Source: Nocardioides flavus (ex Wang et al. 2016) (GTDB lineage: Bacteria; Actinomycetota; Actinomycetes; Propionibacteriales; Nocardioidaceae). Taken from it: a stretch of DNA of 64,000 bases. The stretch covers positions 186,001 to 250,000 of the forward strand of contig NZ_BNAD01000005.1 of assembly GCF_014653115.1 (NCBI RefSeq). Reading direction: 5' to 3'. Positions 1 through 64,000 of this stretch are shown here, piece after piece; the first letter of the stretch is position 1, and each line of letters starts with the position of its first letter. The notes below the pieces were generated by a model. That model ran no database searches and had not been told where the DNA came from. It saw only the letters and a program-made list of their open reading frames with translations. The translations under genes and the position numbers were made by a program.

Positions 1-243
1 CTCCTGGTGGTCCTCGACGATCGGTGCGAGCTCGGGTCGCGAGGCCAGCAGGTCCTCGCCCGCCGCGACCGCGCCGAGCGCGGTGATCGCGGTGACGACC
101 GCGAGGACGACGAGCGGCCAGCGCAGCAACCAGCGCCACCTCGGCACGACCGCGTAGACGAGGCCGGTCAGCGCCGCCAGCGGCCCGAGCACGACGACGA
201 CGTGGACGATGAGCGGGTGCAGCGGCACACCGTTGAGCTCCAT
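1..243 (-). CDS. DUF2231-family membrane protein (3' part missing)
   Basis: The visible N-terminal 81 residues begin MELNGVPLHPLIVHVVVVLG, the typical opening of DUF2231 proteins (NG.PLHP..VH..V), and contain two hydrophobic helices at about residues 10-30 and 43-60. The gene runs off the left edge of the window. DUF2231 proteins are small polytopic inner-membrane proteins, and some are proposed to bind heme. The ATG at 243 lies six bases after a TACTGT hexamer (255-250), so the mRNA is probably leaderless. It is divergent from the hisN-like gene. Confidence 0.8.
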   Translation of the reverse strand, partial: MELNGVPLHPLIVHVVVVLGPLAALTGLVYAVVPRWRWLLRWPLVVLAVVTAITALGAVAAGEDLLASRPELAPIVEDHQE

Positions 244-249
244 GCTTGC

Positions 250-255
250 ACAGTA
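250..255 (-). promoter_or_regulatory. -10 box (TACTGT) of the DUF2231 gene, leaderless
   Basis: TACTGT followed by six bases and the ATG at 243. This places the transcription start on the A of the start codon. Confidence 0.5.
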
Positions 256-272
256 GGCCGCGATGCTGGGAA

Positions 273-278
273 TAGCCT
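273..278 (+). promoter_or_regulatory. -10 box (TAGCCT) of the hisN-like gene, leaderless
   Basis: TAGCCT is followed by GTGAAC and then ATG at 285. The spacing favours ATG 285 over the GTG at 279 that directly abuts the box. Confidence 0.5.
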
Positions 279-284
279 GTGAAC

Positions 285-1175
285 ATGCCCATCACCGGCT
301 CCAACGACCACACCGACGACCTGCGCCTGGCGCACGTCCTCGCCGACGACGCGGACTCGCTCACCCAAGCCCGCTTCAAGGCGCTCGACCTGCACGTCAT
401 GAGCAAGCCGGACCTGACCCCGGTCACCGACGCCGACAAGGCCGTCGAGGAGGGCATCCGCCGCACCCTCTCCCGGGTGCGCTCGCGCGACGCCGTGGTC
501 GGTGAGGAGCAGGGAACGACGGGGCACGGCCAGCGCCGGTGGATCGTCGACCCGATCGACGGCACCAAGAACTTCGTTCGCGGCGTGCCGGTGTGGGCCA
601 CCCTGATCGCGCTGGCGATCGACGACGAGGTGGTCCTCGGCGTGGTGTCGGCGCCGCAGCTCCAGCGGCGCTGGTGGGCCTCGGCGGGCAACGGCGCCTG
701 GACCGGCCGGTCGCTGCTCAAGGCGACGAGGTGCGAGGTCTCCGACGTACGCCGCCTCGAGGACGCGTCCCTCAGCTACTCCTCGCTCTCGGGCTGGGAC
801 GAGCGCGACCGCCTCGACGACTTCATCTCGCTGCAGCGCCGCTGCTGGCGCACCCGCGCGTACGGCGACTTCTGGTCCTACATGCTGCTCGCCGAGGGCG
901 CGGTGGACATCGCGGCCGAGCCGGAGCTCGAGCTCTACGACATGGCGGCGCTCGACGTGATCGTGCGCGAGGCCGGCGGCCGCTTCACCTCGCTCGACGG
1001 CACCGACGGCCCCTGGGGCGGCAACGCGCTCGCCAGCAACGGCCACCTGCACGACGCCGCGCTGTCCTTCCTCGGCGCCCTCGGCGACGACGGCACCGAC
1101 CCCGACGTGCCGCGCCGCGGCCCCGGCACGGTCAGCAACCTGCGCGCCCGCCAGTCGCCGCCCGTCCTCGACTGA
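285..1175 (+). CDS. hisN: Inositol-monophosphatase-family phosphatase, probable histidinol-phosphatase
   Basis: A 296-residue protein of the Mg2+-dependent inositol monophosphatase fold. The metal site is visible: GEEQG (about 73-77), DPIDGTKNF (89-97), and a C-terminal YDMAALDVIVREAGG segment replacing the usual WDxAA. In actinobacteria this family supplies histidinol-phosphate phosphatase (HisN). The alternative is a general inositol or fructose-1,6-bisphosphate phosphatase. The C terminus has a polar extension of about 40 residues. ATG 285 was chosen because of the TAGCCT box at 273-278; a GTG at 279 would add two residues. Confidence 0.8.
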   Translation: MPITGSNDHTDDLRLAHVLADDADSLTQARFKALDLHVMSKPDLTPVTDADKAVEEGIRRTLSRVRSRDAVVGEEQGTTGHGQRRWIVDPIDGTKNFVRGVPVWATLIALAIDDEVVLGVVSAPQLQRRWWASAGNGAWTGRSLLKATRCEVSDVRRLEDASLSYSSLSGWDERDRLDDFISLQRRCWRTRAYGDFWSYMLLAEGAVDIAAEPELELYDMAALDVIVREAGGRFTSLDGTDGPWGGNALASNGHLHDAALSFLGALGDDGTDPDVPRRGPGTVSNLRARQSPPVLD

Positions 1176-1181
1176 GCCGGG

Positions 1182-1655
1182 TCACCAGGGCCAGCCGTCC
1201 CACTCGCGCAGGGCGACGAACGGGGCTGTCGGCGCGGGCCACACGACGAGCGCGAGGTGCTCCTCGCTCCGACCCTGGGAGGTCATGCCCTCGGGCAGGC
1301 CCGCGACCAGCCCGCCCCAGTGCACCCGGAGGCGCAGCGGGCCCGCCGGTACCTCGTGCAGGGACCTCGGCCCCTCGTCCACCTCCCAGCTCAGCACCTC
1401 CAGCGGCTCGCTCCCCTCGAGGCTGACCTCGGCGATGTGCTGCCACTCCTCGCCAGGACCCGGCGGCTCCTCGGCCACGACGTCGACGCTCACCGGCGTC
1501 GTGCCGTACTTGCGGAAGGTGCTGACGACGACGAACCGGCCGTCCGTCCACAGGCGTCGCTCGTAGGTCTCGAGCGAGACGTCCGGCATCGCCGCGTCCC
1601 CACGCCTGGCGTAGAACTGGAAGTAGTCCGGCTCGACGACACCCCGCCACGTCAT
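1182..1655 (-). CDS. Hypothetical protein (157 aa)
   Basis: An uncharacterised soluble protein beginning MTWRGVVEPDYFQFYARRGD, without signal peptide or membrane segment and rich in Trp and Glu. I do not recognise a family. The frame stays open far upstream, but the ATG at 1655 is six bases after a CAGACT hexamer (1667-1662), a good leaderless arrangement. Its stop lies 6 bp beyond the convergent hisN-like stop. Confidence 0.7.
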   Translation of the reverse strand: MTWRGVVEPDYFQFYARRGDAAMPDVSLETYERRLWTDGRFVVVSTFRKYGTTPVSVDVVAEEPPGPGEEWQHIAEVSLEGSEPLEVLSWEVDEGPRSLHEVPAGPLRLRVHWGGLVAGLPEGMTSQGRSEEHLALVVWPAPTAPFVALREWDGWPW

Positions 1656-1661
1656 GCCGCG

Positions 1662-1667
1662 AGTCTG
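1662..1667 (-). promoter_or_regulatory. -10 box (CAGACT), leaderless
   Basis: CAGACT plus six bases precedes ATG 1655. The same hexamer and spacing recur in front of the HTH-DinB gene at 41970. Confidence 0.4.
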
Positions 1668-1784
1668 GCAGACCGTCCCCGCCGCGGATTGCGCCTCGCC
1701 CCTGTCGTCGGCCCGCCCACCTTGGCTACGGTGACTCATCAGTAGTCCTCCGGTGAGGACCGTGCCGGACGAGAGGCGGAGACC

Positions 1785-2216
1785 ATGAGGATCAAGGACG
1801 TCATCCAGGCCAAGGCCAGCCACGAGGTCGTGACCATCGGACCGGACGCCACCGTGCGCGAGCTCGTGGCACTGCTCGCCGAGCACAACGTCGGCGCGCT
1901 CGTGGTGAGCGAGGACGGCGAGCGGGTCACCGGCATCGTGAGCGAGCGTGACGTCGTGCGCCGGCTGCACGCGGACGTCGGCGTCCTCGACAGCCCGGTC
2001 AGCTCGATCATGACCGCCGACGTGCGCACCTGCGCGCGCGAGGACGCGCTGACCGACCTCATGCAGACGATGACCGAGCACCGCATCCGCCACGTCCCGG
2101 TGGTGGCCGACGGACGGCTGACCGGCATCATCTCCATCGGTGACGTGGTCAAGAGCCGGATCGGCGAGCTCGAGTTCGAGCGCGACCAGCTCGACCACTA
2201 CGTCCACCAGACGTGA
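1785..2216 (+). CDS. Tandem CBS-domain protein
   Basis: A 143-residue protein made almost only of two CBS domains (about residues 7-65 and 74-135), with repeated motifs such as VVSEDGERVTGIVSERDVVRRL and VVADGRLTGIISIGDVVK. CBS pairs bind adenine nucleotides and act as energy or redox sensors. Stand-alone pairs usually regulate a partner enzyme that cannot be named here. The start is preceded by GAGGCGGAGACC as RBS. The FKBP gene follows 46 bp later on the same strand. Confidence 0.9.
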   Translation: MRIKDVIQAKASHEVVTIGPDATVRELVALLAEHNVGALVVSEDGERVTGIVSERDVVRRLHADVGVLDSPVSSIMTADVRTCAREDALTDLMQTMTEHRIRHVPVVADGRLTGIISIGDVVKSRIGELEFERDQLDHYVHQT

Positions 2217-2262
2217 CCCACCACCCGGTGGGCACCTGATCCGGAACCGAATGGAGCAACCT

Positions 2263-2634
2263 GTGAGCGAGAAGCCCGACGTCGACCCCCACATGGGCGA
2301 GGTGCCCGCCGACCTCGAGGTCACCGACCTCGTCGAGGGAGACGGTGCCGAGGCCACGTCCGGCTCCACCGTCTCGGTCCACTACGTGGGTGTCGCCCAC
2401 TCCACGGGCGAGGAGTTCGACGCGTCCTACAACCGCGGCACCCCGCTGCAGTTCCGCCTGGGCATCGGCCAGGTCATCTCCGGCTGGGACACCGGCGTGC
2501 AGGGGATGAAGGTCGGCGGCCGCCGCCGGCTCGTCATCCCGCCGCACCTCGGCTACGGCGACCGCGGCGCAGGCGGCGTCATCAAGCCGGGCGAGACGCT
2601 GATCTTCGTGGTGGACCTGCTCGAGGTCCGCTGA
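2263..2634 (+). CDS. FKBP-type peptidyl-prolyl cis-trans isomerase
   Basis: A single FKBP domain of 123 residues, cytoplasmic, with VHYVG, FDASYNRG, LGIGQVISGWDTGVQGMKVGG, IPPHLGYG and the final LIFVVDLLEV strand. It catalyses cis-trans isomerisation of X-Pro bonds and aids folding. GTG 2263 is preferred because GGAG sits six bases upstream (2253-2256). An in-frame ATG at 2251 would add MEQP but has no RBS. Confidence 0.92.
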   Translation: MSEKPDVDPHMGEVPADLEVTDLVEGDGAEATSGSTVSVHYVGVAHSTGEEFDASYNRGTPLQFRLGIGQVISGWDTGVQGMKVGGRRRLVIPPHLGYGDRGAGGVIKPGETLIFVVDLLEVR

Positions 2635-2668
2635 CCCAGCCGTACGACATCCCGCGCCGGGCGGTTCC

Positions 2669-3379
2669 TCACCGCTGGGCGTCGTGGACCAGGATCGCGA
2701 CCTGCACCCGGTTCTCGACACCCAGCTTGGTGAAGAGCCGCCCGACGTGCGTCTTGACAGTCGGCACGCCCATGAACAGCTCGGCCGCGATCTCTGCGTT
2801 GCTGAGGCCGCGTGCGACACCGTCGGCCACCTCGCGCTCGCGCTCGGTCAGCACCGCGAGCGCGTCACGGGCCGCCCGTCGCCGGCCCTCCCCGTCACCC
2901 GTGCCCTCGCCGCCGCCCTCCGCGTGGGCGTCGTCGCTGCGCGTGACCGCCGCGATGAGCTGCGCGGTCACGCTCGGCGAGAGCATCGGCTCCCCCGCGG
3001 CGACGGCGCGGATCGCCTCGACGAGGCGAGCCGGCGGGGTGTCCTTCAGCAGGAAGCCCGCCGCCCCTGTCCGCAGTGCCCGCAGCACCATGTCGTCGGT
3101 GTCGAAGGTCGTCAGCACGATGACCTTGAGGTCGGGGTGCTCGGCCAGCAGCGCCGCGGTGGCGCTCAGGCCGTCGCGCACGGGCATCCGGATGTCCATC
3201 AGCACGACGTCCACACCGGCCGCAGGCACCACCCGCAGCGCCTCCTCGCCGTCGCCTGCCTCGACGACGACCGAGAGGCCGGAGTCGCCGCCCAGCATCA
3301 TCCCGAGCGCCGCGCGCACCATCGGGTCGTCGTCGACGACCGCGAGGCGTACGGGCACGTCGCTGCTCGCTCCCGTCAC
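2669..3379 (-). CDS. NarL/FixJ-family response regulator
   Basis: A 236-residue regulator: receiver domain (about 10-125) with phospho-acceptor Asp62 in VVLMDIRMP, a Gly/Glu-rich linker (about 145-165), and a C-terminal LuxR HTH with LTEREREVADGVARGLSNAEIA. GTG 3379 overlaps the kinase stop by 4 bp (GTGA), showing translational coupling; upstream GTGs exist but lie inside the kinase gene. Phosphorylated by the adjacent kinase, it probably controls the divergent ABC exporter, as in DesKR- or LiaSR-like arrangements. Confidence 0.93.
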   Translation of the reverse strand: MTGASSDVPVRLAVVDDDPMVRAALGMMLGGDSGLSVVVEAGDGEEALRVVPAAGVDVVLMDIRMPVRDGLSATAALLAEHPDLKVIVLTTFDTDDMVLRALRTGAAGFLLKDTPPARLVEAIRAVAAGEPMLSPSVTAQLIAAVTRSDDAHAEGGGEGTGDGEGRRRAARDALAVLTEREREVADGVARGLSNAEIAAELFMGVPTVKTHVGRLFTKLGVENRVQVAILVHDAQR

Positions 3380-4572
3380 GAGTCCCACGGTATCCACGCC
3401 CGCACCGCGTACCCGCCGGTGGCATCGGTCCCGTGGCTGATGCGACCCCCCGCGAGGGCCGCGCGCTCCGCCAGGCCGATCAGCCCGAGCCCCGACGCGG
3501 GGAGGGCCGGAGCGGAGCGCGGGCCGACCGACGCCGCGTTGCGCACCCCGATGACGAGCCCCTCGTCAGGGTCCCCGGCGACGTCCACGGTGACCGCGGT
3601 CCCGGGCGCGTGCTTGCGCACGTTGGTCAGGGCCTCCTGCACGATGCGGTAGGCCGTGCGACCGGTGGCGGTCGGCACGTCGTCGGCCACGCGGGTCGAC
3701 AGTCGTACGCGCATCCCCCCGGCCGCCTCCTCGGCGACCAGTGCGGCGACGTCGTCGAGCCCCGGCTGGGGTCGTTCGGGTGCGGCGTCGGCCGGCTGGA
3801 GCGGGTCGCGCAGCACTCCCAGCACCGCGCGGAGGTCCGACAGGGCCCGGTGGGCGTTCTCCTCGATCGACTTCGCGGCGCTGGCCTGCTCCTGAGCGGT
3901 GAGGTCGGTGCGGTAGCCCAGCGCGCCGGCGTGCATCGCGACCAACGAGATCCGGTGGGCCAGGACGTCGTGCATCTCGCGCGCGATCCGGGTGCGCTCC
4001 GCCGCCTGCGCCTGGGCCACGCGGGCGCGCTGCTCGCGCTCCGCGGTGAGGGCCCGCTCGCGGTAGGAGTCGACCAGCTCGCGCTGGGAGCCCATGGCGT
4101 AGCCGGTGGCGACGAGGATGCCCGTCACCAGCGCCCCGAACGCCAGCGAGATCCACAGCGGCAGGGCGTCCTCGGTGACGCCCACCCGTTCCTGCACGAC
4201 CCCGGAGACGACGCTCAGGGGACCGACCACCGCCAGCAGCCGCCACCGGCGGTGGGAGGCCAGTGACCCGAGGACCCACGCGGCCGGTCCGGCGCTCGCG
4301 GCCGACGTGCAGGCGAAGAGGGTCACGACCGTCGCGACCGGGCCGGGGTATCGGTGCCGCCACCGGACGAGCAGGAAGCCGACCAGGCCGAGCACCGGGT
4401 CGCCGTACAGGAACCAGAGCAGGGCGCCGTCCGTCGGGCGATCCGCGGCGCCGATCAGCACTCCCCCCCAGATGACCCCGCTGATCGCCAGGGCGAGGCC
4501 GTACCGCCATGCCGATGCCGTCCAGCGTGGTCGCTCGCCGGTGCGGACGCGGTCGACGTCCGGGGCAGCCAT
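3376..4572 (-). CDS. Sensor histidine kinase (HisKA_3, DesK/NarX type)
   Basis: A 398-residue membrane kinase. The N-terminal half has about five or six hydrophobic helices and no obvious extracellular domain. The dimerisation and phosphotransfer motif is IAREMHDVLAHRISLVAMHAG, with the phospho-His in REMHD. The C-terminal HATPase has the N-box region RIVQEALTNVRKHAPG and a GLGLIGLAERAALAGG lid. The lack of a sensor domain suggests intramembrane sensing of cell-envelope stress or of the partner ABC exporter. ATG 4572 faces the exporter operon, with about 140 bp between. Confidence 0.92.
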   Translation of the reverse strand: MAAPDVDRVRTGERPRWTASAWRYGLALAISGVIWGGVLIGAADRPTDGALLWFLYGDPVLGLVGFLLVRWRHRYPGPVATVVTLFACTSAASAGPAAWVLGSLASHRRWRLLAVVGPLSVVSGVVQERVGVTEDALPLWISLAFGALVTGILVATGYAMGSQRELVDSYRERALTAEREQRARVAQAQAAERTRIAREMHDVLAHRISLVAMHAGALGYRTDLTAQEQASAAKSIEENAHRALSDLRAVLGVLRDPLQPADAAPERPQPGLDDVAALVAEEAAGGMRVRLSTRVADDVPTATGRTAYRIVQEALTNVRKHAPGTAVTVDVAGDPDEGLVIGVRNAASVGPRSAPALPASGLGLIGLAERAALAGGRISHGTDATGGYAVRAWIPWDS

Positions 4573-4713
4573 GGGGACGAGCCTAGGTGGCGGGAGGGAC
4601 GACCCGCGTCCGACCAAGGTGTCGACCCGACGACGGTGGTCGATACCGCGGTCGGACCCCGCGGAGCCCTCCGCCCGATGCGGCACCGCGCTGACGACCG
4701 GGAGGGTGGAGCC

Positions 4714-5610
4714 ATGATCACAGTCGAGAACCTCACCAAGCGCTACGGCGAGTTCACCGCGGTGGATGACATCTCCTTCCAGGTGCGCCCGGGGAGCGTG
4801 GTCGGCTTCCTGGGACCCAACGGCGCCGGGAAGTCCACCGCGATGCGGATGATGACCGGGCTGACGCCTCCCACCTCCGGCCGGGCCACGATCCTGGGCC
4901 AGACCTACCGCGAGCTGCACAACCCCGGTCGCCAGGTCGGGGTCATGCTGGACGCCTCGGCACAGCACCCCGGACGTACGGGCCGCGAGGTGCTGCGCGT
5001 CGCCGCGGTGTCCGTGGGCGTCGGCAGGGCGCGGGTCGAGGAGGTGCTCACCCTCGTCGGGCTGACCGGCGAGGAGGCCGGGCTCCGGGTCCGCAACTAC
5101 TCCCTCGGCATGCGCCAGCGCCTCGGCATCGCCGCCGCGCTGCTCGGCGAGCCGCAGGTCCTGATCCTCGACGAGCCGGCCAACGGCCTCGACCCGCAGG
5201 GCATCCACTGGATGCGTGGGCTGCTGCGTCGCTTCGCCGACGGCGGCGGCACCGTGCTGCTCTCGAGCCACCTCCTGCACGAGGTGCAGATCGTGGCCGA
5301 CGACCTGGTGATGATCGGCCGCGGCCGGATCGTCGCGATGGGGTCGAAGGACGAGCTGCTCGCCCGCGGCGGCACCACCGTCCAGTCCACCGACGACGCC
5401 CGACTGGCCGGGCTGCTGGAGGCTGCCGACGTGCCGGTCTCCCGCACCGGCTCCGGCCTGGTCGTCGACGCAGAGGCCCGCGTGGTCGGCGAGATCGCCG
5501 CCCGCGAGTCCGTCGTCCTCCTCGAGCTGCGCTCCGGCGGCTCGGAGGGCCTGGAAGAGATGTTCCTCGGCCTCACGGCCGCCACCTCGCGCGAAGGAGA
5601 CGCAGCATGA
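4714..5610 (+). CDS. ABC transporter ATP-binding protein (drug/antibiotic exporter type)
   Basis: A 298-residue ATPase: Walker A GPNGAGKST (34-42), signature NYSLGMRQRLGIAAALL, Walker B VLILDEPANGLDP and the H-loop LLSSHLLHEV. The C-terminal ~80 residues form the accessory domain common in the BcrA/DrrA group. A strong RBS (GGAGGGTGGAG) precedes ATG 4714. The stop overlaps the permease start by 4 bp. Substrate unknown; the neighbouring two-component pair suggests an inducible exporter for a membrane-active compound. Confidence 0.93.
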   Translation: MITVENLTKRYGEFTAVDDISFQVRPGSVVGFLGPNGAGKSTAMRMMTGLTPPTSGRATILGQTYRELHNPGRQVGVMLDASAQHPGRTGREVLRVAAVSVGVGRARVEEVLTLVGLTGEEAGLRVRNYSLGMRQRLGIAAALLGEPQVLILDEPANGLDPQGIHWMRGLLRRFADGGGTVLLSSHLLHEVQIVADDLVMIGRGRIVAMGSKDELLARGGTTVQSTDDARLAGLLEAADVPVSRTGSGLVVDAEARVVGEIAARESVVLLELRSGGSEGLEEMFLGLTAATSREGDAA

Positions 5611-6419
5611 GCACCGACACGAGCCAGTCCCCTGCCCCCGCCGTCGGCGGAGACGCCGACGGCGCCGTCTCCAACCCCTCCGCCCTCCCCGGACGAGCGG
5701 GCGTGCCCTTCGTCCGCACGTTCCAGGCCGAGCTGCGCAAGATGGTCGACACCCGCGCGGGCCGCTGGATGATCGTCGTGATGGCTGCCGTCGCGGTGCT
5801 CATCCTGGCCGGCTTCGTGATCTGGGGCCCGGCCGAGGACGCGTCGTTCGCCGGGCTGCTCGAGCTCGCGACGCTGCCCCTGGCGATGCTTCTGCCGATC
5901 ATCGGCATCATGGCCGCCACCGCCGAGTGGTCGCAGCGCACGGGCCTGGTCACCTTCGTCCTGGAGCCTCGCCGCGGTCGGGTCGTGCTGGCCAAGACGC
6001 TGGCAGCCGTCGTCCTCGCAGCCGTGGTCCTCGCGGCGGCCGTCGCCGCGTCGGCGGTCGCGAACCTCGTCGGCGGCAACGGCGAGTGGGACCTCACCGC
6101 CGCGATCGGCGGGGGCATGCTGCTGGCGTTGCTGCTCTACGTCCTGCAGGGCGTGGCCTTCGGCCTGTTGTTCCTCAACACACCCGTCGCCATCGTCTCG
6201 GTGCTGGTGCTGCCGAGCATCTGGGGGATCGCCACGACGGCCGTCTCCTCGCTGCAGGAGGCCGGCAGGTGGCTCAACCTCGACCAGGTCACCCAGCCGC
6301 TCCTCGCCGGCGACATGGCCGGCCGGGACTGGGCGCAGCTCGTCACCGCGAGCGCGGTGTGGGTGCTGCTCCCCCTCGCGGTAGGGACCTACCGCGTCCT
6401 CGGTCGTGAGGTGAAGTAG
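5607..6419 (+). CDS. ABC-2 type transporter permease
   Basis: A 270-residue protein with a roughly 40-residue Pro/Ala-rich cytoplasmic N terminus, then about six membrane helices, including MIVVMAAVAVLILAGFVIWG and the paired helices at about 95-180. It is the membrane partner of the ATPase just upstream (ATGA overlap) and would make one ABC-2 exporter with it. Confidence 0.9.
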   Translation: MSTDTSQSPAPAVGGDADGAVSNPSALPGRAGVPFVRTFQAELRKMVDTRAGRWMIVVMAAVAVLILAGFVIWGPAEDASFAGLLELATLPLAMLLPIIGIMAATAEWSQRTGLVTFVLEPRRGRVVLAKTLAAVVLAAVVLAAAVAASAVANLVGGNGEWDLTAAIGGGMLLALLLYVLQGVAFGLLFLNTPVAIVSVLVLPSIWGIATTAVSSLQEAGRWLNLDQVTQPLLAGDMAGRDWAQLVTASAVWVLLPLAVGTYRVLGREVK

Positions 6420-6438
6420 CCGGGGGGCGCTTCACCTC
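6408..6438 (+). terminator. Hairpin at the end of the ABC permease gene
   Basis: GAGGTGAAG (6408-6416) and CTTCACCTC (6430-6438) form a perfect 9-bp stem spanning the stop codon. No T-tract follows, so a factor-independent terminator is possible but not clear. Confidence 0.4.
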
Positions 6439-6478
6439 ACCCCGTCGCCACGGAGTCACGGCCGACCCACCGGCCGGC

Positions 6479-6733
6479 TCACCACGGGACGTCGATCTCG
6501 GCCTCCCCGGTGGCGACCCGGGCCGCCAGCCCGCCCAGCGTGACCACGTCACCGGGGACGAGCTGGCGGCCCCTTCGCGTCTCGACCTCGTCGTTGACCC
6601 GTACGGCTCCGTCGGCGATCACCGGCTTGGCCTCGGCGCCGGTCTCGACGAGGTTGGCGAGCTTGAGGAACTGGCCCAGCCGGATCGACTCGTCACGGAT
6701 CGGCACGTCGATGGGTTCACTGGTCTGCGGCAC
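6479..6733 (-). CDS. S4-domain RNA-binding protein (YbcJ type)
   Basis: An 84-residue protein with one S4 fold: IRLGQFLKLANLVETGAEAK, ADGAVRVNDEVETRRGRQL and GDVVTLGG. This small family is related to E. coli YbcJ and presumably binds structured RNA. GTG 6733 lies six bases after TACGCT (6745-6740), indicating a leaderless mRNA. A GTG at codon 10 (MPIRDES...) is an alternative start. Confidence 0.85.
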   Translation of the reverse strand: MPQTSEPIDVPIRDESIRLGQFLKLANLVETGAEAKPVIADGAVRVNDEVETRRGRQLVPGDVVTLGGLAARVATGEAEIDVPW

Positions 6734-6738
6734 TCCTC

Positions 6739-6745
6739 TAGCGTA
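6739..6745. promoter_or_regulatory. Overlapping bidirectional -10 boxes
   Basis: The 9-bp sequence CTAGCGTAG carries TAGCGT on the plus strand (6739-6744, eight bases before GTG 6753) and TACGCT on the minus strand (6745-6740, six bases before GTG 6733). Both genes would be leaderless and share almost the same core promoter. Confidence 0.45.
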
Positions 6746-6752
6746 GGCGTCC

Positions 6753-7955
6753 GTGCGCCTCCCTCGCTGGTCCTCCTCCCTCGCGACGCTGTCCCTGCTG
6801 GTGCCGCTGCTCACGCTCGGCACCCCCGCGGGGGCCGAGCGCGACCTGTCGAAGCCGGCCGGGAAGTCCGGGTGCTGGGCGCAGGCCGGGACCGAGGTGT
6901 GCTTCACCTCGCCGCCGAACCGGCCCGCCGACCCGACCGTGCTCGACCGCCCCAGCCGGCTCTTCGACTCCGCCGGCGCCGGCGACACGATCCGGATCGC
7001 GATGTTCCGCTGGGACATCAAACCCCCGACCGACGCGATCCTCGCCGCGCAGCGCCGCGGTGCGACCGTGCTGCTCGTCGGCGACGACGACCTGCGGCTC
7101 AACCGGCAGGGCCGCCGCCTCATCCGGACCCTGGAGGAGCAGGACCCCGCGCGCACCAACGTCACGATCTGCAAGGGCGCCTGCCTGCCGTGGCGCGCGC
7201 CGGGACCGTACCCCGACAGCCAGGACGTCCAGCACCTGAAGTTCTACGTCACCGACATCGGCGGCGTGCAGTCGTTCATCACCTCCTCGGCCAACCTGGA
7301 GGACCGCCAGTACCGGCAGTACAACTCCCTGCTCAAGGTCGACGACCCCGGTCTCCACCAGTTCGGCGTCGACTACTTCAACCGCCTCCAGGCGCAGAGC
7401 GTCAAGGTCGACGGGCAGCGCTGGGACGACCGGCGCAAGACGTGGAGCAGCGGCGGCACCACCGCGGCGGTCTACCCGAACCGCAGCGACCTGCTGCTCT
7501 CGACGCTCAAGGACGTCTCGTGCACGCGGGGTGCCCGGGACGTCTCTGCGATGTTCGCGGTCATCCAGCGCGCCGACGTGCGCGACCAGCTCGCTCGACT
7601 CTCCGACCGTGGGTGCCGGGTGCGGATCGTCACCTCGCGCGACACCGTGGAGAACTGGCTCCAGCAGCGGCTGCCCGCCGGCGACGTCCCGGACCGCAGG
7701 GTGCGCACCGTCCTCACCCACGACAAGATGCTCGTCGTCCACGCGCGGTTCCGCGGGCGCCCGACCCACCTCGTCGTGACCGGGACGTCCAACACCACCT
7801 GCGGCGGGCTGCTCTACAACGACGAGGTCATGCTCCGCATCGTGGGCAACCGCTGGCTCCACGACCAGTACCGCGCGCACTTCGACGACGCGTACGCCCG
7901 CGCCTGGCAGAGCAGGTCGAGGATCATGCCGGTGATGAAGCCCTGCCGCCGCTGA
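6753..7955 (+). CDS. Secreted phospholipase D-like protein
   Basis: A 400-residue exported protein: Sec signal with hydrophobic LATLSLLVPLLTLGTPAGA (about 10-28). Two PLD half-sites are present: HLKFYVTD...SSAN (HxK at 161-163, Asn181) and THDKMLVVHARF...GTSN near residue 330. The two HxK motifs form one active site in this superfamily, which cuts phosphodiester bonds in phospholipids or nucleic acids. Several Cys suggest disulfides. GTG start, leaderless by the TAGCGT box. The substrate cannot be read from sequence. Confidence 0.85.
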   Translation: MRLPRWSSSLATLSLLVPLLTLGTPAGAERDLSKPAGKSGCWAQAGTEVCFTSPPNRPADPTVLDRPSRLFDSAGAGDTIRIAMFRWDIKPPTDAILAAQRRGATVLLVGDDDLRLNRQGRRLIRTLEEQDPARTNVTICKGACLPWRAPGPYPDSQDVQHLKFYVTDIGGVQSFITSSANLEDRQYRQYNSLLKVDDPGLHQFGVDYFNRLQAQSVKVDGQRWDDRRKTWSSGGTTAAVYPNRSDLLLSTLKDVSCTRGARDVSAMFAVIQRADVRDQLARLSDRGCRVRIVTSRDTVENWLQQRLPAGDVPDRRVRTVLTHDKMLVVHARFRGRPTHLVVTGTSNTTCGGLLYNDEVMLRIVGNRWLHDQYRAHFDDAYARAWQSRSRIMPVMKPCRR

Positions 7956-7983
7956 GCGGGGGGCGGGAGCGCCCGGCAAGCGG

Positions 7984-9294
7984 TCACCCGGCCAGGATGC
8001 TGAACGCGTGGATGACCACGCCCACCAGCCCCCCGACGATCGTGCCGTTGATCCGGATGAACTGCAGGTCGCGCCCCACGTGCAGCTCGATGCGCCGGGC
8101 CGCCTCCTTGCCGTCCCACCGCTCGATCGTGTGGGTGATGACGGTGGTCAGCTCGGCGCCGTAGCGCCCGACCACGAAGACGGCCAGGTCCGCGGCCGCG
8201 CGGTCGAGGCGCTCGCGCAGGACAGCGTCGTCGCGCAGCCGCTCGGAGAACGCCGTGAGCTCGACCAGGAGGCGCTGTCGTACGGCCCCGTCGCGGTCGC
8301 GGACGGAGGTGAGGAGCGCCGAGCGCATCGCCTTCCACAGCGAGATCGCGGTGGTGACCACCTGCGGGTGGTCGAGCAGCCGGTTCTTGAACGCCTCGGC
8401 GCGCGCCCGGGTCTCGTCGTCGTGCAGCAGGTCCGTCGCGAGCTGGCCGAGCATCGAGTCCAGCGCCTCCCGGGCGCGGTGGTGCGGGTCGTCGCGGATG
8501 TCCTCGAGCCACGCGAGGGCCTGCACGTGCAGGCGTGAGGTGACCGCGTCGTTGAGCTTGGGCGGGGCCCACCAGGGCGCGCGCTCCTCGAGCACCCGCG
8601 AGAACGTCTCCGGGTTCTCCAGCAGCCAGCGGTGCATCTCGTCGACCGCGAGGTCCACCAGCCCGTGGTGCAGGTCGTCGCGCACCACCTCCATCAGCGC
8701 GGAGCCCAGCAGCGGGGAGATCGGCTCGTCGCGGAAGCGGGGCACGAACGCCTGGGTGACGAGGTCCGCGACGTGGTCGTCACGGACCTTGCCCAGCGCG
8801 ATCGCGGCCACGTCGGATGCCTCGTCGACCACCCGGCGGGCGTTGGCCGGGTCGGCCAGCCAGTCGCCGACCCGCGCCGAGATCGTCGCCGCCGCCACCC
8901 GCTCGCGGATGATGTCCTCCTGGAGGAAGTTCTCCCCGACGAACTCCTCGAGGCCCCTGCCGAGCTCGTCCTTGCGCCGGGGCACCAGCGCCGTGTGCGG
9001 GATCGGCAGGCCGAGGGGGTGCTTGAACAGGGCGGTCACGGCGAACCAGTCAGCGATCGCGCCGACCATGGATGCCTCGGCACCGGCGTTGACGAAGCCC
9101 CAGAACCCGTCGCGCCCCAGCGTGGCGACGTACACGCAGGCGGCGAGCAGCAGCAGTCCGACGGCGACCGTACGCATCTGCCGCAGGCCGCGGCGACGTG
9201 CCTCGTCCGCGCCGGGGTCGGGCGTGATGAGCGGGACGGAAGGCCTCTGGGCGGAGCCGGTCGAGGAGGTCGTCGAGGAGGTGGTCGCGGCCAT
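7984..9294 (-). CDS. DUF445 membrane protein
   Basis: A 436-residue protein with a short Thr/Ser-rich cytosolic N terminus, a helix at about 43-62, a second hydrophobic stretch in GAEASMVGAIADWFAVTALF typical of DUF445, a long Arg/Asp-rich helical middle and a final hydrophobic segment (GTIVGGLVGVVIHAFSILAG). DUF445 function is unknown. ATG 9294 is preceded by GGAGGA (9308-9303) at a suitable distance. It is divergent from the cytidylyltransferase gene. Confidence 0.9.
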   Translation of the reverse strand: MAATTSSTTSSTGSAQRPSVPLITPDPGADEARRRGLRQMRTVAVGLLLLAACVYVATLGRDGFWGFVNAGAEASMVGAIADWFAVTALFKHPLGLPIPHTALVPRRKDELGRGLEEFVGENFLQEDIIRERVAAATISARVGDWLADPANARRVVDEASDVAAIALGKVRDDHVADLVTQAFVPRFRDEPISPLLGSALMEVVRDDLHHGLVDLAVDEMHRWLLENPETFSRVLEERAPWWAPPKLNDAVTSRLHVQALAWLEDIRDDPHHRAREALDSMLGQLATDLLHDDETRARAEAFKNRLLDHPQVVTTAISLWKAMRSALLTSVRDRDGAVRQRLLVELTAFSERLRDDAVLRERLDRAAADLAVFVVGRYGAELTTVITHTIERWDGKEAARRIELHVGRDLQFIRINGTIVGGLVGVVIHAFSILAG

Positions 9295-9318
9295 GCGGTT
9301 CATCCTCCCCGACCGTGC

Positions 9319-9324
9319 CAGAAT
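9319..9324 (+). promoter_or_regulatory. -10 box (CAGAAT) of the cytidylyltransferase gene, leaderless
   Basis: CAGAAT plus seven bases precedes ATG 9332. The upstream in-frame ATG 9323 overlaps the box and is therefore unlikely to be the start. Confidence 0.45.
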
Positions 9325-9331
9325 GCCGCGC

Positions 9332-9727
9332 ATGCCTCGCACCGTGATCACCTTCGGGACGTTCGACGTGTTCCATGTCGGGCACCTGCGCGTCCTCGAG
9401 CGCGCCGCCGAGCTCGGTGACCGGCTGGTCGTCGGCGTGTCCGCCGACGCCCTCAACGAGCGCAAGAAGGGCCGCGCGCCGATCTTCAGCCAGCGCGAGC
9501 GGCTCGCGATCGTCGGTGCGCTGAAGGTCGTCGACGCGGTCTTCGTCGAGGAGAGCCTGGAGCAGAAGCGCGACTACATCGTCGAGCACGCCGCCGACGT
9601 CCTGGTGATGGGCGACGACTGGGCGGGCAAGTTCGACGAGTTCGCCGACGTGTGCGAGGTCGTCTACCTCGAGCGCACCCCGGCCATCTCGACCACCGCG
9701 ATCATCGAGCACATCGCCGACCTGTAG
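9332..9727 (+). CDS. Nucleotidyltransferase, glycerol-3-phosphate cytidylyltransferase (TagD)-like
   Basis: A 131-residue HIGH-type cytidylyltransferase: FGTFDVFHVGHLRVLERAAELGD holds the HxGH active site and AISTTAII corresponds to the C-terminal ISTT motif. TagD-type enzymes make CDP-glycerol from CTP and glycerol-3-phosphate; close relatives activate other polyol phosphates. No other polyol or teichoic acid gene is next to it, so the substrate is inferred from family only. Confidence 0.87.
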   Translation: MPRTVITFGTFDVFHVGHLRVLERAAELGDRLVVGVSADALNERKKGRAPIFSQRERLAIVGALKVVDAVFVEESLEQKRDYIVEHAADVLVMGDDWAGKFDEFADVCEVVYLERTPAISTTAIIEHIADL

Positions 9728-9816
9728 CCGACGGCCTCCCGCCGCCGAGCGGCGAGCGTCCGGCTGTCACCCGTCCGGGTTAGGCTCGACGCGGACACGA
9801 CCACACGAGGGGAACC

Positions 9817-11406
9817 ATGCGCAGAATCGTCACCACCGCCGTGACCATCGCACTGGTGGGCGGGGCGGCTCTCGCCGCGCCGGCCGTCGCTGCCGACAAC
9901 GACCGGCGCGCCGTGCCCGGATCGGCCGGGGTCGTCGATCCCGGCGACCTGCTCGAGCTCACCCCCGAGGCGCCGCTGCCGGTGCTGGAGGAGCAGCTCG
10001 ACCCGACCGCCTCCGAGACGCTGAGCACCGCGCGGCGCGTCCTCGCCGGCAACGGCCGTCCGAGCGACCCGTCCGCGACCCTCGTGCTGCGCGACCTGTG
10101 GATGCAGAAGAAGCAGCTGCGCGGCACCGAGCGCCGCCAGGCCGACGCACTGCTGGCCCGTCCCTCCGACGGCATCAGCGACCCGCAGGGCTTCGGCTAC
10201 TCGGTGCCCGAGGCGCCGCCGGTGTGCAACACCCGCCTGTGCGTCCACTACGTCCCCACCGGCACCGACGCGCCGCCGTCGCCGGACTGGCCAGCGCAGA
10301 ACCTCGCCGTGATGGACTCGGTGTGGAGCACGATCGTCGACAGCATGGACTACCGCGCGCCGGTGCAGGACGGCGTGCGGGGCGGTGGCCCGCAGTTCGA
10401 CGTCTACCTCAAGGACCTCGGCGGCTCCCTCTACGGCTTCTGCGCCGGCGAGCGCCGGGCCAAGAAGCGCACCGCCTCCGGCTACTGCGTGCTCGACAAC
10501 GACTTCGCCACGAGCCAGTTCCCCAACGGCACGCCCCAGGACAACCTGGTGGTGACCGCCGGCCACGAGTTCTTCCACGCCGTCCAGTACGCCTACGACT
10601 ACGCCGAGGACCCGTGGATGATGGAGTCGACGGCGACGTGGATGGAGGAGCGGATCGCGACCCACGTCAACGACAACCGCCAGTACCTCCCGGTCAGCCA
10701 GATCTATGCCCCTCAGGTCCCGCTCGACGCCTTCAGCCGCACCAACGGCTTCCAGTACGGCAACTGGGTGTTCTGGGAGTACCTCACCTCGCGCTACGGC
10801 AACGGCCTGGTCCTCAAGGCCTGGAAGCAGGCCGGCACCCTCAAGCGCGACGGCAAGAAGCACAGCCTGACCGCCCTGCAGAAGGTGCTGCGCAAGAAGG
10901 GCGGCTTCCAGAAGAACTACGCCAGGTTCGCCGCCGGCAACCTGACCCCGGCCGCCAACTTCCCCGAGGGCGCCGAGTACCCCGGCCCCAACGTGCGGGG
11001 CGCCAAGGTGCTCAGCAAGCGCAAGCGTGCCAAGCGGTTCGGCACCCGGGTCGACCATCTCTCCTCCGCGTCCTACGTGTACGGCCCCGACTCGCGCCTG
11101 TCCGGCAAGAAGTGGAAGCTGTCGCTGCAGGTGCGCGGTCCGGTCAAGCGCACGTCGCCGGCCGCCGTCGTGGTCGTCCACCTGCTCAACGGCAAGCGCC
11201 AGGTCAAGATGGTCCGGCTCAACCGTGCGGGCGACGGGCACAAGTTGGTGTCGTTCGACAGCCGTCGCGTCGGCGCCGTGTCGGTGACCCTCGTCAACGG
11301 CTCGACGCGCTACCGCTGCAACCGCGACACCGTGCTCGCCTGCGGCGGCAAGCCGCTCGACGACCGCGCGCGGTTCTCCGTGAAGGGTCGCGTCACGCGC
11401 GGCTGA
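9817..11406 (+). CDS. Secreted zinc metalloprotease-like protein (MXAN_6640-like)
   Basis: A 529-residue exported protein with signal peptide MRRIVTTAVTIALVGGAALA, cleavage near AVA-AD. The zinc motif HEFFH (250-254) is followed by a downstream Glu in MMESTATWMEE (about 270), a gluzincin-like arrangement seen in the MXAN_6640 group. The C-terminal ~180 residues form a Lys-rich beta domain that may bind substrate or wall. RBS GAGGGG before ATG 9817, with a possible -10 TAGGCT at 9782-9787. Proteolysis is inferred from the motif. Confidence 0.8.
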   Translation: MRRIVTTAVTIALVGGAALAAPAVAADNDRRAVPGSAGVVDPGDLLELTPEAPLPVLEEQLDPTASETLSTARRVLAGNGRPSDPSATLVLRDLWMQKKQLRGTERRQADALLARPSDGISDPQGFGYSVPEAPPVCNTRLCVHYVPTGTDAPPSPDWPAQNLAVMDSVWSTIVDSMDYRAPVQDGVRGGGPQFDVYLKDLGGSLYGFCAGERRAKKRTASGYCVLDNDFATSQFPNGTPQDNLVVTAGHEFFHAVQYAYDYAEDPWMMESTATWMEERIATHVNDNRQYLPVSQIYAPQVPLDAFSRTNGFQYGNWVFWEYLTSRYGNGLVLKAWKQAGTLKRDGKKHSLTALQKVLRKKGGFQKNYARFAAGNLTPAANFPEGAEYPGPNVRGAKVLSKRKRAKRFGTRVDHLSSASYVYGPDSRLSGKKWKLSLQVRGPVKRTSPAAVVVVHLLNGKRQVKMVRLNRAGDGHKLVSFDSRRVGAVSVTLVNGSTRYRCNRDTVLACGGKPLDDRARFSVKGRVTRG

Positions 11407-12016
11407 CCGCCAGCAGGGCGTGGAGCGCGGCGACGCACTCCTCGACCAGGACGGACACCGGGACCGGGCGCTCGCCGGTCGGCACTGCCGACCAGGTGAG
11501 TGCCCGGTCCTCCGTGTACGCCCACCAGGCGCGCACCACGGGGCGTTGCACCTCGGGCACGCCAAGGGCGACCACCACACGCTCGGTGCTGCCCTCGCGC
11601 ACCGAGTCCATCACCTCGCTGACGCGCGGGTCCGCGACGCCGTGCCCGTGCACGAGGGCGAGGTAGAAGTCGCGACGGCGCTCGATCTGCTCGACCATGA
11701 GCCGGGTCGTCATCTCGACCTGCTGCTCGCCCGGGAGGCCTTCGTCGGGAGCGGTGTTGCGCAGGATCCGACGTCCCGCGGCAGCGATGCAGGCCAGGTA
11801 GTAGTCGGTCTTGGTCGGGAAGTAGTGGAAGAGCAACCCCCGCGAGATCCCGGCCTCGGCCGCGACGTCGTCCATCGACAGGTCCTGGATCGGCGTCTCG
11901 ACGATCTTGGCGAGGCCGATGGCCACGAGCTGCCGGCGGCGGTCCTGCGCGCTCAGCCGTCGGCGTACGGGCGGTGTGGCGCCGGCCGGTGCGGCGGGTG
12001 CGGAGTCGTCGGACAC
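11393..12016 (-). CDS. TetR/AcrR-family transcriptional regulator
   Basis: A 207-residue repressor with an N-terminal HTH (DLSMDDVAAEAGISRGLLFHYFPTKTDYYLA) and an all-helical ligand domain. GTG 12016 lies seven bases after AATGCT, itself 17 bp from TTGACC (12052-12047); an ATG at 12028 would lie inside the promoter. A perfect palindrome at 12021-12035 covers this promoter and the promoter of the divergent acyl-CoA dehydrogenase operon. It probably represses both, with an acyl-CoA as likely inducer. The stop overlaps the convergent protease gene by 14 bp. Confidence 0.88.
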   Translation of the reverse strand: MSDDSAPAAPAGATPPVRRRLSAQDRRRQLVAIGLAKIVETPIQDLSMDDVAAEAGISRGLLFHYFPTKTDYYLACIAAAGRRILRNTAPDEGLPGEQQVEMTTRLMVEQIERRRDFYLALVHGHGVADPRVSEVMDSVREGSTERVVVALGVPEVQRPVVRAWWAYTEDRALTWSAVPTGERPVPVSVLVEECVAALHALLAVSRA

Positions 12017-12020
12017 GCTA

Positions 12021-12035
12021 TTGAGCATTGCTCAA
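12021..12035. promoter_or_regulatory. Palindromic operator between tetR and the acyl-CoA dehydrogenase operon
   Basis: TTGAGCATTGCTCAA is a perfect 7-bp inverted repeat around one central T. It overlaps the -10 of tetR and supplies a -35-like TTGAGC (12021-12026) that is 17 bp from GAAGGT (12044-12049) before the dehydrogenase ATG. One bound dimer could block both directions. Confidence 0.6.
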
Positions 12036-12056
12036 CAGTGTGCGAAGGTCAACGTC

Positions 12057-13307
12057 ATGGACTTCTCCCTCTCCCCCCGCGCCGCCGACCTGCGTGAGCG
12101 AGTGCGCGCCTTCGTCACCGACGAGGTCGAGCCCGTCGAGGCCGAGGCGCACGCCCGGATCACCCGGCTGCGCGAGTCGGGCGGCGACAGCTGGACGCCT
12201 GACCCGGTGATCGGCGAGCTCCAGGCCAAGGCCCGCGCCCAGGGGTTGTGGAACCTGTTCCTCCCCGCGTCCCACGCCGGCCGGTACGCCGCGGACTTCG
12301 GCACCGACGGCGGCGAGGGGCTCTCCAACGTGGACTACGCCTCCGTGGCCGAGGTGATGGGCCGGTCGTTCCTCGCGCCGCTGGTCTTCAACTCCAACGC
12401 ACCCGACACGGGCAACATGGAGGTGCTGCTCAAGTACGGCACCGACGAGCAGAAGGCCCAGTGGCTCGAGCCTCTGCTGCGCGCGGAGATCCGCAGCGCC
12501 TTCTGCATGACCGAGCCCGACGTGGCCTCCTCCGACGCCACCAACATGGCGGCCACGGCCGAGGTCGACGGCGACGAGGTCGTCATCAACGGGCGGAAGT
12601 GGTGGTCCACCGGGGTCGGCAACCCCGACTGCAAGGTCCTCGTCTTCATGGGCCTCTCCGACCCCGACGCCGACCGGCACTCGCGGCACACCATGGTCCT
12701 GGTGCCCCGCGACGCCCCCGGCGTGAAGGTCGAGCGGATGCTCACGACGATGGGCTACTACGACGAGCCGCTGGGCCACGGCGAGGTGTCCTTCGACGAC
12801 GTGCGGGTGCCTGCGTCCAACGTCCTGCTCGGCCCCGGCCGGGCCTTCGAGATCGCCCAGGGTCGCCTCGGCCCCGGCCGCGTCCACCACTGCATGCGCG
12901 CGATCGGCCTGGCCGAGCGCGCCCTCGAGCTGGCGTGCGCCCGCGCGACGTCGCGTACGGCCTTCGGCAAGCCGATCGCCAACCTCGGCGGCAACCGTGA
13001 GCGCATCGCAGACGCGCGCATCGCGATCAACCGCTCGCGCCTGCTGGTGCTGCACGCGGCCTGGCTGCTCGACCAGGGGATGAGCCGCGAGGCCTACTCC
13101 GCGGTGAGCGAGATCAAGGTCGAGGTCCCGGCCATGGCGCTCGACGTCATCGACATGGCGATCCAGCTGCACGGCGGGGCCGGCATGTCGGACGACTTCC
13201 CCCTCGCTTCGGCGTGGGTCGGCGCCCGTACGCTCCGGCTGGCCGACGGCCCCGACGAGGTGCACCGCAACGTGATCGCCAAGATCGAGCTCGGGAAGCA
13301 CGCATGA
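12057..13307 (+). CDS. Acyl-CoA dehydrogenase, ACAD10/11-like
   Basis: A 416-residue FAD enzyme with the acyl-CoA dehydrogenase motifs FCMTEPDVASSDATN (flavin/substrate loop) and, at the C terminus, QLHGGAGMSDDFPLA and TLRLADGPDEVHRN. Where medium-chain enzymes carry the catalytic Glu in YEGT, this protein has Asp397 in ADGPDE, the pattern of the ACAD10/ACAD11 subgroup. Together with the APH-fold kinase two genes downstream this suggests handling of hydroxyacyl-CoAs rather than plain beta-oxidation. ATG 12057 follows GAAGG. First gene of a five-gene operon. Confidence 0.88.
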   Translation: MDFSLSPRAADLRERVRAFVTDEVEPVEAEAHARITRLRESGGDSWTPDPVIGELQAKARAQGLWNLFLPASHAGRYAADFGTDGGEGLSNVDYASVAEVMGRSFLAPLVFNSNAPDTGNMEVLLKYGTDEQKAQWLEPLLRAEIRSAFCMTEPDVASSDATNMAATAEVDGDEVVINGRKWWSTGVGNPDCKVLVFMGLSDPDADRHSRHTMVLVPRDAPGVKVERMLTTMGYYDEPLGHGEVSFDDVRVPASNVLLGPGRAFEIAQGRLGPGRVHHCMRAIGLAERALELACARATSRTAFGKPIANLGGNRERIADARIAINRSRLLVLHAAWLLDQGMSREAYSAVSEIKVEVPAMALDVIDMAIQLHGGAGMSDDFPLASAWVGARTLRLADGPDEVHRNVIAKIELGKHA

Positions 13308-14143
13308 ACACCCCACGCCCTTCTTCTCCGCCGCTTCGCTCCCCCGAACAACGCCGCGGGGACCCCAGAAACGCAAACCGCCGCGTGCTGGTCACCGGCG
13401 CCGCGTCGGGCCTCGGCGCCGCCCTCGTGGCGGCCCTCCGCGCCCGCGGCGACGACGTGCTCGCCACCGACCGGGTCGCCACGGACGGTGTGGACCTCGT
13501 CCTCGACATCACCTCCGACGCGGACTGGGCAGCGGCCGTCGAGGCCGTGCGCGAGCGCTGGGGCGGACTGGACGTGCTGGTCAACAACGCCGGCGTCGCC
13601 GGCGGCGGCCGGGTGGACGTCTGCACGCTCGAGGAGTGGCAGTGGATCACCGACGTCAACCTCTTCGGCATGGTGCGCGGCACCCGGGCGTTCGTCCCGA
13701 TGCTCAAGGAGCAGGGCTCCGGGCACCTGGTCAACGTCGCCTCGCTCGCCGGCCTCGTCCACCCGGCAGGCATGGCCTCCTACAACGCGGTGAAGGCCGC
13801 TGCGGTGGCCTTCACCGAGACCTGCGGGCACGAGCTCGCGGGGCACGGCATCCGAGCCAGCGTGGTGTGCCCGTCCTACTTCCGCACCAACCTGATGGAC
13901 TCCATGCAGGGCAGTGACGAGACCGTCGGCAGGGTCGTCGCCGGGCTCGTCGAGCGCTCCCCCATCACCGCCGACGACATCGCGGCCGCGGTGCTGGCCG
14001 GCATGGACGCCGGGGAGGACGTCATCGTGCCGGACGAACCCGCGCGGCAGGCCTACTTCCTCAAGTGGGCCGACCGCCCGGCCTACGACGCCGTGATGCG
14101 TGACCAGGCGGCCAAGCTCCAGGCCGCCGGGGCGGACTCGTGA
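13304..14143 (+). CDS. Short-chain dehydrogenase/reductase
   Basis: A 279-residue Rossmann oxidoreductase: VTGAASGLGAALV near residue 28, NNAGVAGGG, catalytic Ser in LVNVASLAG and YNAVK (Y-x3-K). The first ~26 residues (Pro/Arg/Ser-rich) precede the usual SDR start, and the DNA encoding them uses unusual codons. A GTG at codon 28 would start directly at the fold, but ATG 13304 has a 4-bp ATGA overlap with the dehydrogenase stop. Probable substrate: a hydroxy- or oxo-acyl-CoA intermediate of the same operon. Confidence 0.88.
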   Translation: MNTPRPSSPPLRSPEQRRGDPRNANRRVLVTGAASGLGAALVAALRARGDDVLATDRVATDGVDLVLDITSDADWAAAVEAVRERWGGLDVLVNNAGVAGGGRVDVCTLEEWQWITDVNLFGMVRGTRAFVPMLKEQGSGHLVNVASLAGLVHPAGMASYNAVKAAAVAFTETCGHELAGHGIRASVVCPSYFRTNLMDSMQGSDETVGRVVAGLVERSPITADDIAAAVLAGMDAGEDVIVPDEPARQAYFLKWADRPAYDAVMRDQAAKLQAAGADS

Positions 14144-15210
14144 GCTCGGTCCCGGGCGCGCGCGAGGTGCGCGCCGAGGACGCCTTCGACGTGGCGGCAG
14201 CGGCCGCGTGGCTGCGCGCCCACGCCGCCGACGCGAGCGGGCTCGAGGGCGAGCCCGAGGTGCGGCAGTTCTCCGGTGGTGCGTCCAACCTGACCTACCT
14301 GCTGCGCTACCCCTCGGGACGCGACCTGGTCCTGCGTCGCGCGCCGGGCGGCACCAAGGCCAAGGGGGCGCACGACATGCGCCGCGAGTTCGAGATCCAG
14401 TCCGCCCTCGCCCCGGTGTTCCCCTACGTCGCGCCGATGGTCGCCTTCTGCGACGACACCTCGGTGCTCGGCGGCGACTTCTACGCCATGGAGCGCCTCG
14501 ACGGGATCATTCCGCGCAGCACCTGGCCAGCGGACGTGCCCCTCTCCCCCGAGCAGGCACGGCAGCTGTGCCTCAACGTCGTGGAGGTCTACGCCGAGCT
14601 GCACGGCGTCGACGCCGAGGCTGCCGGGCTCGGCCGCTTCGGCCGCGGTCCGGGCTACGTGCGCCGCCAGGTCGAGGGGTGGTCGACGCGCTACCGCAAC
14701 GCCCACACGCCCGACAACCCCGACTTCGTCGAGGCGATGGCGTGGCTGGCGGCGCACCAGCCCGACGACGTGGCGACCTGCGTGATCCACAACGACTTCA
14801 AGGTCGACAACCTGGTCTTCTCCCCCGACGACCCGACGCGGGTGGTCGGCGTCCTCGACTGGGAGATGGCGACGCTCGGCGACCCCCTGATGGACGTCGG
14901 CGGGGCGCTCGCGTTCTGGGTGCAGGCCGATGACTCCGACGAGCTCAAGATGACCAAGCGGGTGCCGACCGACCTGCCGGGGATGATCACCCGCGAGGAG
15001 TTCGTGCAGGCCTACTGCGACCGGATGGGCTTCGAGATGACGCCCGAGCGGTGGCGCTTCTACGAGGTGTTCGGGCTGTTCCGCAACGCGGTCATCGCCC
15101 AGCAGATCTACTACCGCTACTTCCACGGCCAGACCACCAACGAGATGTACGCCCTCTTCGGTCCGGGCGTGCAGATCCTGGAGCGACGGATCGCGGAGCT
15201 GCTCGCGTGA
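14140..15210 (+). CDS. APH-fold phosphotransferase (ACAD10/11 kinase-domain or LvaA-like)
   Basis: A 356-residue protein kinase-like fold: the catalytic loop VIHNDFKVDNLVF (H-x-D-x4-N) and the metal-binding DWEMATLGDPLMD replacing DFG. The family includes aminoglycoside phosphotransferases, the N-terminal kinase domain of ACAD10/11 and LvaA, which phosphorylates 4-hydroxyacyl-CoA. Linkage to an ACAD11-type dehydrogenase favours the last role over antibiotic resistance. GTG 14140 overlaps the SDR stop by 4 bp. Confidence 0.87.
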   Translation: MSSVPGAREVRAEDAFDVAAAAAWLRAHAADASGLEGEPEVRQFSGGASNLTYLLRYPSGRDLVLRRAPGGTKAKGAHDMRREFEIQSALAPVFPYVAPMVAFCDDTSVLGGDFYAMERLDGIIPRSTWPADVPLSPEQARQLCLNVVEVYAELHGVDAEAAGLGRFGRGPGYVRRQVEGWSTRYRNAHTPDNPDFVEAMAWLAAHQPDDVATCVIHNDFKVDNLVFSPDDPTRVVGVLDWEMATLGDPLMDVGGALAFWVQADDSDELKMTKRVPTDLPGMITREEFVQAYCDRMGFEMTPERWRFYEVFGLFRNAVIAQQIYYRYFHGQTTNEMYALFGPGVQILERRIAELLA

Positions 15211-15875
15211 GCACCATCCTTCTCGTGCGGCACGGACAGGCCTCGTTCGGGGCCGCCGACTACGACGACCTGTCCCCCACCGGCCACGAGCAGTCCCGCG
15301 TCCTCGGCGCGGCGCTCGCCGCACGTGGCGTCACCGCGGACGTCGTGGTCGCCGGCGAGATGCGCCGTCACGCCCAGACTGCCGCCGAGGTGCTCGCGGG
15401 CGCCGGGTGGTCGGCCGACGTGACCGTCGACGCCGGCTGGAACGAGTTCGACCACCTCCAGGTGTTGAAGGTGCACGACCAGCCCAGCACCGTGGAGGGC
15501 GAGTCCGAGAAGGCCGCCTTCCAGCGGTGGTTCGAGGAGGCCACGCTGCGCTGGACCTCGGGCGACCACGACGAGGCGTACGACGAGTCGTTCGCGACCT
15601 TCTCGACCCGGGTGGAGGCCGCCATGACGCGTCTCACCGACGCGCTGCCCAGCCGTGGCACGGCCGTCGTGCTGACCAGCGGCGGACCCGTCGCCTGGAC
15701 CTGTGCGAGCCTGCTGGCCGACGGCGCTCCTGCGCGTACGGACCTGTGGCTGCGGCTCAACCCGGTCTCGGTCAACACCGGAACGTCGACCATCGTGCGC
15801 GGGTCGCGCGGCACGACGCTCGTGTCCTTCAACGCCCACGACCACCTCGCCCCCGACCTCATCACGTACCGCTAG
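15207..15875 (+). CDS. Histidine phosphatase family protein
   Basis: A 222-residue branch-1 histidine phosphatase: the phospho-His motif LLVRHGQASFG at the N terminus, a Glu/Arg pocket, and the second region VVLTSGGPVAW where the usual His is not evident. Coupled by a GTGA overlap to the kinase gene, suggesting it removes or recycles phosphate in the same pathway. The substrate is unknown. Confidence 0.85.
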   Translation: MSTILLVRHGQASFGAADYDDLSPTGHEQSRVLGAALAARGVTADVVVAGEMRRHAQTAAEVLAGAGWSADVTVDAGWNEFDHLQVLKVHDQPSTVEGESEKAAFQRWFEEATLRWTSGDHDEAYDESFATFSTRVEAAMTRLTDALPSRGTAVVLTSGGPVAWTCASLLADGAPARTDLWLRLNPVSVNTGTSTIVRGSRGTTLVSFNAHDHLAPDLITYR

Positions 15876-15884
15876 GAGACCCAC

Positions 15885-16628
15885 GTGGCCACGATCCTCA
15901 TCACCGGCGCGAGCAGCGGCCTCGGCGCCGAGATGGCCCGCCAGTTCGCCGCGCTCGGCCACGACCTCGCGCTCTGCGCCCGGCGTACGGAGCGTCTCGA
16001 CGACCTCCGCGCCGAGATCATCGCGTCGCACCCGGACGTACGCGTCGTGGTGAAGGCGCTCGACGTCACCGACCACGACGCGGTGTTCCGCGTCTTCGAG
16101 GAGTTCGCCGAGGAGCTCGGCGGGCTCGACCGCGTCGTCGTCAACGCCGGCCTCGGCAAGGGCCAGCCCCTCGGCACCGGGCGCTTCGACGCCAACCGCG
16201 AGACGGCCGAGACCAACTTCATCGGCGCACTGGCCCAGACCGAGGCCGCGGCCGCGATCTTCCGACGCCAGCACCGCGGCCACCTCGTGATGGTCTCGTC
16301 GTTTTCCGCGCTGCGCGGGATGCCCAGGAACATCACGACGTACGCCGCCACGAAGGCCGCGGTCGCCCACCTCGCCGAGGGATTCCGCGCCGACGTCCAC
16401 GGCACGCCGATCAAGGTGACCGTGCTCTACCCGGGCTACATCGTCTCCGAGATGTCCGGCACGTCGGCCAGGACGCCCCTGATGACCTCGACCGAGAAGG
16501 GCGTGCGCGCCATGGTCGAGGCCATCGAGCAGGAGAAGAAGTCGGCCCGGGTGCCGGCCTGGCCCTGGGCGCCACTCGGGGCCGTGATCAAGCGCGTGCC
16601 GGTCGGGGTGCTGCGGCGGATGAGCTAG
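15885..16628 (+). CDS. Short-chain dehydrogenase/reductase
   Basis: A 247-residue classical SDR: ITGASSGLGAEMA NAD(P) motif at residues 5-17, NAGLGKG, catalytic Ser in MVSSFSALRG and YAATK (Y-x3-K). The C terminus is basic and may be membrane-associated. An RBS (TAGGAG) precedes GTG 15885, only 9 bp after the phosphatase stop. Last gene of the dehydrogenase operon. Confidence 0.88.
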   Translation: MATILITGASSGLGAEMARQFAALGHDLALCARRTERLDDLRAEIIASHPDVRVVVKALDVTDHDAVFRVFEEFAEELGGLDRVVVNAGLGKGQPLGTGRFDANRETAETNFIGALAQTEAAAAIFRRQHRGHLVMVSSFSALRGMPRNITTYAATKAAVAHLAEGFRADVHGTPIKVTVLYPGYIVSEMSGTSARTPLMTSTEKGVRAMVEAIEQEKKSARVPAWPWAPLGAVIKRVPVGVLRRMS

Positions 16629-16715
16629 GCGGTACGGGACAACCCGGATCCGGTGTGCCCTTCAAACGGCGGGTTGACGTCCTGGATCCGAGACAGGCCG
16701 GCGACACCCGAACTG

Positions 16716-16743
16716 TTGCACGACAGGCACGAGTGGATACGGT
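16716..16743 (+). promoter_or_regulatory. Promoter (TTGCAC / 16 bp / TACGGT) of the orphan gene at 16809
   Basis: TTGCAC (16716-16721) and TACGGT (16738-16743) predict a start near 16750. There a GTG-ATG opens an 11-codon reading frame ending at 16786, before the RBS of the next gene. Confidence 0.45.
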
Positions 16744-16750
16744 GCTACGG

Positions 16751-16786
16751 GTGATGGAAGCCGGGCGGCAGCGGGGCGAGCACTAG
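16751..16786 (+). CDS. Putative leader peptide (11 codons)
   Basis: GTG 16751 (or ATG 16754) opens a frame reading (M)MEAGRQRGEH then stop, right at the predicted transcription start. It ends 22 bp before the orphan gene. It may be a leaderless upstream ORF that tunes translation of that gene. Supported only by position. Confidence 0.25.
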   Translation: MMEAGRQRGEH

Positions 16787-16808
16787 AGATGACCAAGAGG
16801 ATCCTTGC

Positions 16809-17183
16809 GTGAATAAGCGCCCGATTGACCTTGAGGACGCCCTTCGCTACCACGTTGGGTGGAGTGAAGAGACGCGTGCGATGGTCCGAAGTGAACTGAC
16901 GCGAATTGCGGCCACAACCTTCGTGGCGGACGTCCACGGCTACTGGAACTCGGTCAAGGTGTACGACGCCTCCGGCGAGACCATCGCCGACATTCTCAAG
17001 ACGAAGATCTGGTATTCGCCCTCCGTCGCACCTGCGACCACCGACGGAACGAACTCATGGGGCTGGCTCTGCGTCTCGTTCGACGGCGTAGCAGGAGCGC
17101 GGCGCATTTCCGGACCGACAGCTGCGGAGTCTGTAGCTTGCCCGTCCTGCAACGTGGTCCACGCCGGAGACGAGTGCTGGTAG
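16809..17183 (+). CDS. Hypothetical protein, orphan (124 aa)
   Basis: A soluble protein without signal peptide. It begins MNKRPIDLEDALRYHVGWSE and ends with a Cys-rich tail (CPSCNVVHAGDEC) that could bind zinc. Family not recognised. GTG 16809 follows AAGAGGAT. The gene uses more A/T in third codon positions than its neighbours and sits between the dehydrogenase operon and a patch of repeats, HNH gene and IS, so lateral acquisition is likely. Confidence 0.6.
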   Translation: MNKRPIDLEDALRYHVGWSEETRAMVRSELTRIAATTFVADVHGYWNSVKVYDASGETIADILKTKIWYSPSVAPATTDGTNSWGWLCVSFDGVAGARRISGPTAAESVACPSCNVVHAGDECW

Positions 17184-17243
17184 CAGTTGGGCGAGTCCCA
17201 TTGCGGCCACGGTTGACGTAACACCGACCAGTCCGCGGTCGAC

Positions 17244-17315
17244 GGTGAGCCGGTAGGGCCAGAGCACGCGTTCAACCACGCCCCGACAAGCGGCGATCTG
17301 CCCTACCGGCTCACC
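17244..17315. repeat. Perfect 16-bp inverted repeat with 40-bp spacer
   Basis: GGTGAGCCGGTAGGGC (17244-17259) and its exact reverse complement (17300-17315) flank 40 bp. The identity is longer than expected for a simple terminator, and no T-run follows. It may be a small non-autonomous element, a remnant transposon end pair, or a strong cruciform between the orphan gene and the HNH gene. Confidence 0.7.
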
Positions 17316-17344
17316 TCGGCCGGATTGATGTCCACTCCCCCGGC

Positions 17345-18568
17345 CTACGTCCGCCGGGCGAAGGTGACCTTGTTGTCGGCGTGGACGGTCATGGCGTAGC
17401 GGGAGTCGTGCGCGAGGCGGTGGTGTCGGGGGCAGAGCAGTCGGCCGTTGGCGAGGTCGGTGAGCCCTCCGCGTGACCACGGGTCGTCGTGGTGGGCGTG
17501 GCAGCCGGAGGCCGTGGTCTCGCATCCGCGTGCGGTGCAGCCACCGTCGCGCAGGCCGAGGGCGATGCGCTGCGCCTTGGTGAACAGCCGTGCCGCGCGA
17601 CCCTGGTCGAGCGGCTGCGACTTCGAGCCCAGCACCACCGGGACGATCCCCGCCTCGCACGCGAGGCGGCGCGCCTGCCCCGCAGTCATGCGCGAGCCGT
17701 CGTCGAGCAGCGCGGTCCCACGCTCAGCCTCGAGCTGCTCCAGCGTCATCGTCACCACCACGGTCGCGTTGACCCCCGCGGTCTGCGGCGTCGCGTCGGT
17801 CGGGTAGCGCTCGACGTACTCCACGAACGCCTCCCCCAACCGGTGGCGCAGCGGCTTGAAGGCGCCCGACTCGTCACGCAGCTCGGCCTCGGTGTGGCGT
17901 GCCGGGTTGGCCAGCGCGAGCAGGTGGCGCTTGAACATCGCACCAACATGCGAGGGCGCCACGAACCGGCCGTGGCAGCGGCCCTCGCCGTCGTCGACCA
18001 GCACCAGCTCCACGGTCGCGTCGGCACGCGCCTCCTCGGCCGCCAGCACACTCGCCTCGTGCGACTCCCCCACCTCGGGCGCGACCACGTCGAGGATCCG
18101 CTTGCCGATCTGCCTCAGGTCACGCGCGTCGTGCTCGCGGGCGAGCTCCAGCAGCGTGCCCTCGGCCCGCCACCGCGTCTCCTCCTCGACGTGGACCGGC
18201 AGCGCGTCCACCGCCTCAGCCACAACCCGCGCCTGCTCGGTCCGCAGCGCGCCGGCGGACAACGCCGAGGCCACCACCGGGTGCGCGTCCATCGCGCGCC
18301 CCAACGCGAGGTCGCGGCGCGCCTCGTGCCGGGTCGTGCGCGTCTCGACCGCCAGCCACGCCGCCGCGTCACGCAGACCGTACGCCTCGCCCACGTCATC
18401 GGACGCGGCGAGCACCCGGGCCGCCAGCGCGTCCAGCTGCGAGCGGGCCTCGGCCAACGCGACCAGCGCGGACTCCTTCTCCGCGGTGCGCATGAACGCC
18501 GGCTCCACCCCGTGGGCGACCTTGAGCGCGGACGCGATGTCGCAGAGACAGTCGATGATCGGATGCAC
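17345..18568 (-). CDS. DUF222/HNH endonuclease (13E12-repeat type)
   Basis: A 407-residue protein: N-terminal DUF222 helical region (LVALAEARSQLDALAARVLAAS, AAWLAVETRTTRHEARRDLALG) and a C-terminal HNH nuclease, CTARGCETTASGCHAHHDDPWSRGG...LLCPRHHRLAHD, with paired Cys for zinc. These genes are multicopy and variable in actinobacteria; M. tuberculosis 13E12 relatives include LexA-regulated members. GTG 18568 follows GAGGAGG (18581-18575). Its likely SOS promoter lies on the far side of the IS30 element. Confidence 0.88.
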   Translation of the reverse strand: MHPIIDCLCDIASALKVAHGVEPAFMRTAEKESALVALAEARSQLDALAARVLAASDDVGEAYGLRDAAAWLAVETRTTRHEARRDLALGRAMDAHPVVASALSAGALRTEQARVVAEAVDALPVHVEEETRWRAEGTLLELAREHDARDLRQIGKRILDVVAPEVGESHEASVLAAEEARADATVELVLVDDGEGRCHGRFVAPSHVGAMFKRHLLALANPARHTEAELRDESGAFKPLRHRLGEAFVEYVERYPTDATPQTAGVNATVVVTMTLEQLEAERGTALLDDGSRMTAGQARRLACEAGIVPVVLGSKSQPLDQGRAARLFTKAQRIALGLRDGGCTARGCETTASGCHAHHDDPWSRGGLTDLANGRLLCPRHHRLAHDSRYAMTVHADNKVTFARRT

Positions 18569-18753
18569 TGGGCCACCTCCTCGGCGCGCGTCACGGACAC
18601 CCACCCTGTTCCGGGGTGGTGCGGTGAGACGTGCCGGACCCATTGCCAGGTCGCCACCCGAGAGCCGGACCAACGGCGCCCCGCCAGCACCAGGACGGGT
18701 TCTATGGGTGACTGTCCCGATCCCGGGACCCCCGTCGCCTCAGACGGGATGGC

Positions 18754-18775
18754 GGACTCAACCGGTTGTTGCAAC
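18754..18775 (+). repeat. IS30 left inverted repeat
   Basis: Twenty-two bases starting GGACTCAACCGG. The reverse complement of the right end matches at 21 of 22 positions. Confidence 0.85.
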
Positions 18776-18781
18776 TCGATC

Positions 18782-19849
18782 GTGAGTGAGAGGTTGCGGC
18801 GCGTGCCGGGTGTGAGGTTGACCGCGGATCAGCGGTTGGTGATTGAGCGGGCGTACATGGCGGGGTTGTCGCAGGCGACGATTGCGGCGTTGGTGGGCAA
18901 GCATCCCTCGACGATCTCGCGTGAGCTGCGGCGTGCGGGGTCGTTCGGGACCAGGTCCCCGCGGGTGCGTACTGCTCGTGGCGGCGGTGCTGGGTATCGG
19001 GTGAAGTACTCGGCGAAGTGGTCTGAGCGTGAGGCCGCCAGGAAGGCACGCCGGCCCAAGGCCCGCCGACTGGATCACGCGCCGTTGCGGGACAAGGTGT
19101 GGGAGCTGTTGCGTGCGAACTGGTCGCCGGAGCAGATCGCAGCGATGCTGCCGGTGTTGTTCCCACGCGATCTGAGGATGCGGGTGTCGCACGAGACGAT
19201 CTACCAGTCGCTGTTCGTCCAGACCAAGGGCGAGCTCAAGCGCGAGCTGACCGCGCACCTGCGCACCCGGCGGCAGCGTCGCAAAGCCCAGACCGGTGGG
19301 GCGAAGCGGGTCACGCTCGGGATCACCGATGACATTCGTATCTCCGCACGGCCGGCCGAGGCCGAGGACCGGGCGGTGCCCGGTCACTGGGAGGGGGACC
19401 TGCTGCTCGGCGGCACCGGGAAAGGGGCGGTGCTCACGCTGGTCGAACGGTCCTCAAGGTTCGTGCTCCTCGCACCGCTGCCGGGCCAGCACCGCGCCGA
19501 CCAGGCTCGGTGGACGCTCAACGAGATGATCTCGACCCTGCCGCTGGAGCTGCGCAAATCAATCACCTGGGATCGCGGCAGCGAGATGGCCCAGCACGCC
19601 AGGTTCACCATCGAGTCCGGGATTCCGATCTACTTCTGCGACCCCCAGTCACCGTGGCAGCGCGGGACCAACGAGAACACCAATGGTCTGCTGCGTCAGT
19701 ACTGGCCCAAGGGCGCCGACCTGCGTCGCCTCACGATGGCCGAGTGCGATCGGGTTGCCCTGCAGCTGAACACCCGGCCCCGCAAGACCCTCGAATGGCA
19801 GACTCCCGGCCAAGCACTCAACAAGAGGCTCGTTGCAACAGCCGGTTGA
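18782..19849 (+). CDS. IS30-family transposase
   Basis: A 355-residue transposase: N-terminal IS30 HTH (VGKHPSTISRELRRAG), RVSHETIYQSLF, then the DDE core with Asp in HWEGDLL, Asp in ITWDRGSEM and Glu in SPWQRGTNENTNGLLRQYWPKG. GTG 18782 is the first start inside the element; an in-frame ATG at 18749 lies outside the IS and would create a false N terminus. Confidence 0.93.
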   Translation: MSERLRRVPGVRLTADQRLVIERAYMAGLSQATIAALVGKHPSTISRELRRAGSFGTRSPRVRTARGGGAGYRVKYSAKWSEREAARKARRPKARRLDHAPLRDKVWELLRANWSPEQIAAMLPVLFPRDLRMRVSHETIYQSLFVQTKGELKRELTAHLRTRRQRRKAQTGGAKRVTLGITDDIRISARPAEAEDRAVPGHWEGDLLLGGTGKGAVLTLVERSSRFVLLAPLPGQHRADQARWTLNEMISTLPLELRKSITWDRGSEMAQHARFTIESGIPIYFCDPQSPWQRGTNENTNGLLRQYWPKGADLRRLTMAECDRVALQLNTRPRKTLEWQTPGQALNKRLVATAG

Positions 19850-19853
19850 GTCC
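19832..19853 (-). repeat. IS30 right inverted repeat
   Basis: It contains the transposase stop codon (19847-19849) and ends in GAGTCC at 19853. Confidence 0.85.
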
Positions 19854-19886
19854 GCAGATCCGTTCCGGACCGGCGTGCTTTCACTA

Positions 19887-19915
19887 ATCGTACACCTGTT
19901 CGGTCGTCTCGACAA
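19887..19915 (-). promoter_or_regulatory. SOS (LexA)-box promoter, cut off from the HNH gene by IS30
   Basis: On the minus strand CCGAACAGGTGTACGA (19903-19888) matches the actinobacterial LexA consensus TCGAAC-N4-GTTCGA at all but two positions. It overlaps TACGAT (19892-19887), a -10 set 17 bp from TTGTCG (19915-19910). It points toward the DUF222/HNH gene, a family with known LexA-regulated members, but 1.1 kb of IS30 lies between. Confidence 0.5.
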
Positions 19916-19970
19916 CCCCCTCCGACTGGTCCCACGAGCGAGTCGCGGCCGCGCCGAAGTGCCCCCTTGG

Positions 19971-21164
19971 TCACCAGGTGCGCAGCCACACGCAGTGCTC
20001 GGAGGCCCGCAGCTCGCCGATGGCCTCGGCGGGCAGGGGCTCGGACGCGTCGGTGATGACGTAGCCCAGCTGGTCGCGGGTGGACAGATGCTGCCCGATC
20101 ACGTTGTCGCCGGCCTCGGCGAACACGGCGTTGAGCCGAGCGAGCACCCCGGGGACGTTGTGGTGGAGGAAGCCCACCCGGTGGCCGTCGGGGAGCGGGG
20201 GCGTCAGCACCTCCGGCAGGTTGACCGACAGCGCGGTGCTCCCGGCGAGGGCGAACCCGGCGAGCTTCTCCGCCACGAACCAGCCGATCTCCTCCTGCGC
20301 CTCCTGCGTCGACCCGCCGACGTGGGGCGTCAGGATGACGTTGTCGAGGCCGCGCAGGATCGAGTCGAACTCGTCGCCCTGGGCCTTGGGCTCGACCGGG
20401 AAGACGTCGACCGCTGCGCCGGCGATGTGCCCCGACAGCACGTGGTTGCGCAGCGAGTCGTAGTCGACCACCATGCCGCGCGAGGCGTTGATGAACATGG
20501 CCCGCGGCTTCATCGCCGCGAACTCCTCGTCGCCGAAGAAGCCGGCGTTGCCCGGGCGCCCGTCGACGTGGAGGCTGACGACGTCGGCGGTCGCGAGCAG
20601 CTCGGCGAGCGACGACGTCCGGCGAGCGTTGCCGTGGGCGGGACGGTCCGCGGTGTCGTAGAAGACGACCCGCATGCCGAGCGCCTCGGCCACGTTGGAC
20701 AGCTGGGTGCCGATGTTGCCGTAGCCCACGATGCCGAGCGTGCGCCCGCGCACCTCGTGGCTGCCGCGTGCGGACTTGTCCCACACGCCGTCGTGCATCC
20801 GCTGGGTCTTCTCCGGCAGCCGCCGGGCCAGCGCGATGATCTCGCCGATCACCAGCTCGACCACGCTCCTGGTGTTCGAGTACGGCGCGTTGAACACGCC
20901 GACGCCGCGCTCCGCCGCCGCGACCAGGTCGACCTGGTTGGTGCCGATGCAGAAGCAGCCGATCGCCTGCAGCGCCGGCGCCGCCTCGAGCACCCGCTTG
21001 GTCACGGTCGTGTTGGACCGGATGCCCAACAGGTCGACGTCACCGAGCGACTCGACGAGCTCGGCCTCGCGCAGGGATCCTGCGCGCAGCTCGACCTCGT
21101 AGCCGCGCGACTCGAGGACCTGCACGGCGCTCGGATGGATGTTCTCCAGGAGCAAAGCCTTCAT
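19971..21164 (-). CDS. serA: D-3-phosphoglycerate dehydrogenase
   Basis: A 397-residue D-2-hydroxyacid dehydrogenase of the short (E. coli-like) SerA type: IRSNTTVTKRVLEAAP, the NAD motif LGIVGYGNIGTQLSNVAEALGM, catalytic Arg in NASRG, Glu-Asp region VDVFPVEP and His in ILTPHVGGST. The C-terminal ACT domain (about 320-397, VGFLHHNVPGVLARLN) would bind serine for feedback inhibition. It commits 3-phosphoglycerate to serine synthesis. ATG 21164 is six bases after TACCGT, so it is leaderless. Confidence 0.93.
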   Translation of the reverse strand: MKALLLENIHPSAVQVLESRGYEVELRAGSLREAELVESLGDVDLLGIRSNTTVTKRVLEAAPALQAIGCFCIGTNQVDLVAAAERGVGVFNAPYSNTRSVVELVIGEIIALARRLPEKTQRMHDGVWDKSARGSHEVRGRTLGIVGYGNIGTQLSNVAEALGMRVVFYDTADRPAHGNARRTSSLAELLATADVVSLHVDGRPGNAGFFGDEEFAAMKPRAMFINASRGMVVDYDSLRNHVLSGHIAGAAVDVFPVEPKAQGDEFDSILRGLDNVILTPHVGGSTQEAQEEIGWFVAEKLAGFALAGSTALSVNLPEVLTPPLPDGHRVGFLHHNVPGVLARLNAVFAEAGDNVIGQHLSTRDQLGYVITDASEPLPAEAIGELRASEHCVWLRTW

Positions 21165-21170
21165 GCCGAC

Positions 21171-21176
21171 ACGGTA
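21171..21176 (-). promoter_or_regulatory. serA: -10 box (TACCGT) of serA, leaderless
   Basis: TACCGT plus six bases directly precedes ATG 21164. Confidence 0.5.
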
Positions 21177-21307
21177 TTGGAGCACGGGTGGGGCGCCGGA
21201 CCCCCACCACCTGCCGGACGGCAGCAGGCAGTGTGCTCGACGAATCTGGGGGAAACCTGTCATCTCGTACGGCTCCGCGAACCGCCCAGTACGGCGCGCC
21301 CCGGTGC

Positions 21308-21313
21308 GACACT
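21308..21313 (+). promoter_or_regulatory. -10 box (GACACT), leaderless
   Basis: GACACT plus six bases precedes GTG 21320, which decides the start of the HATPase fusion gene over upstream in-frame ATGs. Confidence 0.4.
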
Positions 21314-21319
21314 GGGGCG

Positions 21320-22366
21320 GTGGACTGCTATGTCGAGGCCGGTGCGGCGCACGCGCTGCCCGTGCTGCGCCGCGAGGTGATGACCTACCTCCGTCGCCAC
21401 GGCGACCCGGGAGGCGACTTCGACGCAGCGGAGCTCCTGATCGGCGAGGCTGTAGGCAACGCAGTGCGCCACACCTCCGGTCCGGTGTGGGTGTCGCTGC
21501 TCTGGCGCGACCGGCTCCCCGTGCTCACGGTCCACGACCTCGGTCCGGGGTTCGACCCGGCGGCCCTGATCGACAGCGTGGGTGCCGCCCGACCGAGCCT
21601 CGAGATGTCGCTCGGGGACCCGGCGACCGACTCCATTGACGCCCTCGACCCGGACGACATCGACCTGGACGCTCTGCTCGAGTCGGGACGCGGACTGATG
21701 ATCATGCGCGAGCTCGCGCCGACCCTGGCGAGTCGCGCCCGGTCGGGCGAGGGCATGGTGCTGTCGCTGTCCTTGCCGGTCACCCGTGCGCCGTCAGCCG
21801 ACCACGACCCGCCGATGAATCGCGTGGGAGCGCTGCCGCTCCCGGAGGAGGCCCTGCCGGAGGGCGCGTTCGGCAAGGAGTCCTTCCTGCGGGCGCTGGT
21901 CGTCCAGCTCGCCCAGACCATCGAGGCCCAGCACGGCCAGGATGCCGCCGACGCCGCCGTGGCCCAGGTCGGGACCGACGTGGGCGGCAGGATGCTGGAC
22001 GAGTTCCGCCTGGCGGAGTCCGTCGTGGGCCGGATGACGCCCGAGGAGCTGGGCCGCTGCTACGTGCGCCTCAAGCACGCGATCGACGGTGGCTTCTCGG
22101 TCGAGGAGGCGACGGCGGACAGGATCGTCCTCGTCAACGACCGCTGCCCGTTCGGTGACGTGGTGCAGCAGGCGCCGTCGTTGTGCCGGATGACGTCGAG
22201 CGTCTTCGGCGGGATCGCGGCGCGCAACAGCGAGCAGGGCGCATCGGTGCTCCTCGAGGAGCGGATCGCCCTCGGCGACGCCGGCTGCCGCGTCGTCGTC
22301 GAGCTCGGCATCCCCCGCGAGCGCGCCGACCCGGCCGCGCACTACTACGCGGCCCCGCGCGGCTGA
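21320..22366 (+). CDS. HATPase (anti-sigma-like) protein fused to a methanogen-output-like domain
   Basis: A 348-residue cytoplasmic protein. Residues 1-160 form a GHKL ATPase of the RsbW/SpoIIAB type (LLIGEAVGNAVRHTSG, VHDLGPGFDP, SGRGLMIMRELAP). Residues 190-340 are a helical and beta domain with GGFSVEEA..DRIVLVNDRCPFGDVV and GCRVVVELG, resembling methanogen output domain 1, with conserved Cys. It probably binds a partner switch protein and responds to a signal through the Cys-bearing domain. The family assignment of the C-terminal half is by pattern only. Confidence 0.75.
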   Translation: MDCYVEAGAAHALPVLRREVMTYLRRHGDPGGDFDAAELLIGEAVGNAVRHTSGPVWVSLLWRDRLPVLTVHDLGPGFDPAALIDSVGAARPSLEMSLGDPATDSIDALDPDDIDLDALLESGRGLMIMRELAPTLASRARSGEGMVLSLSLPVTRAPSADHDPPMNRVGALPLPEEALPEGAFGKESFLRALVVQLAQTIEAQHGQDAADAAVAQVGTDVGGRMLDEFRLAESVVGRMTPEELGRCYVRLKHAIDGGFSVEEATADRIVLVNDRCPFGDVVQQAPSLCRMTSSVFGGIAARNSEQGASVLLEERIALGDAGCRVVVELGIPRERADPAAHYYAAPRG

Positions 22367-22372
22367 GGCCGG

Positions 22373-22702
22373 TCAGCTGCCGTTGCAGGCCTGACCCGGC
22401 GACGGCACCACGTCCTTCAGCCCGGCGCGCACGAAGATGCCGTAGCTCTGCACCCCGTGGTAGCGGTCCACCCCGCCCGGGCTCTGGTTGCCGCGCACGG
22501 CCAGGGCGTCGTCGTTGAACTGCGGAGGGTTCCCCTCGATGGAGTCAGCCGTGTCCAGGCCGGAGAACACGCACTCCGACGCGGCTCGGTCGGGGGCGGG
22601 GATCTCGTCCCCGTTGCCGTTGACCTCGCCCGCACTCGCCGTGCCAGCCACTGCCAGCACCAGTCCCGCCGCGACGACGGGCACACTCATCCAACGATTC
22701 AT
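22373..22702 (-). CDS. Small secreted protein (109 aa)
   Basis: Signal peptide MNRWMSVPVVAAGLVLAVAGTASA followed by an 85-residue mature chain with two Cys (CVFSGLDT and QACNGS) that could form one disulfide. RBS GAGGAG before ATG 22702. Similar small Nocardioides exported proteins occur, but no function is known to me. Confidence 0.75.
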   Translation of the reverse strand: MNRWMSVPVVAAGLVLAVAGTASAGEVNGNGDEIPAPDRAASECVFSGLDTADSIEGNPPQFNDDALAVRGNQSPGGVDRYHGVQSYGIFVRAGLKDVVPSPGQACNGS

Positions 22703-22836
22703 GTCTCGGCTCCTCTGGTTCGTGGACGGCCGGGCTCGCCGCGGGGCGGCGGCCCGGCACGTACCTCATCGAACCGGTCGCGGAGAGCACCCATCCTCGA
22801 GCGCAAGGTTTTCGCCCACATGGGGCACGGGACGGC

Positions 22837-23307
22837 TCAGAGCTCGTCGCCCTCGGGCGGCTCGGGCTCACGCGTGATGTGCATCGCGGCCTCCTCGGCG
22901 GAGGCACCGGCGCCGTCGATCCCGACGTCGAGCGCGACCTCCTGCTGGTCGACGTCCTCCCCCAACCCGGCGTCGGGGGCGACGAGACGGCCCGTGCGCG
23001 GGTCGGCCTCGTCGAGGCCGAGCTCCTCGTCGAGGGCGTTCTCGTCCTCGCGGTCGGACTCCTCGTCGACCTCGGCGTACGGGTCGGGCTCGGGCTCCTC
23101 CTCGGCGAGCTTCTCGTCGAGTGACTCCCCCTGCAGGCGCTCGGCCTCGGTCGGGTAGTCGTCGTAGCCCTTCGGGGCGCGGTCCGGCGGCGAGTAGCCC
23201 CGGTCGAGCACGTCGTCGAGGTCGCCGTCGTCGAGGGTGTCCTCGGGCTGCAGCTGGTCCTCGTCGTCGACGGACATGTCGAGGTAGGTCTCGCGGTCTT
23301 CGCTCAT
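22837..23307 (-). CDS. DUF5709 acidic protein
   Basis: A 156-residue highly acidic, probably disordered protein (MSEDRETYLDMSVDDEDQLQ, DRGYSPPDRAPKG, AGASAEEAAMHI), matching the DUF5709 pattern of actinobacteria. No membrane segment. Function unknown. Confidence 0.8.
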   Translation of the reverse strand: MSEDRETYLDMSVDDEDQLQPEDTLDDGDLDDVLDRGYSPPDRAPKGYDDYPTEAERLQGESLDEKLAEEEPEPDPYAEVDEESDREDENALDEELGLDEADPRTGRLVAPDAGLGEDVDQQEVALDVGIDGAGASAEEAAMHITREPEPPEGDEL

Positions 23308-23397
23308 GCCTACAGGCCTACCGGAGCCGGCAGGCCCGGACAAGGGCCGTCCGGGTGTGCCCACCCGGACGGGCGCCCAGTCGGGCTGCTCGGCCGC

Positions 23398-25512
23398 TCA
23401 ACCGAGCTCGCGCTCCAGCGCGTCGGTGAGCAGCGCGACCAGCGCCTCGGTCTGGATGTTGGCGGACGACGAGACCTCCTCGTCCGAGCCGTCGAGGGCG
23501 CGGGCGGCGAGGCCGGCCTTGGAGTCGATCAGCTCGGCGATGCGGGTGTCGATGGTCTGCGCGGCGATGATCCGCCACGCGGTGACCGGGTCGCTCTGGC
23601 CGATGCGGTGCACCCGGTCGATCGCCTGGGTCTGCTCGGCGTCGGTCCACGAGAGCTCGGAGAGCACGACGTTGGAGGCGACCTGCAGGTTGACGCCGAC
23701 GCCGGCCGCGGCCAGCGAGCAGACGACCACCTGGACGTCGGGGTCGTTGACGAAGGCGTCGATGGCCTTCTCCCGCGCCTTCGGCGTCTGGTCGCCGCGG
23801 ATCGAGGTGTGCTTGAGCCCCCGGCGGGTGAAGGTCTCCTCCGCGATGTCCATGACGTCGACGTGGCGGGCGAAGAAGACCACCTTGCCGACGTTGCGCG
23901 CGAGCTGCGCGGCGTAGTCGGCGGCGAGGCCGGCCTTGGCGCGACCGATGCGGCGGAACATCGAGAAGACGTTCTCCCCGCCGGTGCCGGAGTCCATCTC
24001 CTCGCGCTCCCACGTCGCCACCCGGCGTACGAGCTCGTGGTCGATGCCGTCGACGACGGAGCCCGTACGACGGGTCTCGAGCGCTGCCTTGTAGCGCTGG
24101 ACGAGCCGCCGGGCGAGCTCCTCCTCGGCGTTGCGGATCGAGCGGGTGTCCTCGTCGTCGAGCTCGACCGGGATGTCGGCGATGCGACGTGCGGGGATGT
24201 CCTCGGCGACGTCGACCTTGCGGCGTCGCACGATGCCCATGTCGATGACCGCCTTGCGCGCCGCGGGGTAGAAGGAGTGGTCGGCCGGCGTCAGCTCGGT
24301 CTCCTCCAGCGCCTCCATCAGCCGCGCCATCGGCTTGGTGTCGTCGATCCAGCCGAGGAACTGCCAGATCGCGCGGAAGTCCTCGATGTCGTTGATCAGC
24401 GGGGTGCCGGTCAGCGCCATCAGCAGGGGGCGAGCGGTGCGGGTGCGAAGCCGCTCGGAGAGCTCGAGCACGTGGCGCGAGCGCTGGGAGGTCTTGTTCT
24501 TGATGAAGTGGGCCTCGTCGACGACCATGCCGCCGAAGCCGAAGGTCCCGAGCCAGCCGACGTGGCGGTCGAGGATCTCGTAGTTGACGATGATGACGTC
24601 GGCGAAGGCGTCGACCTCGTCGCCGTCGCCGTGGATCACGGTCGCGCGGCGGCGCGGGGTCCAGCGCTCGGTCTCGCGCGCCCAGTTGGTCTTGACGACG
24701 TTGGGGCACACGACCAGCAGCGGGAAGGCGTCGGCGGCCTGCGCGGCGAGCAGCGCCTGCGCGGTCTTGCCGAGGCCGGGCTCGTCGGCGAGGAGGAAGG
24801 TGCGGTGGCCCTCGGCGGCGGCGGCGATGAGCCGTGCCTGGTGCGGCATCAGCTCGAGCGTGCCGGGCGCGCGGAGCGAGGTGGCCTCGGGCAGCTCCAT
24901 GCACGACGAGGCGCCGCCGAGCTCGAAGGAGCGGAACAGCGGGCCGAGGAGCTCCCAGGTGCTGAGCCGGCCGTGGACGGGCCGCCGCTCGCGACCGATC
25001 CCGAAGTCGGGCACGAGGAACGGGTTGGCGAGCTGGTGCTGCAGCACGGACTGCGGGACGACGCGCCGCTCGCCGAGGCCGGGTCCGGCCTCGTCGTCGG
25101 GCTTGGGCTCCTGGGGAGCCACCTCGACGCCGGCCTTGCGGAGCATGTCCAGGCGCAGGTCGCGGGCGCTGTCGGTGACGACCGCCTCCTCCGACAGCAG
25201 GCCGAAGAGCGAGGGGTCGCGGGTGGCGGTCTTGGCGAGGATGGTCGCGATGCCGTCGAGGCGCTTGAGCTCGTCGGCCTTCTGCGCGTCGGTCAGCTCG
25301 GCGGAGGCACGTACGTCGCTGCGGTGCTCGCGCACCAGCAGCGCCACGACCTGGAAGCGCACGCGCTGCCCGGGGGCGAGCGGGCCGCGCTGCACGGCGG
25401 ACTCGAGCTCGCGCACCGCACGTGCCAGGACCGGGACGATGCCCTCGTTGTCCTTGTGGCGGGCGTGAGCAGGGGCGCGGCGACCGCCGCGTTGACGCTG
25501 GCGCTGGGCCAA
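23398..25512 (-). CDS. SNF2-family DEAD/DEAH-box helicase
   Basis: A 704-residue Swi2/Snf2 ATPase: Walker A LADEPGLGKT (about 241-250), VVCPNVVKTNWARE, DEAH in MVVDEAHFIKNKTSQRS, LTGTPLINDIEDF, and the C-terminal helicase lobe with SIRGDQTP, AAGVGVNLQVAS and QAIDRVHRIGQ. It translocates on double-stranded DNA; bacterial members are linked to transcription recycling or DNA repair. The first ~150 residues are a lineage-specific extension. Start TTG 25512 is supported by GGGAGG five bases upstream. Confidence 0.92.
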   Translation of the reverse strand: MAQRQRQRGGRRAPAHARHKDNEGIVPVLARAVRELESAVQRGPLAPGQRVRFQVVALLVREHRSDVRASAELTDAQKADELKRLDGIATILAKTATRDPSLFGLLSEEAVVTDSARDLRLDMLRKAGVEVAPQEPKPDDEAGPGLGERRVVPQSVLQHQLANPFLVPDFGIGRERRPVHGRLSTWELLGPLFRSFELGGASSCMELPEATSLRAPGTLELMPHQARLIAAAAEGHRTFLLADEPGLGKTAQALLAAQAADAFPLLVVCPNVVKTNWARETERWTPRRRATVIHGDGDEVDAFADVIIVNYEILDRHVGWLGTFGFGGMVVDEAHFIKNKTSQRSRHVLELSERLRTRTARPLLMALTGTPLINDIEDFRAIWQFLGWIDDTKPMARLMEALEETELTPADHSFYPAARKAVIDMGIVRRRKVDVAEDIPARRIADIPVELDDEDTRSIRNAEEELARRLVQRYKAALETRRTGSVVDGIDHELVRRVATWEREEMDSGTGGENVFSMFRRIGRAKAGLAADYAAQLARNVGKVVFFARHVDVMDIAEETFTRRGLKHTSIRGDQTPKAREKAIDAFVNDPDVQVVVCSLAAAGVGVNLQVASNVVLSELSWTDAEQTQAIDRVHRIGQSDPVTAWRIIAAQTIDTRIAELIDSKAGLAARALDGSDEEVSSSANIQTEALVALLTDALERELG

Positions 25513-25734
25513 GGTGTCCTCCCGGACTGGGGTACGCGTCGTGGAGCCGGCGAGCCAGGGTCGGCTCGGGCCCGGAACGCCACGGCGTCAGGTGTGGAGC
25601 GGGCGTCAGGTGCGCGGCGGCCGGCGGATCTGGGGTGATCACAGCGGCACGGCGTCTGGACGCTGCAGCCACTGTAGCCCGCGACCGGTCGATGTCGCCA
25701 AATATCCCGTCCCCGCGTGTGAGAACGTGCACCC

Positions 25735-26328
25735 ATGTCAGATCGCGCGCGCCGTGGCCGGCCGGGTCACGACCAGCAGACCGTCCTGCGCGTCGCGATC
25801 GAGCTGTTCAACCGGCAGGGCTACGACGCCACCAGCATGGGCGACCTCGCGCGCGAGCTCGGCCTGACGAAGTCGGCGATCTACCACCACGTCCCCAGCA
25901 AGGAGAGCCTGCTCGAGCGGGCACTCGACGAGGCGCTCGACGAGCTGAGCGCCGCGCTCGACCGGGTGCAGGCCGACACGGACGCGACGCCCGCGCAGCG
26001 CCTGCGCCTGGCGGTGCGCACCAGCGTGGTCGTGCTGGCCGAGCACCTCCCCGCCGTGACGTTGCTCCTGCGCGTGCGGGGCAACACGCCTGCGGAGAAG
26101 AACGCCCTCTCGCGCCGACGCGACATCGACCACCGCCTCGCCGAGATGGTGCGCGAGGCCGCTGCGGCCGGCGAGATCCGTACGGACGTCGACCCGCTGC
26201 TGGCGAGCCGGCTGCTCTTCGGCACCGTCAACTCGATGACCGAGTGGCTGCGCGGGGACGTCGACGTCGAACGCCTCGCCGACGCGGTGGCGACGCTCGC
26301 CTTCGACGGGTTGCTGCGCCGGGAGTAG
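25735..26328 (+). CDS. TetR/AcrR-family regulator, candidate PaaR
   Basis: A 197-residue TetR protein: HTH SMGDLARELGLTKSAIYHHVPSKESLLERAL, then a helical ligand domain with LLLRVRGNTPAEKNALSRRRDID. It lies about 1.2 kb from the paa operon and is the only regulator near it. The paa promoter region has a TetR-type palindrome (31358-31369). I infer control of phenylacetate catabolism through phenylacetyl-CoA, but it could instead serve the adjacent lipoprotein. A weak GAACGT box (25723-25728) is set for leaderless expression. Confidence 0.85.
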   Translation: MSDRARRGRPGHDQQTVLRVAIELFNRQGYDATSMGDLARELGLTKSAIYHHVPSKESLLERALDEALDELSAALDRVQADTDATPAQRLRLAVRTSVVVLAEHLPAVTLLLRVRGNTPAEKNALSRRRDIDHRLAEMVREAAAAGEIRTDVDPLLASRLLFGTVNSMTEWLRGDVDVERLADAVATLAFDGLLRRE

Positions 26329-26387
26329 CCGGTCGCCGGCGTCGTCGCCGTCGCGATCACCGGTCAACCGGTGGTTCCGACGACAAC

Positions 26388-26426
26388 GTGGAGTCCGTGA
26401 GCCGAATGCTGGAACGCGGACTCCAC
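26388..26426. terminator. Hairpin between convergent tetR and lipoprotein genes
   Basis: GTGGAGTCC (26388-26396) pairs perfectly with GGACTCCAC (26418-26426). A second small stem, CACCGG/CCGGTG, lies at 26359-26374. No T-tract follows on either strand. The location between convergent stops fits a bidirectional terminator. Confidence 0.4.
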
Positions 26427-26470
26427 GATCCCGACGCAGGCACCTCGTACGTCTCCCGGACGAGCGGCGG

Positions 26471-27372
26471 TCAGGGCTCGAGGCACTCCGGCGTCGAGTC
26501 GCCGGGACCGTCGGGGTCCAGGGTCGTGCCGGCCGGGTCGCGCAGCACCACCCGGTCCACCGAGGCGAACTGGTGCAGGGCGGGCAGGATCTCGCCGGCG
26601 ACCGTCACGGTCGAGCCGCCGCTGCTGCACCGGCCCGTGAGCCGCAGGTCGGCGACGCCACCGACGATTGCCAGGTCGTCGTACCCGCTCGCACCGGAGC
26701 GCAGCAGCCGCAGGCCCCGCTCACGCTCCCTCGGCAGCGGACCCGCGAAGAGCCGGTCGAGCACACCGGTCGCCGGCGCCACCGCCCGTACGGGACGCCG
26801 CACCGGCACGAAGAACGGCTCGGTGTTGGCCACGAACCGGTCGCGGTCGAAGAACCACACGCGTCGCTGCACGGTCGCGAAGTCGGCTCCGACCTCGACC
26901 ACGACGCGGTCGGGCGACCGCAGGGTCCGTACGCGCACGCGGGTCCGCTTCGCCAGCCCGAGCCCGTACGTCGTGACCGCCTCGAAGTCGCCCGACCGCA
27001 CCGCCGTCAGGACGTTGGGCAAGGGGAACGCCACACGGCGCGGCGCCGCGGTGGGCGACCCGGCGTCGGTGTGCGCCTGCGCGTCCGCGAACCGCACCCG
27101 CAGCAGCGCCTGTCCCGCCACGCGCACCCGCCGGCCGGAGCCGTCGGCGAAGAGCCGGTCGACGTACTCGACCCGGCGATCCGCCGGCACCCGCCCTCGA
27201 ACTCGAAGACGACGCGGTCGACGTCACTTCGGTGCGAGGCGCGTACGTCGACCAGGACCGGCACGGAGGGTGGCGCGGCCGTGTCGTCCCGCTCCTGTGC
27301 GCACGAGGTGACGACGAACGCCGGCGTCAGCACCAGCGCCACCAGCGGGGACAGCAACCGCGAGACCCTCAT
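26471..27372 (-). pseudogene. AMIN-like lipoprotein interrupted by a 1-bp frameshift
   Basis: The reading frame begins MRVSRLLSPLVALVLTPAFV with lipobox VTSC (RBS GGGAGG) and reads VDRVVFEFEGG. It then goes out of frame near 27190-27196, where GAG GGC GG must be followed by GTG CCG GCG GAT. Adding one G restores VFEFEGG-VPADRRVEYVDRLFADGSG and an open frame to 26471. The intact product (about 300 aa) would be a surface lipoprotein with one or two AMIN-like beta domains. The shift lies in a G-run, so sequencing error and real loss are both possible. Confidence 0.75.
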
Positions 27373-27505
27373 GACCAACCTCCCGACGCTCGTCGCCTGT
27401 CTCGACGCTAGGCCTGCGCGCCGCACACGAACAGGGGCCTCCGGCACGGCCACCCGGGCCATCAGGCCCCCATCGGAGGCCGAGGGCCGGTTGTCCCTGC
27501 CGGAC

Positions 27506-28561
27506 TCAGGCGTCGAAGTCGACGGTGACGGCGTCGCTGACGGGGTAGGACTGGCAGGTCAGCACGAACTGCTGCTCGACCTCGGCGGGCTCCAGGGCGT
27601 AGTTGCGCACCATCTCGACCTCGCCGTCGACGACCTTGGCGCGGCAGGTGCCGCACACCCCGCCCTTGCAGGCGAAGGGCAGGTCGCTGCGCACGGCCTG
27701 TGCCGAGTCGAGCAGCGTCGCGTCGCGGGGCATCGGCGTCGTCGTCGTACGCCCGTCGAGCACGACGGTGACCTCGCTGGTCACCCCCTCGACGACGCGG
27801 TCGGCGTGGCGCAGCACCGGCGGCGGCTCGTCGACGAAGAACAGCTCCACGTGGACCTTCTCGGCCGGGACGCCGAGCTCGGCGAGCACCGCGCGAGCGT
27901 CCTGGACCATGCCGAGCGGGCCGCAGAGCCACACGTGGTCGAGGTCGGCGAGCGGCACCTTGAGCGGCAGGAGCCGACGGAGCCGGTCGGCGTCGAGGCG
28001 TCCGGAGAAGAGCTCGACGTCGCGGGGCTCGCGCGAGAGCACGTGGACGAGGTCGAAGCGGGGGCCGTGGAGGTCCTTGAGGTCGCTGAGCTCCTCGGCG
28101 AACATCACCGACGAGGTGTCGCGGTTGCCGTAGAGCATGGTGACGGTGCTGTCGGGGTTGGCGAGGACCGAGGCGGCGATCGACACCATCGGGGTGATCC
28201 CCGAGCCGGCCGCGATGCAGAGGTGGCGCCCGGCCGTCGCCGGGTCGGCGCGCAGGCTGCCGGACGGCTCGGCGACCTCGACGCCCTGGCCCGGGGCGAG
28301 CTCGCGGATCAGCCACGAGGAGAACATCCCGCCGGGGATCTCACGCACCCCGATGCGCGGCGGAGCACCGGCCGGGGCGCAGATGGAGTAGCTGCGGCGG
28401 TGCTCGACGCCGTCGACGACCCGGCGCAGGGTCAGCGACTCCCCCGGCGCGAAGTCGAAGAGCTCGCGCAGGTCGTCGGGCACGTCGAAGGTGACCGCGG
28501 CTGAGTCGTCGGTGAGCGGCTCGACGTCGCGGACGGTGAGCCGGTGGAAGGTGGTGGCCAC
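27506..28561 (-). CDS. paaE: 1,2-phenylacetyl-CoA epoxidase subunit PaaE (reductase)
   Basis: A 351-residue ferredoxin-NADP reductase-like electron donor: FAD domain with RRSYSICAP, NAD domain with AAGSGITPM and YGNRDTSSVMF, and a C-terminal plant-type 2Fe-2S domain CKGGVCGTCRAKV...LTC. It passes electrons from NADPH to the PaaA di-iron centre. GTG 28561 starts three bases after the paaD stop. Last gene of paaABCDE. Confidence 0.95.
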   Translation of the reverse strand: MATTFHRLTVRDVEPLTDDSAAVTFDVPDDLRELFDFAPGESLTLRRVVDGVEHRRSYSICAPAGAPPRIGVREIPGGMFSSWLIRELAPGQGVEVAEPSGSLRADPATAGRHLCIAAGSGITPMVSIAASVLANPDSTVTMLYGNRDTSSVMFAEELSDLKDLHGPRFDLVHVLSREPRDVELFSGRLDADRLRRLLPLKVPLADLDHVWLCGPLGMVQDARAVLAELGVPAEKVHVELFFVDEPPPVLRHADRVVEGVTSEVTVVLDGRTTTTPMPRDATLLDSAQAVRSDLPFACKGGVCGTCRAKVVDGEVEMVRNYALEPAEVEQQFVLTCQSYPVSDAVTVDFDA

Positions 28562-28564
28562 GGC

Positions 28565-29080
28565 CTAGATCTCCTTGACGTGGTCGAAGGGCTCGAGGCA
28601 GGAGGTGCAGCGGTACTGCGCCTTGCAGGCCGTCGAGCCGAACTCCGAGACGAGCTCGGTGGCGGGCGACTCGCACTGCGGGCAGCGCACCTGGCGAGCC
28701 GTCGGCAGCAGGGTGAGCGGGATCGGACCGTCGCTGGACGGCGCCGGCCCCGGCGGGGAGATGCCGGCCGCGGCGAGCGCCGCGCGGCCCTCGGGCGTGA
28801 TCCAGTCGGTCGTCCACGCCGGGTCCAGGCAGACGCGCACGTCGACCCGGTCGAACCCGGCGCCCCGCAGCTCCCGCACCAGGTCGTCGCGCATCGCGGC
28901 CATGGCCGGGCAGCCGGAGTAGGTCGGGGTGATGTCGACGACCACGTGCGAGTCGCCCACGACGTCGACGTCGCGCAGCACGCCGAGGTCGAGCAGCGTG
29001 AGCATCGGGAGCTCCGGGTCGGTGACCGACTCCGCGGCACGGCGGGCCCGCTGCAGGGGCGTACGACTCATCAGCCTCAT
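28565..29080 (-). CDS. paaD: 1,2-phenylacetyl-CoA epoxidase subunit PaaD
   Basis: A 171-residue MIP18/DUF59-fold protein (TDPELPMLTLLDLGVLRDV, PTYSGCPAM) with a C-terminal four-Cys zinc-ribbon segment CPQCESPAT...CTSC, as in PaaD/PaaJ. It is required for maturation of the epoxidase, probably in Fe-S assembly. The start region carries a 14-bp tandem duplication that provides several ATGs; ATG 29080 has AGG eight bases upstream, and an ATG at 29071 is an alternative. Confidence 0.93.
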   Translation of the reverse strand: MRLMSRTPLQRARRAAESVTDPELPMLTLLDLGVLRDVDVVGDSHVVVDITPTYSGCPAMAAMRDDLVRELRGAGFDRVDVRVCLDPAWTTDWITPEGRAALAAAGISPPGPAPSSDGPIPLTLLPTARQVRCPQCESPATELVSEFGSTACKAQYRCTSCLEPFDHVKEI

Positions 29081-29098
29081 CTCGTCAGCCTCATCTCG
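29071..29098. repeat. 14-bp tandem duplication at the paaD start
   Basis: TCAGCCTCATCTCG occurs twice head to tail (29071-29084 and 29085-29098). On the coding strand each copy contains GAGATGAGGCTGA, so the duplication adds an extra ATG and a GAGG ribosome-binding segment between paaC and paaD. Confidence 0.85.
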
Positions 29099-29111
29099 TG
29101 GACCTCGCTGC

Positions 29112-30068
29112 CTACCACTGGCCCAGGGGGTGGGCGCGCGCCACGGACTGCATCTCCGCGAGCATCCGGCCCAGCGGCTCGCCGTGCATCCCGTCGCGAC
29201 CGGTACGGCCCAGCACGCCGACGCGGCGGGGCGCCTCGGGCCGCGGCACGTCGGCGGCGGCGAGCACCTGCTCGAGCACGCCCTCGGCGGCCTCGCGCAC
29301 GCTCGTGGGGTCGACCCCGACGCCCGCGGCAGCGGCCGCCGCCTCGAACGCGTGGGTGTCGAACAGCTCGGGCCACAACGGCCACAGCAGGTCGAGTGCC
29401 GCGAGCAGCCGACGACGCGACTCGTCGGTGCCCTGCGCGAGCGTGACGAACCAGCGCGCCGAGTAGTCGCGGTGGTAGGCGAGCTCCTTGACGCCCTTGG
29501 CGGCGACGGCTGCGAGCACGTGGTCGCGGCTCGCGCGCAGCCGCTCGAAGATCGCCAGGCGCCACGTCGAGAACAGCAGCACGCGCACGGTCGCCTCGGC
29601 GAAGTCTCCGTTGACGAGCTCGGCGAGACGGACGTTGCGGAAGTCCTGGGCCTCTCGGAAGAACGCCAGCGCGTCCTCCGGCGGCACCGGCGAGCCCTCG
29701 GGCAGGACCGGCACGACCGACGCGTCGGCCTTCGCGGCCCGCGCCAGCAGCAGCCGCGCCTGGCCGAGCAGGTCGAGACTGATGTTGGACAGCGCGATGT
29801 CGTCCTCGAGGTCGGGCGCGTTGCTGGTCCACTCCGAGAGCCGGTGCGACATCACCAGCGCGTCGTCGCCGAGCATCAGGGCGTACGTCGCGAGCGTGGC
29901 CGCGTCGACGCCGTCGGGGATGGTGGTGTCGACGCCGGCCAGGGGGTCCTCGCCGTGCCCATCAGGAACAGGGGCGGCGCCGAAGGCCCAGTGGGCGTCG
30001 TTGACGAGCAGGCCGGAATAGGCGCTGTCGTGCTCGTCCTCGGGAGTCGTGTGCACGTGATCGTCCAT
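29112..30068 (-). CDS. paaC: 1,2-phenylacetyl-CoA epoxidase subunit PaaC
   Basis: A 318-residue ferritin-like structural subunit (TYALMLGDDALVMSHRLSEW, DIALSNISLDLLGQAR, KELAYHRDYSARW). It pairs with PaaA and lacks a full di-iron site. The N terminus is ~60 residues longer than E. coli PaaC and Asp/His-rich. ATG 30068 overlaps the paaB stop by one base (TGATG). Confidence 0.95.
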   Translation of the reverse strand: MDDHVHTTPEDEHDSAYSGLLVNDAHWAFGAAPVPDGHGEDPLAGVDTTIPDGVDAATLATYALMLGDDALVMSHRLSEWTSNAPDLEDDIALSNISLDLLGQARLLLARAAKADASVVPVLPEGSPVPPEDALAFFREAQDFRNVRLAELVNGDFAEATVRVLLFSTWRLAIFERLRASRDHVLAAVAAKGVKELAYHRDYSARWFVTLAQGTDESRRRLLAALDLLWPLWPELFDTHAFEAAAAAAGVGVDPTSVREAAEGVLEQVLAAADVPRPEAPRRVGVLGRTGRDGMHGEPLGRMLAEMQSVARAHPLGQW

Positions 30069-30361
30069 CACATGTGGGGGACGTTGTCGGGGATGTCGTA
30101 GAACGTCGGGTGCCGGTAGACCTTGTCGCCGCTCGGGGCGAACATCGGGTCCTTCTCGTCGGGGCTCGACGCGGCGATCGCGTCGGCACGCACCACCCAG
30201 ATGCTGACGCCCTCGTTGCGCCGGGTGTAGACGTCGCGGGCGTGCAGCAGCGCCATCCGGTCGTCGGCGGCGTGCAGCGAGCCTACGTGGACGTGGTTGA
30301 GCCCGCGCTTGCCGCGGACGAAGACCTCGTAGAGGGGCCACTCCTTCTCGACCGTGCTCAC
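30068..30361 (-). CDS. paaB: 1,2-phenylacetyl-CoA epoxidase subunit PaaB
   Basis: A 97-residue bridging subunit: [41 protein letters not shown] and [11 protein letters not shown] are hallmark PaaB segments. It connects PaaAC heterodimers. GTG 30361 overlaps the paaA stop by 4 bp. Confidence 0.96.
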
Positions 30362-31320
30362 GACGCCGCCCCCCGCTGCTTCGCGGCGTACGCGGTGGCG
30401 GCCTCGCGCACCCACGCACCTTCCTCGTGGGCGCGGCGACGGTGCGCCATCCGCTGGGCGTTGCAGGGGCCGTTGCCCTTCACGCCCTCCATGAACTCCT
30501 CCCAGTCGGGCTGGCCGAAGTCGTGGTGTCCGCGCTCCTCGTTCCACCTGAGCTCGGGGTCCGGGAGGGTGACGCCGAGCGCCTCGGCCTGCGGGACCGA
30601 CATGTCGACGAACTTCTGGCGCAGCTCGTCGTTGGTGTTGCGCTTGATCCCCCACGCCATGGACTGCGCCGTGTTGGGCGAGTCGGCGTCGGGCGGGCCG
30701 AACATCATCAGTGCCGGCCACCAGAACCTGTTCACCGACTCCTGCACCATCGCGCGCTGCTCGTCGGTGCCGCGCATCATCGTGGCGAGCAGCTCGTAGC
30801 CCTGGCGCTGGTGGAAGGACTCCTCCTTGCAGACCCGGATCATCGCGCGGCCGTACGGCCCGTAGGAGGTGCGGCACAACGGCACCTGGTTGCAGATCGC
30901 GGCGCCGTCGACCAGCCAGCCGATCGTGCCGACGTCGGCGTAGGACAGCGTGGGGTAGTTGAAGATCGAGGAGTACTTCTGCCGGCCGGCGAGCAGGAGC
31001 TCGGTGAGCTCGAGCCGGGAGACGCCGAGGGTCTCGGCCGCGGAGTAGAGGTAGAGCCCGTGCCCGGCTTCGTCCTGCACCTTGGCCAGCAGGATCGCCT
31101 TGCGCCGCAGGCTGGGCGCCCGGGTGATCCAGTTGCCCTCCGGCTGCATGCCGATGATCTCGCTGTGGGCGTGCTGGGCGATCTGCCGCACGAGGGTCCT
31201 GCGATAGCCCTCCGGCATCCAGTCGCGCGGCTCGATGCGGTCGTGGCGCGCGATCGTCGCCTCGAACTGGCGCTCGAGGTCGGCCTCGGACGCTCCGGGC
31301 GCGGTCTCGGTGAGGGTCAT
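30358..31320 (-). CDS. paaA: 1,2-phenylacetyl-CoA epoxidase catalytic subunit PaaA
   Basis: A 320-residue di-iron monooxygenase subunit: ligand motifs DEAGH (83-87) and EESFH (166-170). It epoxidises the ring of phenylacetyl-CoA with O2. ATG 31320 has GGAGGA upstream. First gene of paaABCDE, divergent from paaZ across a 134-bp promoter region holding the palindrome at 31358. Confidence 0.96.
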
Positions 31321-31357
31321 CCGTCCTCCGCTGGGTGGGTCTTCGACCACATTTACT

Positions 31358-31369
31358 GACCGATCGGTC
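31358..31369. promoter_or_regulatory. Palindromic operator between paaA and paaZ
   Basis: GACCGATCGGTC is a perfect 12-bp palindrome followed by TATTAG (31373-31378), a possible -10 for paaZ. Its ACCG...CGGT core is typical of TetR-family operators. The candidate regulator is the TetR at 25735. Confidence 0.55.
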
Positions 31370-31454
31370 TGCTATTAGTGTGGCACCCGTCACCTTGCCA
31401 CGCAAACCTCGCGCGCCTCGATCCGTGCACCGCCCGATCCTTGGAGGGACCCTC

Positions 31455-33473
31455 GTGACCCGTCTGCTCGAGAGCTACGCCGCCGGCCGCTGGTACGCCG
31501 CCTCCGCCGAGGGCGACCCGCTCCTCGACGCGGCGACGGGCCGGGAGGTGGCGCGGATCTCCAGCGCCGGCCTCGACCTCGGCGCGATGGTCCACCACGC
31601 CCGGACGGTCGGCGGGCCCGCGATCCGCGAGCTGACCTTCCACGAGCGCGCCCTGCTGCTCAAGGAGCTCGCGACCCACCTCACCGGGCTCAAGGACGAG
31701 CTCTACGAGCTGTCCCTGGCCACCGGCGCGACGCGGCGCGACTCGATGATCGACATCGACGGCGGCTTCGGCACCGTCTTCAGCTACTCCTCCAAGGGGC
31801 GTCGCGAGCTGCCCAACGCGCACGTGGTGTGCGACGGCGACCTCGAGCAGCTCGGCCGCACGGGCGTCTTCCTCGGCCAGCACGTCTACACGTCGCGGCC
31901 GGGCGTCGCGGTGCAGATCAACGCCTTCAACTTCCCCGTCTGGGGCATGCTCGAGAAGCTCGCCCCGGCCTTCATCGCCGGCCTGCCCACGATCGTGAAG
32001 CCGGCCAGCCAGACCGCTTACCTCACCGAGCTCGTGGTCCGCCGGATCATCGAGTCGGGCATCCTCCCCGAGGGCTCGCTGCAGCTGCTCGCGGGCTCCG
32101 CGGGCGACCTGCTCGACCACCTCGGCGTGCAGGACTCGGTGGCGTTCACCGGATCCGCGCACACCGCCGGGATCCTGCGCCAGCACCCGTCGGTCCTGCA
32201 CGGCGGCGTGCAGCTGCAGGTCGAGGCCGACTCGCTCAACTGCTCGGTCCTCGGGCCCGACGTCGCCGCCGGCGACCCGGAGTGGGACCTCTTCGTCAAG
32301 GGCGTCGTCACCGAGATGACCGCCAAGGCAGGCCAGAAGTGCACCGCGATCCGCCGGGTGATCGTGCCGTCCGCCGTCGCCGACGAGATGACCGAGGCGA
32401 TCGCCGCCAGGCTCGCCACGGTCACCGTCGGCAACCCCGACGACGAGTCCGTACGGATGGGTCCGCTCGCCTCCCTCGGCCAGCGCCAGGAGGTCCGCAA
32501 GGCCGTCGAGGCGCTGCGCTCGTCCTGCGATGTCGTGCTCGACGAGACCGAGGTCGCGGGCGACGCCGAGCGCGGCGCCTTCATGTCGCCGGTGCTGCTC
32601 CGGGCGCGCGCCGGTGCGGTCGAGCCGCACGACGTGGAGCCCTTCGGCCCGGTGTCCACCGTCATGACGTACGACTCCCTCGACGAGGCGGTCGCGTTGG
32701 CCGCCCGCGGCCGGGGCTCCCTCGCGGGGTCGGTCGTCACGCACGACCCCGACGTCGCGCGCACCCTCGTGCTCGGCCTGGCCCCGTGGCACGGCCGGAT
32801 CCTCGTCCTCGACCGCGACGACGCGTCCGAGTCCACCGGCCACGGCTCCCCCCTGCCGATGCTGGTGCACGGCGGGCCCGGTCGCGCCGGCGGCGGCGAG
32901 GAGCTCGGCGGCGTGCGCGGCGTGCTGCACCACATGCAGCGCTCCGCGATCCAGGCCTCCCCCGACATGCTCACCGCGATCACCGGCCGCTGGACGCGCG
33001 GGTCGCGGCGCACCGTCACGCCCGAGCACCCGTTCCGCCACTCGCTGGCCACGCTGCGGGTCGGCGACACCATCGAGTCCGAGCCGCGGGTGATCTCGCT
33101 GGAGGACATCGACCACTTCGCCGACTTCACCGGTGACACCTTCTACGCCCACACCGACCCGGAGGCCGCCGCGCAGAACCCGCTCTTCGGCGGGATCGTC
33201 GCCCACGGCTACCTCATCGTGTCGATGGCCGCCGGCCTCTTCGTCGACCCCGCGCCCGGCCCGGTGCTCGCCAACTTCGGCGTCGACCACCTGCGCTTCC
33301 TCACCCCCGTCAAGGCCGGCGACTCGATCCGGGTGATGCTCACCGTCAAGCAGATCACCCCGCGCTCGTCGGCCGACTACGGCGAGGTGCGCTGGGACGC
33401 GCTCGTCACCAACCAGGACGACGAGCCCGTCGCGACGTACGACGTGCTGACGCTGGTGGCCAAGGAGGCCTGA
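31455..33473 (+). CDS. paaZ: PaaZ: oxepin-CoA hydrolase / 3-oxo-5,6-dehydrosuberyl-CoA semialdehyde dehydrogenase
   Basis: A 672-residue bifunctional enzyme. The N-terminal aldehyde dehydrogenase (1-520) has Glu257 in GVQLQVEADS and Cys296 in AGQKCTAIRR, matching E. coli Glu256/Cys295. The C-terminal MaoC-type hydratase has DFTGDTFYAHTDPEAA and GGIVAHGYL. It opens the oxepin ring and oxidises the aldehyde after PaaABCE. RBS TTGGAGGG before GTG 31455. Confidence 0.95.
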   Translation: MTRLLESYAAGRWYAASAEGDPLLDAATGREVARISSAGLDLGAMVHHARTVGGPAIRELTFHERALLLKELATHLTGLKDELYELSLATGATRRDSMIDIDGGFGTVFSYSSKGRRELPNAHVVCDGDLEQLGRTGVFLGQHVYTSRPGVAVQINAFNFPVWGMLEKLAPAFIAGLPTIVKPASQTAYLTELVVRRIIESGILPEGSLQLLAGSAGDLLDHLGVQDSVAFTGSAHTAGILRQHPSVLHGGVQLQVEADSLNCSVLGPDVAAGDPEWDLFVKGVVTEMTAKAGQKCTAIRRVIVPSAVADEMTEAIAARLATVTVGNPDDESVRMGPLASLGQRQEVRKAVEALRSSCDVVLDETEVAGDAERGAFMSPVLLRARAGAVEPHDVEPFGPVSTVMTYDSLDEAVALAARGRGSLAGSVVTHDPDVARTLVLGLAPWHGRILVLDRDDASESTGHGSPLPMLVHGGPGRAGGGEELGGVRGVLHHMQRSAIQASPDMLTAITGRWTRGSRRTVTPEHPFRHSLATLRVGDTIESEPRVISLEDIDHFADFTGDTFYAHTDPEAAAQNPLFGGIVAHGYLIVSMAAGLFVDPAPGPVLANFGVDHLRFLTPVKAGDSIRVMLTVKQITPRSSADYGEVRWDALVTNQDDEPVATYDVLTLVAKEA

Positions 33474-33492
33474 CCACCGGCGCCACGACCGC

Positions 33493-33498
33493 TAGCGT
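33493..33498 (+). promoter_or_regulatory. -10 box (TAGCGT), leaderless, inside an inverted repeat
   Basis: TAGCGT plus six bases precedes ATG 33505. The box lies within GGCGCCAC (33479-33486) ... GTGGCGCC (33497-33504), a perfect 8-bp inverted repeat that could act as operator or as the paaZ terminator. Confidence 0.45.
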
Positions 33499-33504
33499 GG
33501 CGCC

Positions 33505-33804
33505 ATGAGCAGGTCCGCCGATCGTCTCCTCGGGTTCGCCGTGCTGCTCGTGCTCGGCATGCTCAGCCTGCCTGCGTCGGCGTACGTCCTCGACGACCCC
33601 GGCACCGAGAACTGGATCGTCCCGGTTCAGCTGCTCGCCATGGCCGCCGTCGGCGCCGCGGTGACGGTCGCGCTCCCGGGCATGGCCCGCGCGGGCGCGG
33701 GCACCGGGCGCCGCGCGCTCACCGGCGCGTGGTGGGGGCTGGCGTTCGCCGTCACCGGGGTGGTCGTGGCATGGGTCGCGATCAACGGCTGGCGCGGCGC
33801 GTAG
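33505..33804 (+). CDS. Small membrane protein (99 aa)
   Basis: Three hydrophobic helices (about 8-27, 39-58, 72-94) and almost no loops. No family recognised. The start is fixed by the leaderless box at 33493. Confidence 0.65.
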   Translation: MSRSADRLLGFAVLLVLGMLSLPASAYVLDDPGTENWIVPVQLLAMAAVGAAVTVALPGMARAGAGTGRRALTGAWWGLAFAVTGVVVAWVAINGWRGA

Positions 33805-33821
33805 ACAGGCCCGCGCGGGGG

Positions 33822-33827
33822 TACGGT
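33822..33827 (+). promoter_or_regulatory. -10 box (TACGGT), leaderless
   Basis: TACGGT plus six bases precedes ATG 33834. Confidence 0.45.
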
Positions 33828-33833
33828 GCGGCC

Positions 33834-34052
33834 ATGGCACGCAAGAAGTCCTGGAACGACATGACGCCCACGCAGAAGAAGCTCGTCGTCGTCGCGGGCG
33901 TCGCCGAGGTCGCGGTCACCGCGTGGTGCGCGAAGGACCTCCGGCAGCGTCCCGCCGCGCTCGTCCGCGGGCCCAAGCTGCTGTGGGCGCCGGCGCTGTC
34001 GGTGCAGCCGATCGGTCCGATCGCCTACCTGGCGTGGGGCCGCAGGCGCTGA
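33834..34052 (+). CDS. Small membrane protein (72 aa), PLDc_N-like
   Basis: Begins MARKKSWNDMTPTQKKLVVV. One hydrophobic helix follows at about 17-33, then PKLLWAPALSVQPIGPIAYLAWGRRR, which resembles the phospholipase D-nuclease N-terminal (PLDc_N) element of short actinobacterial proteins. Function unknown. Confidence 0.65.
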   Translation: MARKKSWNDMTPTQKKLVVVAGVAEVAVTAWCAKDLRQRPAALVRGPKLLWAPALSVQPIGPIAYLAWGRRR

Positions 34053-34073
34053 GCTCCCGGCCCCGGGGCGACG

Positions 34074-34511
34074 TCAGCCGGCCAGGTCGTCGTACCCGCC
34101 GCCGTTGACGACGTCGGTGAAGCCCAGCTCACGCATCTGCTCGACCGCACCGACCGCGCGGCGGCCGGAGGCGCAGTAGACGACGTAGGGCACGTCGGTG
34201 GGCAGCTCCCCCACGCGCTCGGCGAAGTCGTCGGCGGTGTAGTCGATGTTGACCGCGCCCTCGAGGTGGCCGGCCTCGAACTCCTCGGCCGTACGGACGT
34301 CCACGACCGCGGCGCCGTCCTCGATGCGGGCGAGCGCGTCCGCGGCGGCGATCGGCGCAGCGCTGCTGTCGGCCGCCGACGAGGCCGACGAGCCGCGTGC
34401 GTCGGCCGTGGTGTCGTCGCCGCAGGCAGAGACGCCGAGGAGCAGCACGCCGACGGCGGCGAGCGCGGTGAGGCGGCGTGCGGTGCGGGTGGCGGTGCGG
34501 GTCGGCGTCAC
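34074..34511 (-). CDS. Rhodanese-like lipoprotein
   Basis: A 145-residue protein: N-terminal signal and lipobox LGVSAC (Cys30), a Ser/Ala linker, then a single rhodanese domain with the active Cys in VVYCASGRRA. It would be anchored outside the membrane and handle sulfane sulfur or act as a redox or oxyanion protein. GTG 34511 is six bases after TAGTCT (34523-34518). Confidence 0.87.
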   Translation of the reverse strand: MTPTRTATRTARRLTALAAVGVLLLGVSACGDDTTADARGSSASSAADSSAAPIAAADALARIEDGAAVVDVRTAEEFEAGHLEGAVNIDYTADDFAERVGELPTDVPYVVYCASGRRAVGAVEQMRELGFTDVVNGGGYDDLAG

Positions 34512-34517
34512 ACCACG

Positions 34518-34523
34518 AGACTA
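34518..34523 (-). promoter_or_regulatory. -10 box (TAGTCT) of the rhodanese gene, leaderless
   Basis: TAGTCT plus six bases precedes GTG 34511. It overlaps the stop codon of the upstream SDR gene, so the two genes can be transcribed separately. Confidence 0.5.
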
Positions 34524-35183
34524 GCCAGCGTAGGGAACCTCGCTGGTCCAGCCGGCCTCGTCCCGCGTCACCGCGCTCCAGATCGCGTCGGCCACCCGGT
34601 CAGGGGTGAACGCGCCCTCGCGCGACAGCGCTCCACGGACGGTGACCGAGACCGCGCGGATGCCGTGGGGCTCGAGGGTCTTGTCGAGGCTGTGCACGAG
34701 GTTGCGTACGCCTGCCTTCTGCACACCCAGCGAGGCCGCCCCCTCCCACGGCTCGTCGGCGGCCATGCTGCCGGTGACGCTGATCCGGCCGCCGGCGGAC
34801 ATGAACGCTCGCGCGGCCTGCACCACGGTGAGCAGCGCACCGACGCCGAGGGCGACGTCGTCGAGCAGCTCGCCGACCGTGAGCGTGAGCGGGTCCTTCT
34901 CACGGAAGGCGCTGGGGTTGAAGTGCAGCACGTCGATCCGGCCGGTGTGCTCGCCGAAGCGGCGTACGGCCGCGCGCGCGGACTTCTCGTCGGTGACGTC
35001 TGCGACCGTGTGGCCGACGCTCGCCCCGCGTGCGCGGAGGTCGGCGGCGAGCTCCTCGAGGATCGCCTCGTCCTGCCCGAGCAGCGCGACGTCGTGACCC
35101 TCGTCGGCGAAGCGCCGCGCCACCGAGCCGCTCACTCCGGGCCCGGCTCCCACGACGACGATCACTGGCCTGCTCTCGCTCAT
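34521..35183 (-). CDS. Short-chain dehydrogenase/reductase family protein
   Basis: A 220-residue Rossmann protein with VVVGAGPGVSGSVARRFADEG, an atypical dinucleotide motif, and no clear Y-x3-K (GVQKAGVRNL occupies that place). Catalytic activity is therefore doubtful. Substrate unknown. Confidence 0.8.
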   Translation of the reverse strand: MSESRPVIVVVGAGPGVSGSVARRFADEGHDVALLGQDEAILEELAADLRARGASVGHTVADVTDEKSARAAVRRFGEHTGRIDVLHFNPSAFREKDPLTLTVGELLDDVALGVGALLTVVQAARAFMSAGGRISVTGSMAADEPWEGAASLGVQKAGVRNLVHSLDKTLEPHGIRAVSVTVRGALSREGAFTPDRVADAIWSAVTRDEAGWTSEVPYAG

Positions 35184-35216
35184 GGCGACCGTTCTACCGC
35201 AGGCACGGCCCGTACG

Positions 35217-35414
35217 TCAGGGCTGGTGCGGGTGCTCGCCCGTCGGGTCGTCGGGGATCGCGTTGGGGCCCTGGGCGCCCTCGTCCACGTCGCCGGACTC
35301 GTCGCTGGGCTGGCCGGCCACCGAGTCGCCGGAGCTGATCGGCTCGGGTGCGTCCTGCGCCAGCTCCGAGACCTGTCCCTCGGCCTGTCCCTCGCTGTCG
35401 TCCTTGCCGCCCAT
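35217..35414 (-). CDS. Small acidic disordered protein (65 aa)
   Basis: Begins MGGKDDSEGQAEGQVSELAQ; rich in Asp, Glu, Gly and Pro, with no hydrophobic core. RBS AGGAGG before ATG 35414 supports a real gene. Function unknown. Confidence 0.6.
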   Translation of the reverse strand: MGGKDDSEGQAEGQVSELAQDAPEPISSGDSVAGQPSDESGDVDEGAQGPNAIPDDPTGEHPHQP

Positions 35415-35607
35415 CGGGCACCTCCTGGTCGCTCACGGGTCGTGGTCGTCGGTCAGTGCCCACACAACCAGCGCCTGCCAAGCACGCGCACCTCGTCGGG
35501 TGGTCGGAGGAACCTCGCTCCCGGGTCCTTCGCCGACGCGGAAGGGACGGTCGACCCTGTCCCACCATCCACCCGGAGCGCACGCTGGACGGGAGGAGAT
35601 GAGCGCG

Positions 35608-36279
35608 ATGAGGCGTGGAGCAGCAGCAGGACTGGCGGTGGCGGCGCTCGCGCTCGGCAGCGTGACGACCGCCGTCGCGATGGGCGCCCAGGACGACGAG
35701 TGGTGGCCGGGCCGCCACATGGGCGGGACCGCGTGGACCGAACCCGTCGGGCCGGTGGGGGCGACGGGGCACATGCGTCACATGTCGCACGCCTTCGTCG
35801 ACAGCGAGTACGGGTTCCTCGTCGAGATGATCGCCCACCACGAGGAGGCCATCGACGCCGCCGGCGAGCTGGCCCGCTCGGACCGCGCCGAGATGCGGGC
35901 CTTCGGCGAGAGGATCGTCGAGAGCCAGTCGGCCCAGGTCGAGCAGATGGAGGGGTGGCTCGACGAGTGGTACGCCGACCGCTCCGGCGAGGTCGACTAC
36001 GACCCGATGATGCGCGACCTCGCCGACCTGTCCGGCGACGAGCTCGACGAGGCGTTCCTCATCGACATGATCGGCCACCACATGGGTGCGGTGATGATGT
36101 CCCAGCAGCTGCTCGTGCGTGACCTCGCCGACCACGCCGACGTCGAGCGGCTGGCCGAGGACATCCGCGACGAGCAGCGCGACGAGATCCGGATGATGCA
36201 GCGCTGGCTGCGCGACTGGTTCGACACCGGCTGGGGGATGGGGTTCAGCGCCAACCGAGGGCCGGGGCCACGTCGGTGA
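35608..36279 (+). CDS. Secreted DUF305 protein
   Basis: A 223-residue exported protein: signal peptide MRRGAAAGLAVAALALGSVTTAVA, then two His/Met-rich helical halves, MIAHHEEAIDAAGELARS and MIGHHMGAVMMSQQLL, the diagnostic DUF305 pattern (ferritin-like fold, suspected metal handling). ATG 35608 has GGGAGG at good spacing; ATG 35599 overlaps the RBS. The 3' end overlaps the convergent LLM gene by 35 bp. Confidence 0.87.
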   Translation: MRRGAAAGLAVAALALGSVTTAVAMGAQDDEWWPGRHMGGTAWTEPVGPVGATGHMRHMSHAFVDSEYGFLVEMIAHHEEAIDAAGELARSDRAEMRAFGERIVESQSAQVEQMEGWLDEWYADRSGEVDYDPMMRDLADLSGDELDEAFLIDMIGHHMGAVMMSQQLLVRDLADHADVERLAEDIRDEQRDEIRMMQRWLRDWFDTGWGMGFSANRGPGPRR

Positions 36280-37267
36280 GCACCGACTCCAGGACGTGGG
36301 CGTTGTAGTCCACGCCGAGCTGGTTGGGCACCGTGAGCAGCAGCGTGTCGGCGGCGGCGATCGCCTCGTCGTCGGCGAGCTCCTTGACCAGGACGTCCGG
36401 CTCAGCGGCGTACGTCCGCCCGAAGACCGCGCGGAGGTTCGCCTCGATCTGGCCGAACTGGTCCGAGCTCGTGCCCTCGTGGCCGAAGTACATCCGGTCC
36501 GTGTCGGTGGTGATCGGCATGATCGACCGGCTGACCGACACCCGCGGCTCGCCCTCGTGGCCGGCCTCCTTCCACGCCTCGCGGAAGACCTCGATCTGCT
36601 TGCGCTGCTGGACGTGGAACGGCTCGCCCGTCTCGTCGGCCTTCAGCGTCGAGCTCATCAGGTGCATGCCCTTCTGGGCCGCCCACCGCGCGGTGGCGTC
36701 GGAGGCGGCGCCCCACCAGATGCGCTCGCGCAGGCCCGGCGAGTGCGGCTCGATGCGCAGCAGGCCGGGCGGGTTGGGGAACATCGGCCGCGGGTGGGGC
36801 TGGGCGAACCCCTCCCCCTCGAGGACCTGGAGCAGCACCTCGGTGTGCCGGCGCGCCATGTCGGCCTGGTCCTCGCCCTCGGCGGGGGCGTAGCCGAAGT
36901 AGCGCCACCCGTCGATCACCTGCTCCGGTGATCCGCGGCTGATGCCGAGCTGGAGCCGGCCGCCGGAGATGAGGTCGGCGGACCCGGCGTCCTCGGCCAT
37001 GTAGAGCGGGTTCTCGTAGCGCATGTCGATCACGCCCGTGCCGATCTCGATCCGGCTGGTGCGCGCGCCGACGGCCGCGAGCAGCGGGAACGGGGAGGCG
37101 AGCTGGCGGGCGAAGTGGTGGACGCGGAAGTACGCCCCGTCCGCGCCGAGCTCCTCCGCCGCGACGGCGAGGTCGATCGACTGCAGGAGCGTGTCCGACG
37201 CGGAGCGCACGTGCGAGTGCGGCGAGTCGGTCCAGTGGCCGAAGTTGAGGAACCCGATCTTCTTCAT
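36245..37267 (-). CDS. LLM-class (luciferase-like) flavin-dependent oxidoreductase
   Basis: A 340-residue TIM-barrel bacterial luciferase-like protein (IGFLNFGHWTDSP, IEIGTGVIDMRYENPLYMAEDAGSADLISGGRLQLGISRGSPEQVIDGW). Such enzymes use FMN or F420; the alkanal monooxygenase-like N terminus suggests FMN. Substrate unknown. Stands alone between convergent and divergent genes. Confidence 0.88.
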   Translation of the reverse strand: MKKIGFLNFGHWTDSPHSHVRSASDTLLQSIDLAVAAEELGADGAYFRVHHFARQLASPFPLLAAVGARTSRIEIGTGVIDMRYENPLYMAEDAGSADLISGGRLQLGISRGSPEQVIDGWRYFGYAPAEGEDQADMARRHTEVLLQVLEGEGFAQPHPRPMFPNPPGLLRIEPHSPGLRERIWWGAASDATARWAAQKGMHLMSSTLKADETGEPFHVQQRKQIEVFREAWKEAGHEGEPRVSVSRSIMPITTDTDRMYFGHEGTSSDQFGQIEANLRAVFGRTYAAEPDVLVKELADDEAIAAADTLLLTVPNQLGVDYNAHVLESVLTDVAPALGWR

Positions 37268-37338
37268 GACTGGTTCAACGCTCAACCACCGTCGTTGTTC
37301 CCGCGACGCCCACAGCCCGCCGAACGTGCGCGGATCGC

Positions 37339-37344
37339 TAGCGT
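37339..37344 (+). promoter_or_regulatory. -10 box (TAGCGT), leaderless
   Basis: TAGCGT plus seven bases precedes GTG 37352 and decides that start; the frame is open far upstream. Confidence 0.45.
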
Positions 37345-37351
37345 TGCCCGG

Positions 37352-38233
37352 GTGATCGACGTCCCGGCCGCACTCGCCTGGGCGGGCGCCGAGGTCGGTG
37401 CGTCCGTCCAGGGCTGCGTACGCCTCCACGGCGGCCTGACATCGAGGATGCTCGCCCTGCGGCACGCCGACGGTTCGGAGACGGTCCTGCGGCTGATGAC
37501 CAACGAGCCGTGGCGCACCCACGGCGCCGAGCTCACCACCCGCGAGCGGGACGCCCAGCTCGCGATGGCGGGCACCCCGGTCCCCGCGCCGACGACGCTC
37601 GCCCTCGACGCCGAGGGCGCGGTCGCAGGCGTCGCCGCGCACCTCATGACGCGACTCCCCGGCGCCCCGATGACCGACGTCGACGGCGGCTCGGTCCGCG
37701 CCATGGCCGACCTGCTGTCGACCGTCCACGCGCAGTGGCCGGCCGAGCCGTTCCGGACCTACCAGTCCTGGGCGTGGCCGGAGAAGTGGGTGGTGCCGGC
37801 CTGGACGCGCCACCCGCGTGCCTGGGAGCGCGCGTTCGACGTGCTGGCCGCGCCCGCCCCGGCGTACGCGCCGACCTTCCTGCACCGCGACTTCGGCCAC
37901 CGCAACCTGCTCTGGTCCGACGGCGCGATCAGCGGGATCGTCGACTGGGTGGAGACCTCGACCGGTCCCGCGTGGCTCGACGCGGCCCACGCGGCGTCCA
38001 ACCTCGCGGTGATGTGCGCGACGGCGCTGGGCGAGGACCTCCTCGAGGCATACGCGCCCCTGGCCCCCGAGCCGCCGCACCCGTACTGGCTCGTGATGGA
38101 CGCTGTCGGCTACCTGCCCCCGCCCGGGCGGCCCCCGATGTTCCGACAGGCCGACCAGCTCGCCCGGTTGGACGACTGGCTCGACCACGTCATCCGCAGG
38201 CCGAGTGGCGGGACCAGGACTCCGGGGCCGTAG
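37352..38233 (+). CDS. Aminoglycoside phosphotransferase-family protein
   Basis: A 293-residue APH fold: FLHRDFGHRNLLWSDG (H-x-D-x4-N) and GIVDWVETSTGPAWLDAAH (D-W metal motif). Probably a small-molecule kinase or homoserine/choline kinase-like enzyme; resistance function is not implied. The 3' end overlaps the convergent desaturase gene by 44 bp. Confidence 0.85.
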   Translation: MIDVPAALAWAGAEVGASVQGCVRLHGGLTSRMLALRHADGSETVLRLMTNEPWRTHGAELTTRERDAQLAMAGTPVPAPTTLALDAEGAVAGVAAHLMTRLPGAPMTDVDGGSVRAMADLLSTVHAQWPAEPFRTYQSWAWPEKWVVPAWTRHPRAWERAFDVLAAPAPAYAPTFLHRDFGHRNLLWSDGAISGIVDWVETSTGPAWLDAAHAASNLAVMCATALGEDLLEAYAPLAPEPPHPYWLVMDAVGYLPPPGRPPMFRQADQLARLDDWLDHVIRRPSGGTRTPGP

Positions 38234-39371
38234 CGGGACGGACGCGCCCGCGCGGCGGGAGGGACAGCCGCAGCACCTTGTGCCACGCGCTGGCGACCTG
38301 TTGCAGGAGCGGTCGGCTGTTGTAGGCGAGACCGTGGCGCTCGAAGACCTCGCGCACCGGACCCGCGACCTCGCGGTAGCGGTTGCTCGGCAGGTCGGGG
38401 AAGAGGTGGTGCTCGATCTGGTGGGACAGGTTGCCGCACAGCACGTGCAGCAGGGGCGGACCGGAGATGTCGGCCGACCCGAGCATCTGCCGGACGTACC
38501 ACCTCCCCCGGGTCTCGTCCTCGGCGACCTCCTCGACCTCGAAGGTCTCCACGCCCTCCGGGAAGTGGCCGCACATGATCACGGAGTGGCTCCACAGGTT
38601 GCGGGCGACGTTGGCCGCGATGTTGGCGGTCAGGGTGGTGCGGGCCGATCCGGTGAGGCCCGAGAGCAGCGGGTGCAGCACGTAGTCGCGCAGCGCGAAG
38701 CGGGCGGCACGACGGGCCGTCGTCCGCAGCTCGCCGCGCAGCCGTGGCGAGAATCCCGTGCGCTCACGCAGCGCCGCCCCGAGATCGAGGTCGTACATGG
38801 CCACGCCCCACTCGAAGATGCAGGCGTTGACCAGGTTCACCACCGGCTGCAGCAGGTGCCGCGGCTGCCACTCCTGGGCCTCGTCGACGCGCAGGATGCC
38901 GTAGCCGAGGTCGTTGTCCTCGCCGATGACGTTGGTGTTGACGTGGTGCCTGTCGTTGTGGGCGCGGCGCCACTGCTCGGGGGCCGAGGCGTGGTCCCAG
39001 TCCCACGTCGAGGAGTGGATCCGCGGGTCCCGCATCCAGTCCCACTGGCCGTGCAGCACGTTGTGCCCGATCTCCATGTTGTCCAGGACCTTGGCCACGG
39101 CGAGCGAGGTCGCGCCCAGCCACCACAGACCGCGGTGACGGCTGCCCAGGAGCGCCACCCGGCCGGCGACCTCGAGGCCGGTCCGTACCGCGATGACGCG
39201 TCGGATGTACGCCGCGTCGTCGGCACCGCGGGACGCCAGGACCTGCTCACGGAGCGCGTCCAGGTCCCGCCCGATCTCCTCCACCTCGTCGTCGGTGAGG
39301 TCGGCGTACGAGCGACCGGACAGGGTGGGGGCGGACGGGGTGGCGTGGGAGTGCCGGACGAGAAGGGCCAT
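38190..39371 (-). CDS. Membrane fatty acid desaturase
   Basis: A 393-residue membrane desaturase with three His boxes: HNVLH (about 105), HNDRHH (about 137) and HQIEHH (near 320), plus hydrophobic pairs. It is of the linoleoyl/acyl-lipid desaturase group that inserts double bonds into membrane lipids with O2 and ferredoxin. The C terminus is Arg-rich. Weak start context; ATG 39371 is the first in frame. Confidence 0.9.
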   Translation of the reverse strand: MALLVRHSHATPSAPTLSGRSYADLTDDEVEEIGRDLDALREQVLASRGADDAAYIRRVIAVRTGLEVAGRVALLGSRHRGLWWLGATSLAVAKVLDNMEIGHNVLHGQWDWMRDPRIHSSTWDWDHASAPEQWRRAHNDRHHVNTNVIGEDNDLGYGILRVDEAQEWQPRHLLQPVVNLVNACIFEWGVAMYDLDLGAALRERTGFSPRLRGELRTTARRAARFALRDYVLHPLLSGLTGSARTTLTANIAANVARNLWSHSVIMCGHFPEGVETFEVEEVAEDETRGRWYVRQMLGSADISGPPLLHVLCGNLSHQIEHHLFPDLPSNRYREVAGPVREVFERHGLAYNSRPLLQQVASAWHKVLRLSLPPRGRVRPATAPESWSRHSACG

Positions 39372-39411
39372 CGCACCCAGTGCCCCACCCCGCGCTGCCC
39401 ATGCGTGGACG

Positions 39412-39876
39412 TCAGTGGGCCGCGAGGTCCCGGCTTCGCTTCCCCAGCACGACGCCGAGCCCGATCATGCCGAGCCCGAGGCCGAGGTGCAGCCAGTCGT
39501 CCGCGGCGTTGAGGGGCATGAAGTTCGCCTGGGACGTCTGGTCGACGAGGAGTCCGTAGAGCCAGAGGACGAGGTAGGTCGCGCCCCCGCCGAGGAGGAA
39601 GGCCCGCGCCGAGCGGACGGTCCGCGCGAGCGCGATGCCGGCTGCGCCGAGGAGCAGGTGCACGAAGTTGTGCAGGATCGAGACCTGGAAGATGCCGAGC
39701 AGCTCGGCGTGCGACTGGTGCCCGGCGGCGCGGAGGCCGTCGGTGCTCGTCGTGGTCCCCGGGATGAACCCCAGCACGCCGACCAGCACGAAGGCGACGC
39801 CGACCAGCGCGGCGGCCGCCTGGACCGGTGACCCCTGGGTGGTCCGATCGGTGTGGTGGTGCGTTCTCTGGCTCAT
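39412..39876 (-). CDS. DUF4383 membrane protein
   Basis: A 154-residue protein with four helices and GVLGFIPG, HNFVHLLLGAAGI and NAADDWLHLGLGLGMI segments characteristic of DUF4383. Function unknown. 40 bp upstream of the desaturase start on the same strand, so possibly cotranscribed. Confidence 0.88.
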   Translation of the reverse strand: MSQRTHHHTDRTTQGSPVQAAAALVGVAFVLVGVLGFIPGTTTSTDGLRAAGHQSHAELLGIFQVSILHNFVHLLLGAAGIALARTVRSARAFLLGGGATYLVLWLYGLLVDQTSQANFMPLNAADDWLHLGLGLGMIGLGVVLGKRSRDLAAH

Positions 39877-40028
39877 GACCGTTCCGTACCCCCTCGACCT
39901 GCTGAACAGCCGCGACCCCACCCCGACAGGCGTGGCGTGGCACCCGTGGCACAGGTCACGGTCTGGACTCGTCGCGACTGGGTACGTCACGGGCCCACCT
40001 GCCGCGCATCCGACGAGAGGACCCCCGC

Positions 40029-40646
40029 GTGAACCCCATCCGCACGGCCACCGGACTCATCCAGCTCCCCGCCCACGCCGCAGCAGCGGCAGCCGGGACG
40101 GCGGCAGGCGTCGCCACCACCGGTGTACGGACCACCGCGCGCGTCCTCGGCTGGGTCGCCGGTCGCGTCACCGGCCCGCCCGCGCAGCAGTCGCCGTGGG
40201 CGACCCGTACGGACTCGCCCCGACAGGACTCCGGCGTCGCCGCGCCGGGTGCGACCCGTACGCCCGCCCCGCCCGCGTCTGCCGGGGAGGAGACGCCCGC
40301 GACGGCGGCTCCCGCGACGGCGGCTCCCGCGGCCGCGGCACTGGCGAGGAAGGCCCCCGCGAAGAAGGCCCCCGCGAAGAAGGCCCCCGCGAAGAAGGCC
40401 AGGAAGGCCCCGTCCAAGAAGGCCGCCGTCGTGGCGCCCGCGCTCGGGCTGACCGAGGCCGAGGCGGAGGACGTGCTGCGCACGCCGTCCAGGATCCCGG
40501 CGGCGGGTGACGGGATCAACCCCGACACCACCGAGACGGACCTCCACCAGCCCGGCACCGAGCCGCTGATGGACCCCGCGACCGTGAAGGCGGTCGCGAG
40601 CGAGGCCGAGGTGCTGCAGCGGGCCGCCGACCCCGACAAGGGCTGA
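40029..40646 (+). CDS. Lys/Ala/Pro-repeat protein (205 aa)
   Basis: An N-terminal Ala-rich helix (about 10-50), a Pro-rich linker, then three perfect KAPAK-type repeats (about 108-125) like the histone H1-like tails of actinobacterial HupS-type proteins, and an acidic C terminus. It could be a nucleoid-associated or phasin-like protein. No DNA-binding domain is recognisable. GTG 40029 has GAGAGGA upstream. Confidence 0.65.
   Translation: MNPIRTATGLIQLPAHAAAAAAGTAAGVATTGVRTTARVLGWVAGRVTGPPAQQSPWATRTDSPRQDSGVAAPGATRTPAPPASAGEETPATAAPATAAPAAAALARKAPAKKAPAKKAPAKKARKAPSKKAAVVAPALGLTEAEAEDVLRTPSRIPAAGDGINPDTTETDLHQPGTEPLMDPATVKAVASEAEVLQRAADPDKG
40350..40394 (+). repeat. Three perfect 15-bp tandem repeats within the Lys/Ala gene
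   Basis: AAGGCCCCCGCGAAG repeated at 40350, 40365 and 40380, encoding KAPAK units. Identical DNA copies suggest length variation by slippage. Confidence 0.85.
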
Positions 40647-40683
40647 CCCACAGCCGACCCAGCCGGGTGTCGGTCCCCCGGCC

Positions 40684-40689
40684 TACCCT
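40684..40689 (+). promoter_or_regulatory. -10 box (TACCCT), leaderless
   Basis: TACCCT plus six bases precedes ATG 40696. Confidence 0.45.
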
Positions 40690-40695
40690 CGGACC

Positions 40696-41037
40696 ATGCA
40701 CCGGATCTTCACCACCAGCGTGGCCTCGGTCTACCCGCACTACGTGGCCAAGGCCGAGCGCAAGGGCAGGACGCAGGCGGAGGTCGACCAGGTCATCGAG
40801 TGGCTGACCGGGTTCGACGCCGCCACCCTGCGCCGCCACCTCGACGAGGGGACGACGTTCGCGGAGTTCTTCGGGGCCGCGAGCCTCAACCCCCGCGTCG
40901 ACCAGATCACGGGCTCGGTGTGCGGGGTCAGGGTGCAGGAGGTCGAGGACCCGCTGATGCGGCAGATCCGCTACCTCGACAAGCTGGTCGACGAGCTGGC
41001 CCGGGGCCGTCCGATGGACAAGGTGCTGCGCAGCTGA
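40696..41037 (+). CDS. DUF2200 protein
   Basis: A 113-residue protein matching DUF2200: MHRIFTTSVASVYPHYVAKAERKGRT, VIEWLTGF, and a C-terminal RQIRYLDKLVDELARGRPMDKVLR. Cytoplasmic; function unknown. Confidence 0.9.
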   Translation: MHRIFTTSVASVYPHYVAKAERKGRTQAEVDQVIEWLTGFDAATLRRHLDEGTTFAEFFGAASLNPRVDQITGSVCGVRVQEVEDPLMRQIRYLDKLVDELARGRPMDKVLRS

Positions 41038-41064
41038 GCGGGACGGACGCGGTGGCCCGCGCCC

Positions 41065-41970
41065 TCACTCCTCGCCGCTCCGCCGGCGCAGCCAGGTGAG
41101 CGGGTCGCCGTCGTCGACCGCCAGCCCCTGAAGGCGCAGCAGGTGACGGACGAGCTGGCGTCGCGCGGCGGCGTACGTCACGACGTGCGCGAACACGCTG
41201 CCCAGCACGAAGCTCTCCGGCGGGTCGCAGAGCGCGTCGACCAGCCGGTCCCCCCACGCCCCGCGAGCGTCGAGGTCGCGGACGGTGGCGAGCCACCGCG
41301 GCGCGACCTCGTCGTGGCGGGCGAGGAGGCTCACCGGGTCCCGCTCCCCCGCGGGCGGGAAGTCCGCCCCCTCGATGGCGGCCAGCCAGATCTCCTTGCT
41401 CGCGACCTGGTGCTCCAGCAGCTGGGCCAGCGACTCGTCCGGACCGTCGAAGCCCAGCACCTGCATCGACGGCAGGCCGGTCGCCTCGTACGCCTCGCTC
41501 GGCACACCCTTCGCGAGGTCGAGGAGGTGGCGGGTGTCGTCGAGGTCGTGGCGGACGAGGTGCTCGGTGATCGGGTTCATGGCCTGCTCCGTGGACTGCA
41601 CCCACAGCGAGGTGGGCGGGTGGAAGTGGATGCCGTTGGGCGCCGGCAGCCACTGCCGGACGGCCGGCGTGCTGGGCGGGTGACCGAAGGCGCGCGCGTA
41701 CGCCCGCCCGAAGCCCTCCACGCTCTCGTAGCCGGCCTCGAAGGCCGCGTCGGTGACGCTCGACCCCTGCGCGATCCGCCACGCGGCCCGCTCCAGCATC
41801 ACCCGCCGACGCATCGCCACCGGCGGCTCGCCGGCGTCGCGCCGCAGGCGACGGCTGAAGTGGAACGGCGAGGAGTACGCACCGCCGGCCATGTCCGCCA
41901 GGGTCACGTGGTCCTCGTCCAGCACGGCGTCGAGGAGCTCGCGCAGCCGGTCGCGTCCTGACTCGCTCAT
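41065..41970 (-). CDS. AraC-type HTH protein with DinB-like C-terminal domain
   Basis: A 301-residue protein: N-terminal AraC-like double HTH (TLADMAGGAYSSPFHFSRRLRRDAGEPP, SVTDAAFEAGYESVEGFGRAYARAFG) and, after residue 130, a DinB-like four-helix domain with conserved His. DinB folds bind metal and often act in thiol-dependent (mycothiol) reactions, so this may be a regulator with a sensory thiol/metal domain. ATG 41970 follows CAGACT (41982-41977). Confidence 0.8.
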   Translation of the reverse strand: MSESGRDRLRELLDAVLDEDHVTLADMAGGAYSSPFHFSRRLRRDAGEPPVAMRRRVMLERAAWRIAQGSSVTDAAFEAGYESVEGFGRAYARAFGHPPSTPAVRQWLPAPNGIHFHPPTSLWVQSTEQAMNPITEHLVRHDLDDTRHLLDLAKGVPSEAYEATGLPSMQVLGFDGPDESLAQLLEHQVASKEIWLAAIEGADFPPAGERDPVSLLARHDEVAPRWLATVRDLDARGAWGDRLVDALCDPPESFVLGSVFAHVVTYAAARRQLVRHLLRLQGLAVDDGDPLTWLRRRSGEE

Positions 41971-41976
41971 GACCTC

Positions 41977-41982
41977 AGTCTG
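41977..41982 (-). promoter_or_regulatory. -10 box (CAGACT), leaderless
   Basis: CAGACT plus six bases precedes ATG 41970. It argues against the GTG at 41988, which lies upstream of the box. Confidence 0.4.
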
Positions 41983-42047
41983 GGTCACGGGCCGCCGTCG
42001 CGACCCGACCGGGATTGCCGTGTGCTCCGGGGGGCGCGGGTCGGGCC

Positions 42048-42956
42048 TCAGCGCGTCGCGACCGTCCGCACGGACGCTGCGACGGCGCGCGCCCCGACCC
42101 CCATCACGACGGTGTAGTGGTTCACCGCGTCGAGACGCTCGAGCCGGAGGCGCGGACGTCGCCGGCGCAGGTCGGCGACGACCTCGGCACCGTAGAGCGG
42201 CGGAGCCTCACCGGTCATGCCGTGCTCGGCCACGAGGAGCGTGGCCGGGGTGTCGAGCACCTCCTGCGCCCGTGCGACGTCGGCTCCGACGAGCAGGTCG
42301 CGCGAGTCGGCGTCCACGGCCTCACGTACGGTGCGCGACGCGAGCGCGGGCTCCGAGCCGCAGAGGTCGGAGTCGGCGTACGCCTCCATGCGGGGACCCC
42401 ACTCCCCCGCCAGCGCGGGATGCGCCCGCCACAGTGCACGGTGTGCCTCGTGGTCCTCGAACCGCATGTCGAGCCGACGCAGCGACGGTCCGATCACTGC
42501 TTCGGCGACCTCCTCCGGCGACATCGACGGGGGCATCGGCAGCGGTGGCCCACCGTCGACGAGCACGAGGCCGGCGCAGCGATCGGGGTGGCGGTGAGCG
42601 GTCACGAGTGCGACGAACGCACCCATCGAGTGACCCACCAGCACCGCTCGCTCGTGCCCGAGCGCGTCGAGCACCGCCACCAGGTCGTCGGCGTGCGTCG
42701 CCATCCCCCACGGCCCCGGCAGCTCCCGCGAGCGTCCTCGGCCGCGCAGGTCCGGAGCGACCACCTCCCGTGCGGGCAGCTCGTCAGCCAGCCACCCCCA
42801 GGAGAGGTGGTGCGCGGTGACGCCGTGCACGGCGAGCACCGGAGGGTCCGGCACCTGGGTGGTCCCGCTCGCGGCGAGGGACGGGTCGCCGGACCACCGA
42901 CCGACGTGGAGAAGCCCGCCGCGGACCGGGACGGTGACCGCGCCGTAGCGACTCAC
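42048..42956 (-). CDS. Alpha/beta hydrolase
   Basis: A 302-residue hydrolase: oxyanion region VLAVHGVTAHHLSWGW, nucleophile LVGHSMGAF, and the catalytic His in VNHYTVVMG. Last gene of the Liv-type operon, coupled by a GTGA overlap to the SDR gene. It may hydrolyse a thioester or ester intermediate of the pathway. Confidence 0.88.
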   Translation of the reverse strand: MSRYGAVTVPVRGGLLHVGRWSGDPSLAASGTTQVPDPPVLAVHGVTAHHLSWGWLADELPAREVVAPDLRGRGRSRELPGPWGMATHADDLVAVLDALGHERAVLVGHSMGAFVALVTAHRHPDRCAGLVLVDGGPPLPMPPSMSPEEVAEAVIGPSLRRLDMRFEDHEAHRALWRAHPALAGEWGPRMEAYADSDLCGSEPALASRTVREAVDADSRDLLVGADVARAQEVLDTPATLLVAEHGMTGEAPPLYGAEVVADLRRRRPRLRLERLDAVNHYTVVMGVGARAVAASVRTVATR

Positions 42957-43801
42957 GACGAGAGCAGGGCGACCTGGTCGGCCAGCGAGGCGGGCTCGGT
43001 CCAGGGCTCCAGCGCGCGCAGGCCCTCCTCGGTCGCGGCGAGCTCCTCCACGGTCGGCACCTCGTCGAAGACCACCCCCGGTCCCTCCACGACGGCCACC
43101 CGGGCGTACCGACCACCCGCCACGGACCAGATGCTGCCGGTCTGGGTGCAGTCGGGGTCGGCGAGCCAGGCCACGAGCGGCGAGACCCACGCGGGGTCGA
43201 GCCGAGCCAGCACGTCCTCGGGCAGGACGTCCTCCGTCATGGCCGAGCGCGCCAGCGGCGCGATCGCGTTGACCCGTACGCCGGCACGCGCGCCCTCGAG
43301 CGCGAGGGTGCGGGTCAGCCCGACGAGCCCCATCTTGGCGGCCGAGTAGTTGGCCTGCCCGAAGTTGCCGTAGAGGCCGGAGCCCGACGACGTCATCACG
43401 ACGCTGCCGCCCCCCTCCTGCAGGTGCGGCCACGCAGCCATGGTGACGTGGAAGGCGCCGAGCAGGTGCACGGCGAGGACGTCCTCGACCATGTCGGTCG
43501 TCATCTTGGCGAACGACTTGTCGCGCAGGATCCCGGCGTTGTTGACCACCACGTCGAGCCGCCCGAACTCCTCGAGGGCCGCTGCGACGATGCGGTCACC
43601 GCCGTCGCGGGTGTCGACGCCGCAGGTCACGCCGACGGCACGACCGCCGGCTGCGCGGACCTCCTCGACGACCGGTCCGGGGTCGGCGACGTCGTTGACG
43701 ACCACGGCGGTGCCGCGCGCGGCCAGCGCCAGCGCGTGGCTGCGTCCCAAGGCGCCTCCGGCGCCCGTCACGACCGCCACCCTCGACTCGTGCGAGCTCA
43801 T
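42953..43801 (-). CDS. Short-chain dehydrogenase/reductase (hydroxyacyl-CoA dehydrogenase-like)
   Basis: A 282-residue SDR: VVTGAGGALGRSHALALAARG, NNAGILRDKSFAKMT, MTSSGSGLYGNFGQANYSAAK with Ser and Y-x3-K. The NNAGILRDKSF stretch is typical of the 3-hydroxyacyl-CoA dehydrogenase module of MFE-2-like enzymes. Coupled to both neighbours by 4-bp overlaps; probable beta-oxidation-type step. Confidence 0.9.
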   Translation of the reverse strand: MSSHESRVAVVTGAGGALGRSHALALAARGTAVVVNDVADPGPVVEEVRAAGGRAVGVTCGVDTRDGGDRIVAAALEEFGRLDVVVNNAGILRDKSFAKMTTDMVEDVLAVHLLGAFHVTMAAWPHLQEGGGSVVMTSSGSGLYGNFGQANYSAAKMGLVGLTRTLALEGARAGVRVNAIAPLARSAMTEDVLPEDVLARLDPAWVSPLVAWLADPDCTQTGSIWSVAGGRYARVAVVEGPGVVFDEVPTVEELAATEEGLRALEPWTEPASLADQVALLSS

Positions 43802-44817
43802 GCGTTCTCCTCTCCCCAGCGCACGACGGTCGCGGCCCAGGTGTATCCGGTGCCCGCGGCGAGCGCGAGCACGTGGTCTCCGTCGCGCACGTCGCCGGCG
43901 GCGACGGCGCGGTCCAGCGCGAGCATGGGGTCGACACCGCTCATGTGACCGGTGTCGTCGAGGTAGGACGCCCGGTCGGCGGGGATCCCGAGCGCGTCGA
44001 CCAGCTCGTCGTGCATCGACCGCTTCATGTGGATCCCGCAGAGGTGCGACACGTCGGCGAGGCTGATCCCGGAGCGCTTGCACGCGACCTCGGCCGCGCG
44101 CACGAAGTTGGGCAACGACACCGGGTCGAGGCGCGCCTTCATGTCGGCCGGGTCCTCCACGCTGAGCAGGTGCCGGCGCTCACGGACCGTCTGCTCGCTG
44201 GCCGGCTCCACGCTGCCGCCCGCCGGGACCTTGACGTGGCGGCTGAAGGAGCCGTCGGTGATCATGTGGCTGCCGAGCACCTCGTTGCGACCGAGACCGC
44301 GCTCGAGCACGGCAGCCGCCGCACCGTCGCCGAAGTTGTAGGTGAAGCGCGAGCCGGGGTCGTCGTAGTCGACCAGGTAGGACTCCCGGCACGCGGCCAC
44401 GAGCAGGACACGGCGCAGCTCGTCCTCGGCCAGCAGCATGTCGCGAGCCACCCGCAGTGCCACCGGGGTGCCGCAGGACACGTAGTCGAGCTCGAGGGCG
44501 AAGGCCTCCGTGCACCCGAGGCGGTCCGCGACCCGCGGGGCGACCTGCCAGACCGCGTGGTCCTTCCAGGTCGAGCCGTAGTAGACGACGGCGTCCACCT
44601 CGCGCGGCTCCAGCCCCGCCGCGTCGAGCGCTCGCTGACCGGCCGAGACGGCCATGTCGCTGACGTGCTCGTCGGGGGCGGCCACGTGCTTGCCGCGGAC
44701 GCCGAACTTCTCCGCGACCACGGCTTCCGGGATGCCGCTGGCGAGACCGATCTCGCGGGCCGCCATCCACCGCTCGGGCAGGTAGTGCGCGGTGGCTGCG
44801 ATGCCGACCGTCCTCAT
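43798..44817 (-). CDS. KASIII-like (3-oxoacyl-ACP synthase III family) protein with altered active site
   Basis: A 339-residue thiolase-fold enzyme: Cys115 in DYVSCGTPVAL, His263 in LCGIHMKRSMH. Where FabH has Asn in GNTSAAS, this protein reads TGHMSGVD with His291. The family does decarboxylating or non-decarboxylating Claisen chemistry. The catabolic neighbours (SDR, acyl-CoA genes, Liv transporter) argue against fatty acid synthesis. Its role may be C-C bond cleavage or formation on a CoA ester. ATGA overlaps on both sides. Confidence 0.85.
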   Translation of the reverse strand: MRTVGIAATAHYLPERWMAAREIGLASGIPEAVVAEKFGVRGKHVAAPDEHVSDMAVSAGQRALDAAGLEPREVDAVVYYGSTWKDHAVWQVAPRVADRLGCTEAFALELDYVSCGTPVALRVARDMLLAEDELRRVLLVAACRESYLVDYDDPGSRFTYNFGDGAAAAVLERGLGRNEVLGSHMITDGSFSRHVKVPAGGSVEPASEQTVRERRHLLSVEDPADMKARLDPVSLPNFVRAAEVACKRSGISLADVSHLCGIHMKRSMHDELVDALGIPADRASYLDDTGHMSGVDPMLALDRAVAAGDVRDGDHVLALAAGTGYTWAATVVRWGEENA

Positions 44818-45452
44818 GCGTCTCCCCTGGTCGCCAGTCCACGCTCGACGAAGCCCATCACCTGGTCGAACACGTCGTCGGGCACCGTGTCGGACTCGCC
44901 CCACAGCACCCAGCGGGCGCCGACCATCTCGCCGATGGCCATCAGGATCCACGACACGACCTCGGGATCGGCCTCGCCGATCTCCCCCGCCGCCATGGCC
45001 GTACGAAGCCCCTCGACGTAGCCGATCGAGATCCGCTCGTAGTGCTCGCGCAGGATGTCGGGCGCCACGATCTCGGCCTGCCGGATGATCCGGTAGAGGG
45101 CGGGGTGCTCCGCGACGAACTCGAAGTAGCCGCGGAAGCCGAGGCGCTCGCGCTCCGCGCGGGTGGAGCCCTGGTCCGAGCGCTCCCTCATCGCGTGGCG
45201 CACGCGCCGGTTGAGGTCGCGCACGAGCTCGTCGAAGACTTGCTGCTTGCTCTCGAAGTAGAGGTAGAACGTGCCTTGGGCGACCTTGGCGGCCTCGGTG
45301 ATCTTCACGATCGACGCGTCGTGGTAGCCGTGCTCGGCGAACACGGCCTCCGCCGCCTCGAGCAGTGCCGTACGCGTACGCACGCCGCGGTTCGTCAGTG
45401 CCCGGCCGCCGGCACCGCTGGGTGCCGGGTCCACGTCCCAGGTGGTGCTCAT
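44814..45452 (-). CDS. TetR/AcrR-family regulator within the Liv operon
   Basis: A 212-residue TetR protein: HTH ASIVKITEAAKVAQGTFYLYFESKQQVFDELV and a helical ligand domain. Cotranscribed with the transporter and catabolic genes (ATGA overlaps), so it is the best candidate to bind the operator shared by the promoters at 50344 and 56067, with a pathway acyl-CoA as ligand. Confidence 0.9.
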   Translation of the reverse strand: MSTTWDVDPAPSGAGGRALTNRGVRTRTALLEAAEAVFAEHGYHDASIVKITEAAKVAQGTFYLYFESKQQVFDELVRDLNRRVRHAMRERSDQGSTRAERERLGFRGYFEFVAEHPALYRIIRQAEIVAPDILREHYERISIGYVEGLRTAMAAGEIGEADPEVVSWILMAIGEMVGARWVLWGESDTVPDDVFDQVMGFVERGLATRGDA

Positions 45453-46639
45453 CGTGCCGCTCCTTCGTGCTCGTGACGGGCGCCGTCGTGCGCGGCCCCG
45501 GTGGCGGCCTGGTCGGGCTGCTGGACCGTCCCTGTCCTTGATCCTCCCGCGACTGCGGTCGCGACGTCGCCCCCGCCACGCCCGGTCCGTGCGGGGCGCA
45601 CGCGGGACACGAGGCCCGCCACTCCTCCGGGCACGAAGAGCACGACGATGACGAACAGCACCCCGAGGGCGAACAGCGGCTCGGACAGCGGCACCCGTAC
45701 GACGGCCGGCAGGTCCTGCATGCTCGGAGAGGTGGCGAGCTCGGCGAGCCGGTGGTCGAGGTAGGTGTAGAGCATGCCGCCCACGAGCGCACCCCAGAGC
45801 CGACCGGCACCGCCGAGCACGACCATCACGAGCAGCGTGAGGGTGAAGGTGGAGGTGGTGACCCGCGGGTTCGCTCCCCCGACGACCAGCACGTAGACCA
45901 CCCCGCACGCGGTGGCGAGGAACGAGGCGAGGACGAGGACGGTGAGCTTGTAGCGGTAGGGCGACAGCCCGAGGACCTCCACGCGCCGCTCGTTCTCGCG
46001 GATCGCCTGCCAGACCCGGCCCGCGGGCGACCTAGTGGCGACGTGGGCCACGACGTACACCACGACGACGAGCGCGAGGGCCAGCCAGTAGACGTTGCGG
46101 GTGTTGACGATCCCGACGAACGCCTCGGGCACCTCGCGGAAGGGCAGCGAGCGGCCGAGCTCACCGCCGGTGACGTCGAGCGGGTCGCGCACCACGAAGA
46201 TCGCACCCGCCTGGGCGAAGGCCAGGGTCACCATCGCGAAGGCGATGTCCTTGACGCGCAGGCACACCGCGCCCACCACGAGCGGGAGCACCAGCCCGGC
46301 CACCAGCACGAGCAGGACACCGGAGCCGAAGCCGAGACCCAGCTCGGAGGTCACGACCACCGTCCCGTACACGCCGAGCGCGAAGTAGAGGGCGTGGCCG
46401 AAGGACAGAAGGCCGGTGAAGCCGAAGAGCAGGTCGTAGGTCAGCGCCAGGGCGCCGAAGACCAGCATCAGCGCGAGCAGGTGCAGCACGCCCGGGCTGT
46501 CGAGCGCGCCGTCGAACACGAACGGCACCTCGCGGTTGAGGAACGGGATCGCCACGGCGAGCCCGAGCAGGGCGACGACGACGACCCGGCGCACGTGCGC
46601 GGCGGTCGTGCCGGTCCCGGTGGTGTGGCGCTCGGTCAT
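45449..46639 (-). CDS. livM: Branched-chain amino acid-type ABC transporter permease LivM
   Basis: A 396-residue permease with about ten helices and the LivM signature YDLLFGFTGLLSFGHALYFALGVY. The C-terminal ~45 residues are a polar His/Gly/Ala-rich tail not usual for the family. ATGA overlap with livH. In this context the substrate is probably the carboxylate degraded by the linked genes rather than leucine. Confidence 0.93.
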   Translation of the reverse strand: MTERHTTGTGTTAAHVRRVVVVALLGLAVAIPFLNREVPFVFDGALDSPGVLHLLALMLVFGALALTYDLLFGFTGLLSFGHALYFALGVYGTVVVTSELGLGFGSGVLLVLVAGLVLPLVVGAVCLRVKDIAFAMVTLAFAQAGAIFVVRDPLDVTGGELGRSLPFREVPEAFVGIVNTRNVYWLALALVVVVYVVAHVATRSPAGRVWQAIRENERRVEVLGLSPYRYKLTVLVLASFLATACGVVYVLVVGGANPRVTTSTFTLTLLVMVVLGGAGRLWGALVGGMLYTYLDHRLAELATSPSMQDLPAVVRVPLSEPLFALGVLFVIVVLFVPGGVAGLVSRVRPARTGRGGGDVATAVAGGSRTGTVQQPDQAATGAAHDGARHEHEGAAR

Positions 46640-47520
46640 GCGACCCTCCCCAGGAGGCCTTGCGGACGGACCAGGAGCACGACGGCGAGCATCGCGACGA
46701 CGATGAGGTCGCCCATGCCGACCGCTCCGTAGTAGTTGGCGTACTGCTGGAGCAACCCGACCGCCAGCGCAGCGAGCGCCGAGCCGGGGATCGAGCCCAG
46801 GCCACCGATGATGACCACGATGAAGGCGAAGATCAGCAGGCTCGTGCCCTGCTCGGCGGTGATCGTGCCGAAGAAGGCGCCGGTGAGGATGCCTGCGAGC
46901 GAGGCCAGCGCACCACCGATCGCGAAGACCAGGGTGAAGGCCCGGCCGACGTCGATGCCGAGCGCCGAGACCATGTCGCGGTTCTCGACGCCGGCCCGGA
47001 TGACCAGGCCGTAGCGCGTGCGCCGCAGGAAGAACATCAGGCCGGCGAAGACCAGGGCAGCTGTCACGATCACGACCAGGCGCGAGTTGGGGACCGCGGC
47101 CCCGCCGATGCGGGTCACCTCGTTCATCCAGTCCGGCACGACGACGCGGACCGGGTCCGAGCCGAAGACCGCACGGGCGAGGGCGGTGACGGCCAGCAGC
47201 AGGCCGACCGTCAGCAGGACCTGCCCGACGTGGTCGCCGTAGAGCCGTCGGACCAGGCCGAGCTCCATCAGGACCGCGACGAGCGTGCCGACCACGAGAC
47301 CTGCCAGCAGCGCGACGACGAAGACGACCCCGACCGGCAGCACCCCGGTGAGCTCGGTCCCCACCAGCCACGACGCGTAGGCGCCGACTGTCAGGAAGGC
47401 GGCGTGGGCGAAGTTGAGCACGTCCATCAAGCCGTAGATCAGCGACAGCCCCGACGCCACCAAGAAGTAGAGGCCGGCCAGACCGAGACCGGTGACCGTG
47501 AGGAGCAGGAAGGTCGTCAT
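46636..47520 (-). CDS. livH: Branched-chain amino acid-type ABC transporter permease LivH
   Basis: A 294-residue permease, eight helices, with SLIYGLMDVLNFAHAAFLTVGAYASW, the LivH hallmark. Forms the membrane channel with LivM. ATGA overlap with livF. Confidence 0.95.
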   Translation of the reverse strand: MTTFLLLTVTGLGLAGLYFLVASGLSLIYGLMDVLNFAHAAFLTVGAYASWLVGTELTGVLPVGVVFVVALLAGLVVGTLVAVLMELGLVRRLYGDHVGQVLLTVGLLLAVTALARAVFGSDPVRVVVPDWMNEVTRIGGAAVPNSRLVVIVTAALVFAGLMFFLRRTRYGLVIRAGVENRDMVSALGIDVGRAFTLVFAIGGALASLAGILTGAFFGTITAEQGTSLLIFAFIVVIIGGLGSIPGSALAALAVGLLQQYANYYGAVGMGDLIVVAMLAVVLLVRPQGLLGRVA

Positions 47521-48293
47521 CGGTGCGCACCCCCGTGGTGCACGCCGAGCAGCTCCTGGGTGAGCGCCTCGTCCTCGAAGAACTCCGGCGCCGACCCCTC
47601 GTGGACCACCCGGCCCTGGTCGAGCACGACGACGCGGCGAGCCATGTGGCGGATCACCGCGAGGTTCTGCTCCACCACGACCGTGGTGACGAGCTGCGCC
47701 ATCTGCTCCAGGGCCACCGCGACCTCACGGACCAGGTTGGGCGCGAGACCCTGGCTGGGCTCGTCGATGAGCAGGAGCCGGTTGTCGTCGTTGAGCAACG
47801 CGCGAGCCAGGGCGAGCATCTGCTGCTCGCCGCCCGACATCGATCCCGCGCGCTGGCCACGACGCTCCTTCAGCCGCGGGAACAGCTCGTGCACGAGGTC
47901 GTAGCGGTGCCCGGCTCCGGGACGCTCGGCGAGACGCAGGTTCTCCGCGACGGTCAGGCCGGCGAAGACGTCCCGGTTCTCCGGGACGTAGCCCACGCCA
48001 CGGCGTACGACGTCGTGCGTCGTCGAACCCGACACGTCCTGTCCGTCGAGGTCGATCGAGCCGCGCCGTTCGACCAGGCCGAGGATGCTGCGCAGGGTCG
48101 TGGTCTTGCCGGCGCCGTTGCGGCCCAGCAGTGCGGTGATCTGACCTGCAGGGACGGTGAAGCCCACGCCGTGCAGGATGTGCGACTCGCCGATGAAGGC
48201 GTCGACGCCGTCGAGTCGCAGGATCGGCGTGGCGGCATCCGGCGGGTCGTTCTCCGGCGCAGTGGGGACCCGGTGGTCCGGTCGAGTGGTCAC
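47517..48293 (-). CDS. livF: ABC transporter ATP-binding protein LivF
   Basis: A 258-residue ATPase: Walker A LLGRNGAGKTTTLRS, signature SMSGGEQQMLALARALL, Walker B LLLIDEPSQGLAP. The N-terminal ~25 residues are a Pro/Asp-rich extension. GTG 48293 overlaps the livG stop. Confidence 0.95.
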   Translation of the reverse strand: MTTRPDHRVPTAPENDPPDAATPILRLDGVDAFIGESHILHGVGFTVPAGQITALLGRNGAGKTTTLRSILGLVERRGSIDLDGQDVSGSTTHDVVRRGVGYVPENRDVFAGLTVAENLRLAERPGAGHRYDLVHELFPRLKERRGQRAGSMSGGEQQMLALARALLNDDNRLLLIDEPSQGLAPNLVREVAVALEQMAQLVTTVVVEQNLAVIRHMARRVVVLDQGRVVHEGSAPEFFEDEALTQELLGVHHGGAHR

Positions 48294-49093
48294 AGGGGTT
48301 CTCCCAGGTAGGCGGTCTGCACCGTCGGATCGGCCATGACGGTGTCGGGCTCGTCGCAGGCGAGCAGCGACCCGTGGTGCATGACGGCGATGCGGTCGGC
48401 GAGGCCGAGGATCAGGTCCATGCGGTGCTCGACCATGACGATCGTCGTGCCCCGGGCGTGGATCCGTCCGATGAGGTCGATGACGGGCGGCAGGTCGTCG
48501 GCACCCATACCGGCGGTGGGCTCGTCGAGGAGCAGGACGCGTGGCTCGCCGGCGATCGCGATCGCCAGGTCGAGCTTGCGCTTGTTGCCGTGCGAGAGGT
48601 TGGCGGCCGTCTCCGTCGCCCGGTCCGCCAGGCCCACCGTCTCCAGCGCCTCCTCGGCGCGACGCACCGCCTCGTCGCCGCGCCCGATGCGTCCGAGCAG
48701 CCGTGCCGATCCGCCGAGGTGGGCCCGGGCGGCGAGGCGTACGTTCTCCAGGACGCTCAGGTGCGTGAAGAGGCTGGTCACCTGGAAGCTGCGGGCCATG
48801 CCGCGCCTCGCGCGCTGGGCGGGCGTGAGGCGGGTGACGTCGTCCCCGGCGAGCTCGATGCTGCCCGACGTCGGCCGGTAGAGGCCGGTGAGGAGGTTGA
48901 ACAGCGTCGTCTTGCCGGCACCGTTGGGCCCGATCACCGCGAGGAACTCGCCCTGCCGGACGTCGAGGTCGACGTCGGAGACGATGCGGACCCCGCCCAC
49001 GGCGAAGCCGAGCCCGGAGGTCCGCATCACCGGGCGGCCCGCGGGGGCCGGCACGGCCGGCCCCCGCAGGTCGTGCGTGTCGACGCTGCTCAT
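48290..49093 (-). CDS. livG: ABC transporter ATP-binding protein LivG
   Basis: A 267-residue ATPase: Walker A IGPNGAGKTTLFNLLTGLY, LSHGNKRKLDLAIAIA signature and LLLDEPTAGMG. RBS TGAGGA upstream; ATG 49093 has the better spacing, and GTG 49096 is one codon longer. The start is 11 bp from the binding-protein stop. Confidence 0.94.
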   Translation of the reverse strand: MSSVDTHDLRGPAVPAPAGRPVMRTSGLGFAVGGVRIVSDVDLDVRQGEFLAVIGPNGAGKTTLFNLLTGLYRPTSGSIELAGDDVTRLTPAQRARRGMARSFQVTSLFTHLSVLENVRLAARAHLGGSARLLGRIGRGDEAVRRAEEALETVGLADRATETAANLSHGNKRKLDLAIAIAGEPRVLLLDEPTAGMGADDLPPVIDLIGRIHARGTTIVMVEHRMDLILGLADRIAVMHHGSLLACDEPDTVMADPTVQTAYLGEPL

Positions 49094-49104
49094 CACTCGT
49101 GTCC

Positions 49105-50313
49105 TCAGCCCGCGGTCGGCGGCGCGATGTCGGCCGGGTCGAGGGTGTCGGCCAGCTCAGGGGTGAGGCTGCCGATCTCGCCGGACAGGGTGGCGGTGAA
49201 CATCGGCTGGATGAGGGCGTGGTCGTCCTCGCGGACCTGCTGCTCGCCCTTGGGGCCGGTGAACTCCCAGCCCTCGAGGGCGTCGACCATCGCCTCGACG
49301 TCCTCTCCGCCCTCTGCGACCGCCTGCACGACCATCTGGGCGGCGACGAAGCCGTCGTTGTGGAAGATGTCGGCCTCCACGCCCTCCTCCTCGAGGTAGG
49401 CGACGAGCGCCTGGTTGGCCTCGGTGTCGCTGGCCTCCGCGAAGTAGTGGGACAGGAAGTCGATCTTCTGCGCGGCCGGACCGAAGCTGTCGAAGGAGGC
49501 GCGGTCAGCCAGGCCGGTCACGACGGTGGTGCCGTCGAAGACGCCCTGCTGGGACAGCGACTGCCACATCGCGTTGGTGGTCTCGCCGGCCCACGCCACG
49601 AAGACCAGGTCGGGCTGCTCGTCGACGACCTGGCGGGCGAACGGGGTGAAGTCGCTGGTCTCGACCGGCGAGAGCACCGGGACCACCTCGGCGCCCTGGC
49701 CCTCTCCGAGCACGGCCTCGACGGCGGCCACGTTGGCCTGGCCGAACTCGTAGTCCTGGGCGAAGACGACGACCTTCTTGCCCTCGAGGTCGCCCACGAG
49801 GCTCGCCGAGGTCATCACGTCCTGGTAGGTCTGACGCCCCGAGCGGAAGGTGTAGTCGTTGATGCCGGTGATGCCGTCGGTGGCCGCGGCGCCCGAGATG
49901 TAGAGGAACTGGTTCTGCTCGGCCAGCGGGGCGACCTGCACTGCGACGCCGGAGGAGACCGGGCCGGTGATGATCTGCGTGCCGTCGCCGACCATCGACG
50001 TGACGGCGGCCGTGGCCTTCGCGGGGTCGGTGCCGTCGTCGGCGTACTCGATCTCTAGCGCGCGGCCGTCGACCTCGCCCGTGCCGTCGGTGGCGTAGTC
50101 GATCCCTGCCTCGAAGCCCTCCTTGAACTGCTTGCCGTAGGCGGACAGCAGACCGCTCTGGGAGGTCACGACGCCGACCTTGACGGCGCCTTCACCGCCC
50201 TCGGCGCCGCTGCCGGCGGTGGAGTCCTCCGCGGCACAGGCGCTCGCGACCAGCGCGAGGCCGGCGGCGACGACGCCGATCCGGCCGGACGTGACGATGG
50301 GGCTCTGGGGCAT
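49105..50313 (-). CDS. ABC transporter substrate-binding lipoprotein (LivK type)
   Basis: A 402-residue periplasmic-binding-fold (type 1) lipoprotein: signal with lipobox VASAC (about residue 26), VKVGVVTSQSGLLSAYGKQFKEGFEAG, IITGPVSSGVAVQVAPLAE. First gene of a nine-gene operon. RBS GAGGAGG before ATG 50313. It captures the substrate outside the cell; relatives in catabolic operons bind aromatic or aliphatic acids as well as amino acids. Confidence 0.93.
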   Translation of the reverse strand: MPQSPIVTSGRIGVVAAGLALVASACAAEDSTAGSGAEGGEGAVKVGVVTSQSGLLSAYGKQFKEGFEAGIDYATDGTGEVDGRALEIEYADDGTDPAKATAAVTSMVGDGTQIITGPVSSGVAVQVAPLAEQNQFLYISGAAATDGITGINDYTFRSGRQTYQDVMTSASLVGDLEGKKVVVFAQDYEFGQANVAAVEAVLGEGQGAEVVPVLSPVETSDFTPFARQVVDEQPDLVFVAWAGETTNAMWQSLSQQGVFDGTTVVTGLADRASFDSFGPAAQKIDFLSHYFAEASDTEANQALVAYLEEEGVEADIFHNDGFVAAQMVVQAVAEGGEDVEAMVDALEGWEFTGPKGEQQVREDDHALIQPMFTATLSGEIGSLTPELADTLDPADIAPPTAG

Positions 50314-50329
50314 GTCATCCTCCTCGGGA

Positions 50330-50346
50330 CCTCTCAACCTGAGAGG
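50330..50346. repeat. Palindrome in the 5' leader of the binding-protein gene
   Basis: CCTCTCA (50330-50336) and TGAGAGG (50340-50346) form a 7-bp hairpin just upstream of the RBS. It may act on translation or be a second operator. The enoyl-CoA hydratase leader does not share it. Confidence 0.5.
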
Positions 50347-50397
50347 TGGTTCATGTCTCATACTTGAGGTCGTACGCGGCTGTGTCAAGCGTCACAG
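50344..50397 (-). promoter_or_regulatory. Promoter/operator of the Liv operon, shared with 56067-56120
   Basis: Minus-strand -35 TTGACA (50388-50383), 17-bp spacer, -10 AAGTAT (50365-50360). Downstream lies the 18-bp AGGTGGTTCATGTCTCAT (plus-strand reading, 50344-50361), identical to the one at 56067-56084. Upstream TGTGTCAAGCGTCACA overlaps the -35 and is also conserved. Confidence 0.75.
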
Positions 50398-50427
50398 CGA
50401 GATTGGCCGCCCGGTCGCGGCCCGGGG

Positions 50428-50841
50428 CTAGGGCGCCGTGATGCCGCCGGCGAGCACGAGGGCCTCGCCCTCGGCGATGACGTCCCCGCCCTCGCCGCGG
50501 CAGGTGGTGACGAGGTAGACCAGGCGCTTGTCCGGCACCACCCGGACGACCTCGACGACAGCTTCCAGCGCCTCCCCCGCGCGAGCTGCCCGCCGCGGTC
50601 GGAGCACCTGCTTGAGGTAGTTGGTGCCCGGGCCGGGCAGGTGCACCCCGAGCAGCGTGGAGAACAGGCCGGCCACCAGCGGCTCGGGGACCTCCGAGCC
50701 GCAGACGTCGCCGCACAGCTGCTCGTGGGCGGCGAGGTCGTCGCGCGTGAAGGTCCGGCGGACGGCATGGGTGCGCCCGACCGCGTCGTCCCACCAGGAC
50801 CGTACGTCCGGGGTCGACCCGGGCGTCGCGTCCGCGCTCAT
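50428..50841 (-). CDS. MaoC-like / FAS1-type dehydratase N-terminal half protein
   Basis: A 137-residue hot-dog-fold protein (WWDDAVGRTHAVRRTFTRDDLAAHEQLCGDV, TLLGVHLPGPGTNYLKQVL) without the catalytic D-x4-H pair. With the next protein, which has it, it would form a two-subunit R-specific enoyl-CoA hydratase or hydroxyacyl dehydratase. ATGA overlap with that gene. Last gene of the second operon. Confidence 0.82.
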   Translation of the reverse strand: MSADATPGSTPDVRSWWDDAVGRTHAVRRTFTRDDLAAHEQLCGDVCGSEVPEPLVAGLFSTLLGVHLPGPGTNYLKQVLRPRRAARAGEALEAVVEVVRVVPDKRLVYLVTTCRGEGGDVIAEGEALVLAGGITAP

Positions 50842-51221
50842 CGCGCCGCCTCCAGCACGCACTCGCCGGTGAGACCGACCGTCCCGTCCTCGTGCACCAC
50901 GCGGGTGCTCCAACGCTCGCGCCCGGTCTCGCCCGCCTGTGGCTCGAGCACCACCCGCACCCGCGCCCCCACGGGCGTGGGGGCGGGGAACATCAGCCGC
51001 TGCTCCACCAGGCGCGCCTGCGGTCGGATCCGACGCAGCTCGGCCCGTACGAGCGAGAAGAGGAACATCCCGTGGGCCACGGGCAGCGCGAACGCGGTGG
51101 TGGCGGCGTAGTCGGGGTCGACATGGATGGGGTTGTCGTCACCGGAGATCGCGGCGAAGCCGTCGAGGTGGGCCTGGGTGACGTCGAGCGCCGGCGACTC
51201 GTGCCACTCCGTGCCGCTCAC
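50838..51221 (-). CDS. MaoC-family (R)-enoyl-CoA hydratase
   Basis: A 127-residue hot-dog hydratase with the catalytic motif SGDDNPIHVDPDYAAT and VAHGMFLFSLV (Asp and His of hydratase 2). It adds water to a trans-2-enoyl-CoA. GTG 51221 overlaps the ligase stop by 4 bp. Confidence 0.9.
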   Translation of the reverse strand: MSGTEWHESPALDVTQAHLDGFAAISGDDNPIHVDPDYAATTAFALPVAHGMFLFSLVRAELRRIRPQARLVEQRLMFPAPTPVGARVRVVLEPQAGETGRERWSTRVVHEDGTVGLTGECVLEAAR

Positions 51222-52732
51222 GACCCCACCCGCTCCGCGCGCAGGACGTGCTTGAGCACCTTGCCGGTCGCCCCGCGCGGCAGCTCGTGGACGACCTCGA
51301 CCGCGGCGGGCACCTTGTAGCCGGCGAGGTGCGCGCGGCAGTGCCGGCGTACGTCCTCTCCGTCGAGCCGGACGCCCGGCTCCACCTCGACCAGGGCACG
51401 GCCCACCTCACCCCAGCGCTCGTCGGGGACCCCGATCACCGCGGCCGACCGCACGCCCGGCAGCCGGAGCAGCACGGCCTCGACTTCGGCGGGATAGACG
51501 TTCTCCCCGCCGGAGATGTACATGTCCTTGACCCGGTCGACGACGTAGTAGAACCCGTCCTCGTCCTGGCGGCCGACGTCGCCGCTGCGCAGCCAGCCCC
51601 CGACGAAGGCGGCCTCGGTCGCCGCGTCGTTGCGCCAGTAGCCCGGCGTGATCCCCGGCCCGCGGAACCAGAGCTCTCCCGACTCCCCCGGCGCGACATC
51701 GCGCCCCTCGGTGTCGACGAGACGTACGTCGACGAAGGGCTGCGGCTTGCCGACCGAGCCGGCCTTGCTGATCGCGTGCTCCTCGTCGAGCAGGAAGACG
51801 GTGGGACCGGTCTCGGTCATGCCCATGCCTTGCCGCACCTGCACGCCGGCCGCGTCGAGCCGTTCGAGGAGCGGCACCGGCATCGCCGCGCCGCCCGCCG
51901 ACCACGAGCGGACACCTGAGAGGTCCGCACCGGCGAAGTCAGGGTGCTCCACGAGCATCTGATAGATCGTCGGGACCCCGAAGAACACGGTCACGCGGTC
52001 CTGGAGCAGGCGCAGCGTCTGCGCCGGGTCGAAGCCCGAGGGGATGACCGCCGTTCCACCGACGAACAGCATCGGCAGGACGTAGAGGTTCCAGCCGCCG
52101 GTGTGGAACTGCGGCAGCACGGAGAGGAACACGTCGTCGGAGGTGATGCCGGCGGCCATGCCGATGTTGAGGTGGTTGACCAGCGCCATGCCGGCGGTCT
52201 GCTCGACGCCCTTCGGCTTCCCGGTCGTGCCCGAGGTGTAGAGCAGGTACCACAGGGCGTCCTCCCCGCGCGGCTCGTGCACGAGCGGAGCCGGGTCCGC
52301 GTCTGCGAGCCGCGCCTCGAAGCCGTCGTCGAGGTCGAGCAGGCGGATGCCGCCACGTGCTCCCGGGACGTTGCGCGTCAGCGCGTGGGCGACCTCGGCG
52401 TGGGCGGCGTCGTGGGCCAGCGCTACGACGTCGGCGTCGACGAGGATGAACTCGAGCTCCGCGGGGGCCAGGCGCCAGTTCAGCGGGACCAGGACGGCGC
52501 CCAGCTTCGCGCAGGCGAAGAGCAGCTCGACCGCCTCGACGCGGTTGTGGGCGAGCGTGGCGACGCGGTCCCCGGCTCGCACGGACCACTCGTCCTGCAG
52601 GAGCCGGGCCAGGCGGCCGGCGCGCGACTCGAGCTCGCCGTAGGTCACCGACCGGTCCCGGTCGGGGTCGACCAGCGCCACCCGGTCGGGGTGGAGCGAG
52701 GCGCGCTTGGCGGTCAGGTCGGGCAGCTGCAT
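51218..52732 (-). CDS. Acyl-CoA synthetase (AMP-forming)
   Basis: A 504-residue ANL-superfamily ligase: P-loop LLYTSGTTGKPKG, MGMTETGPT, GELWFRGPGITPGYW, SGDVGRQDEDGF and catalytic Lys in PRGATGKVLKH. It activates the imported acid to its CoA ester. ATG 52732 (GTG 52735 also possible), 12 bp after the NHL gene stop. Confidence 0.93.
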   Translation of the reverse strand: MQLPDLTAKRASLHPDRVALVDPDRDRSVTYGELESRAGRLARLLQDEWSVRAGDRVATLAHNRVEAVELLFACAKLGAVLVPLNWRLAPAELEFILVDADVVALAHDAAHAEVAHALTRNVPGARGGIRLLDLDDGFEARLADADPAPLVHEPRGEDALWYLLYTSGTTGKPKGVEQTAGMALVNHLNIGMAAGITSDDVFLSVLPQFHTGGWNLYVLPMLFVGGTAVIPSGFDPAQTLRLLQDRVTVFFGVPTIYQMLVEHPDFAGADLSGVRSWSAGGAAMPVPLLERLDAAGVQVRQGMGMTETGPTVFLLDEEHAISKAGSVGKPQPFVDVRLVDTEGRDVAPGESGELWFRGPGITPGYWRNDAATEAAFVGGWLRSGDVGRQDEDGFYYVVDRVKDMYISGGENVYPAEVEAVLLRLPGVRSAAVIGVPDERWGEVGRALVEVEPGVRLDGEDVRRHCRAHLAGYKVPAAVEVVHELPRGATGKVLKHVLRAERVGS

Positions 52733-52744
52733 CACGGGGTCCGT

Positions 52745-55240
52745 TCAGGGTGCGGGCGTCATCGACGCCGTGGTGAACCGGGTGACCCGGTTGCTGATGA
52801 GCGAGTCGGTGAAGATCCGGCCCGTGGAGGAGAAGAGGACGTGCTGGGGGGCGAAGAGACCGCCGTCCAGCGTGCCGAGCGACGGGTCGAGCCAGTAGCC
52901 CTCGAAGGCGGGTCGGATCTGGCCCGAGGCGTCCGGGGCGAGCCCGGCCGGGCTGGAGTACCTGCGCACCACGAAGTTGAAGCCGTCGCCGACGAGCAGC
53001 TTCCCGGAGGCGGGGTCCAGGTCGATCCCGTGGGGCAGGAAGAACTTGTCCGCCGTGATGGTGTCGGGGTGGTCGTAGGTGCCGCCGCCGGCTCCGATCC
53101 GGCCGACGTACGCGCCGGTGTCGGCGCGGAACACGTTGATGCGCTGGTTGCGACGGTCCACGGCGTACACGCGGCCGCCGCCCGCGGCGACGTCCTGGAC
53201 CTGGTCGAAGGTGCCGCTCGCGCCCTGGCCGAAGAAGTTCGGACCGTAGTTCCAGTCGGTCTGGTGGTCCTGCCCCTTGCTCGCGTCGCGACCGCCGGCG
53301 ACCCAGTCGGTCGTGAGCGTGGCGTTGACCCGGTCGTAGGTGAAGCGCCAGAGGTGGTCCGACGAGGTCGTGACGAACACGCCGAGGCGCGACGACGTCT
53401 CCGCGACGACGTCGATCGCGGTCGGCAGGTTGCCGTCGAGGAAGGAGATCGCCGGCTGGGGACGTCCGCCGGTGCGGTAGGTCAGGTTGAAGGTGGTCGC
53501 CAGCGAGCCGCTGCCGGTGTAGAGCCGCAGCGAGGTGTCCGCGACGTAGGGCCACGGCAGCGTCGCGTCCGAGGCGACCAGGGCGGCGACCCGACGGTCG
53601 TCGCCTCCGGCGCCGGTCCGGAACGTGGCCAGTCCGGTGACGCCCCACATCAGCTGCGACCCGGTGAAGCTGCCGAGGCGGGCGCCGTCGGTGGAGTACT
53701 GCTCGATGACCGAGTTGGGGGTGTCGCTGACGAGGATCGTGGCGGGCTGGGTGCCCTGGGCGGGCAGCTCGACGAGGGCCGAGGCGTAGTGCAGCTGGCC
53801 GGGCAGCTCGCGCGGGTGGCCCCAGAACTCGTGGTCGGTCGCCGTGCCGACCCCGTCCGAGACGGAGCAGCGCAGGATGGTGCCGCCCGAGGGGCCTTCC
53901 CAGCACTTCTTGATGCGGTGGTTGCCGGTGTCGCTCACGAGCACGACGGGGGCGTCGTCGTAGAACGTGCCCCAGGCGACCACGTCCTCGGTGACGCGCG
54001 TGCCGTCGGGGCGCAGCAGCGGCACCGCGTCGTTGGGCAGCTGCATGCTCTCGTCCTCGAGACCGGCCGTGGCGGGCGTGCGCATGTCCACCTGGTGCAG
54101 ACCGAGCTTGCCGTAGGCCCACCTCGCGACGGCATCGGCTGACTTCGAGGTCCTGTAGGAGGGCGCGACGCCACTGCCCGCCAGGTTGTCGAAGCGCAGG
54201 ATCCGGCCACCGTAGGTGTCGGCCACGAACAGGTTGCCCTGCGTGTCCACCCGTACGCCTCGCGGTCGCTTGAGGTGCTCGACGCTGCCGCTCGCGGTGA
54301 AGCGACCGAGGATGTCGAGCAGCGTGAGGGTGCCGTTGGTCGCGACCTCGAAGAGCTTGATCCGGTTGTTCCCGTTGTCGGTGACGTAGAGGAATGTCCG
54401 GGTGCCGGTGCGGTACCAGGTCTGGCCCTGGGGGATGCGGAAGCCACTGACCTTCGCCGGGCTGCCGGCGTAGTCGTCGTACGACGTGGAGTCGGTGCCC
54501 CAGTCCTTGTCCTCCCCCGGGAGCACAGGACCGGCGCCGACGTGGCGTCCGGTGGCGTCCGTCGCCCCGACGGTGGTCACGAGGGAGGCCTGCCACGTGG
54601 CCGGGTCGAGGCGGAAGCCCTTGATCCGGTTGTTGAACTCGTCGGAGACGTAGAGCAGGCCCTGCGGCAGGACGGTGAGGTTGCGCGGCAGGGTCAGGTC
54701 CTGCCCGCCGCCGTTGCCCTTCTGCCCGATCGACGTCACGTAGCGGAAGGCATCCGGGTTCGCCGGGTCGGTGCGGAAGAAGTGGATGCGGTGGGTGCCG
54801 ACGTCGTTGACGTAGAGACCGGCCAGCCGGTCGTCGTCGGCCTCGGTCTTGGAGAGGAAGGCGATGCCGAGCGGCGCGGTGATCACCGGGACGCTGCCGT
54901 GCGGGCTGGCCGGGTCGAGGCTGGCGCCGTCGGACTCCAGGGCTCCGACCTGACGACCGTCGAGGTCGAGCACCCGCACGACGTGGTTGCCCACGTCGGC
55001 GACGTAGACGCGGGCCGCCGACGGCGCCCCCGTCATCGTGTCACGGTCGTAGGTCACGGTCGTGGGGCTGGAGAACTGGTAGCGCTGGCGCGGCACCTCG
55101 CCGGTGAGCGACGAGGACCGATCCTCGTCGGCGAAGGCCACGACGCCTGCCGGGGGTGCCGGGTCGGCGACCGCGACGGTCCCCAGCGATCCGACCGTGA
55201 GGAGGGCGGCTCCCGCCGCTGCCACTGCCCTGCGCTTCAT
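52745..55240 (-). CDS. Exported NHL/beta-propeller repeat protein
   Basis: An 831-residue secreted protein: signal peptide MKRRAVAAAGAALLTVGSLG with cleavage near AVA-DP. At least eight NHL-like blades follow (VYVADVGNHVVRVLDLDG, LYVSDEFNNRIKGFRL, LYVTDNGNNRIKLFEV, LFVADTYGGRILRF, VLVSDTGNHRIKKCW, VYAVDRRNQRINVF, LLVGDGFNFVVRRY). It may bind a ligand or polymer at the surface, or act as a lyase or hydrolase. ATGA coupling to the enoyl-CoA hydratase gene is unusual for an exported protein. Confidence 0.88.
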   Translation of the reverse strand: MKRRAVAAAGAALLTVGSLGTVAVADPAPPAGVVAFADEDRSSSLTGEVPRQRYQFSSPTTVTYDRDTMTGAPSAARVYVADVGNHVVRVLDLDGRQVGALESDGASLDPASPHGSVPVITAPLGIAFLSKTEADDDRLAGLYVNDVGTHRIHFFRTDPANPDAFRYVTSIGQKGNGGGQDLTLPRNLTVLPQGLLYVSDEFNNRIKGFRLDPATWQASLVTTVGATDATGRHVGAGPVLPGEDKDWGTDSTSYDDYAGSPAKVSGFRIPQGQTWYRTGTRTFLYVTDNGNNRIKLFEVATNGTLTLLDILGRFTASGSVEHLKRPRGVRVDTQGNLFVADTYGGRILRFDNLAGSGVAPSYRTSKSADAVARWAYGKLGLHQVDMRTPATAGLEDESMQLPNDAVPLLRPDGTRVTEDVVAWGTFYDDAPVVLVSDTGNHRIKKCWEGPSGGTILRCSVSDGVGTATDHEFWGHPRELPGQLHYASALVELPAQGTQPATILVSDTPNSVIEQYSTDGARLGSFTGSQLMWGVTGLATFRTGAGGDDRRVAALVASDATLPWPYVADTSLRLYTGSGSLATTFNLTYRTGGRPQPAISFLDGNLPTAIDVVAETSSRLGVFVTTSSDHLWRFTYDRVNATLTTDWVAGGRDASKGQDHQTDWNYGPNFFGQGASGTFDQVQDVAAGGGRVYAVDRRNQRINVFRADTGAYVGRIGAGGGTYDHPDTITADKFFLPHGIDLDPASGKLLVGDGFNFVVRRYSSPAGLAPDASGQIRPAFEGYWLDPSLGTLDGGLFAPQHVLFSSTGRIFTDSLISNRVTRFTTASMTPAP

Positions 55241-56037
55241 GCCTGCTCCTGTGCTCGGTGGCCGAGGAAGGCCTGCATGCCCGCCCGCGCCTCGTCGGTG
55301 CCGATCTGTGCCACGAACTCCTCGAGCTCGGCGTCGAGCCCTCGGCGTACGTCGTCGAGGTCGCTGCGCATCAGGCGCTTGGTGCGCGTCACAGCCCCCG
55401 GCACCATCCGCGCCAGGTCGCGCGCCACCTCGAGGGCACGGGCCCGTGGATCGTCGGCCGTCTCGTCGACCAGCCCCCACTGCGCAGCGAGGTCGACCTC
55501 GACCGTGCGGTTGGTGAGCTGCCAGGTCGCGGCACGGGCATGGCCGACGCGACGCGGCAGCAGGGCGGTCCATCCGCCGTCGGGCGAGAACCCGACCCGG
55601 ACGTACCACGGCGCGAAGCTCGCCCGGGGACCGGCGACGACGACGTCGGCGGCCAGCACGAGACCGAGCGACCCACCGGTCACGGGACCCTGCACGGCGA
55701 CGACCAGCGGGACGTCGAGCGCGAGGAGGTCGAGCACCGCCTCGTGGAGGACGCCGACGATGCGCCGGGCGTACGTCTCGAGCTCCGTGCCCTCGCGGGA
55801 GGCGAAGGCAGCGACGTCACCGCCGGTGGAGAAGCTGGGTCCGTCCGCCGACAGCACCACGGCGCGCACTCCGGGGTCGGCCGCTACCGTGGCGACCTCC
55901 GTGCGCAGCTGCTCGAGCAGCTCCGGGACGAGTGCGTTGTGGCGTTCGGCGCGCGAGAGCGTGAGGACCGCGACGCCCTCGTGCGACTGTCGGCGGACGA
56001 GGTCATGCCGACCGGGCGCCGAGACGGGTTGTGGCAA
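55237..56037 (-). CDS. Enoyl-CoA hydratase/isomerase family protein
   Basis: A 266-residue crotonase: oxyanion loop AVVLSADGPSFSTGGDVAAF and QGPVTGGSLGLVLAADVVVAG; the second active-site region reads GFSPDGGWTALLPRRVG, with Asp in place of the classic Glu region, as in many isomerase-like members. TTG 56037 is the only suitable start, with GGAAGG eight bases upstream. First gene of the second catabolic operon. Confidence 0.88.
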   Translation of the reverse strand: MPQPVSAPGRHDLVRRQSHEGVAVLTLSRAERHNALVPELLEQLRTEVATVAADPGVRAVVLSADGPSFSTGGDVAAFASREGTELETYARRIVGVLHEAVLDLLALDVPLVVAVQGPVTGGSLGLVLAADVVVAGPRASFAPWYVRVGFSPDGGWTALLPRRVGHARAATWQLTNRTVEVDLAAQWGLVDETADDPRARALEVARDLARMVPGAVTRTKRLMRSDLDDVRRGLDAELEEFVAQIGTDEARAGMQAFLGHRAQEQA

Positions 56038-56066
56038 CGGAGCGCCTTCCGAGATCAGAACATGAC

Positions 56067-56120
56067 AGGTGGTTCATGTCTCATTCTGTGAGTGCGCCGA
56101 CCCTGTGTCAAGAGTCACAC
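56067..56120 (-). promoter_or_regulatory. Promoter/operator of the enoyl-CoA hydratase operon
   Basis: -35 TTGACA (56111-56106), 17-bp spacer, -10 CAGAAT (56088-56083). The same 18-bp element as the Liv promoter occupies the same position (56067-56084), and TGTGTCAAGAGTCACA overlaps the -35. The promoter reaches into the end of the upstream MFS gene. Confidence 0.75.
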
Positions 56121-57416
56121 GACGTCGGGCCGGTGACGGGTCTCGTACATGCGCACCGCCACGACGAGGCCCGACACGGCGGTCAGCGCGGCGACGGTCC
56201 AGACAGCGGCAGGGACGCCGAGGGCATCGGCGACGATGCCGGCCAGCAGCGCCCCGACGGCGAACCCGCCGTCGCGCCACAGCCGGTAGACGCCCACCGC
56301 GCGAGCCCGCCAGGCCGGGTGCGCCACGTCGCCGATCGAGGCGAGCAGCGTGGGGTAGACCATCGCGGTCCCCGCCCCGAGGAGCACCGCGGCGACGGCC
56401 CACAGGGAGAACGACTCGGCGAGCGCGATCAGCGCGAGGGCCACGGCCTGCAGCCACATCCCGCCGGCGATGAGCCACTTGCGGCCCCACCGGTCGGACA
56501 GCGCCCCGGTGACGAGCTGGCCGGCTCCCCACACGGCCGGGTAGAGGGCGGCCAGGACACCGATCTCGCCGATCGACAGCCCGGCAGCGGCGAACAGGAT
56601 CGGGAACAGGCCCCACGCGAGCCCGTCGTTGAGGTTGTTGACCAGACCGGCCTGGCTGGCCGAGGAGAGGGCCGGCTCCTTGAAGCTGGTCTGCACGAAC
56701 ACCTGGCCGTTGGTGAGCTCGCCGTGGAGGTGGTCGTGCTTGCCGTCGGCCCGCGCCACGTGCCCCGTCGCCTCGAGGCGGGCGTGCTCGCGGGTCTCCT
56801 CGACCACCAGGGCCGACAGGCCGAGACCGAGTGCGGCGAAGGCGATGCCGAGGAAGAACGGTTCCGGGCGCAAGCCGTACGCCTCCGCGACGTAGCCGGT
56901 GGCCAGCGCGGTCGCCGCGACCGCGGCATAGCCGGCGGCCTCGTTCAGGCCCATCGCCAGTCCTCGCCGGTCAGGGCCGACCAGGTCGATCTTCATCACC
57001 ACCGTGGTGGACCAGGTCAGGCCCTGGCTCACGCCGAGGAGCACGTTGGCGACGATGATCCAGGTCCACGACGGCGCCCAGATGAGCATCAACGGCACCG
57101 GGACGGCGACCAGCCAGCCCGCCACCAGCACCGGCTTGCGGCCGAACCGGTCCGACCACGTGCCGGCGAAGTAGTTGGTCGCGGCCTTGGAGATGCCGAA
57201 GACCAGGATGAAGCTCAGCCCCGCGGTGTAGGCGGTGATGCCGAACTCCTCCGCGCCCAGCAGCGGGAGCACGGTCCTCTCCTGGCCCAGCATGCCGCCG
57301 ACGAGGGCGTTGACGACGACCAGCAGTGTGAACTGCGCGGCGTTCTGGCGCAGCCCGAGCTCGACGCGGCGAGGCGTGCCGCCGGGCCGGGGCTCGGCGT
57401 TCGACCGGTCACCCAT
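56115..57416 (-). CDS. MFS transporter
   Basis: A 433-residue major facilitator with 12 helices and the GTWSDRFGRKPVLVAGW motif between helices 2 and 3, repeated as GALSDRWGRKWLIAGG in the second half; a His-rich central loop (HARLEATGHVARADGKHDHLH) may bind metal. RBS GGAGG before ATG 57416. It may export or import a pathway compound. It precedes the conserved promoter. Confidence 0.9.
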   Translation of the reverse strand: MGDRSNAEPRPGGTPRRVELGLRQNAAQFTLLVVVNALVGGMLGQERTVLPLLGAEEFGITAYTAGLSFILVFGISKAATNYFAGTWSDRFGRKPVLVAGWLVAVPVPLMLIWAPSWTWIIVANVLLGVSQGLTWSTTVVMKIDLVGPDRRGLAMGLNEAAGYAAVAATALATGYVAEAYGLRPEPFFLGIAFAALGLGLSALVVEETREHARLEATGHVARADGKHDHLHGELTNGQVFVQTSFKEPALSSASQAGLVNNLNDGLAWGLFPILFAAAGLSIGEIGVLAALYPAVWGAGQLVTGALSDRWGRKWLIAGGMWLQAVALALIALAESFSLWAVAAVLLGAGTAMVYPTLLASIGDVAHPAWRARAVGVYRLWRDGGFAVGALLAGIVADALGVPAAVWTVAALTAVSGLVVAVRMYETRHRPDVV

Positions 57417-57461
57417 GGCGCCACCTCCGGAGGACGGGTGCTCGACCGCCCGTGGCGCGGA

Positions 57462-58349
57462 TCAGAGCTGGGACAGCGAGGGTACGACGTGCTCGCCGAG
57501 CGACCTGACGAAGGCGACCGGGTCGACGTGCAGCGGCATCACGTGCACCTCGTCGACGCCCACGTCGGCGAGGGCGCGCATCTCCTCGACGAAGGCGGCC
57601 GCGCCGGCGGCGTCCTGGCCGACGGTCCCGTTGTAGAGCACCGTCCTGCGCACCTCGTCGTACGGCCGGCCCTCGCGCTCGCACCAGTCGCGGAGGACGG
57701 CGAGCTTGTGTGCGACCTCGTCCGAGCCGGCCCCGGCCGCGGCGAACACGTTGCAGGCGTCGGCGTACTTCGCGACCAGGCGCAGCGTCTGCTTCTCCCC
57801 GCCTCCGCCGACCATGATCGGCGGGTGGGGCCGCTGCAGCGGCTGCGGCGAGTTGATGGTCTCGGCCAGCTGGTAGTGCGTGCCGTCGAACGGGCCGTCG
57901 TCGTCGCTCCACATCTGGCGCACGATCCGAAGGGTCTCCTCGAGCCGCTCGAAGCGCTCGGCGAGCGGCGGGAACGGGACGCCCAGGGCGCGGTGCTCCC
58001 GCTCGTACCAGCCCGCCCCGAGACCCAGTGCGGCCCGCCCTCCGGAGAGCACGTCGAGGGTCGACACGATCTTGGCGAGCAGTCCCGGGTGGCGATAGGT
58101 CACCCCGGTCACGAGGAGCTGGAGCTCCACCGACGTCGTGTGCGCCGCCAGGAAGCCGAGCGCGGTGTAGCCCTCCAGCATCGGGTCGTCGGCGCGCGAC
58201 AGGAACTCGAGCTGGAGGTAGTGGTCCATGAACGAGAGGTTGTCCAGCCCGGCCTCCTCGGCCGCCCGCCCGGTCGCCGCCAGGGTGGGGCCGATCGTCT
58301 CCGGACCACCGGGGAGGGCGAAGTCGACCAGGTGCACGCCGAGCCTCAT
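57462..58349 (-). CDS. LLM-class F420-dependent oxidoreductase
   Basis: A 295-residue TIM barrel of the F420-type subgroup (MRLGVHLVDFALPGGPETI, LGLGAGWYEREHRALGVPFPPLAERFERLEETL, PPIMVGGGGEKQTLRLVAKYADACNV). It probably reduces or oxidises an aliphatic or cyclic substrate with coenzyme F420. 45 bp upstream of the MFS gene on the same strand. Confidence 0.9.
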   Translation of the reverse strand: MRLGVHLVDFALPGGPETIGPTLAATGRAAEEAGLDNLSFMDHYLQLEFLSRADDPMLEGYTALGFLAAHTTSVELQLLVTGVTYRHPGLLAKIVSTLDVLSGGRAALGLGAGWYEREHRALGVPFPPLAERFERLEETLRIVRQMWSDDDGPFDGTHYQLAETINSPQPLQRPHPPIMVGGGGEKQTLRLVAKYADACNVFAAAGAGSDEVAHKLAVLRDWCEREGRPYDEVRRTVLYNGTVGQDAAGAAAFVEEMRALADVGVDEVHVMPLHVDPVAFVRSLGEHVVPSLSQL

Positions 58350-58377
58350 GGCAGCTGCTCTCTTCCGCCGTGCCCGG

Positions 58378-59055
58378 TCAGCGCACGACCTTGAAGTTGA
58401 AGTGACCGGTCCCGAGCGAGCCCATGAGTCGCAGCCAGACCGGCAGCAGCATCTCGGTGCCGCGCGCGGTCTCGATGCCGCCGAGGTCGATGACGTCGTC
58501 GTGACCGAACGACTCCAGCAGCTCGACGACGGTGGCCTTTGCCGTGGCGTCCTCACCGGAGACGAACACGGTGCTCGACTCCCCCAGCGCCCGCGGCTCG
58601 ACCATCAGCGAGGCGGTGAGGGTGTTGAGGCTCTTGACGACCTTGGCCTCCGGGAAGGCGCGCTGGACCTGCTCGCCGAGCGAGTCGGTGTCCTTGACCG
58701 AGAGGGTCGGAGGGAAGCCGGCGGAGAAGTCCAGTGGGTTGGCGATGTCGACGAGGACCTTGCCGGCCAGGTTGTCCGCGCCGGCCAGCCCGAGCACCTC
58801 GAGCGTGGCCGCACCCGAGGAGGCGTTGACCACCAGGTCGGCCCGAGCGGCCGCGTCCGCGAACGTGGCGACCTCGACCTCCGGATGGGCATCTCGCCAG
58901 GCCGAGAAGGGCGCATTGCCCATCTGGTCCGGCTCGGTGCGGGCCAGCGTCGCCTGAGGGTCGCGGGTGCCCACCACGACGGAGTGGCCGAGGTCGGCCA
59001 GACGACCGGCGATCGCCTGGCCGACCATGCCGGTGCCGAGCACTGCGACGTGCAT
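58378..59055 (-). CDS. NADPH-dependent F420 reductase-like protein
   Basis: A 225-residue Rossmann protein: MHVAVLGTGMVGQAIAGRLADLGHSVVVGTRDP, the pattern of F420H2:NADP oxidoreductases and related NADP-binding proteins. Strong RBS AAGGAG. It lies 29 bp upstream of the F420-type LLM gene on the same strand, so F420 reduction for that enzyme is plausible. Confidence 0.87.
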   Translation of the reverse strand: MHVAVLGTGMVGQAIAGRLADLGHSVVVGTRDPQATLARTEPDQMGNAPFSAWRDAHPEVEVATFADAAARADLVVNASSGAATLEVLGLAGADNLAGKVLVDIANPLDFSAGFPPTLSVKDTDSLGEQVQRAFPEAKVVKSLNTLTASLMVEPRALGESSTVFVSGEDATAKATVVELLESFGHDDVIDLGGIETARGTEMLLPVWLRLMGSLGTGHFNFKVVR

Positions 59056-59155
59056 GGGGAGCTCCTTCGCGAAAGGACGTGGCAGACGGAGAGTCTGCCC
59101 CTGCGACGGACGCTACTCGCGAGAAGCCACCTGTCACAGGGCGTGGCGGATCCCG

Positions 59156-59632
59156 TCAGCCGAGGACGGAGGGCGGGAGCTCGAGGTCCGGGACGAGCTC
59201 GATGAGCAGCTGCCGGACCCGACCGTCGATGTCGGCGATGACGGCGCGCACCGTCTCCTCGTCCTGGCCGCCCGGGTCGGCGACCGGCCAGTCGACGTAC
59301 CGCACGCCGGGGACGTACGGGCACTCCTCCCCGCAGCCGAGCGTGATGGCCAAGACGGAGGCCTCGATGGTCTCGCGCGTCAGCTTCGTCGGGGTCTCGC
59401 CGGACGTGTCGAGCCCGAGCCTCTCCAGCGCGTCCGCGACCTCGGGGTGGATGTGCTCGCCCGGCTGGGTGCCTGCCGACAGGGCGTTGACGCGCCCGCC
59501 AGCGTAGTGCTCGGTCAGGACACGGGAGATGACCGAGCGGCCGCCGTTGCGGATGCAGGCGAAGACCACCTGCGGCACGTCGGTCGAAGTGCTCGGGGTC
59601 GTCGCGGGTGCGGCTGTGTCGTGCGTCGTCAT
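59156..59632 (-). CDS. arsC: Arsenate reductase, mycothiol/LMW-PTP type
   Basis: A 158-residue LMW-phosphatase-fold reductase: Cys26 and Arg32 in ACIRNGGRS (C-x5-R), ITLGCGEECPYVPG and VDWPVADPGGQ, the arsenate-mycothiol transferase signature. The N-terminal ~18 residues are Thr/Pro-rich. ATGA overlap with the aquaporin gene. Last gene of the ars operon. Confidence 0.9.
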   Translation of the reverse strand: MTTHDTAAPATTPSTSTDVPQVVFACIRNGGRSVISRVLTEHYAGGRVNALSAGTQPGEHIHPEVADALERLGLDTSGETPTKLTRETIEASVLAITLGCGEECPYVPGVRYVDWPVADPGGQDEETVRAVIADIDGRVRQLLIELVPDLELPPSVLG

Positions 59633-60405
59633 CCGGTACTCCTGGGGTCGGCGGGGTCGTGGTCGGCGTGGTGGTCGGGCTGGTGGTGCGGGTGCGGGAC
59701 GACGACGTCGTCCGCGGCGCCCGCGACGTCGGGGAACAGGTAGCGGACCAGCCCGATGCCGAGCAGCCCGCCGACGACCTGGGCCCCGACGAAACCGGGC
59801 ACGGAGGCGGGGTCGATGCCGGCGAAGGTGTCGGAGAAGATCCGGCCCACGGTCACGGCGGGGTTGGCGAAGGACGTCGAGGCGGTGAACCAGTAGGCGG
59901 CGCCGATGTACGCGCCGACGGCCGACGCCGCCATCGCTCCACGTCCGGTGCGGGCGAGGGCGAAGATCAGCGCGACGAGGCCCGCCGTGGCGACCACCTC
60001 GGCGACGAGCAGGTTCGCGCCGGCGCGCTCCTTGCCCGACAGCTCGGTGATGTCGATGTCGAACATGACGTTGGCCAGCACGGCGCCGGCGACGGCGCCG
60101 GCGGACTGGGCGAGTGCGTACGCACCGACCTCGCCGCCGGAGAGGCCAGTGCCGGCGCGGCGCCCCAGGAGCCAGTCGGCTGCGGACACGACCGGGTTGA
60201 AGTGGGCGCCCGAGACCGGCCCGAACAGCAGGATCAGCACCGTGAGGCCCAGTACGGTCGCCGTCGAGTTCTGCAGCAGCTGCAGGCCGACGTCGGTCGG
60301 GGAGAGCTGCTGCGCGGCGATGCCGGACCCGACGACCACGGCGACCAGGAGCGCCGTGCCGAGGAGCTCGGCCACCAGACGTCGGTGCAGCGGCACCCCG
60401 CTCAT
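59629..60405 (-). CDS. Aquaporin/MIP-family channel (AqpS-like)
   Basis: A 258-residue channel with six helices, NPV at 70-72 (GAHFNPVVS) and NPA at 181-183 (FANPAVTVGR). The C-terminal tail has many His (VVPHPHHQPDHHADHD). In ars operons such channels let arsenite leave by diffusion after arsenate reduction. ATGA overlaps on both sides. Confidence 0.92.
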   Translation of the reverse strand: MSGVPLHRRLVAELLGTALLVAVVVGSGIAAQQLSPTDVGLQLLQNSTATVLGLTVLILLFGPVSGAHFNPVVSAADWLLGRRAGTGLSGGEVGAYALAQSAGAVAGAVLANVMFDIDITELSGKERAGANLLVAEVVATAGLVALIFALARTGRGAMAASAVGAYIGAAYWFTASTSFANPAVTVGRIFSDTFAGIDPASVPGFVGAQVVGGLLGIGLVRYLFPDVAGAADDVVVPHPHHQPDHHADHDPADPRSTG

Positions 60406-61133
60406 GCGCGGCTCCCCGCGTGCTCGAGGCGGGGGGCCAGGTCGGCGACTCGGCCGGCGAGGTCCTCGTACACGGCGTCGAAGGCTGCGTCGGTGCCGAC
60501 GGCCACCGGGTCGGGCACCGACCAGTGGCTCACGCCCGCGAGGCGGACCGGCGTCCCGGGCTTCGTCTCCGAGGGGTGCTCGGCCGGGCCCAGCTCCTCG
60601 TGCGCGGCGTCGCACACCGTCACGACGTAGTCACCACTGCGCAGCAGCCCCTCGAGTGCCTGCGGGCGATCCTGGACCAGGGTCAGCCCGTGCCGTCGCG
60701 CCGCTGCCACAGCACCCGGCGCGACCGCAGGGCCGGGGTGCGTGCCCCCGGACGCGACGGGGATGGGGCTCGCCCGGTGCCACAGTGCGGCCGCGAGCTG
60801 CGATCGCGCCGAGTTCGCCGTGCACACGAACACCACGCGCTCGACCCCCGGCGCCTCCTCGGCCCCAGCGGTCGCGGCGGGCAGCAACCCGGACAGGCGG
60901 TCACGGTGCAGACGGAGGTACGTACGGCGCCGGTCGGCGTGCGAGCGGTGGCGCGACACGATGCCCGCCTGCTCCAGCACCTTGAGGTGGTGGGCGAGCA
61001 GGTTCGAGGGTGCGCCGAGCTCGCCGCGCAGCTCGCTCGGCGAGGCGTCCCCCGCACTGAGGAGGTCCACGATGCGCAGGCGAGCCGGGTCGGCCAGCGC
61101 CGCCAGGGCTGCCACTCGCTCGTCGAAGTCCAT
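60402..61133 (-). CDS. ArsR-type HTH regulator fused to arsenate reductase (LMW-PTP) domain
   Basis: A 243-residue fusion: winged HTH 1-80 (LADPARLRIVDLLSAGDASPSELRGELGAPSNLLAHHLKVLEQAG) and a C-terminal ArsC-like phosphatase fold with Cys104 and Arg110 in CTANSAR. No Cys occurs in the HTH half, so classic arsenite sensing by ArsR cysteines is absent. It probably binds the operator at 61143-61166. First gene of the ars operon proper. Confidence 0.9.
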   Translation of the reverse strand: MDFDERVAALAALADPARLRIVDLLSAGDASPSELRGELGAPSNLLAHHLKVLEQAGIVSRHRSHADRRRTYLRLHRDRLSGLLPAATAGAEEAPGVERVVFVCTANSARSQLAAALWHRASPIPVASGGTHPGPAVAPGAVAAARRHGLTLVQDRPQALEGLLRSGDYVVTVCDAAHEELGPAEHPSETKPGTPVRLAGVSHWSVPDPVAVGTDAAFDAVYEDLAGRVADLAPRLEHAGSRA

Positions 61134-61142
61134 CGTCGTCCA

Positions 61143-61166
61143 TTCACTCAGTTACGTTTGAGTCAA
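61143..61166. promoter_or_regulatory. ArsR operator (inverted repeat)
   Basis: TTCACTCA (61143-61150), 8 bp, TGAGTCAA (61159-61166): 7 of 8 paired bases. On the minus strand the outer arm is TTGACT, a -35-like sequence for the fusion gene at 61133. Confidence 0.55.
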
Positions 61167-61217
61167 CCATGACTGAGACATCGGGTGGGGCGCAACTCAT
61201 CGGCCCAGCCCACCGCC

Positions 61218-62390
61218 CTACCGCTTGGTCAGCGCAGCAGCCACCGCACGAGCCGAGGGACCCACGCCGGCCAGGGTGGCGGACGCGGGGCCGGTCCAGT
61301 CGCCGTACCCGACCAGGTGCAGCCGAGGTTCGTCGAGCGCGCGGGTGCCGGACGGCCCGCCGACCGCGACGTGCCCGGCCGACGTGCGGAGCCCCAGGGG
61401 TCGCAGGTGTCGCAGCGCGGGGCGGAACCCGGTGCACCAGATCACGGCGTCGCACTGCTGCGTCGTGCCGTCGGCCCAGGCGACACCGTCGGGGGTGAGC
61501 CGGGAGAACATCGCTCGCGCGTGCAGGACGCCGCGATCGCGGGCGTCCTTGACGCTGGCGACCATGACGATGTCACCCAGCCCGGCCACGCCTGCGTGCT
61601 CGCGACCCTGCTCGAGCGCCTCGATCCGCGCTCGCGCGGTCGCGAAGAGCACCCGCCCGTCGACGTCGTCGGGCAGGAACCGTGGTGGCCGGGTGGTCAC
61701 CCACGTGGCGTCGGCGACGGTCGACACCTCCGCGAGGATCTGCGCCGCGGAGTTGCCCCCGCCCACGACGACGACGCGCTGCCCGGCGAACTCCTCGGGG
61801 ACGCGGTAGCCGGCCGCGTGCAGCTGGCGGCCCGCGAACGTACGCATCCCGGGGTATGTCGGCCAGAACGGGCGGTCCCAGGTGCCGGTCGCGGACACGA
61901 CCGCGCGAGCCGAGAGGGCAAGCCCCGGCGCCTCGACGAGCAGGCGGCCACCGGGATCGTCATCGGCACGGCGTACGGACTCCACGCGGTGCGGTCGCTG
62001 CACCTGCAAGCCGTACCTCTCCTCGTAGCGGGTCAGGTACTCCACCACGTGGTCGCGCGTGGGGAAGCCGCGGGTCGCGTCGTCCCACGGCGGCATCATC
62101 CATCCCGGGAGGGAGGAGAAACCCGCCGGCGAGAACAGGCGCAGGCCGTCCCAGGTCCGGGGCCACGCCCCGCCCGGCCGGTCCGCGGCGTCCACGACGA
62201 CGAAGTCGCGACCCGGTACGAGTCCCGCGCGCCGCAGGTAGAACCCGGTGGCCAGACCGGCCTGGCCGCCGCCGATGACGACGACCTCGACCTCACGCCG
62301 CTGCGGGACCCCGGCAGCGACCTCGGGGGTCGGGGCCGTCCGGTGGTCGTCGATGGTGCGTGCTCCTTCCTCGGGCCGGGGCACCAGCAT
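61218..62390 (-). CDS. Flavin-containing monooxygenase-like oxidoreductase (ArsO-like)
   Basis: A 390-residue two-dinucleotide-fold flavoprotein: FAD motif [20 protein letters not shown], the FMO/BVMO fingerprint [17 protein letters not shown] motif [12 protein letters not shown] and C-terminal GYGDWTG. Position just upstream of the ars operon on the same strand matches ArsO proteins often found in ars loci. ATG 62390 is preferred although it has no clear RBS; the frame is open to 62726 only by running through the tRNA fragment. Confidence 0.85.
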
Positions 62391-62406
62391 CCCACCGGCG
62401 TCCGGG

Positions 62407-62619
62407 GTGTCGCGCGTCCCCGGCAGCCACGGGTCCAAGGACCGCATCGACACCGGCCACCACGGCTCCCCCAGCGGCGCCGAGCTCGTCGACCTGCTCG
62501 ACGCCCCCGAGGCCGAGGACGCCCTGCCGGCGTGGTGCGACTGCGGCCCGCGCACGCTGTCGCGGACCGCGCTCCTGGCCCACCTGCGCGACGGCACCCG
62601 CACCGTCCACCTGGAGTGA
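62407..62619 (+). CDS. Small hypothetical protein (70 aa)
   Basis: GTG 62407 opens a frame reading [20 protein letters not shown] with a WCDCGPRT motif near residue 43 and ending TRTVHLE. Residue composition and helix pattern ([19 protein letters not shown]) look like a real protein. It starts 16 bp from the divergent flavoprotein start. No RBS or promoter is evident. Confidence 0.35.
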
Positions 62620-62644
62620 CGGGCGTGGCGGGCGCGCACATGCG

Positions 62645-62673
62645 AAAAACCCTCACAGTCAGACTGTGAGGGT
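62645..62673 (-). terminator. Rho-independent terminator of the initiator tRNA
   Basis: ACCCTCACAGTC (62649-62660) and GACTGTGAGGGT (62662-62673) form a perfect 12-bp stem. On the minus strand it is followed by a T-run (62649-62645). Confidence 0.8.
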
Positions 62674-62685
62674 CTTTCGGATTTG

Positions 62686-62719
62686 TAGCGGGGGCAGGAT
62701 TTGAACCTGCGACCTCTGG
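62686..62719 (-). other. 3' fragment of tRNA-fMet(CAT), putative attachment site
   Basis: The minus strand reads CCAGAGGTCGCAGG then TTCAAATCCTGCCCCCGCTA: anticodon-stem 3' side, T-arm and acceptor 3' strand of the actinobacterial initiator tRNA, with the unpaired U72. The 5' half does not follow at higher coordinates. A broken tRNA 3' end of about 34 bp with the native terminator still attached is the typical attR of an element integrated by a tyrosine recombinase. Confidence 0.75.
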
Positions 62720-64000
62720 ACGCCATCAGGGGCGTCGCGGCTACTGCTGCTTCGGGCGGGATACTACCGATTCGCTCGGTGTAGTGAGGGATTCGCCCTC
62801 GCTTCCGGTCTCAGGATACCCGTTGGGTGCGGACACGGGCCGGGTGTTTCTGGACCGTAAGTGGACATGGTTCGAAACCCCTCCAGGTCCGCGATGAGGA
62901 GCTCGATCGAAGCGCGTCGAACCGTCCACACGGCCCGAGCATGGTTCCTGGCTCTGATCCCGAATTCCTCGGCGCCGATCTCCGTTCGGACGTGATCGCT
63001 CTCGGCTGCGCCAGATCGGAGATTGCTGACTGCTCCTACACAGCCTGCACATAGACCGCGGGGTCATCTTGGCGGCATCGACCGACCTGAAGGAGTCCTC
63101 CATGAGCGTGCCCGTCTCGACCTTTGCTCGGCGCTCAACCGCCGCCCTGGGTGCCGCAGCCATCACCATGCCACTTGTGCTCTTCCCCGCTTCGGCGGGG
63201 AGTGCGACCTCCCAATCGGCCGATCAGGCCGGTAGAGCTGCGCTCCTGGCGCCGCTGGCCGATCCCCGCTGGATCGGCGGCCCTCGGCCCGTCGGACCCG
63301 ACTCGCGGCGATGGGCCACGTCGCCGTACGACGCTTCCACCTCGGCATCGACGATGCTCGACGTCACCACGGCCGATGCGACGCAATCCTCCGGGGTCGT
63401 GCTGGTGTCCACGACGGTTGACTTCGGAGCCGGCGAGGCGGCCGGGACCGGGTTGGTCCTGGACGGGGAAGACGGCCTGGTAGTGACCAACCACCATGTC
63501 GTCGAGGGTGCGACGCGAGTCATGATCAGCATGCCCGGCACCGACGAGTCCTACCGGGCAACCGTGCTGGGTACCGACGCAGAGAAGGACATCGCCGTGC
63601 TGCGTCTGCACGGTGCTCCGGACGTCGCCGAAGTGGCTTTGGACGACGACGGTGTGGCCATCGGTAACGCGATGACCGCAGTTGGGGACGCGGGCGGGGA
63701 CGGCGGCAATCTCACGGCGGCGGCAGGCACCGTGACCGGGCTGGGTGAATCGATCACCGTCACGGAGGACGACGGAAGCCAGAGCACCTTGACTGGCCTG
63801 CTCGAATTGGACGCCGACGTGATCTCGGGTGACTCGGGCGGCGCCGTGCTCGACGCCCAGGGCGAGGTGGTCGGGATGACCGTCGCTGCCTCGTCCGGCT
63901 ACGGCGACATCGTCGGCTACGCCATCCCGATCCAGCGAGTTGAGCGGGTGGCGGCGAAGGTCGTAGCCGGCGAGGAGTCAGGATCCCTCGAGCTGGGTTA
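62720..64000. mobile_element. Putative integrated element (only its edge in the window)
   Basis: DNA beyond the tRNA fragment uses more A/T-ending codons (gtt, ctt, gaa, caa) than the rest of the window and begins with 380 bp in which I see no gene; only a small GACGCC/GGCGTC stem lies beside the junction. The integrase and intact tRNA-fMet would lie beyond 64000. Inference from the att-like junction. Confidence 0.4.
63102..64000 (+). CDS. Secreted trypsin-like serine protease (3' end missing)
   Basis: At least 299 residues, open to the window edge: signal peptide (ALGAAAITMPLVLFPASAGSA, about 15-35), a ~70-residue spacer, then an S1C-like protease with His132 in TNHHVVEG, Asp163 in EKDIAVLRL and Ser245 in ISGDSGGAVLD. 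RBS AAGGAG before ATG 63102. HtrA-like fold; a PDZ domain could follow. Probably carried by the integrated element. Confidence 0.88.
   Translation, partial: MSVPVSTFARRSTAALGAAAITMPLVLFPASAGSATSQSADQAGRAALLAPLADPRWIGGPRPVGPDSRRWATSPYDASTSASTMLDVTTADATQSSGVVLVSTTVDFGAGEAAGTGLVLDGEDGLVVTNHHVVEGATRVMISMPGTDESYRATVLGTDAEKDIAVLRLHGAPDVAEVALDDDGVAIGNAMTAVGDAGGDGGNLTAAAGTVTGLGESITVTEDDGSQSTLTGLLELDADVISGDSGGAVLDAQGEVVGMTVAASSGYGDIVGYAIPIQRVERVAAKVVAGEESGSLELG

Follow-up and report, generated by a model that had tools for sequence, protein, structure and literature searches.

A candidate TetR-regulated island for import, CoA activation and degradation of a carboxylic acid in Nocardioides flavus, centered on a KASIII-like enzyme

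Introduction

The KASIII enzymes are biosynthetic by known role. What might a KASIII-like protein be doing when its gene lies among those for a Liv-type importer, an AMP-forming acyl-CoA ligase and a hydrolase, as in the actinobacterium Nocardioides flavus? We addressed this question in a window of 64,000 nucleotides (contig NZ_BNAD01000005.1, positions 186,001 to 250,000; all coordinates below are those of the window). A previous sequence-only reading had proposed that two neighboring operons in it form one system for uptake and acyl-CoA degradation, matching no named pathway; consistent with the latter point, we found no description of such a cluster and no named pathway with this combination in the portion of the literature covered, which lay mainly outside subscription journals.

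Organization of the island

Searches of the open reading frames with Pfam and NCBIfam profiles placed the genes of two operons and an MFS gene within 42048–57416, and recovered all the genes named in the earlier reading, every one on the minus strand. Operon A has the order crotonase-NHL-ligase-MaoC pair. It comprises a crotonase/enoyl-CoA hydratase family protein (55237..56037; Pfam ECH_1, 127.7 bits), an 831-residue NHL-repeat beta-propeller protein (52745..55240; Pfam NHL, 73.9 bits) with what appears by eye to be a signal-peptide-like N-terminus, an AMP-forming acyl-CoA ligase (51218..52735; AMP-binding, 305.9 bits), a MaoC-type hydratase (50838..51221; Pfam MaoC_dehydratas, 70.3 bits) and a small protein with weak MaoC-like similarity (50428..50841; NF006045, 58.5 bits, under the cut-off of 282). 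Thus, of the split MaoC hydratase proposed earlier, one half is borne out by Pfam, whereas the other, its probable partner, shows no Pfam match at E 0.001 and a sub-threshold NCBIfam score.

Operon B begins with a substrate-binding protein of the Peripla_BP_6 family (49105..50313; 202.7 bits) with a lipoprotein-like start by eye. It is followed by ABC ATPases of the LivG (48290..49096; ABC_tran and BCA_ABC_TP_C) and LivF (47517..48293; ABC_tran) types, and permeases of the LivH (46636..47520; BPD_transp_2, 125.9 bits) and LivM (45449..46639; BPD_transp_2, 107.4 bits over the extended frame 45449–47530) types. Next come a TetR-family regulator (44814..45452; TetR_N, 55.2 bits in a longer frame), the KASIII-like enzyme (43798..44817; Pfam ACP_syn_III and ACP_syn_III_C; NF005308/PRK06840, 425 bits; Ser114, His263, His291), a short-chain dehydrogenase (SDR; 42953..43801; adh_short, 149.9 bits in a longer frame) and an alpha/beta-hydrolase (42048..42956; Abhydrolase_1, 87.4 bits in a longer frame). 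With the chosen start codons, 10 of the 12 intra-operon junctions are 4-base overlaps, the other two being gaps of 9 bases (ligase/NHL) and 8 bases (binding protein/LivG).

The MFS gene (56115–57416, minus strand) lies upstream of promoter A (see below). A distance of 3 bases separates its end from the -35 box of this promoter, which places it outside the crotonase operon, and no homologue was detected around 87 related KAS genes (tblastn, E 1e-8) or on the syntenic stretch of an Aeromicrobium contig (E 1e-6). We accordingly dropped the MFS carrier from the system in which it had been included.

A shared operator predicts a single regulon

Promoter A (56083..56111, minus strand) has the -35 box TTGACA (56111–56106), a 17-base spacer and the -10 box CAGAAT (56088–56083); it is the sole match of a promoter scan of 41900–57600, for which shuffles average 0.2. 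Promoter B (50360..50388, minus strand) was read by eye and is not among the scan matches: it has TTGACA (50388–50383), a 17-base spacer and AAGTAT (50365–50360), with 3 of 6 consensus bases in the -10 box. Directly 3' of each of these arrangements lies a copy of a 21-bp putative operator, both on the minus strand: TGAGACATGAACCACCTGTCA (operator A, 56063..56083), overlapping the final base of the -10 box, and TGAGACATGAACCACCTCTCA (operator B, 50340..50360). At up to 3 mismatches, these are the only 2 sites in the 4.18-Mb genome; the reversed control yields 0, and the chance expectation of a shared operator is 0.00 (100 shuffles of the window). As the operator is unique in the genome to the two promoters, the operons are predicted to constitute one regulon. 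Moreover, an Aeromicrobium metagenome-assembled genome (MAG) preserves the whole layout in the same gene order with both operators, its crotonase (at the same place), NHL protein and MaoC-like partner being 57%, 64% and 55% identical to their counterparts. The proposal of one system built from two operons is thus upheld, and we are highly confident that they form a single TetR-controlled regulon, with a predicted operator and a conserved core.

The regulator is closest in the PDB to 6el2/6en8 (118 bits over residues 20–188; next best 50), of which 6el2 is FadRSa, the FadR of Sulfolobus acidocaldarius that acyl-CoA releases from DNA (PMC6449355). It combines a TetR_N domain with this similarity, as would a FadR-type protein, and scores 57.6 bits on the NCBIfam model of the Bacillus FadR, under the cut-off of 200. 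By analogy, the island's TetR is probably acyl-CoA-responsive. The Sulfolobus regulator is associated with a 30-kb lipase/beta-oxidation cluster (PMC6449355), and in both systems a locally encoded TetR would repress genes for lipase/esterase and acyl-CoA functions. They differ in that the operons here, the side on which gene content was compared, center on a Liv transporter, a single ligase and the KAS-like enzyme, and in that the operator here is derived from sequence alone.

Using the window's two sites alone as query, we found the operator at up to 5 mismatches in 29 of 53 TetR-bearing related loci (17 of 530 shuffles), with 24 having no such site; these counts are not independent, as the loci include near copies (e.g., L072 and L108, with identical KAS sequences). 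The 24 haloarchaeal loci, a group assigned by hand, have no detectable homologue of the window's TetR and show 0 sites against 14 in 240 shuffles, and the other loci show 1 in 10 (shuffles, 2 of 100). A pattern built from the sites matched 13 of 30 whole genomes at one place each (controls, 0) and had no match in 17. By coordinate arithmetic, all but one of these matches (12 of 13) fall inside the KAS locus; the exception is upstream of a binding-protein gene whose product is 58% identical to that of the window. Thus, the predicted operator motif is retained across bacterial phyla.

A conserved core in distant bacteria and haloarchaea

The earlier reading had set out in advance that it would be refuted if orthologous blocks elsewhere never had these genes side by side. 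We compared 87 loci that carry a related KASIII-like gene, taken from haloarchaea as well as several bacterial phyla; 80 of them come from genome contigs (the best 80 of 334, many being MAG fragments). A core is widely co-located: a ligase is found near 68 of the KAS genes, an alpha/beta-hydrolase near 67, Liv components near 63 and a TetR gene near 53. SDR (29/87), MaoC (28/87) and crotonase (5/87, and additionally on the Aeromicrobium contig) genes are optional, and the NHL gene occurs in 1 of the 87, the nearest relative. Hence, the core holds together widely, and SDR and MaoC do not belong to it. Gene calling missed or misread the KAS gene in 10 of the 87 (L070, L073, L079, L080, L083, L088, L099, L138, L143, L153) and was therefore combined with tblastn; the neighborhood counts are lower bounds and, given the near copies, not independent. 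Of the 87 test loci, 78 have a ligase or Liv gene within 1.5 kb, whereas none of the 29 and none of the 22 KASIII loci used as controls has one; the controls are actinobacterial and the test set is broader, and the queries were drawn from the same loci with self hits by locus removed and near copies kept. The controls did show SDR (1 and 4) and MaoC (2 and 0) genes. Where both flanks exceed 8 kb (42 loci), no Liv gene is seen in 10 and no ligase in 7, and SDR and MaoC genes occur in 15 and 11, respectively. In all, the core recurs in distant bacteria and haloarchaea, and the gene set is more than a chance grouping.

Closer to the window, the comparison across the family that had been suggested reveals a sporadic island: at E 1e-60, the KAS protein is matched by 2 of the 341 genomes of the family, taken to be the Nocardioidaceae, to which Aeromicrobium belongs. 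The second of them (G693) agrees in contig number and KAS coordinates with the Aeromicrobium MAG (G453) and is very probably that genome. In 58 near genomes, the sole good KAS match is the window's own, the next best being 35% identical. In a phylum-wide search, 8 of 396 genomes, the window's own included, pass the NF005308 cut-off; one of these (L071) has a divergent version with 34% identity and without His263. A plasmid search at E 1e-25 gave 13 records, namely Halobaculum (8), Halomicrococcus (1) and Salarchaeum (1), at 46–50% identity, and Streptomyces (3), at 33–34%; the features under these matches are annotated either as 3-oxoacyl-ACP synthase or as beta-ketoacyl-ACP synthase III. Among 196 genomes from the order, the window's own is the only one with the NHL gene at E 1e-40, so that an outside step by its product is not supported as essential.

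An atypical KASIII-fold active site

The KASIII-like protein is a member of NF005308 (425.2 bits, 424.9 in the genome search; cut-off 315), a family labeled "3-oxoacyl-ACP synthase", a FabH-type enzyme name. In contrast to this name, the aligned proteins lack the FabH Asn and are mostly encoded beside ligase, hydrolase and transporter genes. The AlphaFold model (mean pLDDT 95.9) adopts the FabH/BioZ fold over the whole chain, with BioZ and FabH as the best Foldseek matches (best Z 42.2; for the best 31 entries, Z 40–42, rmsd 1.8–2.3 and 307–327 aligned residues) at about 25% identity. Nevertheless, the Cys-His-Asn triad of FabH is missing: Ser114 replaces the Cys and His291 the Asn, and the position of the catalytic His is uncertain by one residue in the alignment (Ile262 or His263). 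With a score of 128.1 bits on TIGR00747 (cut-off 292.1) in addition to these residues, a plain FabH was ruled out.

In an alignment of 88 proteins, the column of the FabH Asn is His in all 87 that cover it, and the nucleophile column is Ser in 47 and Cys in 41. The 47 Ser proteins, including that of the window, form one supported clade (99/97) in a tree of 87 rows, from which the partial L146 was left out and for which the nucleophile column was included. Alignment A3 used 59 of the 80 loci, likewise leaving out L146. The KAS frame has no match to the thiolase Pfam models (Thiolase_N/C) at E 0.001, and Pfam searches detected no thiolase domain in the proteins of either operon; the genome has 10 Thiolase_N matches, none inside the window and none to the KAS frame, with 7 strong ones elsewhere.

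Clues from the transporter and hydrolase

The transporter is a complete Liv/HAAT set of binding protein, two permeases and two ATPases, all five components scoring above the Pfam cut-offs like branched-chain amino acid ABC transporters. Unlike in those systems, the binding protein reaches only 58 bits against the NCBIfam leucine and urea cut-offs of 477 and 493; hence, the Liv likeness does not imply the ligand. Its nearest PDB entries are 3n0x/3nnd. The alpha/beta-hydrolase is under the cut-off for each of the 25 NCBIfam families among the matches listed; the one c7-type protein scanned resembles PcaD at 144–153 bits, below the cut-off. The CouPSTU system of Rhodopseudomonas palustris similarly combines ABC import of organic acids via a periplasmic binding protein with adjoining genes for CoA-dependent degradation, but differs in having a MarR regulator and a non-beta-oxidation route (PMC3610893).

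Proposed function and alternatives

The ligase, the Liv transporter, the MaoC, SDR and crotonase proteins and a TetR closest to the acyl-CoA-responsive FadR of Sulfolobus all accord with the proposed role in uptake and acyl-CoA metabolism, and a catabolic acyl-CoA role is likely. As a whole, we slightly favor a TetR-regulated island for import, CoA activation and degradation of a carboxylic acid. The Liv-type transporter would import the acid, the alpha/beta-hydrolases would free it from an ester or lactone form and the ligase would convert it to an acyl-CoA, which probably releases TetR from the operator, as suggested by the similarity to the Sulfolobus FadR. In 4 loci, lipase-like genes lie opposite the hydrolase gene across the operator. 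In the window, the MaoC pair, crotonase and SDR could convert an unsaturated or 3-hydroxy acyl-CoA into its beta-keto form, these steps being optional in relatives. The KASIII-fold enzyme would be acylated at Ser114 (a Cys in other lineages), aided by His263 and His291, and probably cleave the beta-keto thioester by a retro-Claisen reaction in place of a thiolase. This last role we consider quite possible, though with somewhat less than even confidence. The lack of a recognized thiolase domain in either operon speaks for it, the strong Thiolase_N matches elsewhere in the genome against it. A Bacillota locus (L126), where the KAS-like gene adjoins a genuine thiolase along with a 3-hydroxybutyryl-CoA dehydrogenase, does not fit simple replacement of a thiolase. 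The full path envisaged earlier is not sustained as such: it is pieced together by inference, and SDR, MaoC and crotonase genes are missing from many related clusters.

Ser or Gln variants of ketosynthases decarboxylate, and Cys-His-His is the active-site set of KAS I/II. The Asn-to-His change, which gives a KAS I/II-like set, and the replacement of the condensing nucleophile by Ser are therefore compatible with a decarboxylase, where the ligase would make a malonyl-type or beta-carboxy acyl-CoA from which the Ser/Cys-His-His enzyme removes CO2, so that a substituted malonate-like acid is consumed. The ligase does match malonyl-CoA synthase models, below the cut-off (316.5 bits against 558; PDB 4fuq, 224 bits), but scores higher on general acyl-CoA ligase models (471.5 bits); with the Cys kept in 41 of 88 members in a similar gene context and no obvious use for the window's SDR, MaoC and crotonase, we consider this improbable. 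The Ser nucleophile of the 47 proteins would also suit an acyltransferase or acyl-CoA hydrolase whose task is to move or free acyl groups for detoxification or salvage. DpsC and CerJ are acyltransferases, and the PDB sequence matches of the KAS include CerJ as well as a daunorubicin-doxorubicin polyketide synthase protein. Yet the scores of these two are low (37 and 57 bits, where the best FabH reaches 87), a gene for the acceptor substrate is not evident and the strictly kept His291 goes unexplained, making this reading, too, rather unlikely.

Another reading is standard beta-oxidation, be it of a phenylpropenoid (cinnamate-type) acid or of some other unsaturated one, in which the KAS acts as an odd thiolase and the novelty is confined to the parts list. 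It is suggested by the nearest PDB entries of the ligase (8weu/8wev at 383 bits, of which one bears the name feruloyl-CoA synthetase; the next entry has 294) and by the succession of ligase, hydratases, SDR, KAS and hydrolase, which is the reaction order of C2 side-chain shortening. We hold it to be unlikely, given the SDR and MaoC counts in the 42 well-flanked loci. The coumarate-binding CouP entries 4JB0 and 4JB2 (PMC3610893) are not among the binding protein's 28 PDB matches (E 0.001). Very improbable is an island for (R)-3-hydroxyalkanoate oligomers from polyesters, involving a secreted hydrolase, import, an oligomer hydrolase, the ligase, R-specific SDR/MaoC steps and thiolysis by the KAS. 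In keeping with it, the window has a MaoC and a FabG-like SDR, the lipase-like genes flanking the operator in 4 loci have signal-peptide-like starts, and 5 loci (2 scanned) have, downstream of the KAS, a cluster including isocitrate-lyase family proteins that would be compatible with acetyl-CoA as a product. But Pfam Lipase_2 gives 26.3 bits in L090 (cut-off 20.3) and 19.3 in L094, the one lipase-like protein compared with the PDB resembles small bacterial lipases rather than a PHA depolymerase, and no depolymerase was recognized among the window proteins scanned.

Implications

Returning to the retro-Claisen reading, we put forward, as a still more tentative scenario drawn from these comparisons, that a KASIII-fold enzyme with a Cys/Ser-His-His active site was recruited for C-C cleavage in a catabolic pathway across Actinobacteria, Bacillota, Chloroflexota and haloarchaea, with a single Cys-to-Ser switch in one large bacterial clade without loss of gene context, and with the regulator and palindromic operator kept across bacterial phyla. 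This switch in an otherwise similar setting offers a natural experiment on ketosynthase chemistry. The shared operator predicts regulon members elsewhere, and the inducer, hence the substrate, can be sought by a simple binding screen. Finally, a family named for fatty-acid synthesis but encoded in such gene neighborhoods points to possible misannotation, and the presence of an importer, ligase and hydrolases beside it in several phyla and two domains suggests that this misannotation is widespread and that it conceals an undescribed degradation route.

Two operons under a common predicted operator

Using open reading frames and searches with Pfam and NCBIfam, we resolved two tight operons, both on the minus strand of the window. 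Operon A codes, in order, for a crotonase (56037-55237), an NHL protein (55240-52745), an AMP ligase (52735-51218), a MaoC protein (51221-50838) and a small MaoC-like partner (50841-50428). Operon B opens with the substrate-binding protein (SBP) of a Liv-type transporter (50313-49105), followed by LivG, LivF, LivH, LivM, a TetR regulator, a KASIII-like enzyme (KAS; 43798-44817), an SDR and a hydrolase, and ends at 42048. With the chosen starts, 10 of the 12 junctions within these operons are 4-base overlaps. The promoters of both are composed of a TTGACA box, a 17-base spacer and a -10-like box (in operon B with 3/6 consensus bases only), directly after which comes the operator TGAGACATGAACCACCTSTCA. 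With up to 3 mismatches this operator is found at only two places in the 4.18-Mb genome, namely these two promoters; the reversed operator, used as a control in the same genome search, had no matches, and the count expected from 100 shuffles of the window was 0.00. There is strong computational support for operons A and B forming one regulon under this predicted operator.

The nearest relative of this island, from an Aeromicrobium MAG, retains the entire order, i.e., crotonase-NHL-ligase-MaoC-partner, then SBP-LivGFHM-TetR-KAS-SDR-hydrolase, with proteins showing 52-81% identity to those of the window across the aligned parts and with operators before the SBP (2 mismatches) and crotonase (3 mismatches) genes. 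The sequence-only reading had taken the locus as one system, and it is indeed a real unit, backed by the common operator and by the order and operators kept in the Aeromicrobium MAG. The MFS carrier that it had included has to be removed: this gene (57416-56115, minus strand) terminates 3 bases ahead of the -35 box of promoter A, which rules it out as a member of operon A, and it has no match in the syntenic stretch of the Aeromicrobium contig. Within the same family, the KAS protein has a match at E 1e-60 in 2 of 341 genomes, the second being very probably the same Aeromicrobium MAG; hence, the island is sporadic in the family and may have been gained horizontally.

Elsewhere in the window, the stretch 59156-62726 codes for a small protein (59156-59632), an aquaporin-family protein, an ArsR-type HTH fused in one frame with a low-molecular-weight phosphatase domain, and an FMO-like flavoprotein, which together resemble an arsenic-resistance group. 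At 41065-41988, HTH_18 and DinB_2 domains share one reading frame.

A conserved core around the KAS gene

We assembled 87 loci with related KAS genes in addition to the window, comprising the best 80 of 334 from a scan of a genome collection with an alignment of KAS proteins and 7 more from a search of the phylum, in which 8 of 396 genomes (the window's own counted) passed the NF005308 cut-off. A census of about 9.5 kb around each of the 87 genes, whose counts are lower bounds, recovered a ligase in at least 68, an alpha/beta-hydrolase in at least 67, Liv components in at least 63, a TetR in at least 53, an HTH_10-type regulator in at least 15 (haloarchaea only) and a lipase-like gene in at least 4. 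The "full path" proposed earlier is not established, with an SDR near at least 29, MaoC near at least 28 and crotonase near at least 5 of these genes. A ligase or Liv components lie within 1.5 kb of KAS in 78 of the 87 loci, and in none of 29 other KASIII loci from near relatives or 22 sub-cut-off KASIII loci from the phylum. TetR and hydrolases were likewise found within that distance in 0/29 and 0/22 of these controls, SDR in 1/29 and 4/22, and MaoC in 2/29 and 0/22. Based on the census and control counts, the core is transporter, ligase, hydrolase, KAS-like enzyme and regulator; the crotonase, SDR, MaoC and NHL proteins are additions to it, and the NHL protein, once credited with a step outside the cell, is a local accessory.

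Several loci depart from this layout. Three from Halovenus (L135, L146, L152) have KAS and hydrolase without ligase or transporter nearby; in L152, the only one of the three scanned, KAS lies amid housekeeping genes such as those for replication factor C and alanyl-tRNA synthetase. A Bacillota locus (L126, 6136-14612) lacks Liv genes and has the row sodium:solute symporter, FMN reductase, ligase, KAS, crotonase, thiolase, SDR and 3-hydroxybutyryl-CoA dehydrogenase. L071 (genome G361, 5699-12311) codes for a divergent NF005308 member (34% identity) without His263, placed between two ligases with a TetR adjoining and a divergently oriented acyl-CoA dehydrogenase gene on the far side of an operator-like site (5 mismatches); this may be a second type of pathway that shares the regulator family. 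In L085 (2-2251), two genes diverge from an operator-bearing SBP gene, and their products have signal-peptide-like starts; one, its gene cut by the contig end, matches the SGL beta-propeller model weakly (21.7 bits against a cut-off of 26.3) and might parallel the NHL protein of the window.

The operator in related loci

With the window's two sites alone as query and up to 5 mismatches, we found an operator site in 29 of the 53 TetR-bearing loci (shuffled sequences, 17/530), in 1 of 10 other TetR-less loci (2/100) and in 0 of 24 haloarchaeal loci (14/240), among which no homologue of the window's TetR was found. For 23 of these 30 sites, the position is either across the called start of a gene for an SBP, TetR, hydrolase or ligase, or no more than 400 bases ahead of such a gene. 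The collected sites (n = 33 with the window's and the second Aeromicrobium site) yield the near-palindrome T-G-A-S-A-N-N-T-G-A-N-T-C-A-C-C-T-S-T-C-A. Across 30 whole genomes, the consensus form with one mismatch matched in 13, at a single place each (controls 0); by arithmetic on contig ranges 12 of these lie inside the KAS locus, and the 13th, which belongs to the genome of L079 and falls outside that locus, precedes an SBP gene with 58% identity to that of the window. In four loci, from Streptosporangiaceae (L090, L145) and Thermomonosporaceae (L094, L125), the operator separates a lipase-like gene, whose product has a signal-peptide-like start, from a hydrolase-TetR-ligase-KAS run.

The KAS-like enzyme and a proposed mechanism

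The KAS-like protein passes the NF005308 (PRK06840) cut-off (425 vs. 315 bits) and fails that of the FabH model TIGR00747 (128 vs. 292 bits); its AlphaFold2 model (mean pLDDT 95.9) has the fold of BioZ and FabH (Z 40-42). In an alignment of 88 such proteins, 47 have Ser and 41 keep Cys at the position of the FabH Cys, and the FabH Asn column has His in all 87 proteins covering it. His263 is kept in 84/88, and Lys265 and Ser267 in 87/88 each, the remaining one being a gap; the FabH catalytic His could be placed on this protein only to within one residue. KAS I/II work with a Cys-His-His set, and ketosynthase variants with Ser or Gln carry out decarboxylation. A maximum-likelihood tree of 87 rows unites the 47 Ser proteins in a single supported clade (99/97). 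Its members are Actinomycetota, two of the three Chloroflexota, one each from Armatimonadota and Sysuimicrobiota, and the rows of the window and the phylum search, which carry no group name; thus, on the tree as drawn with a midpoint root, the nucleophile changed once. The 23 haloarchaeal rows form a separate clade.

The nearest solved relatives of the TetR (6el2/6en8, 118 bits; the next at 50 bits) are structures of the Sulfolobus acidocaldarius FadR, which locally represses a lipase and beta-oxidation cluster and comes off DNA when it binds fatty acyl-CoA (PMC6449355). By analogy with this relative, the inducer of the window's TetR would be an acyl-CoA. The nearest solved relatives of the ligase include feruloyl-CoA synthetase; the structure matches of the SBP gave no pointer to cinnamates.

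We propose that the Liv system would import the substrate, with hydrolysis of an ester or lactone and CoA activation, and that the acyl-CoA would induce the regulon. The KAS-like enzyme would then perform C-C chemistry, for which retro-Claisen cleavage is the likeliest reaction given that no gene for a thiolase turned up in operons A and B; in the window's lineage, the beta-keto thioester would come from the action of MaoC, crotonase and SDR. Against this mechanism stand the thiolase and 3-hydroxybutyryl-CoA dehydrogenase genes beside KAS in the Bacillota cluster, and 7 strong thiolase matches elsewhere in the window's genome. Acetyl-CoA as a product would fit the isocitrate-lyase family gene cluster downstream of KAS in five loci (two of the five scanned). 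No regulator-linked KASIII-fold island turned up among the papers listed by the literature searches; more widely, these observations describe such an island around an enzyme with altered catalytic residues, found in two domains of life.
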